A DNA stretch of 39,046 nucleotides from the NCBI GenBank assembly GCA_027492485.1, contig JAPUER010000072.1, positions 1-39,046 on the forward strand, in the 5' to 3' direction. Made by a program: the position numbers and the translations under genes. This DNA comes from Betaproteobacteria bacterium (GTDB lineage Bacteria > Pseudomonadota > Gammaproteobacteria > Burkholderiales > Casimicrobiaceae). Under the pieces are notes generated by a model. It was not told the DNA's origin. It did no database searches and worked only from the letters and a program-made list of their open reading frames with translations. Shown here piece after piece: positions 1 through 39,046 of the stretch. Within the stretch, counting starts at the first letter, position 1, and each line of letters starts with the position of its first letter.

Positions 1-751
1 GGCGGGGTGCGACCGGCGCTTTCGGCGACTTCGATGACTGCGATGACTTCGGCACTGCATCGGCGGCAGCCGCGGCGGCGGCTTCGGCCGCCATCGCGGC
101 GTTGGCAGCGTCGGCGGCGACCTCTTTCGCCCGCGATTGCAGCTCCTGCAACTGCTCCACGCTGTGCTGCAGCTCTTCGATCTTGTTGTTCAGCGTGTCG
201 ACGCTGCTCTCGCTGTCGACGCTCGCGGGATCGGCACGCAGCTTGGCGGCGAGTTGCTCCAGCGCGCGGCTGTTGCGCTTGACGGCGTCGCGCTGCGATT
301 CGATCAGCGCCTTCAGCTCGGCGGTGCTGTTCAACGTGATTTCGCGCTTGCTGGTGCCGAGTTCGCGTTCCACTTCGCTGATCGCGTTGTCGAGATCGCG
401 CACGGTGGTCGGGTCCGACGCGATGACCCGCATGCCGAGCAGACCGCTGCGCGCCCGCTCCAGCACCTGTTTCTGCACGGCAAACTTGAATTCCTGCTTC
501 GCCGCCGGCGACTTCAATTGCTGTTGCAGGCGGATGGAATCGAACGGCACCGTGAACAGCGCCATCGCCACCAGCACGATCAGCCCGCCGAGCACCAGCC
601 GCCACCACGGCGTGCTGCCAAACCCCTTCCACAGCCGCGCGCCAACGCTGGCGGCGGGTGACGGGCGGTCGGCCGGCGCCGCCGCGCCCGGCGGGACGGG
701 TGGCACGGGGCGCTCGGGAATCGGCGGCGGATCGATTGCGGCGGAACTCAT
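1..751 (-). CDS. Membrane-anchored coiled-coil protein, C-terminus cut off by the window edge
   Basis: An open frame runs on the minus strand from an ATG at 751 off the left edge, giving about 250 residues without a stop. Residues 1-40 are Pro/Ala rich and look disordered. Residues 50-69 form one hydrophobic segment (WWRLVLGGLIVLVAMALF). From about 70 to 210 the chain is charged and Leu/Glu/Gln rich, with heptad-like stretches such as NNKIEELQHSVEQLQELQ, so an extended coiled coil is likely. The end of the visible part is a run of Ala followed by Ser/Lys/Pro. A cytoplasmic N-terminus with a periplasmic coiled coil fits the composition. I do not recognise the family. The start has no clear Shine-Dalgarno sequence; the reading frame is well supported by its composition over 250 codons. 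Confidence 0.7.
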   Translation of the reverse strand, partial: MSSAAIDPPPIPERPVPPVPPGAAAPADRPSPAASVGARLWKGFGSTPWWRLVLGGLIVLVAMALFTVPFDSIRLQQQLKSPAAKQEFKFAVQKQVLERARSGLLGMRVIASDPTTVRDLDNAISEVERELGTSKREITLNSTAELKALIESQRDAVKRNSRALEQLAAKLRADPASVDSESSVDTLNNKIEELQHSVEQLQELQSRAKEVAADAANAAMAAEAAAAAAADAVPKSSQSSKSPKAPVAPR

Positions 752-926
752 GGCATTGCAGGCAGGAAACTGGACGGGCTATCGACAGGCGATCAACGAA
801 TGATCCGAGTCTGAAGTCTGCCAGCGAAATCCCGGCCCGGCGCGCCGTGTGCGACGAAGCGCGGGCGCGCTGGACCGTTCGCGGAACCGTGGCGTCGCCC
901 GCGCGCAACGCCTTCGCGCGGCAACG

Positions 927-1040
927 GCTTTTTGCTGCAAGCGTTATGCAATAAGGGCAACGATGCCAAAATTTGCCAAAGTCGACTTAACGGCAAAACA
1001 GCCGTTTAGCCCTTATTGAATAGACGTTGCAATGAAAAGC
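927..1040. repeat. 114-bp palindromic repeat, copy A
   Basis: AT-rich imperfect palindrome in a 364-bp gap (752-1115) between the 5' end of the coiled-coil gene and the 3' end of fdxA. The centre is AAGTCGACTT at 979-988. The arms CAATAAGGGC (949-958) and GCCCTTATTG (1009-1018) are perfect inverted repeats about the same centre (983.5). The outer ends are GCTTTTTGC and GAAAAGC. Landmark spacing is identical to copies B to E: 22 nt from GTCGAC to GGGC on the left and to GCCC on the right. Base composition is strikingly unlike the flanking GC-rich DNA. Nothing else was seen in this gap except a weak hairpin next to the right end. Confidence 0.8.
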
Positions 1041-1060
1041 TGATGCCGGTCCAGCCCGGC
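1034..1060 (-). terminator. Possible fdxA terminator (weak)
   Basis: On the minus strand downstream of fdxA, a 5-bp stem GCCGG/CCGGC with a 6-nt loop (1060-1045) is followed by ATCAGCTTTTC. The T-run belongs to the right end of palindromic repeat A and begins about six bases after the stem, so it is a poor intrinsic terminator. It is listed because the repeat edge supplies the T tract. Confidence 0.25.
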
Positions 1061-1115
1061 TGCCGTGGTGCCGCTGACGTGCCGCCGACACGATCGCCGG
1101 GGCGTCGATTCGCCG

Positions 1116-1445
1116 TTACTTGCCGCCGGGGTTGGGCGAGAACAGGTCGAACTTGTTTGGCTTGCCGTTCCACTCGTCGGCGTCGGCCGGGGCGGCCTTT
1201 TTGCGCGAGATGTTCGGCCACTGCACAGCGTATTCGGCGTTCAGTTTGAGCCACTTGTCGGCGATGTCGGAATCCGGTTTGATCGCGTCGGCCGGGCATT
1301 CCGGCTCGCAGACGCCGCAGTCGATGCACTCATCGGGGTGGATGACGAGCATGTTCTCGCCTTCGTAGAAGCAATCCACGGGACAGACATCGACGCAGTC
1401 GGTGTACTTGCACTTGATGCACTGATCGTTTACGGCGTAGGTCAT
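1116..1445 (-). CDS. fdxA: 7Fe ferredoxin [3Fe-4S][4Fe-4S], FdxA type
   Basis: A protein of 109 residues, the usual length for the Azotobacter FdI/FdxA family. It is a small soluble electron carrier. The cysteines stand at 9, 12, 17, 21, 25, 40, 43, 46 and 50. By the FdI pattern, C9, C17 and C50 should hold the [3Fe-4S] cluster and C21, C40, C43 and C46 the [4Fe-4S] cluster; C12 and C25 are the extra cysteines typical of the family. The motif [16 protein letters not shown] is diagnostic. The start at 1445 gives the canonical N-terminus [12 protein letters not shown]; an upstream in-frame ATG would add a non-homologous leader. The gene stands alone, bracketed by repeat copies A (3' side) and B (5' side). 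The electron partner is not evident from the neighbourhood. Confidence 0.95.
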
Positions 1446-1690
1446 GGCGGGCGGGTGAAGGCGATGAATGGAAAACGAAGCCGGCGCAAGAGCGGAACGG
1501 CGCAGGCGCTTCGTGGCCGCTATTTTGCCGCAGGTGCCACATTTCCCCGCCGCAGGCACGGGTTATTGACGGCCGTGGCGAGGCGACTTGCATCTGCCTT
1601 GACCGGCGTCAAGCAAATGCGGCGCGTGGCTGCCGGCTGGCCGCCGCCGAGCCGGACCGCCCGCATTTGTCCGGCCCGAAATGGCCGACA

Positions 1691-1804
1691 TCTTTATGCC
1701 GTAATGCCCATTGGCTATAGGCTCCAGCGTCAAAAATCGCTGAAGTCGACAATTAGCAAAAACACCCGCTACGCCCTTATTGAATGGGGCATTGCCTAAA
1801 AAGC
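1691..1804. repeat. 114-bp palindromic repeat, copy B
   Basis: Second copy, in the 402-bp gap (1446-1847) between the 5' end of fdxA and the 3' end of the livF-like gene. GTCGAC lies at 1745-1750. The right arm GCCCTTATTGAATGGGGC starts at 1773, exactly 22 nt after the core. The left arm GCCCATTGGCTATAGGC ends at 1722, exactly 22 nt before it. Both arms can fold as GCC..GGC hairpins on their own. The ends read TCTTTATGCC and CTAAAAAGC. The rest of the gap (1446-1690) is GC-rich and I see no gene or convincing promoter in it. Confidence 0.8.
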
Positions 1805-1847
1805 TGCTAGCGCGAACGCTCTCCGGCGTGGCCGGCGCGGCCGACGC

Positions 1848-2558
1848 TCAGGCGGCAAGATATTGCTCGGCCAGCGTCGGGTCTGCGGCGAGCGCGGCGA
1901 AGCTGCCCTCGTAGCGCACGCTGCCGCGCTCGATGACGACAGCGCGATCGGCGATGGCGCGGGCAAAGTTCAGGTTCTGCTCGGAGAGGATCACGCAGAG
2001 GCCCTCGCGCTTGAGTTCCCCGACGCTCTCGGCAATGCGCTCGACGACGATCGGCGCCAGCCCCTCGGAGGGCTCGTCGAGCAGGATGGCCTTCGGGTTG
2101 CCCATCAGCGTGCGCGCGATGGTCAGCATCTGCTGCTCGCCGCCCGACATCTGTCCGCCCGGCCGGTCGAGCATTTCGCCGAGCTTGGGGAACAGCTCGC
2201 ATACCCGCGCCACGCTCCAGCGCGGCGCGTCCGTCGCCTGCGCCCGCGCCGGCAGGCGGCCGACCTCAAGATTTTCGGCAACCGTGAGATCGGTAAAGAT
2301 ACGGCGCTCCTCCGGCACATAGCCAAGGCCGAGCCGCGCGATGCGGTGCGGCGCCTGGCCGCGGATGTCGGCGCCGGCAAAGCGCACTTCGCCCGCCACT
2401 TCTGGCAACAGACCCATGATCGCCTTCAGCGTGGTCGATTTGCCGGCGCCATTGCGGCCAACCAGCACCAGCACCTCGCCGGCGCGGGCTGTCAGGCCGA
2501 CGTCGAACAGCAGTTGCGCGCGGCCGTGCCAGGCGCAGAGACGGCGCAGCTCAAGCAT
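1848..2558 (-). CDS. livF: Branched-chain amino acid type ABC transporter ATPase, LivF-like
   Basis: A 236-residue ATPase of the LivF type, energising import through the LivH/LivM permease on the cytoplasmic face. Walker A is GRNGAGKST at about 34-42; the ABC signature is MSGGEQQ, and Walker B is followed by DEPSEGLAP. LGYVPEERRIF is characteristic of LivF (the Q-loop region has P-E-E-R-R-I-F). The start at 2558 begins MLELRRL and overlaps the end of the upstream livG-like gene by 8 bp, so translation is probably coupled; a longer start would run deep into livG. It is the last gene of the group. The substrate cannot be read from the ATPase: HAAT importers of this type take Leu/Ile/Val, amides, urea or aromatic acids. 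Confidence 0.93.
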   Translation of the reverse strand: MLELRRLCAWHGRAQLLFDVGLTARAGEVLVLVGRNGAGKSTTLKAIMGLLPEVAGEVRFAGADIRGQAPHRIARLGLGYVPEERRIFTDLTVAENLEVGRLPARAQATDAPRWSVARVCELFPKLGEMLDRPGGQMSGGEQQMLTIARTLMGNPKAILLDEPSEGLAPIVVERIAESVGELKREGLCVILSEQNLNFARAIADRAVVIERGSVRYEGSFAALAADPTLAEQYLAA

Positions 2559-3369
2559 GACCGGCTCCCGCCGCAGCGACGCCACCGCTGTCGCTGCCGA
2601 GATAGACCGCGCGCACTTCTTCATGCCGGCGAATGTCGTCCGGCCTGCCCTGCGCAATGATGCGGCCGCGATTCATCACGATCACGCGGTCGGCGAAGCC
2701 GAACACCACATCCATGTCGTGCTCGGTGAACAGCAGCGCCACGTCGCGCGCGCGGCATGCCGCCAGCGCATGCCGCATCAGCGTTTCGCGCTCGATGGGC
2801 GCCATGCCGGCGGTGGGCTCGTCCATCAGCAGCAGGCGCGGATCGTTGGCGAACGCCATCGCCAGTTCGAGCCGCTTGAGATCGCCATAGGCCAGTTCGG
2901 CGGCGGCGCGGTCGGCTTCGGCCGCCAGCCCCTGCTCGGCGATCAGCGCGTCGGCGCGCGCCACTTGCAGGCGGTCGGCGCGCAGGCCGAGCAGCCGCCA
3001 CGACGGCGCCAGCACCCGTTGCTGGCTGATCAGCGCCATCTGCACGTTCTCGCGCACGGTCATCGAACCGAACGTCGCGGTGATCTGGAAGGTACGCGCC
3101 ACGCCGCGATGGAACAGCCGCTCCGGCGGCAGCCCGGTAATGTCCTGCCCGCCCAGTTCGACGCGACCGCCGTCCGGCCTGAGCTGGCCGTTGATCAGAT
3201 TGAAGGTGGTCGTCTTGCCGGCGCCGTTGGGGCCGATCAGCGCGACCGCTTCGCCGGCATGCACGACAAAATCGACGCCGCGCACCGCATGCACGCCGCC
3301 GAACGATTTGGCCAGCCCCTGCACGCCGAGCGCGACCCGCCTGCCGGCGCTGCCGTCGACCGCGCTCAT
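2551..3369 (-). CDS. livG: Branched-chain amino acid type ABC transporter ATPase, LivG-like
   Basis: A 272-residue partner ATPase of the LivG type. Walker A is GPNGAGKTT at about 46-54. The insert LFHRGVARTFQITATFGSMT is the LivG-type segment after the first beta sheet. AYGDLKRLELAMA takes the place of the canonical LSGG signature, as is common in LivG, and Walker B/switch reads LLLMDEPTAGMAP with a FTEHDMDVVF H-loop. The start at 3369 overlaps the LivHM stop by 4 bp (ATGA), and the end overlaps livF by 8 bp, so the three transporter genes are one transcription unit. The short C-terminus after the H-loop is rich in Gly/Ala. Confidence 0.93.
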   Translation of the reverse strand: MSAVDGSAGRRVALGVQGLAKSFGGVHAVRGVDFVVHAGEAVALIGPNGAGKTTTFNLINGQLRPDGGRVELGGQDITGLPPERLFHRGVARTFQITATFGSMTVRENVQMALISQQRVLAPSWRLLGLRADRLQVARADALIAEQGLAAEADRAAAELAYGDLKRLELAMAFANDPRLLLMDEPTAGMAPIERETLMRHALAACRARDVALLFTEHDMDVVFGFADRVIVMNRGRIIAQGRPDDIRRHEEVRAVYLGSDSGGVAAAGAGHA

Positions 3370-5246
3370 GGTTGCGCCCGCCGGCTGCGCCACGCCGCGA
3401 TGGTGCCGACGATGCCGCGCGGAAACAGCACCACCAGCAACAGGATGGTGACCCCGAGCGCGCCGCGCCAGTATTCGGTTGCGCGCGCCAGCGTGTCCTG
3501 CAGCCAGGTGAACAGCACCGCGCCGACCACCGGCCCGAGCAGCGTATTGATGCCGCCGAGCAGCACCATCACCAGCGCATCGACCGAGCGCGGAATCGCC
3601 AGCACGTCGGGCGCAATGCTGCCTTTCGAAAACGCATACAGCGCGCCGGCCACGCCCGCCAGCGCGCCGGCAATGGTGAACCACGTCCATTGCAGCAAGC
3701 GCGGCGACAGGCCGATGGCTGCCGCCTTGACCGGGGCGTCGCGGCAGGCGCGCACCGCATAGCCAAGCGGCGTGAACGCGAGCCAGGCGCAGAGCAGCGT
3801 CGCCGCGCCACACACCGCGAGCACGAACCAGTAGAACGCGGCGCGTTGCGACAGCCAATCCGGCGGCCAGATGCCGACCAGACCGTTGCTGCCGCCGGTC
3901 ACCGCGTCCCACTGGAACACGATCGACCAGGTGATCTGGGCGAAGGCCAGCGTCAGCATCGCCATGTAAGTGCCGGATAGACGCACGCTGAACCAGCCGA
4001 ACAGCAGCGCGAACAGCGCCGCCAGCGCGACACCGCCGACGCAGGCCGGCAGCAGGCCGTAGCCGGCCTGCGCCAGCAAGGCGGCGCCATACGCCCCGAG
4101 ACCGAAGTAGGCGGCGTGGCCGAACGAGCCCATGCCGCCGGTGCCGATGACGAGCCCGAGGCTGGCGGCGAACAGCGCGAACACGATCATGTCGACGGCC
4201 AGCACCAGCGTGTAATCGCCGGCCCACAGCGGCAGCGCGGCCAGCAGCGCCAGCGCCAGGCCAACGAGCGCGAGCCCGCGCCGCCCCGGCGCCCGCAGCA
4301 CCGGCGTCTGCGCCGCCTCGCCACGGGCGTGCGCCAGCGGTTTGCCGAACAGGCCGTGCGGCTTCCACACCAGCACCAGCGCCATGACGATGAATTCCGC
4401 GACCAGTGTGAGCTTGCTGAACTCGACGGCGATGCCGAACAGCGTGACCTCGCCGAGACCGATGCACCACGCCTTGACCAGCGAAATGATGCCGGCGGCG
4501 ACGAAGGCACCCGGCAAACTGCCGAGACCGCCGACCACGACCACCACAAAGACGTCGGCGATGATGGCGAGGTCCATGCCAAGGCTGGCCGGCTCGCGTG
4601 GCAGTTGCAAGGCACCGCCGATCCCGGCCAAAAAGCTGCCGAGCGCAAATACTGCGGTGAACAACAGCCGCTGGTTGACGCCCAGCGCATCGGTCATTTC
4701 CCGATCCTGGGTCGCCGCCCGCAACAACAGCCCGAAGCGCGTCCGGCGCAACAACAGCGTGAGCGCCAGCAGCATCGCCACCCCGATCGCAATCAGCAGC
4801 AGATCGTAGGTCGGAAACGGTTTGCCCAGAATGTCGATCGCGCCGCGAAACCCGGGCGCCCGCGGGCCGAGCAGATCTTCGGCGCCCCAGATCGCCAGCG
4901 CGGCGTCCTTGATCAGCAGCACCAGCGCGAAGGTCGCGATCAGTTGCAGCAGTTCCGGCGCCTCGTAGACGCGGCGCAGCACGATCAGCTCCACCAGCAG
5001 GCCGACGATCGCCACCACAACGCCCGCCGCCAGCGCACCGCCCCAGAACCCGAGCGCGCCGCCGACCGTGCTCGCCACGCTGTAGGCAACGTACACGCCC
5101 AGCATGTAGAACGAGCCATGCGCGAAGTTGACGATGCGGGTGACGCCGAAAATCAGCGACAGCCCGACCGCCACCAGAAACAGCGACGCGGCGGAGGCCA
5201 GCCCGTTGAGACTGAGTACCGCAAAGTTGGCGACCGAGGGCAGCAT
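3366..5246 (-). CDS. livHM: Fused LivH-LivM branched-chain amino acid type permease
   Basis: One continuous 626-residue frame carries both permease halves of a HAAT-type importer. Residues ~1-290 are LivH-like (SLIFGVTRIVNFAHGSFYML at about 30-49 is the classic LivH N-terminus; the EAA-like loop is near LGSLPGAFVAAG). Residues ~320-626 are LivM-like (GTGGMGSFGHAAYFGLGAYG and LSGTYMAMLTLAFAQI are LivM signatures). In E. coli these are two proteins, so this is a gene fusion or loss of the intergenic stop. The linker near 290-315 is charged (GKPLAHARGEAAQ). It overlaps livG by 4 bp. No LivK/LivJ binding protein is encoded in the window, so the periplasmic partner must lie elsewhere. Confidence 0.92.
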   Translation of the reverse strand: MLPSVANFAVLSLNGLASAASLFLVAVGLSLIFGVTRIVNFAHGSFYMLGVYVAYSVASTVGGALGFWGGALAAGVVVAIVGLLVELIVLRRVYEAPELLQLIATFALVLLIKDAALAIWGAEDLLGPRAPGFRGAIDILGKPFPTYDLLLIAIGVAMLLALTLLLRRTRFGLLLRAATQDREMTDALGVNQRLLFTAVFALGSFLAGIGGALQLPREPASLGMDLAIIADVFVVVVVGGLGSLPGAFVAAGIISLVKAWCIGLGEVTLFGIAVEFSKLTLVAEFIVMALVLVWKPHGLFGKPLAHARGEAAQTPVLRAPGRRGLALVGLALALLAALPLWAGDYTLVLAVDMIVFALFAASLGLVIGTGGMGSFGHAAYFGLGAYGAALLAQAGYGLLPACVGGVALAALFALLFGWFSVRLSGTYMAMLTLAFAQITWSIVFQWDAVTGGSNGLVGIWPPDWLSQRAAFYWFVLAVCGAATLLCAWLAFTPLGYAVRACRDAPVKAAAIGLSPRLLQWTWFTIAGALAGVAGALYAFSKGSIAPDVLAIPRSVDALVMVLLGGINTLLGPVVGAVLFTWLQDTLARATEYWRGALGVTILLLVVLFPRGIVGTIAAWRSRRAQP

Positions 5247-5291
5247 TGCGCGAGGTGCTCGTGTACTGTGTGAAGCGTTGCCCGACGGCGC

Positions 5292-5942
5292 TCAGCGCGT
5301 CGACCGCGCGGCCAGCGCGGCAAGCTGCCGGTCGTGCCAGCGCGAAAACAGCAGCAGCGCGACGACGGCGCCGATGCCGGCCATCGCCATGTCTTTCTGG
5401 GTATCCCAGACATCGCCCTGCGTTGCGAGAAAGGCATCCGCGCCCTCGCCCAGCGCCATCGCGGCGCCCCACTCGATCAGCTCGTACAGCGCGCTGATGC
5501 CGAGGCAGCTCAGCACCACGACCACCGCCAGCCATTTGCCGGGACGCAGCGGCGAGGTGCGCAGCAACAGCTCGCGGGCAACCAGCGCCGGGGCGAAGCC
5601 CTGCATGAAGTGGCCGACCCGGTCGTAGTGGTTGCGCGAGAGGTGGAATTCGTCGCGCAGCCAGTTGAACAACGGCATCTCGGCATAGGTGTATTTGCCG
5701 CCGACCATCAGCACCACGGCATGCAGTGTGATCACCACCGTCAGCAGCGTGGTCAGCGGAAAGCGCCGCCAGGTGAGCACCACCAGCGGCAGCGCGATGA
5801 GCACGGGCGCCACTTCCATGAACCAGGTGCCGCGATCTTTCGGCGCCAGCCCGGACCACAGCAGCACCAGAACCGTGACGGCGAGGCAGGCCCACGCGAC
5901 GGGAGAAATCTTTTCCGCTTGCATGCGGGCTAGTGTAGTCAT
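5292..5942 (-). CDS. DUF2238 (YjdF-like) inner-membrane protein
   Basis: A 216-residue polytopic membrane protein of the DUF2238/YjdF family, whose function is unknown. Six or so hydrophobic segments are visible, for example WACLAVTVLVLLWSGLAP and VAPVLIALPLVVLTW. The conserved family core is YTYAEMPLFNWLRD followed by RNHYDRVGHFMQGF and the segment ALYELIEWGAA near 155-165, and DVWDTQKDMAMAGIGA near the end. It lies 45 bp upstream of the LivHM gene on the same strand and could be cotranscribed with it. The start at 5942 (MTTLARMQAEK) is chosen because a G-rich stretch precedes it; the ATG at 5924 (MQAEKIS) is equally possible. Confidence 0.85.
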   Translation of the reverse strand: MTTLARMQAEKISPVAWACLAVTVLVLLWSGLAPKDRGTWFMEVAPVLIALPLVVLTWRRFPLTTLLTVVITLHAVVLMVGGKYTYAEMPLFNWLRDEFHLSRNHYDRVGHFMQGFAPALVARELLLRTSPLRPGKWLAVVVVLSCLGISALYELIEWGAAMALGEGADAFLATQGDVWDTQKDMAMAGIGAVVALLLFSRWHDRQLAALAARSTR

Positions 5943-6009
5943 CCGCCCGCCCTGCATCGCGGGCGGGTGGCGTTCAATGCCGGTGCACTGACACGGAGAT
6001 AATCGGCGC

Positions 6010-7197
6010 ATGCAATCCGAACACTCCCTCCTCCCGCGCGACGCCATCGTACAGTTGCGCGCCTCGAAAATCCGCGAAGTGGCGAACGCCGGCATGGACC
6101 GCAAGGACGTGCTCGCGTTCTGGTTTGGCGAGCCCGACGAAGTGACGCCCGATTTCATCCGCACCGCCGCCAGCGAAAGCCTGCTGCGCGGCGAAACCTT
6201 CTATTCGCACAATCTGGGCCTGCCCGAGTTGCGCAACACCGTCGCCGCCTATCTTTCCGGCCTGCACGAGAACCCCGCCGCCGCGATCACCGGCGAGCAC
6301 GTCGCGATCACCAGTGCCGGCGTCAACGCGCTGTCGCTCGCCGCGCAGTGCATCGTCAACCCCGGCGACCGCGTGGTCTGCGTGACGCCGCTATGGCCCA
6401 ATCTGGTGGAGATTCCGAAGATTCTTTCGGCCCAGGTGGAGTGCGTGCCGCTGCAGTTCGGCGCACGCGGCTGGCAACTGGACCTCGATCGCCTGCTGGC
6501 GGCGCTGTCGCCCGACACCCGCCTGCTGATGGTGAATTCGCCCAACAACCCGACCGGCTGGACGCTGACCCGCGCCGAGCAGCAGGCGATTCTCGACCGC
6601 TGCCGCCAGCACGGCATCTGGCTGCTCGCCGACGACGCCTACGAGCGGCTGGTGTTCGACGACGCCGGTGTGGCGCCGTCGTTCTTCGACATCGCCCATG
6701 CCGACGACCGGCTGGTCAGCGCCAACACCTTCTCGAAATCGTGGCTGATGACCGGCTGGCGGCTGGGCTGGCTGGTGGCGCCGAAGCCATTCATCGAGCA
6801 ACTGGGCAAAGTGATCGAATACAACACCTCGTGCTCGCCGGTTTTCGTGCAACGCGCCGGCATGGCCGCCATCGCCCACGGCGACCCGGTGATCGCCCGC
6901 ACGCAGCAACGCTTCCGCGCGGCGCGCGACCACCTTTGCGCTGCGCTCAACGCGCTGCCGGGCGTACACGCGCCACCGCCGCCGGGGGCGATGTACGCCT
7001 TCTTCAAGGTGGACGGGATGGCCGACTCGCTGGCCTTCTGCAAACAGCTGGTGGCCGAGCAGGGCCTGGGCGTGGCGCCGGGCGCGGCATTCGGCGACGA
7101 AGGCGAAGGCTTCATCCGCTGGTGCTTCGCCAGCGATCTGGCGCGGCTGGACGACGGCATCGCCCGTTTCACGCGGGGTCTGCGCGCGCTGCGCTAG
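6010..7197 (+). CDS. Class I/II PLP-dependent aminotransferase
   Basis: A 395-residue fold-type I aminotransferase, subgroup I-gamma/aspartate-aminotransferase-like. Visible landmarks are the NSPNNPTGW motif at about 176-184 (Asn binding the PLP ring), the ADDAYE segment at 207-212 (Asp to pyridine N, Tyr to O3'), the Schiff-base lysine K243 in SANTFSKSWLMTGWRLGW and the substrate-carboxylate Arg in GEGFIRWCFA near 368. The start ATG at 6010 is preceded by GGAG about 10 nt upstream. It is divergent from the DUF2238 gene and its amino acid substrate cannot be assigned from sequence. Confidence 0.9.
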   Translation: MQSEHSLLPRDAIVQLRASKIREVANAGMDRKDVLAFWFGEPDEVTPDFIRTAASESLLRGETFYSHNLGLPELRNTVAAYLSGLHENPAAAITGEHVAITSAGVNALSLAAQCIVNPGDRVVCVTPLWPNLVEIPKILSAQVECVPLQFGARGWQLDLDRLLAALSPDTRLLMVNSPNNPTGWTLTRAEQQAILDRCRQHGIWLLADDAYERLVFDDAGVAPSFFDIAHADDRLVSANTFSKSWLMTGWRLGWLVAPKPFIEQLGKVIEYNTSCSPVFVQRAGMAAIAHGDPVIARTQQRFRAARDHLCAALNALPGVHAPPPPGAMYAFFKVDGMADSLAFCKQLVAEQGLGVAPGAAFGDEGEGFIRWCFASDLARLDDGIARFTRGLRALR

Positions 7198-7230
7198 CCC
7201 GGACTACGAGTTCCGGGATGACTGGCGCCT

Positions 7231-7256
7231 GAATCGAATCGATTCGGAATCGATTC
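7231..7256. promoter_or_regulatory. Tandem perfect palindromes GAATCGATTC upstream of the ParA-like gene
   Basis: Two perfect 10-bp palindromes GAATCGATTC (7236-7245 and 7247-7256) are separated by one base, a period of 11 bp, and are preceded by a further half site GAATC (7231-7235). This places two dyads on the same helical face, as expected for a cooperatively bound operator or partition-type site. They lie 55-75 bp upstream of the ParA-like start. No protein is shown to bind; autoregulation by the ParA-like product is a guess. Confidence 0.5.
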
Positions 7257-7293
7257 AGAAAAGTCACAAACCTATTGCCAATCAATAATTTAA

Positions 7294-7315
7294 GGCATAG
7301 TCTTGAGATTATGCC
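7294..7315. promoter_or_regulatory. Imperfect dyad overlapping the parA-like start codon
   Basis: The arms GGCATAGTCTT and GAGATTATGCC form an imperfect inverted repeat (9 of 11 pairs) that includes the ATG at 7311. It could be an operator or an mRNA hairpin hiding the start. A possible promoter TTGCCA (7275-7280) 17 nt before TAGTCT (7298-7303) is weak. Confidence 0.3.
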
Positions 7316-8147
7316 TACAGTTGCGCTCGTAAGTCGAAAAGGTGGTTGCGGCAAAAGCACGCTGGCGACCAATATCGCCGCGCATTTCGCTCGTCGCGGC
7401 CTGCCGGTGACGCTTGGCGATCTCGACCACCAGCAATCGATGCGCGTTTGGCTGAAACGGCGCCCCAGCGCGGCACCGGCGGTGGCGGGCTGGGTCGGCG
7501 ACGTCGCCGGCAACGTGCGGCCGCCGCTCGGTGTGACGCATCTGGTGCTCGACACGCCCGGCGGCTTGCACGGTCTGGCGTTGGCCAAGGTGGCGATGGT
7601 CGCCGATGCCATCCTGATTCCGGTGTCCGGCTCGGTGTTCGACCGCGAGGCGGCGTCCGATTGTTGGGGCGAGTTGCGGATGCATCCGCGCGTCGCGAGT
7701 GGTCGCTGTCAGGTCGCGGCCATCGGCATGCGGCTCGACCGCCGCACCCAGGCCGAAGAAATCGCCAGCGACTGGGCGGCGTCGATCGGTTTGCGCTGGC
7801 TGTGCAGCCTGCGCAGCTCGCAGATTTATGTGCGGGCGGTGGAGAACGGTCTCAGTATCTTCGACATGCCGCCGAGCGTGACCGAGATCGACCGCGAACA
7901 GTGGCAGCCGCTGATCGACTGGCTGGCAACGCAAGGCTTCGCCGCAACCACGGCGGATCCGGTCGCCGTGGCGCCCACAGCGACCGTGACGGCGCTGCCG
8001 CAGGCTGCGCCGACCAAGCTGCAGGCGGTGCCGACCTCGCCCGCGCTCGGCAACCGCACGCCGATGCCGTCGCCCGCCGTGATCGCCGCCGAAGCGCGCG
8101 GCTTCGCCCGCTTTGTGCCGCGCTTTTTGCGGCCGAAGTCGCCGTAG
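7311..8147 (+). CDS. Orphan ParA/MinD-type deviant Walker ATPase
   Basis: A 278-residue ParA-family ATPase. The deviant Walker A is RKGGCGKST at about 9-17 with the signature lysine K10. Walker A' is at GDLDHQQS (36-43, where DLDPQQS is usual), and Walker B is at HLVLDTPGG. These ATPases dimerise on ATP and position DNA or protein cargo. The C-terminal 60 residues (from about 220) are an Ala/Thr/Pro-rich tail ending RFVPRFLRPKSP, which is unusual for ParA and could be a membrane- or DNA-contacting tail. No parB or cargo gene adjoins it. The start at 7311 puts MPTVALVSRKGG at the N-terminus, normal for the family; an upstream in-frame start would add 12 residues read out of the AT-rich control region. 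Confidence 0.88.
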   Translation: MPTVALVSRKGGCGKSTLATNIAAHFARRGLPVTLGDLDHQQSMRVWLKRRPSAAPAVAGWVGDVAGNVRPPLGVTHLVLDTPGGLHGLALAKVAMVADAILIPVSGSVFDREAASDCWGELRMHPRVASGRCQVAAIGMRLDRRTQAEEIASDWAASIGLRWLCSLRSSQIYVRAVENGLSIFDMPPSVTEIDREQWQPLIDWLATQGFAATTADPVAVAPTATVTALPQAAPTKLQAVPTSPALGNRTPMPSPAVIAAEARGFARFVPRFLRPKSP

Positions 8148-8166
8148 CGGGCGCCGCGCCGCCCCC

Positions 8167-9633
8167 CTATTCGATTCGCGCCGCCGTGCGCGTGCCGCCG
8201 CCCTGCGTGATGGCGAAGCTCGCGGCCTTGCCTGCCTTCACGTCGGCAAACACGATTTCAAGCTCGGTTACCCGCGCGAAGAACGTCGTTGGCGACTTGG
8301 CGAACAGTTCAAACTCGCCCTGCCCGGTGGCCTGCGCGAAAAGCCGGCCGTCGCGCAGCCGAATCGCCACGTCGAAGCCCGGCGCCAGCCGGTAGCTGCC
8401 CACGTACGGTTCAAGTGTTTTCGCTTCGACGGCGATCGCCGTCTGCGGACGCACCACGGCCTTGATCGGGATCGATGGCTCCAGCAGGTGCAGCGCGATG
8501 TCGTCCGGCGTCTTGCCGCCGGCGTTGGAAAGCACTGCTATCGCCGTCTTGCGCTCGGGATCGACCCATAGCGACGAAGTGAAGCCGCCGGTCATGCCGC
8601 CGTGCGTGTAAACCGTGCGCCCATTGAGCGGCACGAGAATCCAGGCCAATCCCTGCGGATTCATCGGCATCATGCCGTCGCCGTACTTGCGCTGCGCAAG
8701 CCGGAACGCCTCACGCAGCGGCGTGTCGATCGCGCCGCTGGCAGCCTGCGCATAGCGACCGATGTCGCGTGCGCTCATCACCAGCGCGCCGGCCGGCGCG
8801 ATGACATCGAAGCGCCAGTGCCGCGCCCGCCGAAGCGTGTCGCCATCCAGATAATGCCCGTTGCTGTAGCGGCCTTCCTCGGCGCGCGGTACGTCGAGCC
8901 ACGTCGCCGTGAGGCCGAGCGGTGTTAGCACCCGTTTCTGCAGCAGCTCGGGATAGGAGGTTTTCGCCGCGCGGCCGAGCACGTAGCCGAGCAGACCGTA
9001 GCCCAGATTGGAGTATTCGAATCGCTCATCACGCTTGCGGGTAGTCTTGCCGCCGTCGGTTTCGAGCAGCACTTCGCGGCTTTTGAGAAATTGCAGCAGC
9101 TCGTGCTCGCGGTAGTCCACGTACGGATCGTTCCTGGTGCCGTTCGGCATGTTGTCCGGCAGCCGCGGCAGGCCGGAGCGGTGCGTCGCCAGATCGACCA
9201 GTTGGATCGGCGCGCCGCTGTGGTCGCGCAGCTTGAGACCGCGCAATTCCTGCGGCAGATATTTTTCGACCGGGTCGTTGAGCTTCACCTCGCCGCGCAG
9301 CACCATGTCGGCCAGCAGCGTGGCGGTGAAGGTCTTGCTGATGGAGCCGATTTCGAACAGCGTGTCCGCCGTCACCGGCGTTGCCCGGTCGAGCGCGGTG
9401 TGGCCAGCCGTGACGATGCGGACCTGCTCGCCGTTGACCACGATCGCCGCCATGCCCACCGCGCGCTGCTCGCTGTCGATGCCGGTGGTCAGGATTTCGC
9501 GAATGCGCTCGTCGGTCGGCTGCGCTTGGGCCGGCGTCACTGCCAGTGCAAATACGGCCTGTAGCGCCATCGCCAGCGCAGACAGCGGTGCGGCCATGCG
9601 TCGATGCAGCGGTTCGGTGTGATGAGCGATCAT
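8167..9633 (-). CDS. Secreted serine hydrolase, beta-lactamase class C / DD-peptidase fold
   Basis: A 488-residue protein. Residues ~13-38 form a signal peptide (hydrophobic ALAMALQAVFALAV, cleavage near AQA-QP). Catalytic motifs of the AmpC/DD-peptidase fold are S97-I-S-K100 (SxxK), Y207-S-N209 (YxN) and H344-G-G (in place of KTG). A C-terminal beta domain of about 100 residues (QTAIAVEAKTLEPYVGSYRL onward) resembles DUF3471. It acts in the periplasm; family members are peptidases, esterases or true beta-lactamases, and sequence alone does not separate these. The start at 9633 has GGGGA seven bases upstream; starting at MAAPLSALAM (9597) would also leave an intact signal peptide. Confidence 0.88.
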   Translation of the reverse strand: MIAHHTEPLHRRMAAPLSALAMALQAVFALAVTPAQAQPTDERIREILTTGIDSEQRAVGMAAIVVNGEQVRIVTAGHTALDRATPVTADTLFEIGSISKTFTATLLADMVLRGEVKLNDPVEKYLPQELRGLKLRDHSGAPIQLVDLATHRSGLPRLPDNMPNGTRNDPYVDYREHELLQFLKSREVLLETDGGKTTRKRDERFEYSNLGYGLLGYVLGRAAKTSYPELLQKRVLTPLGLTATWLDVPRAEEGRYSNGHYLDGDTLRRARHWRFDVIAPAGALVMSARDIGRYAQAASGAIDTPLREAFRLAQRKYGDGMMPMNPQGLAWILVPLNGRTVYTHGGMTGGFTSSLWVDPERKTAIAVLSNAGGKTPDDIALHLLEPSIPIKAVVRPQTAIAVEAKTLEPYVGSYRLAPGFDVAIRLRDGRLFAQATGQGEFELFAKSPTTFFARVTELEIVFADVKAGKAASFAITQGGGTRTAARIE

Positions 9634-9838
9634 GCCTGGTGTCCCCGGTGGCAATACACAAGATGCGCGGTTGCGCGACGTCTGCATGTTAGGCGGCGCC
9701 GGACGCGATGGCAGCGGTGACGCGACGGGACGCGGCGGCGGGCGACGGGTAGCGAAAAGGTCGAGCGGTTTGCGCGCGGACGCTGCGACGCGGCGCTGTC
9801 GCCGTTGCCGCCCATCGCGACAGCTCGGCCGTCTTACA

Positions 9839-9952
9839 TCTTTTTAGCAAGATACCCGATTTAATTGGGTTCGATAGGCAATTTATTCGGAAGTCGACTT
9901 TTAAACTATTTGCGCTATATGCCCAGTTCAATAGGCGTTCTAATAAAAAAGC
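9839..9952. repeat. 114-bp palindromic repeat, copy C
   Basis: Third copy, in the 654-bp divergent gap (9634-10287) between the serine hydrolase and the bactofilin. AAGTCGACTT is at 9891-9900. The left arm ACCCGATTTAATTGGGT ends at 9870 and the right arm GCCCAGTTCAATAGGC begins at 9921; each is exactly 22 nt from GTCGAC. In the left arm both ends of the arm hairpin have changed together (ACCC/GGGT instead of GCCC/GGGC). The ends are TCTTTTTAGC and AAAAAAGC. Between the repeat and the bactofilin start I see no gene and no strong sigma70 promoter. Confidence 0.8.
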
Positions 9953-10287
9953 TGTATGCCTGACATACTTTTTTACACACACCTTGTCTGCCATCGACGA
10001 CGATAAAACTCGCTACAAATCAACAACTTGGAACGGCAGCACGATTTCCGGTCGTCGCCCTGAGACAAACCGGGACAGAAACTTCGTCGATTCATCGAAC
10101 TCTCGTCCGATGACGTCGTCATAGAGCATTGAATACTCTGCACTTTGTGTGCGCTGGCACGAGCATCGCTGGTGCGCATCTCCGGGGGAGGAAGTCGGGG
10201 CATTCAGACGCTGTGGCGTCGCCGGCAACGCTGGCGCGCCGCCCGCACCCACGTCTGAACGAACACACTCACAGAGAGGAGACACCG

Positions 10288-10971
10288 ATGCTGAAAAACG
10301 GATTTCTCGGTCGCCGGGATGAACCGCAAACGCCCGCTGCCAACGCCCGCGCCACCCCCGATTCGCCGCGCTATGCGCCGCAACCCGACGCCCCGCCGCT
10401 GGCCGCGGTCGCCGTCTCGCATCCGGCGGCAGCGGTCGCCAGCACCCGCAGCCCGGACGCCAAACCCGTCGCAACCAGCCCGAGCGGCATCGAATCGGCG
10501 CGCGACGGCAGTGCCGGTAACGCGGCAGCGGCAGCCGCTGGCGCAACGACGACCGGCGTCGGCGCGCCACGACTGACCGTCGGCCCCAACATCAAGCTGA
10601 AAGGCGCCGAAATCAACGATTGCGACACGCTGGTCGTCGAGGGCCACGTCGAGGCCTCAATGGACAGCAAGACGCTGGAAATCCTGAAAACCGGCTCCTA
10701 CGCCGGCACCGTGACCATCGACATCGCCGAAATTCACGGCCGCTTCGAGGGCAATCTCACTGCCCGCAAGAAGCTGATCGTGCATGCCTCCGGCTGCGTC
10801 TCGGGCACCGTGCGCTACGGCTCGCTGCTGGTCAGCGAGGGCGGCGTGGTCAGCGGCGACATCGCGGCAATCGACGGCAAGGGCGACAGCCAGAGCTCGC
10901 TGTTCGCCGGCTATCCGTCGGCCCGCGCGAGCGCCGGCAAACTCGCGGGAGCGGAACATGTCGCAGCGTAA
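10288..10971 (+). CDS. Bactofilin
   Basis: A 227-residue bactofilin (DUF583). Residues ~1-95 are an Ala/Pro/Ser-rich disordered N-terminal tail; from about 97 comes the right-handed beta-helix with the typical hydrophobic repeats: TVGPNIKLKGAEINDCDTLV, VEGHVEASMDS, GTVTIDIAEIHGRFEGNL, ARKKLIVHASGCVSGTVRY, GGVVSGDIAAIDG. Bactofilins polymerise without nucleotide and scaffold cell-wall or stalk machinery at the inner membrane. The start at 10288 follows GAGAGGAG with good spacing, which rules out longer starts. The N-terminal tail is long for the family. The 3' end overlaps the next gene by 14 bp, so the two are coupled. Confidence 0.93.
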   Translation: MLKNGFLGRRDEPQTPAANARATPDSPRYAPQPDAPPLAAVAVSHPAAAVASTRSPDAKPVATSPSGIESARDGSAGNAAAAAAGATTTGVGAPRLTVGPNIKLKGAEINDCDTLVVEGHVEASMDSKTLEILKTGSYAGTVTIDIAEIHGRFEGNLTARKKLIVHASGCVSGTVRYGSLLVSEGGVVSGDIAAIDGKGDSQSSLFAGYPSARASAGKLAGAEHVAA

Positions 10972-11335
10972 TCGTCTGCGCGCCAGCCTGCGCCGCAAGT
11001 GGCGACGAGCCAGTCCGGCCGCTGCGGGCGGCGCCGATACGCGGGGCAAGGGTTCGTTGCTGCGCCGCGCCCAGCAATGGCTGGCGGCACGCGAGCGCCT
11101 GCTGGCGGCCTGGATCGCACGCGCCCGCGTCGCCACCGCCCGCGCCCACCCAAGCATGGCGGCACGTCCGCGCCGTCTACACGGGAGTGTCCGTGCCGCG
11201 ACTCGCCTCGGCGGTGCCGGCGCCATCATGGTGCTGCAATGGTGGGAGTACGAAAGCCCGCTGAAGCGCCGGCTGGCGCTCGAAGCCACGCTGCGCCGGC
11301 TGTTCTCGCTGGTGCCGGAGACGGCTGCGGGCTAA
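10958..11335 (+). CDS. Small, highly basic hypothetical protein coupled to bactofilin
   Basis: A 125-residue protein with very many Arg and Ala residues and few acidic ones (RNRLRASLRRKWRRASPAA at the N-terminus). Its middle part is predicted helical (LLRRAQQWLAARERLLAAWI). The C-terminus has WWEYESPLKRRLALEATLRR. There is one weakly hydrophobic stretch (GGAGAIMVLQWW). It starts with GGAG eight bases before ATG and overlaps the bactofilin stop by 14 bp, which supports it as a real gene rather than a shadow frame. I know no family for it. A basic partner that binds the bactofilin filament, membrane phospholipid or nucleic acid is a guess from charge and context. Confidence 0.6.
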   Translation: MSQRNRLRASLRRKWRRASPAAAGGADTRGKGSLLRRAQQWLAARERLLAAWIARARVATARAHPSMAARPRRLHGSVRAATRLGGAGAIMVLQWWEYESPLKRRLALEATLRRLFSLVPETAAG

Positions 11336-11486
11336 GCTCGTCGACGGTGAGGGACACCGTCCGGTGCGCCGATGCGGTCATTGGTCGCAATCCCTGCAAT
11401 CCCTGATGCACGGCAACGGCGGACGTGCTGCAATCCGGGGCGTGGCGCCTGCGTCGCGCCAGTCAACCCGCCCCGGAGGTTCCCCA

Positions 11487-11882
11487 ATGCAACGTCGCTC
11501 ATGGTCTGTCGCGTTTCTACTTCTTTGTTTCGCGCCGGCGCTACCCGCGCAGGACAGCACGAACGCGGCGGGCAAGCCCGCGCCGCGCCGCGACGTGCGC
11601 TACGTCGTGCAGCACAGTCCCGGCCCGCAGTGGGACAAGAGCAAAAGCTCATTTGAGCAGGCGGGCATGCAAGGCCACATCGATCATTACCGCAAGCTGC
11701 TGCAGGAAGGCAAGCTCGATCTCGGCGGCCCGTTCATGGACGCCGGCGGTGGCGGCATGATGATTCCGGCGGCCGGGATCGGCGAGGACGAAATCAAAAA
11801 GTTCGCGCAGGACGATCCGGTAGTGAAGTCCGGTGTGTTGCGTGCCGAGGTGCGGCCGTGGCTGATCGGAATGCGCAAGTAG
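11487..11882 (+). CDS. Secreted YciI-like (YCII-domain) protein
   Basis: A 131-residue protein. Residues 1-21 are a signal peptide (MQRRSWSVAFLLLCFAPALPA). The rest is a ferredoxin-like YCII domain: RYVVQHSPGPQWDKSKSSFE, then GHIDHYRKLLQEGKLDLGGP, and DDPVVKSGVLRAEVRPWLIG at the end. The conserved His of YCII domains is in the GHIDHYRK segment. Periplasmic YciI-like proteins have no agreed function. The start is preceded by GGAGG seven bases upstream. The gene lies between the bactofilin pair and the convergent histidine kinase and appears monocistronic. Confidence 0.8.
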   Translation: MQRRSWSVAFLLLCFAPALPAQDSTNAAGKPAPRRDVRYVVQHSPGPQWDKSKSSFEQAGMQGHIDHYRKLLQEGKLDLGGPFMDAGGGGMMIPAAGIGEDEIKKFAQDDPVVKSGVLRAEVRPWLIGMRK

Positions 11883-11897
11883 CGACTGTGCTGACCC

Positions 11898-14054
11898 CTA
11901 GGATGCGCGCGGGAAGAACAGCTCGAAACTGACACCGCCCTGCTCGTTGCGGGCGGTCACGGTACCACCCATCTTGGCCATGTAGGTGCGTGCCACAAAC
12001 AGCCCCTGACCGCGCGTTGCGTTGTTGCCATCGACCGTGGTCGCCTTCGGATCTGAAACGCCATATTCGAAGATGCGATCAAGCCATTCCTCCGGGATCG
12101 CCGCGCCTTCGTTGTGCACACGCACCGTCGCGCCGCCGTCCGCAACGTCAAGTGCGATGGTGATGGCACTTCCCGGCGTGCGATGGCGGTTGGCGTTGCC
12201 CAGCAAATGCGTCAGCACGTCTTCCAGCGAGTACTCGTCGGCGCGCACCGGTACGGCACTGGCGTTGGCCGCGAAGCCCACGTCGGCGATACCTGCGTCG
12301 CTCGCGTTCGCCGCCACATGGGCGAGGAAGTCGTTGAGATCAAGCGTGTCCAGGCGCAACTGCGAAGACTGGAACGCCTCGCTCGGCGATGCGCTGCCAT
12401 ACAGCACGCGGATCGCCTGCTGCATGCGATGGATGTAGCGGGCGCTCGGATCGCCGGCGCCACCGTGCAGCACCATCAAGGACTGCAACGGCGACATGAT
12501 CTCGTGCCCGACCGCGTGCCAGGTGTCGCGCTCGCGCTGCGCACGCAGATGCTCGCGCCGCACGTCCTCGTTCACCCGCTGCAACAAATCATGCAGGCAA
12601 CTGGCAAGAATGCCAAGCTCGTCCTTGCCGCGCAGGTCGGCAACATTGAATCGGGCAACGCCTTCGTCGCCGCGTACCTCCTGCGATACCGCACGCGCAC
12701 GACGCGTCAGCTCGGCGATACGGCGGATGATGCCCGCCTCGACGATAAGCCAGGCCACTGCAATCGCGCTGAGCATGGCGCCGACGAACCACGACATGCG
12801 TGTGGCGACCGAGGCGAGCGCACGGTTGACGCCGCGCACGTCGCCGGTCAGCGTGACGTCGTAGCTGCCCAGCGCGGTCGAGATCGTCTCCTTTGCCTCC
12901 AGCGTTGTGTCGAATCCCTCGACCGGTAGCCGCCGGATCAGGTGGTCGATCCACGGCCACGACGGCGGCGTATCGTCGGTGGCCGCCGTGAGTTTGACGA
13001 GATCGGCATTCGCACCGGCCCTTTTCACCCGCAACGTCTCGCCGGGTAGCAGCAATGCGCGCAGATCGTTCAGCGAAAACGGCGGCGTCGCACCGTCGGC
13101 GTTGCTATCGAATAGCGGAACTGCCCCGGCCGCCTGCCCCGGCGCGAACACTTCAACGCGCAGCAGGGTTTTGTCGAGATCGGCAGGCGGCCATTGCGGT
13201 CGCGATTCGCGAAACAGCGCTTCGCGGAAGACTTCCACTGGCAGCCGGATCGAGAAGAAAGCCCCCTTGCGGCATCCGCCCGCGTCCGTCGCCGATTCGC
13301 CCTCGATGCAAAGCGGCGACTGCCAGATCCAGCCGCGGAAGTCGCGCACCGGACGGGCAACCCCCAGCGTATCAGCCCCTTCGCTGTCAACGAAACCGGC
13401 CAGTCGTCCGCGAATACCTGCGGCGACGGTCGGCGCCGGGTTGCCTTCGGCGCGCAACGTTCGCACGGCAGGGTCCATCCGCTCGAACGGCGCAATCCAT
13501 CGCGAAGTTTGTCCGCGCATGTCGAGCGTCACCCGCACGCGATGGACGCCACGCAGATCGCGCTCGCCGGCGTTGCGACCGACCAGCTCGCCAGCCGCAA
13601 AGCGGCCAGCGATGTAGACGAAGCCGCCCGCCCATGGGTTGTTGCCAACGGCCACGCAGACCGCGCCATACTGCCGGTACTGCACCAGACAACCGGTGGT
13701 CTCCACGGCCTGCTGCACCTTGTTCGGATCATCGAAGTCGATGGCGGCGTAGGGCAACACGTAAGGGTGCAATGGCGTTACCGGAACGCCGGCACTGCCC
13801 GGATTGAGCAACGCCAGTTGCCCGGCCGGATGATGCAGGCGCGATGACACCTGCTCCTGCGTCTTGCGAAAACCCGCCTGATAGCTGCGGTAACTCAGTT
13901 CCTTTTCTTCCTGCAACAGCGTGAGCGCCATCGCCAGCGTTGCCAGCGCCAGCAACGCGAACACGCCGCGCAGCAGCATGCGCTGGCGAAACGAGGCAAT
14001 GCCCGGCCACGGCAGACGCTGCACCCGATCAAGCACGGACTGTGACGCAGCCAT
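11898..14054 (-). CDS. Sensor histidine kinase with large extracytoplasmic domain
   Basis: A 718-residue membrane kinase. TM1 is at about 26-47 and TM2 at about 419-444, leaving a ~370-residue periplasmic region that I cannot assign to a known sensor fold; it holds Cys pairs (C122/C133, C249/C261). A HAMP-like linker follows (about 445-500), then a HisKA-type dimerisation helix with phosphoacceptor H517 in VGHEIMSPLQS and a HATPase_c domain with N box LLGNANRH (617-624) and G box TRGQGLFVARTYM (680-692). The four-residue HEIM-S-P-L motif fits the ordinary H box. Its ATG touches the TGA of the upstream response regulator gene (1-base overlap), so the pair is coupled. A redox- or envelope-sensing role is possible from the Cys pairs but unproven. 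Confidence 0.92.
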   Translation of the reverse strand: MAASQSVLDRVQRLPWPGIASFRQRMLLRGVFALLALATLAMALTLLQEEKELSYRSYQAGFRKTQEQVSSRLHHPAGQLALLNPGSAGVPVTPLHPYVLPYAAIDFDDPNKVQQAVETTGCLVQYRQYGAVCVAVGNNPWAGGFVYIAGRFAAGELVGRNAGERDLRGVHRVRVTLDMRGQTSRWIAPFERMDPAVRTLRAEGNPAPTVAAGIRGRLAGFVDSEGADTLGVARPVRDFRGWIWQSPLCIEGESATDAGGCRKGAFFSIRLPVEVFREALFRESRPQWPPADLDKTLLRVEVFAPGQAAGAVPLFDSNADGATPPFSLNDLRALLLPGETLRVKRAGANADLVKLTAATDDTPPSWPWIDHLIRRLPVEGFDTTLEAKETISTALGSYDVTLTGDVRGVNRALASVATRMSWFVGAMLSAIAVAWLIVEAGIIRRIAELTRRARAVSQEVRGDEGVARFNVADLRGKDELGILASCLHDLLQRVNEDVRREHLRAQRERDTWHAVGHEIMSPLQSLMVLHGGAGDPSARYIHRMQQAIRVLYGSASPSEAFQSSQLRLDTLDLNDFLAHVAANASDAGIADVGFAANASAVPVRADEYSLEDVLTHLLGNANRHRTPGSAITIALDVADGGATVRVHNEGAAIPEEWLDRIFEYGVSDPKATTVDGNNATRGQGLFVARTYMAKMGGTVTARNEQGGVSFELFFPRAS

Positions 14055-14818
14055 CAGCGCCCGCGACGACCGGCAGTCGGCGGGGCCGCGTCGGCCCAGC
14101 GAAAGCCGCGCATCGGCACGTTCTCGATGCCGTCGAACTCGGGGTCGATCTCGCGAAACGCATCGCGGATGGTGCTGATGTGTTTGCGCACGTTGTCGCG
14201 ATTGCGGCCGCTCTTGACTACGTTGAACAGGTCTTCGTACGAAACCACATGGCCGCGCTGTTCATGCAGCGCAGCCAGGATGCGCTGTGCAGTCAGCGGC
14301 AGATTGATGCGCTGGCCACGCCAGCGCGGCGAGCCCTGTCGCAACGGGTCGAGTGACAGCTCGTCGTCCGCGGGCTCCGGCGCCTTCGCTTCCCGTTCGC
14401 GCTGCGATTTCGATGCGCGCAGGATTTCAAGGAAAGTATCGACGAAGTCGGATTCCTCGAACGTTGTTTTCTGCAGATAGTCCCAGGCGTCCAGCGCTTT
14501 CATGATGCTGCGGTAGATGGTCGCCGGCATTGCCGATACCACCAGCACCGGCGTGGCGTGCTGCTTGTTGATCGCGTTGATCAGCGCCACTCCGGCATGC
14601 CGTTCGCGGCCCAGTTCGATGTCCATCACCACCACGTCATAGTGCTGCCGCGCAATCGCGGCTTCCGCGTCGTCGCGGGTGTACCACTGCTCTACCCTGA
14701 CGTCCGGGCGCGCTGACTCGATCCAGCCGCGCAGTTGCGCGCTCGTGGGTGGATCGTCTTCGATGACGGCGACGGTCAGCAAGGCCTGCTCCGGCGGGAT
14801 GAATGTCGATGCCGGCAA
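14054..14818 (-). CDS. Response regulator with C-terminal winged-helix DNA-binding domain
   Basis: A 254-residue regulator. Receiver domain at about 13-135: acidic pocket E20-D21-D22, phosphoacceptor D66 in VVVMDIELG, S95 (VVSAMPA) and K117 (YLQKTTF). After a ~30-residue acidic linker comes a C-terminal OmpR/PhoB-like winged helix (about 165-242): LTAQRILAALHEQRGHVVSY, EDLFNVV, RDNVRKHISTIRDAF and the wing VPMRGFRW. The winged helix is less regular than in classical OmpR proteins. It is the first gene of the pair with the histidine kinase and diverges from the SPFH gene across 229 bp, so that promoter region is the natural first place to look for its target. Confidence 0.9.
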   Translation of the reverse strand: MPASTFIPPEQALLTVAVIEDDPPTSAQLRGWIESARPDVRVEQWYTRDDAEAAIARQHYDVVVMDIELGRERHAGVALINAINKQHATPVLVVSAMPATIYRSIMKALDAWDYLQKTTFEESDFVDTFLEILRASKSQREREAKAPEPADDELSLDPLRQGSPRWRGQRINLPLTAQRILAALHEQRGHVVSYEDLFNVVKSGRNRDNVRKHISTIRDAFREIDPEFDGIENVPMRGFRWADAAPPTAGRRGR

Positions 14819-15047
14819 TTATCGACGCGCGTTGGCCGCTGCGGTGTGAGTTTTTCTTCCGTTGCCGGAAACCCGCCTCACGGTTGCGAACTGTCGCGGA
14901 CGGATGACGCGCAAAGCCGCCATGCGGCGCCCTTGTTCGCTCTACGGAGCCGTTTCCAGAATGACCAGCAGAGCGAATCGATAGCCGACGCAGCCGCAAC
15001 GGACCGACAAGCGCTCGCCACTACGTCATCCAACCCGGGAGTTCACC

Positions 15048-16382
15048 ATGTCCAATCGCATCAAATCCATCGTTCAAGCCATCTGCAATGGCTTCACCAG
15101 AATCACCTCTCGCCGCGAGCCCATCGTCGGCGACGACGCACTTGCCGAAACCACTGTGGCACCGGCGCCGCATCGCGGCCCTGGCCCTGGCCAACGTATT
15201 GCCAGCGCGCTGCACCGTCATCGCTGGGCGGCGCTCGGTTTGGCGCTCACCGGTGGTATCGGCTATGCGATTTACAGCCATCCGCCGGTGCGCACCGTCG
15301 AGTCCGGCGAGACCGGGATTCGTATCAACCGCATGACCGGCGAGGTCAGCGAATGGCGCGACGGAACCGTACTGGTGCTCCCGGCCCTTCATCAGTGGCG
15401 CACGCTGCAACTGCGCGACCAGACCTATCGGCCCGGTGCACGGGAAGGCGCAGGCGATGCTCCCTTCCAGTCGGTCGAGGGACTGTCGTTCGGCGCCGAT
15501 CTCGTTGTGCGCTATGCCATCGACACCGGCCAGATTGCCGCGCTTGCCACCAGGCTGCCGGAAAACATCGAAGGCGAAATCGTCGAGCCTGCCGTCCAGG
15601 GCGTGATCTTCAAGGTGCTCGCGCGCTACACGGTACGCGAGATCTTTTCGTCGAAGCGCAGTGAAATCCAGCAAGTGATCGAAGCTGAGCTGAAACCGCG
15701 TCTCGCCAGCGACGGCATCGTGCTGCGCTCGGTGCAAATGGGCAAGGTCGATCTGCCGGAAGACTATCGCCGCGGCATGGAAAAACTGCTGGCCGAGGAG
15801 CTTGAGTCGGAGAAGATGCGCTTCACGCTCGAACTGAAAGACAAGCGCGTCAAGGAAACCGCGCTTGATGCCGAGGCGCAGAAGGTGCGTCGGGAAAAGG
15901 CGGCGGAAGCCGCGGCCAGCGAGCAGATCATCGCCGCGCGCGCTCAGGAGGAGGCGATGAAGCATGTGCTGCCGTTCAAGCAGAAGCAGATTGAGCAGCG
16001 CCAGCTGGAAGCCGAGGCCGAGCGGCTGGTGCGTATCAAGGCAGCGGAGGGTTCGGCGCAGGCTCGCCGCATTGAAGCCAACGGGGAAGCAGATTCACGG
16101 CAGAAACTCGCCGACGCCGAGGCTTATCGCCTCGACCGTGTCGGCAAGGTCGCCAGCGAGCAGATGGCACGCGAGGGTGCGCTGATCAGCAAGCATCCAC
16201 TGCTGATCCAGAAGACGATGGCGGACAAGCTCTCCGACAAGATTTCCGTAATCATTGCACCGCCTTCGACCAACGGCGACTTCATTGGCGCCAGCCTGCT
16301 CGGCACGACGCGCAATGGCAAAACGAATTCGGGCCGCGAAGAACAGGTTTCGCGCGCGCAGACCGACAAGGAGTCCGAATAA
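15048..16382 (+). CDS. SPFH/band-7 (prohibitin-like) membrane protein
   Basis: A 444-residue protein of the stomatin/prohibitin/flotillin superfamily. It has an N-terminal soluble tail (1-58), one membrane helix at about 59-77 (WAALGLALTGGIGYAIYS), and an SPFH domain at about 80-265 (VESGETGIRINRMTGEV, RYAIDTGQIAAL, VFKVLARYTVREIF-like segment, VLRSVQMGKVDLPEDYRRG). A long Glu/Ala/Lys/Arg-rich coiled coil follows (about 265-385), then a disordered tail. Such proteins make rings or microdomains that often cage membrane proteases. SD is GGGAG before ATG. The stop TAA shares one base with the ATG of the next gene, so translation is coupled. Confidence 0.9.
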   Translation: MSNRIKSIVQAICNGFTRITSRREPIVGDDALAETTVAPAPHRGPGPGQRIASALHRHRWAALGLALTGGIGYAIYSHPPVRTVESGETGIRINRMTGEVSEWRDGTVLVLPALHQWRTLQLRDQTYRPGAREGAGDAPFQSVEGLSFGADLVVRYAIDTGQIAALATRLPENIEGEIVEPAVQGVIFKVLARYTVREIFSSKRSEIQQVIEAELKPRLASDGIVLRSVQMGKVDLPEDYRRGMEKLLAEELESEKMRFTLELKDKRVKETALDAEAQKVRREKAAEAAASEQIIAARAQEEAMKHVLPFKQKQIEQRQLEAEAERLVRIKAAEGSAQARRIEANGEADSRQKLADAEAYRLDRVGKVASEQMAREGALISKHPLLIQKTMADKLSDKISVIIAPPSTNGDFIGASLLGTTRNGKTNSGREEQVSRAQTDKESE

Positions 16383-17815
16383 TGCTGCTCACCTCCATTG
16401 CCGCCGCCGCTGCGCTCGCCATCGTCACCCAGGATCAGGTGACGCTGCGTGCCGCTCCGCGCGACTCGGCGCAACAACAAACCCTTCTTGCGCAGGGCGA
16501 CTCGCTCGAAATCCGCGGCGAAAAACTGGACTACCTACAGGTCTATGACCACCGCCGCGAGCGCGCCGGCTACGTGCGCGCCACGCAGGTGCGACGCACC
16601 ACGCTTGGCGCCGCCGACGCGCCCGAGCTGCTTGCCGTGGCGCGCTATCTTCGCGACGCTCCGGGTGCCGAAGCATCCGGCATCGCGATGGTCGCCGCAT
16701 ACCTCAAAGCCGCACCGGCAACGGCCATCGATGCCGAGCCGTTCGACATTCTCGGCACGCTCGCCGAGCGGCTGGCACGCCGCGCTGCAAGCGCCAGCAA
16801 GGCACAGGAATCGCTGCTGGCGACGCAGGTCGACGCCGCGAGATACTACGGCGTCGCCTTCCGCGATGTCGAGCGCGACGGCCGCGTGCGGCTCTGCTAC
16901 GACGGTGAAGCATTTCGCCGTGTGCTTGCATTGTCGAAGGACCATGCGCAGCGAGCCAATGCAGCGCTTGCTCTTACACGCAGCGAATGCGTCGAGCCCG
17001 GTCTGTTGCCGTCCAGGCGCGAGGCCATCGACCAATGGCGCGCCGAGGTGCTGGACAAGGTCGACCTCGCACCACTCCCGGAGCATGTGAAGAACCGCAT
17101 TCGTGCCCGCCGGGCAACGGTCTGGTCCAGTCTCGCATTTCACGAAGCCAGGCAGAACGGCGCCGCTGGCAACATTCCGCCCGCCAGCATCGCTGCGCAG
17201 CGCGCCCTTGACGAACTCGCAGCCGTCAACAAAGCCGAACTGAGCGAGGATGACCAACTGGCGTACACCGAAGCCGCGATTCGCGTGGGAGCCATTCGCT
17301 GGGGTGCGCAAACGACGATCAAACTGGCGGCGGCGCGCCTGAAACTTGCCGTTACAGCCGGCGACAATGGTCAAACCTGCGTCGCGCTGACCGATGCCGA
17401 CCACCCGGGCACAACGGTGCAGCCGCTACGCTGCACCTATGGTGTCATCTGGGCGCAGTCGCTCGCAGTCAACGCAAGCGGGAACATCGCCACGCTGGCC
17501 GTACAGCCGCTCGACGGCTGGCGCGAACTCTGGGTGTTGAAACGCGGTGGTGGCGGCTGGACGGTCGACGTGCTGCCGCCATCGGGCAGCACACCGGATA
17601 TCGGCTACGTCGAGTTCGCCGGCTGGGTGCCTGGTGGTTCGCAGTTGCTGGTCGCCCGCGAAGTGCGTCAGGAGGGCCGCATGCGGCGCAGCTTCGAGAC
17701 CGTTCGCCTGGACTCGCTGCTCACCGAAAAGAAGGCCGACGAGCCCTCATCGCTCAGCACCTTCTACCGCTGGCAGGATCCGCAATGGAAACGACTGACC
17801 GTCAGTCTGCGCTGA
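16382..17815 (+). CDS. Periplasmic protein with N-terminal SH3-like domain
   Basis: A 477-residue protein of unknown family. Residues 1-15 are a short hydrophobic leader (LLTSIAAAAALAIV). Residues ~16-72 read as a bacterial SH3 domain (QVTLRAAPRDSAQQQTLLA, GDSLEIRGEKLDYLQVYD, GYVRATQVR), the type that binds peptidoglycan or protein peptides. The region ~75-330 is largely alpha-helical, and ~335-470 looks like beta strands (VALTDADHPGTTVQPLRCTY, LWVLKRGGGGWTVDVLPP, AGWVPGGSQLLVAREVRQEG) resembling a WD/beta-propeller-like tail. It is translated in overlap with the SPFH gene (TAATG), so it probably works with it. The leader is short; export is likely but not certain. Confidence 0.75.
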   Translation: MLLTSIAAAAALAIVTQDQVTLRAAPRDSAQQQTLLAQGDSLEIRGEKLDYLQVYDHRRERAGYVRATQVRRTTLGAADAPELLAVARYLRDAPGAEASGIAMVAAYLKAAPATAIDAEPFDILGTLAERLARRAASASKAQESLLATQVDAARYYGVAFRDVERDGRVRLCYDGEAFRRVLALSKDHAQRANAALALTRSECVEPGLLPSRREAIDQWRAEVLDKVDLAPLPEHVKNRIRARRATVWSSLAFHEARQNGAAGNIPPASIAAQRALDELAAVNKAELSEDDQLAYTEAAIRVGAIRWGAQTTIKLAAARLKLAVTAGDNGQTCVALTDADHPGTTVQPLRCTYGVIWAQSLAVNASGNIATLAVQPLDGWRELWVLKRGGGGWTVDVLPPSGSTPDIGYVEFAGWVPGGSQLLVAREVRQEGRMRRSFETVRLDSLLTEKKADEPSSLSTFYRWQDPQWKRLTVSLR

Positions 17816-17929
17816 CCCGGGGTCGCGCGATGTCCTGCCGGACTGTCGCAAGCTCGGGCACAATCGCGTCTATGCATTCACCTGCTACGAGCTGACAAAA
17901 AACACGGGGACGCTTCGGCGGCATTGCTC

Positions 17930-19084
17930 ATGTCTGATTTTCCATCGCTGCCGGCGTCGGCAGTTTCAACGCCGGTGTCGCCTCCGGCAAGCGCGGCGCA
18001 ACGCTTCGAGTTCACCGGCTCCGGCGCCGAATACTTCAAGATATGGATCGTCAACGTCCTGTTGACCATCGTCACGCTCGGCATCTACTCGGCATGGGCC
18101 AAGGTGCGGCGGCTGCGTTACTTCTACAACAACACACGCTTCGCGGGCTCCAGTTTCGACTTCCACGGTTCGCCGATCGCCATCCTGAAGGGGCGCATCG
18201 TTGCGGTACTGCTGATCCTGCTGCTCAACGTGCCTTTCCTGGGCATCGTCGTGTTGCTGGTCTATCTGCTCGCACTGCCGTGGCTGCTGTACCGCTCGAT
18301 GCGCTTTCACCTGTCGAACACCACCTGGCGCAATTTGCGTTTCGCCTTTCTGGGCGACGCCAAGGGCGCCTACCAGGCCCTGCTGTTGCCCATCGGCATT
18401 GTCGTTGCCATCGGCATCGTCGGCGGCTTGTCGGCACTGATTTCGCCGTTCCTCGCCATGGGCATGCTGATCCTGACCATGCTGGTGTTCTATGGTCTTG
18501 GGCCCTACTTGCAATTCCGGCTGCGTCGCTACTACACGGCGGGTGCCCGCGCCGGCAATAGCGAGTTTGGTCTGCATATCGGTGTCGGTCAGTATTACCT
18601 GGTCTACGTGGTGGCGATTGGCTACATGATGGCAATTGGCGCCGTGGCCTCGGTGCTGATCGCCATGACGCTGGGCGTCGACATCGCAACCATCGCCACC
18701 AAAGGCGACATGCCCATCGGCAAGCTGGCCGCCATCGCCATCATGGTGGGCGGCTTCTACATCGCGCTGCTGGCCGTCGGCCCGCTGATTCTGGCGATGC
18801 TGCAAAACACCGTCTGGCGCGGCACCTCCTTGGCCGGGCAGCGCTTCCACTCCGATCTGGCGGTGCCGAATTTCATGCTCAACTGGCTCGGTTTGACGCT
18901 GCTGACGGTCGTCACGCTGGGGCTCTATCGACCGTTCGCGGCGGTCGCGCTGGCACGCATGCGCATCGAAGCAATGTCGTGGACCGGCTCGGCGGACGAC
19001 CTCGTCGCCGTGCTGCGTGAGGGCTCGCAGCGGGCGGTGGGTTCCGAAGTGGCCGACCTGATGGACGTCGATATTGCACTCTGA
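17930..19084 (+). CDS. DUF898 (YjgN-like) polytopic membrane protein
   Basis: A 384-residue protein of the DUF898/YjgN family. The family signature repeats twice: FTGSGAEYFKIWIVNVLLTI with VTLGIYSAWAKVRRLRYFYN near the N-terminus, and FMLNWLGLTLLTVVTLGLYR with FAAVALARMRIEAM near the C-terminus. At least six hydrophobic segments lie between. The molecular function is unknown; the family often adjoins M48 peptidases. ATG at 17930 gives MSDFPSLP; a TTG six bases earlier is also in frame. The end overlaps the M48 gene by 11 bp. The 114-bp gap after the SH3 gene suggests a separate or partly coupled unit. Confidence 0.9.
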   Translation: MSDFPSLPASAVSTPVSPPASAAQRFEFTGSGAEYFKIWIVNVLLTIVTLGIYSAWAKVRRLRYFYNNTRFAGSSFDFHGSPIAILKGRIVAVLLILLLNVPFLGIVVLLVYLLALPWLLYRSMRFHLSNTTWRNLRFAFLGDAKGAYQALLLPIGIVVAIGIVGGLSALISPFLAMGMLILTMLVFYGLGPYLQFRLRRYYTAGARAGNSEFGLHIGVGQYYLVYVVAIGYMMAIGAVASVLIAMTLGVDIATIATKGDMPIGKLAAIAIMVGGFYIALLAVGPLILAMLQNTVWRGTSLAGQRFHSDLAVPNFMLNWLGLTLLTVVTLGLYRPFAAVALARMRIEAMSWTGSADDLVAVLREGSQRAVGSEVADLMDVDIAL

Positions 19085-20180
19085 TTCGGCCAACGCGGTC
19101 GGCGCCCGCTACTACCCCGCCACGGGCAGCACGCGCGCACAGCCTGCCACGCTCACGCTGGCCGAGGCGCCAGCCACCCTGCTGCTCCATATCGAAGGCG
19201 AGAGCGAGCCGCGCGCCATCGCAGTGAGCGAGCTGCGGGCGTCGGAGCGCTTCGCCACCGCCACCCGCACCGTACACCTCGGCAACGGCGACACGCTGGA
19301 GGTGGACGACGGCGCCCGCCTCTCGCGTCTGCTGGGTGCGGCGGGCAAGCCCGATGCACTGGTCACGCGCTGGCAACACAGCATGCGCGTGGTGATTTTT
19401 TCGCTGATCGCCAGCATCCTCATCGGCATTGGCGCCTATGTCTGGGCATTGCCGGTGGTCGCGGACGTGCTGGCGCGACGGGTTCCGACCGCATGGGCGC
19501 AGGCGCTCGACCGTGCGGTCCTCCGGCAACTGGAGATGCAGGGCAGCCTGGAGGCCAGCAAACTCGATGCCGACGCGCAGGCAAGGCTGCGCGCCCGCTT
19601 CGAGCAGGTCGCCGCCAGCGTGCCGGGCAGCCCGGCGGTCGATGTCCGCTTTCATCGCATCGGCAACATGGCCAACGCCTTTGCGTTGCCGGGCGGCACT
19701 ATCGTCTTCCTCGACGGCATCGTGAAGATGGCGCCGGACGACGCCGCGCTCGCCGGCGTGTTCGCGCACGAGCTCGGTCATGTGCAGCATCGTCACGGAC
19801 TGCGCACGCTGATCCGCACCGCCGCCGTATCGGCCATCGCCGCCTGGTACTTCGGCGACTTCACTTCGCTCGCCAACGCGGCCATCATCATGAGTCAACT
19901 GAGTTACTCGCGCGACTTTGAGAACGAGGCGGATGACGAGGCCATCGCCGGCATGCGCGCGAGCGGCATCGATCCACGGTCTCTGGCCGAACTGTTCCGC
20001 CGCATGCGCGATCGTGGCCCGTTCGGCGACGACGAGACGGACAAGAAGCCGGCGGATGCATCAGGAAGCACAGGCAACGGCAAGTCGAAGCGCGATAGCG
20101 CGGGGTTCTCCATCCCCGAATTCCTCAGCACGCACCCCGACATCGAGCGCCGCATCGAACGATTCGAACAGGCGCGGTGA
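19074..20180 (+). CDS. M48-family membrane metalloprotease, TTG start
   Basis: A 368-residue zinc protease. An N-terminal domain (about 8-90, ARYYPATGSTRAQPATLTL) is followed by one membrane segment (about 104-122, VVIFSLIASILIGIGAYVW) and the catalytic domain with H232-E-L-G-H236 (HExxH) and the third ligand E283 in FENEADDEA. The tail IPEFLSTHPDIERRIERF is typical of M48 proteins of the BepA/Oma1 kind. The only start that keeps the conserved N-terminal domain is TTG at 19074: a stop lies in frame just upstream (19059-19061) and the first in-frame ATG is at residue ~104. The TTG overlaps the DUF898 stop region by 11 bp, pointing to translational coupling. Role inferred: quality control of envelope proteins. 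Confidence 0.9.
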   Translation: MHSDSANAVGARYYPATGSTRAQPATLTLAEAPATLLLHIEGESEPRAIAVSELRASERFATATRTVHLGNGDTLEVDDGARLSRLLGAAGKPDALVTRWQHSMRVVIFSLIASILIGIGAYVWALPVVADVLARRVPTAWAQALDRAVLRQLEMQGSLEASKLDADAQARLRARFEQVAASVPGSPAVDVRFHRIGNMANAFALPGGTIVFLDGIVKMAPDDAALAGVFAHELGHVQHRHGLRTLIRTAAVSAIAAWYFGDFTSLANAAIIMSQLSYSRDFENEADDEAIAGMRASGIDPRSLAELFRRMRDRGPFGDDETDKKPADASGSTGNGKSKRDSAGFSIPEFLSTHPDIERRIERFEQAR

Positions 20181-20198
20181 TCGCGATTCGCGCGGTGT

Positions 20199-21326
20199 CT
20201 AGCGGATCCGCTTGGGCGAGAACGTCGTGGGATTGACGCCCGCGGTACGCAGCGACTCGGGAAGCGATTCACCACATATCAGGGCGCACGCCAGCTCGCT
20301 GGCGCCTGCCGCGCTCTGGATGCCATAGCCGCCCTGCGCCGCCAGCCAGAAGAAGCCCGGCGTGTGATTGTCGAAGCCGATTACCAGCTCGCCGTCGCGG
20401 ACGAACGAGCGCAGGCCGGCCCAGGTGTTTTCCGGGCGGCGAATGGTCATCGTGGTCACGGTCTGCAAGCGGTCAATGCCGATCGCGATGTCGAGTTCCT
20501 CGGGCATCACGTCGTGCGGCACGGTGTCGTCGGCGTTGGCCGGTGAGCCGAGCAGGCGTCCGACATCCGGCTTGAAATACCAGCCTTCATCGACACCGAT
20601 CACCGCCGGCCACGGCGAAACATCCACTCCCTCGGGCGCCTTGAACGTAAACGCGCTGCGGCGACGCGGCACCAGACCGACGGGCGGCACGGCAAACTGC
20701 GTCGCCACCTCATCGGCCCAGGCGCCCGCGGCATCCACGACTGCCGTCGCGCGAACCGATTCACCTTCATTGAACCCAATCTCCCACGCGCCGTCGCGGT
20801 ACTGCGTGGTGCGTATCCACGTCCCGGTTCGCAGCACGCCGCCCCGTGACTTGAAACCGCGCAGAAACCCCTGATGCAGTGCATGCACATCGATGTCTTC
20901 CGCGGCCGCTTCATACAGCGAACCGGAGACAAGCTCGGGGCGAAGGCAGGGGACACGGGCAAGCGTCGCTGCCGCATCGAGTCGCACGACCTCGCCGCCC
21001 TGCGTCATCAGTTCGTGCGCAGTCCGATCCAGCAAGGCCTCCTGTCCCGGCATGGCAACGTAGAGAGCACCGCGCCGGCTGAGCAGCGGTACGTCGCAAA
21101 AGCCGGCGGGCGGTGACTCGTAGAACGCACGGCTGGCACGCGTCAACGCCCGCACACCCGCCGGGCCGTAGGCCTCCATGAACATCGCCGCCGAGCGACC
21201 GGTGGCATGCATGCCAGGGAACGCTTCCCGCTCGACCATCAGCACGCGACGACGCGGCGCCAGACGCCAGGCCAGCGATGCGCCGGCGATACCGGCGCCG
21301 ATGACAAGAACGTCGACTTCCTGCAC
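20199..21326 (-). CDS. FAD-dependent oxidoreductase (DAO family)
   Basis: A 375-residue flavoprotein of the D-amino acid oxidase/glycine oxidase superfamily. The Rossmann dinucleotide motif is VIGAGIAGASLAWRL at about 8-22, followed by an acidic end of beta2 (MVEREAFPG) and the DAO-type ATGRSAAMF at 41-49. AVVDAAGAWADEVA is the second FAD contact and FFWLAAQGGYGIQSAAG near 325-341 the C-terminal one. Substrates of the family include D-amino acids, glycine, sarcosine and 2-hydroxyacids; none can be assigned. It has a GTG start three bases after the matB stop and no clear Shine-Dalgarno sequence, so it depends on the malonate operon for translation. Confidence 0.88.
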   Translation of the reverse strand: MQEVDVLVIGAGIAGASLAWRLAPRRRVLMVEREAFPGMHATGRSAAMFMEAYGPAGVRALTRASRAFYESPPAGFCDVPLLSRRGALYVAMPGQEALLDRTAHELMTQGGEVVRLDAAATLARVPCLRPELVSGSLYEAAAEDIDVHALHQGFLRGFKSRGGVLRTGTWIRTTQYRDGAWEIGFNEGESVRATAVVDAAGAWADEVATQFAVPPVGLVPRRRSAFTFKAPEGVDVSPWPAVIGVDEGWYFKPDVGRLLGSPANADDTVPHDVMPEELDIAIGIDRLQTVTTMTIRRPENTWAGLRSFVRDGELVIGFDNHTPGFFWLAAQGGYGIQSAAGASELACALICGESLPESLRTAGVNPTTFSPKRIR

Positions 21327-21329
21327 GTT

Positions 21330-22880
21330 CTATGCGAACAGTGTCGCGTGCTTCTGCCGCAGCAGGTTTTTCTGCACCTTGCCCATCGCATTGCGCGGCA
21401 GATCGGCGACGACGAACACGCGCTTGGGCACCTTGAAGTTGGCGATCCTGCCTTTGAGCGCAGCGACAATGGCGCCCGCGTCAAGCGCGGCGCCTGCCTT
21501 CGCCACCACCACTACGACGACCGCTTCGCCGAAGTCGGGATGCGGCACGCCGATCACGGCGGACTCGGCGACGCCCGGCATCTCGTTGATGTAGCCCTCG
21601 ATCTCGGCGGGATAAACGTTGTAGCCGCCACTGATGATCAAGTCCTTGCTGCGGCCGACGATGGTGACGTAGCCGCGCCCGTCGAACTTGCCGACGTCGC
21701 CCGTTTTGAACCAGCCATCGGCAGTGAACTCCTCCTTGTTCTTCTCGGGCATGCGCCAGTAGCCGCCGAACACATTGGGGCCACGCACTTCGATGCCGCC
21801 GATTTCGTCGACGGGGCATTGCCCGCCCTTGTCGTCGGACACGCGAACGCCGACACCCGGCAACGGAAAGCCTACGGTGCCGCCGCGGCGTTCGCCGTCC
21901 TGCGGCCGATACGGGTTCGAGGTCAGCATGCAGGTTTCGCTCATGCCGTAGCGTTCGAGAATAGTGTGCCCGGTACGCTCGCGGAATTCGTTAAACGTTT
22001 CGATCAGCAATGGCGCCGAGCCGGCAACGAACAGCCGCATCTGCGCGCAGGCCTCGCGCGTGAGCCTGGGCGCGGCGTTGGCGAGCAGGCGCACGTATAG
22101 CGTCGGCACACCCATGAATACGGTCGCTTCGGGCAGGCGCGCGATGACGGCGGCCGGATCGAACTTCGCGAACCAGATCATGCGGGCGCCGGCCAGCAGC
22201 GCGCAATGCGAGGCGACGAACAGCCCGTGCACATGGAAGATCGGCAACGCGTGGATCAGCACGTCACTGCTGGACCAACCCCAGTAGTCGAGCAGCGTCT
22301 TCGCGTTCGACAGCAGATTGCCATGCGACAGCATCGCACCCTTGCTACGCCCGGTGGTGCCGCTGGTGTAGAGGATCGCCGCGAGATCGTCGGCCTTGCG
22401 CGCCGCGATGGTATGGGCCGTCGATTGCATCGCGATGGCGTCGGTCAGACTGCCCGCACCGTGCTCATCGAGCGTAAACACCTTCGCTACCTTCGCGGCA
22501 TCGGCAATCGGCTGCACCCAGGGCTGCGACTTCGGCGCGCAAACCACCACTGCGGGCTCGGCGTTGCCGATGAAGTATTCAATCTCGGCGGCTTGATACG
22601 CAGTGTTAAGCGGCAGGTAGACATAGCCTGCGCGCAGCACGCCGAGGTAGAGCATCAGCCCTTCGACGCTCTTCTCGGTCTGCACCGCGACGCGGCTGCC
22701 TGCGGGTAGGTTCATGGCGGTCAGCAGGTTGGCGATGCGCGCCGTCGCCTCGTCGATGTCGCGCCAGGTATAGCGCTTGAGGTTGCCGCCGGTAGCGCTG
22801 TCCGCCGCGTCGATGGCGGTAGCGTCGAGGTCGGCCGGAAATGCAGCGTGCAGTGCGGCGAAGAGGTTGTCGTTGTTCAT
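21330..22880 (-). CDS. matB: Malonyl-CoA synthetase (malonate--CoA ligase)
   Basis: A 516-residue acyl-adenylate-forming enzyme: malonate + ATP + CoA to malonyl-CoA. The P-loop is YTSGTTGRSKGAMLSHGN at about 171-188, the A4-type segment is HALPIFHVHGLF (about 210-221) as in MatB, the A5 motif is YGMSETCML (311-319), A7 is TADGWFKTGDVG (386-397), the hinge is GRSKDLIISGGYNVYP (409-424) and the catalytic lysine is K501 in RNAMGKVQKN. The start at 22880 gives MNNDNLFAALHAAF, the usual MatB N-terminus. Malonate specificity is inferred from overall similarity to rhizobial MatB and from the malonyl-CoA decarboxylase gene in the same cluster. Confidence 0.92.
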   Translation of the reverse strand: MNNDNLFAALHAAFPADLDATAIDAADSATGGNLKRYTWRDIDEATARIANLLTAMNLPAGSRVAVQTEKSVEGLMLYLGVLRAGYVYLPLNTAYQAAEIEYFIGNAEPAVVVCAPKSQPWVQPIADAAKVAKVFTLDEHGAGSLTDAIAMQSTAHTIAARKADDLAAILYTSGTTGRSKGAMLSHGNLLSNAKTLLDYWGWSSSDVLIHALPIFHVHGLFVASHCALLAGARMIWFAKFDPAAVIARLPEATVFMGVPTLYVRLLANAAPRLTREACAQMRLFVAGSAPLLIETFNEFRERTGHTILERYGMSETCMLTSNPYRPQDGERRGGTVGFPLPGVGVRVSDDKGGQCPVDEIGGIEVRGPNVFGGYWRMPEKNKEEFTADGWFKTGDVGKFDGRGYVTIVGRSKDLIISGGYNVYPAEIEGYINEMPGVAESAVIGVPHPDFGEAVVVVVVAKAGAALDAGAIVAALKGRIANFKVPKRVFVVADLPRNAMGKVQKNLLRQKHATLFA

Positions 22881-22917
22881 CCGTGTCTCTGATCCGTGTC
22901 TCTGTCGTGACATTGTC

Positions 22918-22983
22918 TTCATCGCGGGCAAGCCCGTTCCCACAGCGCATTGGCATTGTGGGAGCGGGCTTGCCCGCGAATGA
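22918..22983. repeat. REP-like inverted repeat pair, TGTGGGAGCGGGC type
   Basis: Arms of about 24 bp (ATCGCGGGCAAGCCCGTTCC ending CACA, and TGTGGGAGCGGGCTTGCCCG ending CGAATGA) face each other across 12 bases in the gap between the Bug receptor and matB genes. Each arm also contains its own small hairpin (CGGGCAAGCCCG). This is the common BIME-like layout. It sits inside an operon, where it may set mRNA stability or attenuation. Confidence 0.85.
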
Positions 22984-22995
22984 CCGGGCGCCGGC

Positions 22996-24000
22996 TCAGT
23001 CCAGTTTCGCCCCCGACGCCTTGGCGACGTCGCCCCAGCGCTTGATCTCGCTGCTGACGAATTTGCCGAACGCCTCGCCGTAGAGATCGGGCACTTCGGC
23101 GCCGAGCCCATTCCAGATCGTCTTCAACTCGTCGGAGTTGTACGCCTTTTTCAGTTCGGCCTGCATCTTCGCGATCACGTCCGGTGGCGTGCCCTTCGGC
23201 GCCCAGAGACCGTACCAGGTCGAGACCTTGTAATTGAGGCCCTGTTCGGCGGCGGTCGGGATGTTCGGGAATCCCGGCGCCCGTTTGTCGCTCGCCACTG
23301 CGATGGCCTTGATGCGCCCGCCCTTGATGTGGCCGGCGCTGGAGCCCATGCCGTCAAACATGGCGTCGACCTGCCCGCCCATCAAATCGGTCAGTGCCGG
23401 GCCGGCGCCCTTGTACGGCACGTGGGCGATCTTCGTTCCGGCGAGACCGTTGAACAGTTCACCGGCCAGATGATGCGACGAGCCATTGCCGGCCGAGCCG
23501 TAGTTCATCTTGCCGTCGGCTTTCTTCGCCGCGTCGATGAACCCCTTCAGGTCGTTCGCCGGCACCCGTTGCGGATTCACCACGATCACCTGCGGCACCG
23601 ACGACACCAGCGCCACCGGCACGAAGCTCTTCTCGATGTCGTAATCGAGCTTCGGGTACATCGAAGGTGCGATCGCATGGTGCACCGCGCCCATGAAGAA
23701 CGTGTAGCCGTCCGGTGCGGCCTTGGCTGCGATCGAGGCGCCCACGGTGCCGCCGGCGCCACCGCGGTTGTCGATGATGAACTGCTTGCCGACGTTCTTG
23801 CTGAGCGTGGCCGTCAGCGGCCGCGCGAAGGCATCGGTGCCGCCACCGGCCGGGAAGGGCACAACGATGGTCACCGGTTTCGTCGGCCAGTTGGTATCGG
23901 CGTGCGTGACCAGCGGCGCAGCGGCGGCGAGCGCGGCGCTTACGGCGAGCGTCGTTCGAGCGACCAAACCACCCAGCCTCAGTCGATTGAAATTAAGCAT
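22996..24000 (-). CDS. Bug-type tripartite tricarboxylate transporter receptor (TctC family)
   Basis: A 334-residue periplasmic binding protein. Residues 1-34 are a signal peptide ending THA-DTNWP. The family core follows: WPTKPVTIVVPFPAGGGTD, then DNRGGAGGTVGASIAAKA, the IAHVPYKGAGPALTDLMGGQ segment, and GLWAPKGTPPDVIAKMQ. Bug proteins bind carboxylates such as citrate, glutamate or malonate-like dicarboxylates; here the neighbours (MatB, malonyl-CoA decarboxylase, GntR) make malonate or a derivative the best guess. AAGGAGG stands 8 nt before the ATG, a strong ribosome site consistent with high expression. No TctA or TctB membrane genes are in the window. Confidence 0.92.
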   Translation of the reverse strand: MLNFNRLRLGGLVARTTLAVSAALAAAAPLVTHADTNWPTKPVTIVVPFPAGGGTDAFARPLTATLSKNVGKQFIIDNRGGAGGTVGASIAAKAAPDGYTFFMGAVHHAIAPSMYPKLDYDIEKSFVPVALVSSVPQVIVVNPQRVPANDLKGFIDAAKKADGKMNYGSAGNGSSHHLAGELFNGLAGTKIAHVPYKGAGPALTDLMGGQVDAMFDGMGSSAGHIKGGRIKAIAVASDKRAPGFPNIPTAAEQGLNYKVSTWYGLWAPKGTPPDVIAKMQAELKKAYNSDELKTIWNGLGAEVPDLYGEAFGKFVSSEIKRWGDVAKASGAKLD

Positions 24001-24058
24001 TGCGTGTCCTCCTTTTGCAATATTGGTGATGCGACTATCCAGAGCACGTAGTGCGGCA

Positions 24059-24127
24059 CCGTGGGGGCGGCCTTGGCCGCGAATTCCCCGGCGCTACGAT
24101 CCTTCGCGGCCGAGGCCGCTCCTACAC
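24059..24127. repeat. REP-like inverted repeat pair, GTGGGGGCGGCC type
   Basis: Arms GTGGGGGCGGCCTTGGCCGC (from 24061) and GCGGCCGAGGCCGCTCCTAC (to ~24125) form an inverted pair with about 20 bases between, in the gap between the malonyl-CoA decarboxylase and the Bug receptor genes. It is related to the pair at 34829-34891 and, more loosely, to those at 22918 and 27813. Confidence 0.8.
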
Positions 24128-24148
24128 ATCGTCTCCAATCTGTGCGCG

Positions 24149-25492
24149 TCATAGCAACGACGACACCGCCCGCGCGTGGGTCACCGTGCCGTTGACGAAA
24201 TCCTCGTGCGACTGCTCGACGCGGTCGAGGTTGTAGAGATAGTTCACCATCAGGCCGGCGGACTGGCGCAGGCCTTTCGGCGACAGATCGGCCAACGCGT
24301 TCAGCCGTTCCAGCCGCGCGCCGTTGTCGAGATGAAAGCGCGCCACCGGGTCGCCCTGTGTGCGCGGCGATTCGTGAATCAGGTAGGCACCCGCCAGCGC
24401 CAGCAAGGCATCGCGGGTATCGTTGTCGAGCGTCTTGACGAAGTCGCGATTGGCCAGCCGCGAGACGTCGCTCTGCGTGGCTTCGGCGAGCGTGTCGTGC
24501 GCGGCGCCAAGGCGCTTCAGCGTCGCCGGCTTCAGCCCGTCGTAGGCGAGCGCTGCCTTGCCCCGCGCGAGCCAGGCCATGAAACCGGGGATCGGCGACA
24601 GCGTGCAGAACGTTTTCAATTGCGGCAGTTCTTCTTTCAGCGCTTCGGCGACGCGCTTGATCAGGAAATTGCCAAGCGACACGCCGCGCAGACCCGGCTC
24701 GCAGTTGCTGATCGAGTAGAACGCGGCGACGCGGAACTGCTTGGGTGAGGTGATCGTCGAATTCTTGTCGATCAGTGGCGCGATGGCGTCCGGCATTGCC
24801 GCCACCAGCGCGACCTCGACAAAGATCAGTGGCGTCTCGGCCAGTTGCGGATGAAAGAACGCGAAACAGCGACGGTCGGGCTGCAGGCGACGGCGCAGGT
24901 CGTCCCAACCGTCGATGGCGTGCACCGCTTCGTGCCGGATGATCTGCTCGAGCAGGTGTGCCGGCGAGCTCCAGTCGACGCGGCGCATTTCGAGAAAGCC
25001 GGGGTTGAACCACGACGACAACAGATGCAGCAGATCGGCCTCCACCGCCTGCCACTCGCCGTGTTCGCGCAGGCGCTTGTGCAGGCGGCGACGCAGCCGC
25101 ACCAGCGCCGCCGTGCCGCCCGCCGCGCGATTGAGGCGGCGGAACAGCTCCTGCCGCGGCGGCTCGGCAACCGCCGAGAGCTTGGCCAGCGTGGTCGCCG
25201 ACGGCCCGCTGGCGTAGGCCTGCGCGGCCAGCAGCACGGCGCCTGGCTCCGGCGAGAACTCGTGCGCCAGCGCCTCGAACAGCACGTCGAATTCGTCGTC
25301 GACCAGCGTCTCGATATCGCGGATGATGGCCTGCGCGATGACCGGCGAATTGGCTTCGGCGCGGACCGAGAGCAGGCGGTGGCATTCGCGCACCAGCTTG
25401 GCAACGCGGCGCTCGCTGGAGAGTTGCGAGATTTGCTGCGCCGCCTTGCGCAGCGCGGGCACCGGTGACAGTTCGGTCAGTACGTTAGGCAC
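24149..25492 (-). CDS. matA: Malonyl-CoA decarboxylase
   Basis: A 447-residue malonyl-CoA decarboxylase: malonyl-CoA to acetyl-CoA + CO2. The N-terminal helical domain covers about 1-155; the acetyltransferase-fold catalytic domain covers ~160-447. The expected catalytic dyad is visible as S299 in TFCTLSPIPGF and H387 in DPVARFHLDNGA, the counterparts of Ser and His in the human enzyme. Other family marks are FNPGFLEMRRVDWSSPA, HPQLAETPLIFVEVAL, and FYSISNCEPGLRGVSLGNFL. The ATG overlaps the last 8 bp of the GntR gene, so both are made together. Gene symbol follows the rhizobial mat system. Confidence 0.95.
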   Translation of the reverse strand: MPNVLTELSPVPALRKAAQQISQLSSERRVAKLVRECHRLLSVRAEANSPVIAQAIIRDIETLVDDEFDVLFEALAHEFSPEPGAVLLAAQAYASGPSATTLAKLSAVAEPPRQELFRRLNRAAGGTAALVRLRRRLHKRLREHGEWQAVEADLLHLLSSWFNPGFLEMRRVDWSSPAHLLEQIIRHEAVHAIDGWDDLRRRLQPDRRCFAFFHPQLAETPLIFVEVALVAAMPDAIAPLIDKNSTITSPKQFRVAAFYSISNCEPGLRGVSLGNFLIKRVAEALKEELPQLKTFCTLSPIPGFMAWLARGKAALAYDGLKPATLKRLGAAHDTLAEATQSDVSRLANRDFVKTLDNDTRDALLALAGAYLIHESPRTQGDPVARFHLDNGARLERLNALADLSPKGLRQSAGLMVNYLYNLDRVEQSHEDFVNGTVTHARAVSSLL

Positions 25493-26204
25493 GGGTGGCC
25501 TCCTTCGCTAATGCCTGGGAGTCGGCGTGAAGAGATGCCCCGGATTCGATTGTTCTCAGTGTTTTCAGTGCCGCATGTTGGGCCAGCAGGTGATCGTGCA
25601 TGGCGCTCTCGGCGCGGGCAGCATCGCGCTCGAGCATGGCCGCGAGCAGGACGCGGTGTTCGTCGATCGAGGCGTCGATGCGCCCCGGCAGCGTGAGTTG
25701 CCGGCCGCGCAGCATGCGCACGAATTTGCGCAGATCGGCGGTCACGCGGTCGAGCCAGCGGTTGCCGGCGAGCCGCTGCACGAAGCTGTGGAACTCGTGA
25801 TTGGCCTGGTAGTAGCCGTCGACCTCGTGCGTCGCAGCGGTACGTTCCAGCTCGTCGTGCAGGCGCCGCAGTTCGCGCAGATCGGCATCGGTCGCGTGCT
25901 GCGTGGCCTCCAATGCGCAGCGCCCTTCGAGCATGGCCATGATCGGGAACAGCTCGTCGGCATCGGTCGCGGTCATCTCGATCACGCGGCAGCCGCGGCG
26001 CGGCACCGGCTCGACCAGCCCCTCCGCCGCCAGCACCTTGAGCGCCTCGCGCAGCGGCGTGCGACTGATCTGCCAGCGCTCGGCCCAGACGTTTTCGTCG
26101 ATGAACTCGCCGGGCGCGAGCTGGCGGTCGAAGATCTGCGAGCGCAGCCGCTCGGCGACCTGATCGTGCAACGAGACGCTGCGGAAGGGGATGATTTCGC
26201 TCAC
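25485..26204 (-). CDS. matR: GntR-family (FCD) transcriptional regulator of the malonate cluster
   Basis: A 239-residue GntR/FadR-subfamily regulator. The winged HTH spans about 10-75 (LHDQVAERLRSQIFDRQLAP, ISRTPLREALKVLAAEGL, VPRRGCRVIEM), followed by an all-helical FCD effector domain at about 85-220 with the metal/ligand residues typical of FCD proteins in RRLHDELERT, NHEFHSFVQ and DEHRVLLAAM. It heads the cluster and, by analogy with rhizobial MatR, probably represses it until malonate or malonyl-CoA binds. It overlaps the decarboxylase gene by 8 bp. The gene name is by context. Confidence 0.88.
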   Translation of the reverse strand: MSEIIPFRSVSLHDQVAERLRSQIFDRQLAPGEFIDENVWAERWQISRTPLREALKVLAAEGLVEPVPRRGCRVIEMTATDADELFPIMAMLEGRCALEATQHATDADLRELRRLHDELERTAATHEVDGYYQANHEFHSFVQRLAGNRWLDRVTADLRKFVRMLRGRQLTLPGRIDASIDEHRVLLAAMLERDAARAESAMHDHLLAQHAALKTLRTIESGASLHADSQALAKEATRA

Positions 26205-26345
26205 GCCGCCTCCGTTGCTGCGGGCATAACGGCGGTCGTCGATGGCGCGGACACCGGCGCCAGCACGCGCCCGCCCGCGATCGGACCGAGCTTTTGCGGG
26301 TGGTTTGTCGCCGGTTGTGAACGCGTCGTCGCTTTCATAATTACA

Positions 26346-26374
26346 AGATTACTGCATTTTTATGCCATTCGCAA
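26346..26374 (-). promoter_or_regulatory. Candidate sigma70 promoter of the malonate cluster
   Basis: On the minus strand TTGCGA (26374-26369) is separated by exactly 17 nt from TAATCT (26351-26346), about 140 nt upstream of the matR start. The interval carries repeated ATGCA/TGCAT elements (ATGCATTGCG, GGCATAAAAATGCAG) that could be operator half-sites. The region is notably AT-rich compared with the flanks. No transcription start is known. Confidence 0.4.
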
Positions 26375-26454
26375 TGCATGGAGCGGCAGCCATGTGTCAA
26401 TCAACTCCTGATTGGCGAGTTGCTTCAGCAAACAAACGCAGAAGGATCGGAGAG

Positions 26455-26583
26455 CGCTCCTCCCCCGCTTGCCGGGGGAGGTCGGGAGGGGGTAAACCCT
26501 CTCGCCGGAAAGTCCACACGAGAGTGACCGCCGCCTTCATACCCCACCCCAGCCCTCCCCGGCGAGCGGGGAGGGAGTCGTGG
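26455..26583. repeat. Inverted repeat pair of CTCCCC/GGGGAG type
   Basis: The arms at 26457-26493 (CTCCTCCCCCGCTTGCCGGG onward) and 26539-26580 (ending CGAGCGGGGAGGGAGTCG) are inverted copies, each with an internal hairpin (CCCCCGCTTGCCGGGGG; CTCCCCGGCGAGCGGGGAG). It resembles the pair at 37372-37492. Together with the matR promoter and repeat D it fills the 647-bp gap 26205-26851. Confidence 0.8.
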
Positions 26584-26641
26584 CCCGGCCAGCGTGATAC
26601 GTACCACGCCATTGCCGAGCCACATTGCCAATCAGTATTCA

Positions 26642-26755
26642 ACTTTTCTGCAAGAGCGTTATTCACATTGGGTAAAGCAGCACAATTTATGCAAAGTCGA
26701 CTTTCTCACTTTTCGTGCTGTAAGCCCACTTCAGATTGGGCACAACGTAAAAAGT
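26642..26755. repeat. 114-bp palindromic repeat, copy D
   Basis: Fourth copy, between matR and the alpha/beta hydrolase gene (divergent). AAAGTCGACTTT is at 26693-26704. The left arm ends in ATTGGGT at 26673, the right arm GCCCACTTCAGATTGGGC starts at 26724, each 22 nt from GTCGAC. Inner arms pair as CAGCAC/GTGCTG. The ends are ACTTTT and AAAAGT, a matched change from the GCTTTT/AAAAGC of copy A. Confidence 0.8.
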
Positions 26756-26851
26756 CATTAGCGGCGCAAGTTCGGTTTTGCCCTGCCGGCCATCGGGCAA
26801 GGCGAACGTCCGCTGCAATCAGCGCCGGGTGCGCGCTGCTACGCTTCGGGG

Positions 26852-27796
26852 ATGCCAGAGCCCCAAACCCGTTACCAAGCCCGCAAACCCTTCACCCGCC
26901 ACCGCATCGCCGTGCGCAGTCACACGGCCGAGGTGCTGACCTGGGGCGATCCGTCGCAGGAGCCGGTGCTGATGCTGCATGGCTGGATGGACGTGGCGGC
27001 CTCGTTCCAGTTTCTGGTCGATGCGATGGCGCGTGACTGGTACGTGATCGCGCCGGACCAGCGCGGTTATGGCGGCACCGAGGCGTCGCGCGAGGCGGCC
27101 GGCGGTTACTGGTTCCCCGAATACGTCGCCGATCTGGAAGCGGTGCTCGACCACTTCAGCCCGAGCGCGCCGATGCATCTGGTCGGCCACAGCCTCGGCG
27201 GCAACGTCTGCTCGCTCTACGCCGGCCTCCGGCCCGGGCGCGTGAAGCGGCTGGTCTCGCTGGACGGCTTCGGCATTCCGTCGACGCCGCCGTCGAAGGC
27301 GGCCGCCCGTTACGTCGAATGGCTCGATGCGATCAAGGCCGGCGCGACGCTGTCCTCCTACGAAACGCTGGAGCGCGTTGCCGACCGGCTGCAGAAGAAC
27401 AACCCGCGCCTGACCCGCGAGCGCGGCGTCTGGCTGGCCGCGCACTGGGCGGAGCAAAAGGACGACGGCCGCTGGCATCTGCGCGCCGATCCGGCACACA
27501 AGCTGCCCTTCCCCACCGTGTACCGGCTCGACGAAGTGATCGGCATCTGGCAGCACGTCACGGCGCCGACGCTGTGGCTCGGCGCCAGCGAATCGGACGC
27601 CAAGAAGTGGGTGGGTTACTCCGACGAGAGTTTCGTGCCGGAAACGCGCGACGGCCACGCGCCCGGCAGCTTCGCGTCGAGGCTGGCGGCGTTTCGCGAC
27701 ATCCAGTTCAAGGTCATTGCCGGTGCCGGGCACATGCTGCATCACGACCAGCCGGAACTGGTCGCGGCGAAAGTCGAGGCGCATCTTGCCGGTTGA
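26852..27796 (+). CDS. Alpha/beta hydrolase
   Basis: A 314-residue alpha/beta-fold hydrolase. The oxyanion region is LMLHGWMD at about 40-47, the nucleophile elbow is GHSLGG with S114, and the catalytic His is H294 in GAGHMLHH; the acid is probably in the PTLWLGASESDAKKW segment. The cap region (about 150-215) is helical. Substrates of such proteins range from esters to epoxides and C-C bonds; none is indicated. It is transcribed away from matR and is separated from the next gene by a REP-like pair, so it seems to stand alone. The N-terminus from ATG 26852 fits the family (TRHRIAVRSHTAEVLTWG). Confidence 0.88.
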   Translation: MPEPQTRYQARKPFTRHRIAVRSHTAEVLTWGDPSQEPVLMLHGWMDVAASFQFLVDAMARDWYVIAPDQRGYGGTEASREAAGGYWFPEYVADLEAVLDHFSPSAPMHLVGHSLGGNVCSLYAGLRPGRVKRLVSLDGFGIPSTPPSKAAARYVEWLDAIKAGATLSSYETLERVADRLQKNNPRLTRERGVWLAAHWAEQKDDGRWHLRADPAHKLPFPTVYRLDEVIGIWQHVTAPTLWLGASESDAKKWVGYSDESFVPETRDGHAPGSFASRLAAFRDIQFKVIAGAGHMLHHDQPELVAAKVEAHLAG

Positions 27797-27812
27797 TCCT
27801 GACCGCGCGATC

Positions 27813-27875
27813 TGTAGGAGCGGCTTGCCGCGACCCACGCCCCGGCGACCGCAGTCGCGGCAAGCCGCTCCTACA
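27813..27875. repeat. REP-like inverted repeat pair, TGTAGGAGCGGC type
   Basis: Perfect 22-bp arms TGTAGGAGCGGCTTGCCGCG.. and ..CGCGGCAAGCCGCTCCTACA (27813-27834 and 27854-27875) stand 19 bases apart between the hydrolase stop and the FecCD start. The downstream arm ends 17 bp before the ATG at 27893, so it must overlap the FecCD leader. Confidence 0.9.
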
Positions 27876-27892
27876 GTTGGCGCCGCGACGGC

Positions 27893-28888
27893 ATGAGCCT
27901 GCGAGAACAGCCGCCGTTGCGCGTCGCGCTGGTGGCCGCGGTGCTACTGCTCGCCGCCATGCTGCTATCGCTCGTGGTGGGCGCCTATCCGCTGCCGTTC
28001 GCCAAGCTCGTCCGTGGTGAGCTGAGCGACGCCGAATGGGCGGTGCTGACGCAGTTGCGCGCGCCGCGCGTGCTCGCTGCCTGTGCCGGCGGTGCTGCCT
28101 TCGCGCTGGCCGGGGCCGCGTTGCAGGCGCTGTTCCGCAATCCGCTGGCCGATCCGGGGCTGCTCGGCGTGCCCTCCGCCGCCGGCCTCGGGGCGGCGAT
28201 CGCGCTGATCGTGGTCGGCGCCGGCGCGGCGTTATGGATCGGCGCGCTGGCCGGCGCCGCCATCGCGATGGCGGCCATGCTGTTCGTGGTGCGCCGTGGT
28301 GCCGGCCCGATGGCGGGCGGCACCGTGACCCTGCTGCTGCTCGGCATCGCCATCAACGCGGCCTGCGCGGCCGGGCTGGCGCTGCTCACCGCGCTGGCGT
28401 CGGACGGGCAACTGAAAACGCTCTCGTTCTGGATGCTCGGCAGCTTCGCCGCGCTCGACTGGCCGGTGGTGATCGCGATGTTCACCTGCACTGCGCTGGG
28501 CGGCGTGGCGCTCATCGCGCAGTCGAATTCGCTCGCGGCGCTGACGCTCGGCGAGCGTGCAGCGCGCACCGTCGGCGTCAATGTGCAGCGGCTGCGCTTT
28601 CGGGTGGCGCTGGTCGCGGCGGCCATGGTGGCGGTGATCACTGCGTTCTGCGGCGGGGTCAGCTTCATCGGGCTGGCGGCGCCGCACATCGCGCGGCTGA
28701 CGGTGGGGGCGTCGCCGTGCCGCACGCTGCCGCTGGCGGCGCTGACCGGTGCCCTGCTGTGCGTGCTGGCCGACGTCATCGCGCGTTCGATCGCGCCGCC
28801 GATCGAACTGCCGGTCGGCGCCATCACTGCCGTGCTCGGTGTGCCGCTGCTGGTGTCGCTGGTGACCCGCAAGGCGGGCCCGGCATGA
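27893..28888 (+). CDS. FecCD/BtuC-family ABC transporter permease
   Basis: A 331-residue polytopic permease of the FecCD family with about nine or ten membrane segments. Family marks are LRAPRVLAACAGGAAFALAG (about 55-74), QALFRNPLADPGLLGVPSAAG, LLLLGIAINAACAAG and FIGLAAPHIARL near 262-273 (ATPase-contacting loop). These importers move ferric siderophores, heme or cobalamin across the inner membrane. It overlaps the ATPase gene by 4 bp (ATGA). No periplasmic binding protein or TonB-dependent receptor adjoins it in the window. Confidence 0.92.
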   Translation: MSLREQPPLRVALVAAVLLLAAMLLSLVVGAYPLPFAKLVRGELSDAEWAVLTQLRAPRVLAACAGGAAFALAGAALQALFRNPLADPGLLGVPSAAGLGAAIALIVVGAGAALWIGALAGAAIAMAAMLFVVRRGAGPMAGGTVTLLLLGIAINAACAAGLALLTALASDGQLKTLSFWMLGSFAALDWPVVIAMFTCTALGGVALIAQSNSLAALTLGERAARTVGVNVQRLRFRVALVAAAMVAVITAFCGGVSFIGLAAPHIARLTVGASPCRTLPLAALTGALLCVLADVIARSIAPPIELPVGAITAVLGVPLLVSLVTRKAGPA

Positions 28889-29649
28889 CCGCCGATCGCG
28901 CGCCCCTGTTGCGGGTCGACGCAGCGTCGGCGCGCGTCGCCGGCAAACGGTTGCTGCACGACATTTCGTTCGCGCTGGCAGCCGGCGAGGTGCTGGCCCT
29001 GCTCGGCGCCAACGGTGCCGGCAAGAGCACGCTGATGATGATGCTCGCCGGCGAGCTGGCGCCGGCCAGCGGCGGCATCGATCTCGATGGCCGGCCGCTG
29101 GCCGCGTGGTCCGCCGCCGGGCTCGCCGAACGGCGTGCCCTCAACGCGAGCGAGCCGCCGGTGCCGTTTGCGCTGGCGGTCGCGGATTACGTGGCGCTCG
29201 GTCGGCCTTTCGCGGCACCCAACCGCGACGCCATCGATCATGCGCTGGCCGAATGCCATGCCGGCGACTGGCGGCAACGCGACTATGCAACGCTGTCGCA
29301 GGGCGAGCAGACCCGCGTGCAACTCGCGCGTTCGCTCTATCAACTGGGTCTCGCCGAAGGCCGCGAACGCTGCCTGTGGCTGCTCGACGAACCCTGCGCC
29401 CATCTCGACATGGCGCAACGGCATTTCGTGCTGACGCTGATCGCACGCATCGCCCGTGCGCGGCGCTGGGCCGTCGTGTTCTCGACGCACGACCCGATGG
29501 AAGCGCAATTGATTGCGGATCGCGCGCTGCTGCTGCGCAGGGGCGAGGCGCTGGCGTGCGCACCGGTGAACGTCGCGCTGACCGAAGAAAAACTGTCGGC
29601 TTGTTACGACCGCAACGTTGCGTTGCGCTCGGCGTTTGTAGCGGTGTAA
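28885..29649 (+). CDS. ABC transporter ATPase, heme/siderophore/B12 type (HmuV-like)
   Basis: A 254-residue ATPase. Walker A is GANGAGKST at about 41-49, the signature is LSQGEQTRVQLARSL (Q replaces the second G of LSGGEQ), Walker B is LWLLDEPCAHLD, and the H-loop is VVFSTHDP. PFALAVADYVALGRPFA and the RVQLARSLYQL sequence resemble HmuV heme-import ATPases more than BtuD. Start at 28885 overlaps the permease stop. The pair lacks its binding protein; iron or heme is likely but not certain. Confidence 0.9.
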   Translation: MTADRAPLLRVDAASARVAGKRLLHDISFALAAGEVLALLGANGAGKSTLMMMLAGELAPASGGIDLDGRPLAAWSAAGLAERRALNASEPPVPFALAVADYVALGRPFAAPNRDAIDHALAECHAGDWRQRDYATLSQGEQTRVQLARSLYQLGLAEGRERCLWLLDEPCAHLDMAQRHFVLTLIARIARARRWAVVFSTHDPMEAQLIADRALLLRRGEALACAPVNVALTEEKLSACYDRNVALRSAFVAV

Positions 29650-29666
29650 TTCCGGCAACGCGTCGC

Positions 29667-29748
29667 GCGTAGGGTGGGCAACTTGTTGCCCACGCGGACG
29701 GACTTGCCATGATCGTAACGCGTGGGCACGGCGTGCCCACCCTACGGC
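29667..29748. repeat. Inverted repeat pair, GTAGGGTGGGC type
   Basis: The two arms (29669-29697 and 29719-29746) start and end with CGTAGGGTGGGC / GCCCACCCTACG; each arm is itself a hairpin (GTGGGCAACTTGTTGCCCAC and GTGGGCACGGCGTGCCCAC). It fills the gap between the convergent ATPase and serine hydrolase genes and could serve both as transcription terminator, though it lacks a T tract. Confidence 0.88.
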
Positions 29749-29758
29749 TACGGCGCGA

Positions 29759-31012
29759 TCACCCGCGCAACAGATGCTCGCCCAGCGCGCGATAGGCCGG
29801 CAGCGAAGTCGGATCGAGATACACGTTCGCCGCCAGCGGATGCGAGGCGTAGCGCGCGATGACCATCTCTGCCACCGGATCGACCCAGATCAGTTGTCCG
29901 TGAATGCCGCGTGCGGTGAAGCACCGGTGCGCGTCGTGCGCCACCCACCACATATTGCGGTACGACCAGCCGGGCAGCGTGGCGTAACCGGCCGACGCAA
30001 AGTGCGAGCGGTCGGCACCGCGACGAATATCGTCGACCACGGCGGCGGGCACGATCTGCTGCCCATTGAAACTGCCGTCGCAGCGCATCGCCTCGCCGAA
30101 GCGCGCCAGATCGCGCAGCGTGGTCGACAGCCCGCCGCCGCCGGACTCGGTGCCGACGCTGTCGACCTGATACAGCGCATCGTGCTCGCAGCCAAGTTTC
30201 GCCCAGATCTGCTGCGACGTCAGTTCGGCCAGCCGCTCTCCGGCGACGCGCTTGACGATCCACGCCAGCACCTCGGTGTTGATCGTCTTGTAGGTGAAGC
30301 CCTTGCCGTGCTCGCCTTCCTTTTGCAGGGTCACGAGATAGTCGTAGAACGTCGTCGGACCGGCGTAACCCGGCGGCCGCGCGCGGGTGCCGCCGGCCCA
30401 GGCGTAGGCCCAGATGTCGGCCTTCGGGTCGGCATAGACCTCGGAGTATTTGACGCCGATGGTCATGTCCATCACCTGCCGCACGGTGGCGTCGGCGTAG
30501 GCGGTGCCGGCGAGTTCGGGCACGTAGTGCGTCACCGGCGCGTGCTGGTCAAGCGTGCCCGCGTGCACCTGCATGGCCGCGAGAGTGCCGACGAAGGACT
30601 TGGTGACCGAGAACGCGCTGTGCGGCAAATGCGGCTCCAGCGCGCCGAAGTATTTCTCGTAGACGATGCGGCCGCGATGCAGCACCACCACGCCATCGGT
30701 GTAGTTGGCCGCGAAGGCGTCGCCCCAGGTCGATGGCCGGCCGTCCAGCGTGGTGAACGCCACGGCATCGAGGTCATCGCGATCGGCCCGCGGCAGCGCG
30801 CACAGCGGCCCGCCGCCGCGCGCCACACAGGCCGTGGGCACCAGCTCGCGCACATGGCTGAACGCCCAGCGCCGCTGCGGAAAGTCATAGTAGGAACCGT
30901 CGGCGAAGCGGATGGTCTTGTCCGCGGGCGGCGGAAAGCCCTGCATCCAGCCGAGTTGGCGCGGGTCGGTGTCGGCGTGCGAGGGAAAGGTCGGGAGCGA
31001 GGCGGCGTTCAT
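29759..31012 (-). CDS. Serine hydrolase, beta-lactamase-fold (NylB-like)
   Basis: A 417-residue beta-lactamase-fold hydrolase without an obvious signal peptide. SxxK is S135-V-T-K138 in HSAFSVTKSFVGT; the YxN-like tyrosine is Y241 in GFTYKTINTEVLAWI; the third-motif region reads RGIHGQLIWV near the end. SVTKSFVGTL and YKTINT are the pattern of 6-aminohexanoate-dimer hydrolase (NylB) relatives, which hydrolyse small amides and carboxylic esters. The N-terminal ~95 residues (RWAFSHVRELVPTACVARGG) belong to the same NylB-like subgroup. The start at 31012 is preferred because the longer frame reads through the spacer. It faces the ABC ATPase gene. Confidence 0.85.
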   Translation of the reverse strand: MNAASLPTFPSHADTDPRQLGWMQGFPPPADKTIRFADGSYYDFPQRRWAFSHVRELVPTACVARGGGPLCALPRADRDDLDAVAFTTLDGRPSTWGDAFAANYTDGVVVLHRGRIVYEKYFGALEPHLPHSAFSVTKSFVGTLAAMQVHAGTLDQHAPVTHYVPELAGTAYADATVRQVMDMTIGVKYSEVYADPKADIWAYAWAGGTRARPPGYAGPTTFYDYLVTLQKEGEHGKGFTYKTINTEVLAWIVKRVAGERLAELTSQQIWAKLGCEHDALYQVDSVGTESGGGGLSTTLRDLARFGEAMRCDGSFNGQQIVPAAVVDDIRRGADRSHFASAGYATLPGWSYRNMWWVAHDAHRCFTARGIHGQLIWVDPVAEMVIARYASHPLAANVYLDPTSLPAYRALGEHLLRG

Positions 31013-31062
31013 GCGGCATTGTTGCGCATGAACGCCTTTCCGGCGCGGCGAATGTTTCGCGA

Positions 31063-32088
31063 TCAGCGCGGAATCGAGTTCACTTCCTTCTCCCACTTTT
31101 CGAGCAGGCGTTTGCGCTCGGCCGACGAGCCGTATTTCTTGAAGTCGTACTGGATCAGCTTGATGCTGGAGAAGCGCGGCGCCTCCGGCGGCTGCGGTGC
31201 GTTCTTGTTCGACGGCAACTGATACTGCTTGGCCTGCGCGGCGAGCTTTTGCGCCTCCGGCGTCAGCGCCCAGTCGTAGAACTTTTTGGCATTTTCCATG
31301 TTGCGCGCGGCCTTGAGGATCGACATCGAGCCGACCTCGTAACCGGTGCCTTCGCAGGGCGCCGCCATCGCCACCGGGAAGCCGTTCTTCTGCTCGCCCG
31401 GCACGTCATGCATGAAGCTGACGCCGATCGCCGTTTCGCCGCGCGCAGCGGCCTTGACCGGGCCAGTGCCGGACTTCGGATAGTTCGAAATGTTCTTGTG
31501 CAGCGCCTTCAGGTAGTCGAAGGCCTTGTCCTCGCCGAAAATTTGCACCAGTGTTGCCAGCGCGGTGTACGCGGTGCCGGACGCCGCCGGATTAGCCATC
31601 TGCACGTCGCCCTTGTATTCCGGCTTGATGATGTCGGCCCAGCAGGCGGGCGCCGGCAGCTTTTTCTTGGCCAGCACTTCGGTGTTGTAGCTGAAGCCGA
31701 GCGCGCCGGCGTAAATGCCGACCGTCCGGTAGCCGGAAATCTGCGCCTGGTACTGCGCCCAGTTGTGCAGATCCTTCATGTTGGGTGACTGGTACACCTC
31801 GGACAGCCCCTCCTCGGCCGCCTGCAGATGCGGGTCGCCGGTGCCACCGAACCAGACGTCGCCCTTCGGGTTGCTCGCCTCGGCCTTGACCTGGGCGAAG
31901 GTCTCTCCTGAGCCCTTGAACGAGGTGTTGACCTTGACGCCGGTCTGTTTGGCAAACTCGTTGGCGGCCAGCGTGCACCACTCGATCTGCATCGAGCAAT
32001 AGATATTGAGTTGACCCTTGTCCTGCGCGAACGCGGACTGCGCGGCGAGCGCCGCGGCGATGAGCGTGAGGGTGTGAATTCGGCGCAT
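31063..32088 (-). CDS. ABC transporter substrate-binding protein, ferric-iron/spermidine type
   Basis: A 341-residue periplasmic binding protein. Signal peptide 1-21 (HTLTLIAAALAAQSAFA-QD). It belongs to the AfuA/FbpA-like class: LNIYCSMQIEWCTLAANEFA, FKGSGETFAQVKAEASNPKG, DVWFGGTGDPHLQAAEEGL, NPAASGTAYTALATLVQIFG. Known relatives bind Fe3+, phosphonate or putrescine. No permease or ATPase of that class is next to it, so it is an orphan. AGGAGG before ATG gives a strong ribosome site. Confidence 0.9.
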   Translation of the reverse strand: MRRIHTLTLIAAALAAQSAFAQDKGQLNIYCSMQIEWCTLAANEFAKQTGVKVNTSFKGSGETFAQVKAEASNPKGDVWFGGTGDPHLQAAEEGLSEVYQSPNMKDLHNWAQYQAQISGYRTVGIYAGALGFSYNTEVLAKKKLPAPACWADIIKPEYKGDVQMANPAASGTAYTALATLVQIFGEDKAFDYLKALHKNISNYPKSGTGPVKAAARGETAIGVSFMHDVPGEQKNGFPVAMAAPCEGTGYEVGSMSILKAARNMENAKKFYDWALTPEAQKLAAQAKQYQLPSNKNAPQPPEAPRFSSIKLIQYDFKKYGSSAERKRLLEKWEKEVNSIPR

Positions 32089-32333
32089 GGAAGCCTCCTT
32101 GTGCTGCGTGTGCGTTGATCTGTCTGTTGTGGTCGCGACGAACGTCGGTCAGAGGAGAAGTATAGGAGCCGGAAGCCGGTGTAGCCCGCGGTCTGCTGCG
32201 GTCGCCCCGACTGCCCGGGTAATTTGTCTGAATCGGCCTCGCCGGGGCCGGTATACCGTCGGTGCCCGCAATTGCGGGCTCGCGTTATGCTACGAATGGG
32301 TCGTTGACAAAACTCGCGACGGAGCAGCAAGCC

Positions 32334-33152
32334 ATGGGACACCTGAATACCGAACAAATCCTGCAATGGCTGACCACCAAGGGCGCCGAATTCGGCCTCA
32401 AGGTGCTGGCCGCCATCGCCGTCTGGATCGTCGGGCGCTGGATCATCGGCTTCACGCTCAAACTGGCCGGCAAAGCGTTCGCCCGCAGCAACCGCATCGA
32501 GCCGACCCTGGCGCGCTATCTGGCCTCGATCCTCGGCGTGCTGCTCAACGTCATCCTGATCCTCGCCATCTTCGACATCTTCGGCGTGCAGACCACCAGC
32601 TTTGCGGCGCTGCTGGCTGGCGCCGGACTGGCCATCGGCACCGCGTGGGGGGGCCTGCTGGCACACTTTGCCGCCGGCGTGTTCATGCAGGTATTGCGGC
32701 CCTACAAGGTGGGCGACTATGTCAACGTCGCCGGCATCGAGGGCACGGTGTCGGAGCTGGGGCTGTTCACCTCCACCATCATCTCCGGCGACAACGTGAC
32801 AAACATCGTCGGCAACAACAAGATCTTCAGCGACACCATCAAAAACTACTCGTCGCAGCCGCATCGCCGGGTCGACACCGAGGCCAAGATCGCCAATAGC
32901 GTCGACGTGCAGGACGCCATCGAACGTCTGAAAGACGCGCTGCCGCTGGTCACCAACGTACTGCAGACGCCACCGCCGGAAGTCGAAATCAGCAAGTTCA
33001 CGCCGGAAGGCCCGCTGCTCACCGTGCGCGCCTACACCCACACCGACCACTACTGGCAGGTTTACTTCGACGTCAACCAGATGATCGCCAAAACCTTCGG
33101 TAAGGCCGGCTATCCGGTGCCCGAGACGCCGCAGGTGCAGCGGCAGGTGTGA
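32334..33152 (+). CDS. Small mechanosensitive ion channel, MscS family
   Basis: A 272-residue MscS-type channel. Three membrane helices in the first ~110 residues (FGLKVLAAIAVWIVGRWIIG, LASILGVLLNVILILAIF, AALLAGAGLAIGTAWGGLLA; the last is the pore-lining Gly/Ala helix), then the beta domain (RPYKVGDYVNVAGIEGTVSE, FTSTIISGDNVTNIVGNNKI) and the alpha/beta C-terminal vestibule. It gates on membrane tension and releases solutes after osmotic down-shock. Start ATG 32334 has GGAG 9 nt before it. Confidence 0.93.
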   Translation: MGHLNTEQILQWLTTKGAEFGLKVLAAIAVWIVGRWIIGFTLKLAGKAFARSNRIEPTLARYLASILGVLLNVILILAIFDIFGVQTTSFAALLAGAGLAIGTAWGGLLAHFAAGVFMQVLRPYKVGDYVNVAGIEGTVSELGLFTSTIISGDNVTNIVGNNKIFSDTIKNYSSQPHRRVDTEAKIANSVDVQDAIERLKDALPLVTNVLQTPPPEVEISKFTPEGPLLTVRAYTHTDHYWQVYFDVNQMIAKTFGKAGYPVPETPQVQRQV

Positions 33153-33161
33153 CGATGTGAC

Positions 33162-33193
33162 GCCATTCCCGCGCCAACGGCGCGGGAATCCAG
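33162..33193. repeat. Palindrome of the ATTCCCGCG/GGAATCCAG type, left of the GIY-YIG gene
   Basis: GCCATTCCCGCGCCAACGGC GCGGGAATCCAG reads as a hairpin with the stem ATTCCCGCGCC/GGCGCGGGAAT. It lies 33 bp before the 3' end of the GIY-YIG gene and matches, in opposite orientation, the element at 33529-33561 on the other side of it. Confidence 0.85.
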
Positions 33194-33225
33194 AACCGTC
33201 GCCGGCGCAGAAACAGTTGCCGCCG

Positions 33226-33516
33226 CTACTGAATGTCCGGCCAAAGATCACGCCACCCGGGATTCGCGCGCTCGATCAATGCCAGTTTCGCCTTGCGCAA
33301 CATCTTCTTCACCTGCTTTTCGCGAGCAATCGCCCCCGGCATCGATGCGAAAAACTCAAAGTGGACCAGTGTTTTGACGCCATATTGCTTGGTGAAGCGG
33401 TCGACCAGACTTTCGCGATGCTGATACACGCGCTCGCGCAATGCGCCCGTCACACCGACATACAAGGTGCGGTTTCGCTTTGACGCCATGATGTAAATGG
33501 CAGGTTGAATTGACAT
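33226..33516 (-). CDS. Single-domain GIY-YIG nuclease-fold protein
   Basis: A 96-residue protein consisting of one GIY-YIG domain, the UPF0213/YhbQ-like class: A-I-Y-I-M at about 6-10 stands for GIY, Y-V-G at 19-21 for YIG, the conserved Arg is R27 or R29 in LRERVYQHRES, and the catalytic Glu-like residue is in the AIAREKQVKKMLR segment. Such proteins nick DNA or act on damaged or structured DNA in some members. Here the gene is enclosed by opposed ATTCCCGCG palindromes and sits in a non-operonic gap, which suggests a repeat-linked life style rather than core metabolism. Start ATG 33516 is preferred. Confidence 0.9.
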   Translation of the reverse strand: MSIQPAIYIMASKRNRTLYVGVTGALRERVYQHRESLVDRFTKQYGVKTLVHFEFFASMPGAIAREKQVKKMLRKAKLALIERANPGWRDLWPDIQ

Positions 33517-33528
33517 GTCGCCAGCCTA

Positions 33529-33561
33529 CTGGATTCCCGCGCCGTTGGCCCGAGAATGACG
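33529..33561. repeat. Palindrome of the CTGGATTCCCGCG type, right of the GIY-YIG gene
   Basis: CTGGATTCCCGCGCCGTTGG CCCGAGAATGACG is the inverted counterpart of the 33162-33193 palindrome, beginning 13 bp after the GIY-YIG start codon. Its inner hairpin is imperfect (GCGCCGTTGGCCCG). Confidence 0.75.
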
Positions 33562-33622
33562 GCGGGGGTGAAGGCAATGGCAGCCTCGGGCATTTGCGTG
33601 CATCGCCCTCGCCCCCTCCCGG

Positions 33623-33655
33623 GCGTCATCCTCGGCCAAAGGCCGGGGATCCAGA
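33623..33655. repeat. Palindrome GTCATCCTCGGCC / GGCCGGGGATCCAG
   Basis: A second palindrome of related layout (GCGTCATCCTCGGCCAAAGG then CCGGGGATCCAG) between the GIY-YIG and guaC genes, in inverted orientation to the 33529 copy. The surrounding 150 bases hold no gene. Confidence 0.7.
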
Positions 33656-33715
33656 AAGGTGGCAAACGCAACGACCATGCAGGATAGGTGCCCGTGCCCG
33701 CCCTGAAACTACGGC

Positions 33716-34765
33716 CTACACCGCCTTGCCATATACCTCATTAATCTGCTGCGTCACCCGCACAAAAGTCGTGCATTTGGACAGTGCCTTGAGCGTGCGG
33801 GCGCCGACGTAGGTGCAGGTTGAGCGCAGACCGCCGAGGATTTCCTGCACGGTGTGGTCGACCGGGCCGCGGGCTTCGAGGATGACTTCCTTGCCTTCGC
33901 TGGCGCGGTATTTGGCCACGCCGCCGGCGTACTTTTCCATCGCCACGTCGCTGCTCATGCCGTAGAAGCGGCGATAGGTCTTGCCGTGCTGATGCACGAT
34001 CTCGCCGCCCGATTCGTCGTGCGCGGCGAACATGCCGCCCAGCATCATGAAATCGGCGCCGCCGCCGAAGCCCTTGGCGACGTCGCCCGGCACCGTGCAG
34101 CCGCCGTCGCCGCAGATGTGGCCACCCAAGCCATGCGCAGCGTCGGCGCATTCGATGATCGCGGAGAGCTGCGGATAGCCGACGCCGGTCATCTTGCGCG
34201 TGGTACAGACGCTGCCGGGGCCGATGCCGACCTTGACGATGTCGGCGCCGGCCAGGATCAACGCTTCGGTGATGTCCGCCGTGACCACGTTGCCCGCCAT
34301 GACGGTCACGTTCGGATAGGCGTCGCGGAAACGCTTGACGAAATCGATGAAGGTCTCGGTGTAGCCATTCGCCACGTCGATGCAAACGAACTCGATATTG
34401 CTGCCGGTGTCGTCGCGCACGGCGCGGAATTTTTCGAGATCCGGATCGGAGATGCCGAGCGAATAGAACGCGTAGCGATGCACCGGGTGATTGTCGTCGT
34501 TGAAGAATGTGACGTAGTCTTCCACCGGATAGTGCTTGTGCAGCGCGACGTGCATCTCGTGCTTCGCCAGCGCGGCGGCCATTTCGAAGGTGCCCACGGT
34601 GTCCATATTGGCGGCGATGATCGGCACGCTCTCGCTCGTGCGGCCGGAATGGCGGTATTTGTAGTTGCGCTTCAGTTCGACCCGCGCGCGCGAACCGAGC
34701 GTGGAGCGCTTGGGGCGGAACAGGACATCCTTGAAGTCCAGTTTCAGTTCTTCTTCGATACGCAT
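33716..34765 (-). CDS. guaC: GMP reductase
   Basis: A 349-residue GMP reductase: GMP + NADPH to IMP + NADP+ + NH3, in purine interconversion. It is an (beta/alpha)8 barrel of the IMPDH/GMPR class. The nucleotide-binding and catalytic loop is [11 protein letters not shown] with catalytic C187; NADP contacts sit near [12 protein letters not shown]; the flap region is [12 protein letters not shown]. The absence of CBS domains and the length separate it from IMP dehydrogenase. SD GGAG is about 7 nt before ATG. The gene stands alone. The divergent gap to the DUF2891 gene holds a REP-like pair. Confidence 0.95.
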
Positions 34766-34828
34766 GAGCTAGCTCCAGTCACCCCGCTTGCAAACAGCCG
34801 GGCTGTGATGATTGCACAGCAACCAACC

Positions 34829-34891
34829 TTGTGGGAGCGTCCTTGGCCGCGAATGGCGCGCAGGCTATCGCGGCCAAGGCCGCTCCCACAA
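34829..34891. repeat. REP-like inverted repeat pair, TGTGGGAGCG(T/G)CC type
   Basis: The arms TGTGGGAGCGTCCTTGGCCG CGA (34830-34852) and TCGCGGCCAAGGCCGCTCCC ACA (34868-34890) are inverted with 15 bases between. It lies in the divergent 225-bp gap between guaC and the DUF2891 gene and is closely related to the 24059-24127 pair. Confidence 0.85.
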
Positions 34892-34990
34892 ACAACGCAA
34901 CAAAAAAGCGAGGTGCCGGCAAACTCTCGTTCGATGGCAACCCCGCTTGGTTGCACGAGATTATAAGAATGAAAAGTTAGACTTCGGCTT

Positions 34991-36016
34991 ATGCCCGACA
35001 TCAATTCCAGCCACGCCGCCTACGCCCGCACGGCACTCGATAACGTGCGCCGCGAGTACCCGAACTTCGTGATGCACTTCGTGCACTCGGCAGACGAGGC
35101 GCGCGCTTGCGTCCCGTCGGCGTTGCACCCGGTTTTTTACGGCAGTTACGACTGGCATTCCTGCGTGCACATGCACTGGTCACTGGCGCGCCTGCTCAAT
35201 CTGGACGCGGAAGCGACGCATTCGCGCGCCATCGTGTCGTGGTTCGATCGCCAGTTCGACGAGGGCAAGGCGCGCACCGAGGCGGCCTACTTCGACCGGC
35301 CCGGCGCCGCGCTCTGGGAGCGCCCCTACGGTTGGGGCTGGCTGCTCAAGCTCTATGCCGAACTGGCGGTTTGCGTGCACCCGCATGCGGCGCGCTGGCG
35401 CGCTGGCCTCGCGCCGCTCGCCGATCGGCTGGCCGACGCGATGTTCGATCACCTGAAAACGGCACCGGCACCGGTGCGGCATGGCGTGCACTCCAATACC
35501 GCGTTTGCGATGATTCATGCGCTGCGCTACGCCAACACCGTTGGCGATGCGGAGTTCGCCGGTCTGATCGGGCGAACGGCCGGCCAATGGTTCACCAACG
35601 ATCGCGACTACCGTCTGGCTTTCGATTTCTCTGGCGAGGATTTTCTGTCGCCCGCGCTGACCGAAGCCTTGCTGATGGCGCTGGTGCTGCCGCGCGACGA
35701 ATTCCTGCCGTGGTTCGATGCCTTCCTGCCGGAACTGGCGCGCGGTGACTACGCTTGCCTCGAACCCGCCTGCGTGGTCAACGAGAAAGATGCGCGGCAA
35801 GTGCACAACCACGGATTGAATCTCTCGCGCGCCTGGGCGATGCGCGGCGTGATGCAGATGCTGACGCCGGGTGACGATCCGCGCTGGCAGCGCTTCGGCG
35901 AACTCTCCGGCGAGCATCTGCGCGCCGCCGAAGCCGCGATCACCGGCGGCGATTACGTCAGCACGCACTGGCTGATCTCGTTCGCGCTGCTGGCCGAGAC
36001 GGAGTGGCATTCGTGA
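34991..36016 (+). CDS. DUF2891 family protein
   Basis: A 341-residue protein of the DUF2891 family (function unknown; probably an alpha/alpha-barrel enzyme of the six-hairpin type). Conserved marks are HPVFYGSYDWHSCVHMHW near 46-63, ERPYGWGWLLKLYAEL near 109-124, HSNTAFAMIHAL, SGEDFLSPALTEALLMALVL and HNHGLNLSRAWAM. The several His/Trp/Glu sites look catalytic or substrate-binding. The start at 34991 is the first ATG in frame; there is no clear SD sequence. The stop overlaps the GTG start of the rmuC gene by 4 bp, so the two are cotranslated. Confidence 0.9.
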   Translation: MPDINSSHAAYARTALDNVRREYPNFVMHFVHSADEARACVPSALHPVFYGSYDWHSCVHMHWSLARLLNLDAEATHSRAIVSWFDRQFDEGKARTEAAYFDRPGAALWERPYGWGWLLKLYAELAVCVHPHAARWRAGLAPLADRLADAMFDHLKTAPAPVRHGVHSNTAFAMIHALRYANTVGDAEFAGLIGRTAGQWFTNDRDYRLAFDFSGEDFLSPALTEALLMALVLPRDEFLPWFDAFLPELARGDYACLEPACVVNEKDARQVHNHGLNLSRAWAMRGVMQMLTPGDDPRWQRFGELSGEHLRAAEAAITGGDYVSTHWLISFALLAETEWHS

Positions 36017-37398
36017 CGCTCGTCGATATGGCGCTGGCGCTGATCATCCTGCTGCTGGTCGCGATCCTGATTCTGGTTGCGCGGCAGAAGGGCGGCATCG
36101 TGCGCCGCGTCAACGACGAGCTCGGCACGCAGCTCGAAAGCAAACACCGCGCGATGATCGGCGACGTTGGCGGCATGTTCAACCAGGTCAGCGAGCGCGT
36201 CGGGCGCGACCTCACGGCCTCGTCGTCCGGCACCCGCGAGGTGATCGGCACCCTGCAGGTGCAGGTGATCCATTCGCTGTCGCAGCAGACCGAAGCCTCG
36301 CTCAAGCAGCTCGCGCTGTTGCAGCAAACGCTGTCGACGCAGCAGGATGCCTTGAAGCGCGAGGTGCTCGAACAGATGCTCGGCAAGATGGCCGAGCAGA
36401 CGCGCGCCAATCAGGAGCTGCTGCAGAACACGCTGCGCAACATGAGCGCGCAGATCACGCAGCAGGCCGAGACCATGACCAAAACCGTGGACGGCCGGCT
36501 GGAACAGATCAGCGGCAAGGTCAACGAGCGGCTCGACGAAGGCTTCAAGAAGACCAACGAGACCTTCGCCAGCGTGATGGCGCGGCTCGCGGTGATCGAC
36601 GAGGCGCAGAAGAAGATCGACGGTCTCACCACTAACGTCGTGAGCCTGCAGCAGGTGCTCTCCGACAAGTCGGCGCGCGGCGCCTTCGGCGAGGTGCAGC
36701 TCGAAGCGCTGGTGCGCGACACTTTGCCTCCCGATGTTTACGAATTTCAGGCCGCCGTCGGTGGCGGTCGCGAGAAAGCCGACTGCGTACTGACGATGCC
36801 GGACGGCACCTCGCGCATGGCGATCGACTCGAAGTTTCCGCTGTCGAACTACCGCACCGCGATCGACGCCAGTCTGCCCGAGGCTGAACGCAACGCCGCG
36901 CGCAAGCAATTCGCCACCGACGTCAAAAAGCACATCAACGACATCGCGGGCAAGTACATCCAGCCGGGCGCCGGGGCTGACTCCGCCGTGATGTTCATCC
37001 CGTCCGAGGCAGTGTTTGCCGAGATCGTCGGCAACCATCCCGAGATCGTCGCGCAGGCGCAGGCGCAGCGCGTGTGGATGACCTCGCCGACCAACCTGAT
37101 GGCGGTGCTGCACACGGTGCGCGCGGTGCTGCGCGACGCCGAGATGCGCAAGCAGGCGGCAGTGATCAAGACCGAGCTCGACAAGCTCGGCGGCGACTTC
37201 GGGCGCTTCCAGGAGCGCATGGACAAACTCGCGACGCACATCAAGCAGGCGCACGACGACGCCGAACTGGTGCAGATTTCGAGCCGCAAGATCAGCGGGC
37301 ATTTCGAACGGATCAAATCGGTCGACATCGAGGCCGGCGCGGACGCACTCGCGAGCCCGACGGCAACCAAGTCCCCTCCCCTTCAAGGGGAGGGCTAG
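36013..37398 (+). CDS. rmuC: DNA recombination protein RmuC
   Basis: A 461-residue RmuC-family protein. An N-terminal membrane helix (about 5-23, MALALIILLLVAILILVA) is followed by a long coiled coil (~30-200: VRRVNDELGTQLESKHRAM, QTEASLKQLALLQQTLSTQ) and the RmuC nuclease-like domain (~200-440: GAFGEVQLEALVRDTLPPD, AIDSKFPLSNYRTAIDASL, VMFIPSEAVFAEIVGN, TNLMAVLHTVRAVLRD). It limits inversions between short repeats in E. coli. The start is taken as GTG 36013 because it forms a GTGA overlap with the DUF2891 stop. The last residues (SPPLQGEG) are encoded by an inverted-repeat element (37373-37410), so the native C-terminus was probably altered by that element. Confidence 0.93.
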   Translation: MTLVDMALALIILLLVAILILVARQKGGIVRRVNDELGTQLESKHRAMIGDVGGMFNQVSERVGRDLTASSSGTREVIGTLQVQVIHSLSQQTEASLKQLALLQQTLSTQQDALKREVLEQMLGKMAEQTRANQELLQNTLRNMSAQITQQAETMTKTVDGRLEQISGKVNERLDEGFKKTNETFASVMARLAVIDEAQKKIDGLTTNVVSLQQVLSDKSARGAFGEVQLEALVRDTLPPDVYEFQAAVGGGREKADCVLTMPDGTSRMAIDSKFPLSNYRTAIDASLPEAERNAARKQFATDVKKHINDIAGKYIQPGAGADSAVMFIPSEAVFAEIVGNHPEIVAQAQAQRVWMTSPTNLMAVLHTVRAVLRDAEMRKQAAVIKTELDKLGGDFGRFQERMDKLATHIKQAHDDAELVQISSRKISGHFERIKSVDIEAGADALASPTATKSPPLQGEG

Positions 37399-37492
37399 GG
37401 TGGGGATGGGTTTCGGCGGCTTGATTGCGGTTACGGCGCGGGGCAACCCCATCCCCCTCCCAACCTCCCCCTTGAAGGGGGAGGAGCCAATC
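37372..37492. repeat. Inverted repeat pair, CCCCTCCCC/GGGGAGG type, overlapping the rmuC 3' end
   Basis: Left arm CCCCTCCCCTTCAAGGGGAG GGCTAGGGTGGGGATGGG (37373-37410), right arm CCCCATCCCCCTCCCAACCT CCCCCTTGAAGGGGGAGGAG (37447-37486). The left arm contains the last 8 codons and stop of rmuC. It resembles the 26455-26583 pair. Confidence 0.88.
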
Positions 37493-37507
37493 AGTTGACG
37501 TGCACGA

Positions 37508-38311
37508 ATGTTCTCTTGGCTAAAAAACAAGCGCCGCGAACGCGCGCTTGAATCGCATGCGATCCCGGATGGCGAATGGGCCGCGGCGCTGCACGAACTT
37601 TCGTTTCTCGATCACTACGAAGCCGCCGCGCTCGCGCGGCTGCGCGAACTGACGACGCTGTTTCTGGTCGAGAAGAACATCGTTTCCGGTGCCGAGGACG
37701 GGCGGCACGCGCTCACGGTCACGCCGCACATGCGCATCCTGATCGCCGTGCAGGCCTGCCTGCTGATTCTCGGCCGTGGTGCGACCGTGATGGAAGCGAT
37801 GCATGACTTCGACGGCTGGGACAACGTCGTGGCGCATCCCGGCGATTTCCCGCGCAGCCATGACTATGAAGACGAAGCCGGTGTGGTCCATCAACTCGAC
37901 GAGCCGATCGCCGGCGAGAGCTGGTACAACGGGCCGGTGCTGCTGTCGTGGCCGGCGGTGGCGGCCGGCTACGACGAGACCGGCATGGCGCTGGTGATTC
38001 ACGAGTTCGCGCACAAGATCGACATGCTCGATGGCGAGGTCGACGGCATCCCGCCGCTGCGCGGTGACGCACGTGACACCTTTGCGCGCGAGGTCAATGC
38101 GGCCTACGCCGATTTCTGCAAACGCGTCGACGACGGCGAGGACACCGCGATCGACCCCTACGCCGCCGAGCTGATCGACGAGTTCTTTGCGGTGAGCTGC
38201 GAGGTGTTTTTCGCCGAACCGGAATTGCTGCGTGCCGAATACCCGGCCTACTACGCGCAGCTCATGGCGTACTTTGGCGTCGATCCCGAGGCCGGCCGGC
38301 TGCTGCGCTGA
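37508..38311 (+). CDS. mtfA: Zinc peptidase MtfA family (M90)
   Basis: A 267-residue MtfA-like zinc peptidase. The HExxH motif is H165-E-F-A-H169 (LVIHEFAHKIDMLDG, residues 162-176), and the third ligand should be E224 or E225 in the ELIDEFFAVSCEVFFAEP segment. In E. coli MtfA sequesters the repressor Mlc and has peptidase activity. Other family marks: GPVLLSWPAVAAGYDE and NVVAHPGDFPR. It follows rmuC by about 110 bp, most of which is the inverted repeat. Confidence 0.95.
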   Translation: MFSWLKNKRRERALESHAIPDGEWAAALHELSFLDHYEAAALARLRELTTLFLVEKNIVSGAEDGRHALTVTPHMRILIAVQACLLILGRGATVMEAMHDFDGWDNVVAHPGDFPRSHDYEDEAGVVHQLDEPIAGESWYNGPVLLSWPAVAAGYDETGMALVIHEFAHKIDMLDGEVDGIPPLRGDARDTFAREVNAAYADFCKRVDDGEDTAIDPYAAELIDEFFAVSCEVFFAEPELLRAEYPAYYAQLMAYFGVDPEAGRLLR

Positions 38312-38325
38312 CGACGGCCGTCTGT

Positions 38326-38344
38326 GCCGGATCGGCGATTTTTG
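38326..38344 (+). terminator. Weak hairpin with T tract after mtfA
   Basis: GCCGGATCGGC (4-bp stem, 3-nt loop) at 38326-38336 is followed by GATTTTTGC. The stem is short, so a real intrinsic terminator is doubtful; the T tract lies just outside the left end of palindromic repeat E. Confidence 0.3.
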
Positions 38345-38350
38345 CTAACA

Positions 38351-38464
38351 GCTTCGTGGTGAAACGCCCATTGCAATTGGGCTAAAACGCCGAAATGCAA
38401 TAAAGTCGACTATTTGGCAAATCGCGCCCTGAGCCCTTATGGCAAGCGGCTTTGACGGAAAAGC
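38351..38464. repeat. 114-bp palindromic repeat, copy E
   Basis: Fifth copy, between the convergent mtfA and CBS genes. GTCGAC is at 38405-38410. The left arm GCCCATTGCAATTGGGC ends at 38382 and the right arm starts at 38433 (GCCCTTATGG), each 22 nt from the core. The right end GAAAAGC stops at 38464, which is the last base of the CBS stop codon (complement of CTA at 38464-38466). The left arm is a near-perfect hairpin. Confidence 0.8.
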
Positions 38465-38904
38465 TATCCCCTGGCGTCGTTCACCTGTTCGTTGAATTCG
38501 GCCATGCTCTGCGCCGCGCCGATCTCACGCGGCAGCGCGTCGCGCACCGAAAACACGCCGAGGATTTTTGCCGCCGGCCCGACGATGGGCAGATGCCGGA
38601 AGCCGCGCTCGATCATGATCAGCACCGCATCCGACACCAGCGTCTCCGGCGTCACGCAGTAGGGATTGCGCGTCATGATGTCGCCGACGATGGTCTTGTC
38701 CGGCGGCAGCGCCCTGGCCAGCACGCGGGTCATCAGGTCGCGCTCGGTGACGATACCCAGCAGCTTGCCCGGCGGCTCCACGATCAGCACGCTGCCGCAA
38801 TTGGCGCCGGTCATCAGGCAGGCCGCCTCCCACACCGTGGCGTGCGCGCCGAGGCTCACCACGTGTTTTTGCGACATCGACTGGAATACGGTTCGTTCGG
38901 CCAT
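38464..38904 (-). CDS. CBS-domain pair protein
   Basis: A 146-residue stand-alone CBS pair (Bateman module). CBS1 is at about 10-68 (VWEAACLMTGANCGSVLIVE, GKLLGIVTERDLMTRVLA), CBS2 at about 75-135 (VGDIMTRNPYCVTPETLVSD, HLPIVGPAAKILGVFSVRDA). Such modules bind adenine nucleotides and sense energy state, acting on partner proteins. ATG 38904 has GGAGG 9 nt upstream. The TAG stop sits at the edge of repeat E. No fused effector domain is present. Confidence 0.92.
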   Translation of the reverse strand: MAERTVFQSMSQKHVVSLGAHATVWEAACLMTGANCGSVLIVEPPGKLLGIVTERDLMTRVLARALPPDKTIVGDIMTRNPYCVTPETLVSDAVLIMIERGFRHLPIVGPAAKILGVFSVRDALPREIGAAQSMAEFNEQVNDARG

Positions 38905-38937
38905 AGGTTGCCTCCAATCACCAATTCTGAGGTGCAT

Positions 38938-39046
38938 CTGTAGGAGCGGGGGGGGCCCCGGAGACCCGGCCGGGGACCGGGCCAGCGCGGGCCAGCCCCC
39001 GCCAACCAGGGCGGGGTGTGGGCCCCGCCGGGTTGTTGTTGTGCAG
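38938..39046. other. Low-quality or artefactual contig end
   Basis: The sequence opens like the REP motif (TGTAGGAGCGG at 38939-38949), then turns to long G and C runs (GGGGGGGCCCC), nearly palindromic GC patches and a TTGTTGTTG end. It contains no gene and its composition fits an assembly or read-quality artefact, though a truly GC-rich repeat cannot be excluded. Confidence 0.5.

Follow-up and report, generated by a model that had tools for sequence, protein, structure and literature searches.

Evenly spaced dyads of about 130 bp as candidate docking sites of a chromosome-organising protein in one bacterial genus

What is an intergenic palindrome that recurs five times within 39 kb of a bacterial chromosome with the same internal distances each time? 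The question is raised by a 39,046-nucleotide stretch of a Betaproteobacteria bacterium of the Casimicrobiaceae (the window; its genome is designated G000). The initial annotation had described five 114-bp elements centred on GTCGAC, with 22 nt between this hexamer and a GGGC-like motif on the left and a GCCC motif on the right. All five stand where it had placed them (Table 1), and the spacing is exact on both sides in five of five, with GGGC, AGGC, GGGT, GGGT and GGGC as left motifs. The copies are also AT-rich in GC-rich surroundings, as had been noted (36-51% GC, compared with 66% for the window). The length had to be revised: the motif runs further outward, with WWYR ahead of GCTTTT and then SSS, so that the element measures ~130 bp.

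Table 1. Positions, surroundings and counterparts of the five window elements (G005 is the closest relative of G000)
Element	Position	Strand	Centre GTCGAC	Surroundings	Counterparts
1	920..1047 (~130 bp)	.	981-986		In same G005 interval; not found in corresponding G012 interval
2	1684..1811	.	1745-1750		No copy in corresponding G005 interval; G012 (E 2.5e-6)
3	9832..9959	.	9893-9898	Upstream of bactofilin-domain gene (10288-10971 +)	G005, G018, G016, G012; G013 weakly (E 0.007); G010 by gene order; G011 via G018 and G016
4	26635..26762	.	26696-26701	Flanked by GntR/FCD regulator gene and alpha/beta hydrolase gene	G005, G018, G016, G012; G010 by weak match and gene order
5	38344..38471	.	38405-38410	Between convergent M90-peptidase and CBS-domain genes; final bases overlap 3' end of predicted CBS gene (38464-38904 -)	G005, G018; G014 by gene order

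These five belong to a much larger family. A profile seeded with 20 copies from the sampled G000 sequence itself matched 46 copies in 439 kb (positions 1-300000 of contig C16, 1-100000 of contig C3, and the window) and none in the same sequence reversed, which extrapolates to ~430 copies per genome. Genome-wide, the half-site pattern AGCTTTTN{40,60}GTCGAC gave 222 matches compared with 3 for the backwards pattern; the agreement in spacing therefore goes beyond chance in both controls. With profiles trained on copies of the genomes searched (G000 and G005), a gap in score separates the family from background: all 46 G000 matches lie at E 2e-6 or better (one of them between 1e-6 and 1e-3), none falls between 1e-3 and 0.1, and beyond 0.1 there are 5 compared with 4 in the reversed sequence. 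G005, with 64 matches, has one in each of the two weak bins and then 4 compared with 2 reversed. One of the five weakest G000 matches is a decayed-looking copy on C3 near 55.8 kb. The invariant geometry proposed from the window holds there for the 22-nt spacing but not for the genome at large: of the 86 half-sites in 43 G000 copies, the standard length is seen in 63, a deficit of one base in 16 and an extra base in 1, with 6 untypable, while 4 of the 46 copies consist of half an element and in one there is an insertion of ~11 bases. Within each half there is also some symmetry around x = -32 (GC self-correlation 0.60); it bears no resemblance to the central dyad, and we draw no conclusion from it.

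Among the explanations first offered for the palindromic form were a structured RNA and a protein-binding site of cruciform type. The copies do have a lower MFE than dinucleotide-shuffled sequences (mean z -2.29 and -2.59, in 34 G000 and 19 G005 near-full-length copies), and among 2194 within-half pairs the best single one has z 3.93. However, chimeras of unrelated left and right halves fold equally well (real minus chimera, -1.42 (SE 1.39) and +0.17 (SE 1.48) kcal/mol), the best covarying four-pair stem over 102 half-sites scores 3.47 compared with 3.52 for a parallel-diagonal control, and the window has no Rfam match at gathering thresholds. Over the whole element, a copy's two arms are no more alike than arms taken from different copies, as 81 of 1,000 shuffles in G000 and 554 of 1,000 in G005 reach the observed value. 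The mid region of G000 is an exception (arm identity 0.476 compared with 0.426 shuffled, 0 of 1,000 shuffles), which we read, provisionally, as element subtypes; in the G005 mid region 288 of 1,000 shuffles reach the arm identity. A folded RNA or a DNA cruciform is thus very improbable. The binding-site part of the proposal survives, whereas arm identity and chimera folding count against the cruciform part. Moreover, A and T are used about equally at inner positions that admit only W, as are C and G at another position pair, which suits readout as duplex.

The elements had been said to lie always between genes. By midpoint this is the case for all 46 G000 copies and for the 62 classifiable among 64 G005 copies, according to a crude purpose-made gene caller that also underlies the spacing simulations and that in an earlier run put 1 of the 46 G000 midpoints inside a gene; several G000 copies nevertheless reach into a predicted gene end, at most for a few dozen bases. 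In tests uncorrected for gap length and multiplicity, the elements mildly favour gaps between convergent genes (14 of 46 in G000, p 0.016; 16 of 62 in G005, p 0.045) and are too rare in tandem gaps (p 0.011 in each genome); most of those between tandem genes are closer to the gene upstream, at its 3' end (14 of 21 and 22 of 29, respectively). These preferences would fit a transcription-boundary device, that is, a bidirectional roadblock, terminator or insulator between transcription units. Yet 11 of 46 G000 and 17 of 62 G005 copies lie between divergent genes, no covarying hairpin rises above the control, and the T-run sits at the outer end of the element and not behind a stem. Such a device would also leave the even kilobase spacing unexplained, and we regard it as an unlikely identity for the family.

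That spacing is non-random along the chromosome in the 439 kb of G000 and in G005. The copies stand ~10 kb apart on average, with a coefficient of variation (CV) of 0.53-0.58 compared with ~0.9 for random intergenic placement. In G000 the CV over 43 gaps is 0.581, compared with 0.87-0.94 in simulations, and was reached in 0-5 of 2,000 of them depending on the rule. The G005 stretch G5C corresponds in large part to C16 by orthology and so gives no separate sample of spacing. A 400-kb G005 stretch is orthologous to C3 over its first 115 kb; the remainder, with one 1.3-kb match to the sampled G000 contigs, provided 20 gaps with a CV of 0.538, reached in 22 and 18 of 5,000 simulations, and a smallest gap of 5.8 kb.

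The positions themselves are largely retained between species. A counterpart lies in the same G005 interval for 25 of 29 testable G000 copies (15 of 15 on C16, 4 of 5 in the window and 6 of 9 on C3), with p from 6e-17 to 8e-13 calculated for the first 19 of 20 only and under an assumed chance of 0.12-0.2. Some of these intervals are 2-3 kb long, so that sharing a site means, in those cases, lying within the same pair of aligned flanks. One half element is half in both species (C16 209008 and G5C 216075). Two of the four element-less G005 intervals are shorter by ~100-120 bp, which is near the element length, and one further G005 site aligns with C3 near 55.8 kb in G000, where the decayed-looking copy lies. 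Single sites are therefore dispensable, as 4 of 29 are without a G005 counterpart and one G000 copy looks decayed. Losses are commoner between farther species, for example 2 of 4 from G005 to G012.

These data bear on the suggestion that the family is a small mobile repeat. Target immunity is a mechanism that spaces transposon copies, and a MITE, a non-autonomous transposon, could have spread under such immunity and later been kept in part by the host. The inverted-repeat form, the intergenic location, the hundreds of copies, their restriction to one lineage, the half elements and the differences in presence at 4 of 29 sites, with two G005 intervals shortened by about one element, would all be expected of it. 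Nevertheless, direct repeats of k = 3-6, 8 and 9 at 73 copies gave no target-duplication signal above the shuffled maximum; there is almost no decayed tail (in a profile trained on both genomes), and the copies are not of graded age. Randomly paired copies are only ~50% alike, not young and similar, positions are common to species with different consensus, and a half element is shared as such. The mobile-repeat suggestion consequently fits poorly, and we consider it unlikely, if worth weighing. ERIC, Correia and other bacterial MITEs are likewise short inverted repeats, mostly intergenic and in up to hundreds of copies (PMC10969869); the present elements differ from them in these same respects and in keeping their positions at even intervals.

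Position has been kept although much of the sequence has changed. In 16 of 19 ortholog pairs between G000 and G005 (three without a clear centre were dropped), identity is 75-79% at the centre, the GGGC motif and the ends and 45-56% at the W and S steps, compared with 26-42% elsewhere, which is near the paralog level. Whole elements are 54% identical between orthologs and 50% between 60 random paralog pairs, and the bases between landmarks are near saturation in the orthologs. Flanks 64-107 bp out are 36-39% identical in orthologs compared with 26-27% in paralogs, which indicates that divergence is incomplete. That positions are shared while so much sequence has changed suggests that a putative protein uses the sites.

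The elements are confined to one genus of uncultured bacteria among the genomes searched: model R1, for which 81 of the 88 listed copies were used, has matches in 16 of its 17 genomes (all but G015) and in none of 47 genomes from six other genera of the family. Viral contigs gave no match to the exact element pattern, a search of low sensitivity. The E. coli REP/BIME repeats are similar in being intergenic, palindromic and in high copy number. The present elements differ in that 102 half-sites show no covarying stem beyond the control level and that the units are evenly spaced single dyads. The Y1 transposase domain (RAYT-type; PF01797, Y1_Tnp) occurs in 15 of 17 genus genomes, but it was not found in G020 (98% complete), although this genome has 26 strand-wise model matches. 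The domain also occurs in IS200-type transposases. The literature searched, with most subscription journals outside it, contained no description of such an element in the portions available.

Wrapping by DNA gyrase was favoured once the motif proved to be ~130 bp long; periodicity and a comparison of GyrA then went against it. The elements would be strong binding or cleavage sites of gyrase (or topoisomerase IV), one per topological domain. They agree with the E. coli gyrase motif, which is ~130 bp and symmetric about a 4-bp cut, in their length and in being symmetric about a core of 4 bp, though the likeness is limited to these two features, and some E. coli BIME-2 are bound by gyrase (PMC6379681). 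One site per ~10 kb corresponds to the size given for domains in E. coli and Salmonella (PMC3820752), and the strong gyrase site (SGS) of Mu helps to organise a chromosomal domain, according to both sources. In contrast to that motif and to the Mu SGS, the present elements lack 10.75-bp GC periodicity and are genus-restricted, which is odd for a universal enzyme: in the flank range, GC content (from 43 of 46 G000 and 30 of 30 G005 copies) peaks at 7.5 bp in G000 and 7.25 bp in G005, within a range of 7.25-7.75 bp, with relative power of 12.0-12.6 at the peak compared with 1.4-1.8 at 10.75 bp. To our knowledge, no wrapping model accounts for a GC repeat of ~7.5 bp. In addition, the GyrA C-terminal, or wrapping, domain is 99% identical between G000 and G012 although the element consensus differs. 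In 7 of 8 in-genus pairs it has also diverged less than the N-terminal part, the exception being G000-G005 (97.0% compared with 98.7%). A gyrase site is therefore quite unlikely.

The readings as MITE, structured RNA, REP/BIME repeat and gyrase site have each failed at least one test. We lean, with modest confidence, towards dyad-symmetric, double-stranded docking sites for a putative protein that would organise the chromosome. The ~130-bp dyad would be read as duplex by a sequence-specific and probably oligomeric protein of the genus, held in place by purifying selection for this role; placed about every 10 kb where transcription units meet, an extrapolated ~430 sites may serve to nucleate or anchor a nucleoprotein complex and, most likely, to bound or anchor topological domains, and the factor would co-evolve with its sites. 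The preference for transcription boundaries also fits a role at the level of transcription and counts against the domain reading, as do the dispensability of single sites, the residual likeness of ortholog flanks and the GC repeat of ~7.5 bp. As dispersed, presumably selection-kept sites for a dedicated protein, they would resemble the matS/MatP, parS/ParB and KOPS systems. The sites of those systems are ~8-16 bp and regional or polar, whereas the present ones are ~130 bp and evenly spread in the sampled parts. The ~10-kb domains of Salmonella and E. coli are described as dynamic, their ends being distributed stochastically (PMC3820752). It is still debated whether domain boundaries in bacterial chromosomes are fixed, and a genus with sequence-defined marks at ~10 kb would open this directly to testing. 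It is possible, although less probable than the docking-site reading, that these would be the first evenly spaced, chromosome-wide anchoring sites in bacteria, with one dyad per topological domain, held by selection and served by a dedicated, co-evolving protein.

On this broader reading, hundreds of 130-bp dyads per species would carry a species-specific consensus at common map positions; that a DNA-binding protein and its hundreds of sites had changed in concert would be rare among bacteria. Matches to E 0.05 counted as counterparts in farther species; the pertinent reversed control comes from an earlier profile, which gave reversed-sequence matches from E 0.064 upward in five of those stretches. 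Element 3 occupies a position common to G012, G013 and G010 under another consensus. The count of 19 matches in 140 kb of G010 includes at least one false positive, as match 15249 lies inside a homologous gene. G010 elements keep the TCGA core and the 23 nt from GGGC to TCGA, and have about TATCGATA in place of the AAGTCGACTT of G000.

The five copies lie in the window sequence where the initial annotation had placed them, and the 22 nt that it had given between GTCGAC and the flanking motif were counted by hand on 10/10 sides. Further copies, on which the annotation had made its proposal depend, are abundant, and half-site and profile counts against reversed controls establish the element as a genome-wide family. 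The half-site pattern has 222 matches in G000, the genome of the window, versus 3 for the reversed pattern; a profile search of 439,046 bp of G000 found 46 copies versus 0 in the reversed sequence, which extrapolates to ~430 copies in 4.12 Mb. G005, the closest relative on one protein (92% identity), has 64 copies in 760 kb with a reversed control of 0. An Rfam scan of the window gave no match at gathering thresholds.

From the outside to the centre, the half-site consists of SSS-n-WW-Y-R-GCTTTT, AA, SS, C-A-T-T, GGGC, W-only positions and AAGTCGA at the dyad, and because conservation stops ~63 bp from the centre, the element is ~130 bp long. A and T are used about equally at the W-only positions, as are C and G at the SS step; this usage would suit readout of duplex DNA better than RNA base pairing. 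The element as a hairpin was rejected on arm likeness, stem covariation and chimera folding. Over the whole element, arms were no more alike within a copy than between copies (value reached in 81/1000 shuffles for G000 and 554/1000 for G005), the exception being the mid region of G000 (0/1000; G005, 288/1000). The top four-pair stem scored 3.47 versus 3.52 for the control diagonal, the top single pair reached z 3.93 among 2194, and real elements folded better than shuffles and no better than chimeras.

The copies are more evenly spaced than under random intergenic placement. The 43 gaps in G000 have a CV of 0.581 with 2 gaps <3 kb, compared with a CV of 0.87-0.94 and an average of 9 to 11 such gaps under simulated random intergenic placement; according to the rule used, 0 to 5 of the 2000 simulations gave so low a CV. 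A 400-kb stretch of G005 gave a CV of 0.528 over 31 gaps, with 0 gaps <3 kb (reached in 2/5000 simulations). The first 115 kb of that stretch is orthologous to the sampled G000 contig C3, and the remainder, tested separately, showed a CV of 0.538 over 20 gaps, the smallest being 5.8 kb (a CV as low in 22 and 18 of 5000 simulations). By our gene caller, midpoints are intergenic for 46/46 copies in G000 and for the 62/62 classifiable of 64 copies in G005, and several copies run into a predicted gene end. Copies fall in tandem gaps less often than expected (p 0.011 for each genome) and in convergent gaps mildly more often (p 0.016 in G000, 0.045 in G005), and 11/46 and 17/62 copies, respectively, lie between divergent genes.

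Sites are largely retained between the two species. By flanking alignments, with some intervals 2-3 kb long, G005 has an element in the same interval for 25/29 testable G000 copies (15/15 on contig C16, 4/5 in the window, 6/9 on C3; 14 on C16 and 3 on C3 were untestable). In the reverse direction, counterparts were found for 14/15, 3/4 and 3/4 copies (untestable: 10, 1 and 28), one absence being a decayed-looking copy. In one case the copy is a half element in G000 and G005 alike. Identity between orthologs is 75-79% at the landmarks, 45-56% at the W and S steps and 26-42%, near background, elsewhere; DNA blocks aligned across the region are about 76-89% identical. Orthologs and paralogs share 54% versus 50% over the whole element and 36-39% versus 26-27% in the flanks. 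For element 3, counterparts exist in G018, G016, G012 and G013 (weak), and in G010 by gene order; for element 5, one exists in G014, also by gene order. Other sites do not persist across farther genomes, for example from G005 to G012 (2 of 4) and from G018 to G012 (2 of 3). For the close pair of elements 1 and 2, G005 has the first only and G012 the second only, as if one of two neighbouring elements sufficed. Upstream of an aminotransferase gene homologous to a window gene, G014 (9225) and G006 (near 9200, seen by eye and as a weak partial match) have in common a site absent from the window; another, beside the homolog of a second window gene, is common to G005, G018 and G010.

The elements are most economically read as a large collection of docking sites on double-stranded DNA that would be kept by selection and serve a spacing role on the scale of the chromosome. 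Binding by a protein is something we infer, as are the identity of that protein and what the complex would do. Gyrase could be considered, as the E. coli gyrase motif has the length and dyad of the element in the part of PMC6379681 that describes it, and the spacing agrees with the 10-kb domain size cited in a passage of PMC3820752. However, the GC profile of the element has a period of ~7.5 bp, not 10.75, and G000 and G012 share 99% identity in the GyrA C-terminal domain, although their elements differ. As for a mobile element, direct repeats beside 73 copies did not exceed the shuffled maximum, and two empty G005 sites are shorter than in G000 by roughly one element length, with no evident duplication. 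Profile scores in G000 are bimodal (46 matches at E 2e-6 or better, none at 1e-3 to 0.1, then 5 versus 4 reversed); G005 has 1 match at 1e-6 to 1e-3 and 1 at 1e-3 to 0.1.

Judged from the sequences, the consensus differs between species at shared positions. Many G014 copies bear variants of CATCCATAACGGGCTTGG, and in G012 and G013 the inner arms are often CGACCG...CGGTCG-like. Centring on AAGTCGACTT fails for most copies of G006, G007 and G010 (sequences L201-L214, L219 and L220), and therefore the element centres differ there; in G010, for which a consensus was worked out, the arms are GCCCAATTTAATTGGGC-like, the centre is near TATCGATA, and GGGC and TCGA are separated by the same 23 nt on both sides. 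The exact half-site pattern matches 12/64 family genomes: 11 of the 17 genus genomes, plus G060, which belongs to another genus and has a single isolated match. R1, a sequence model of the element, matches 16/17 genus genomes (G015 being the exception), 0/47 genomes from six further genera of the same family, G060 included, and 6 of an order-wide sample of 250 genomes, all of this genus (1/120 genera). Because R1 was trained on G000, G005 and other pattern-positive genomes, its informative positives are G006-G010. Both R1 scans used stricter filters, limited scoring to <=54 or <=13 candidates in each genome and counted strand-wise, so match counts are no copy numbers and weak matches may drop out.

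Other repeats also occur in the window (table). The GC-rich inverted repeats, which fall into GTAGGAGCGGCTTGCCGCGAC and TGTGGGAGCGGGCTTGCCCGCGA types and differ from the element, we take to be REP-like. A separate ~118-bp GC-rich palindromic repeat lies at 5205-5335 of sequence L044 and matches about 20 places in G005; the CCCTCCCC repeats are similar to it.

Positions of elements, other repeats and genes named in the text
Feature	Position	Strand	Remark
Element 1	927
Element 2	1691
Element 3	9839
Element 4	26642
Element 5	38351
Gene with aminotransferase homolog	6010-7197
Second gene with element beside homolog	31063-32088
GC-rich inverted repeat	22956-22992		GTAGGAGCGGCTTGCCGCGAC and TGTGGGAGCGGGCTTGCCCGCGA types
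GC-rich inverted repeat	27805-27883		GTAGGAGCGGCTTGCCGCGAC and TGTGGGAGCGGGCTTGCCCGCGA types
GC-rich inverted repeat	34855-34891		GTAGGAGCGGCTTGCCGCGAC and TGTGGGAGCGGGCTTGCCCGCGA types
ATTCCCGCG...CGCGGGAAT repeat	33161-33193		91% complementary pair with next repeat
ATTCCCGCG...CGCGGGAAT repeat	33529-33561
Small predicted gene	33226-33516	-	flanked by the pair
CCCTCCCC repeat	26540-26590
CCCTCCCC repeat	37370-37485
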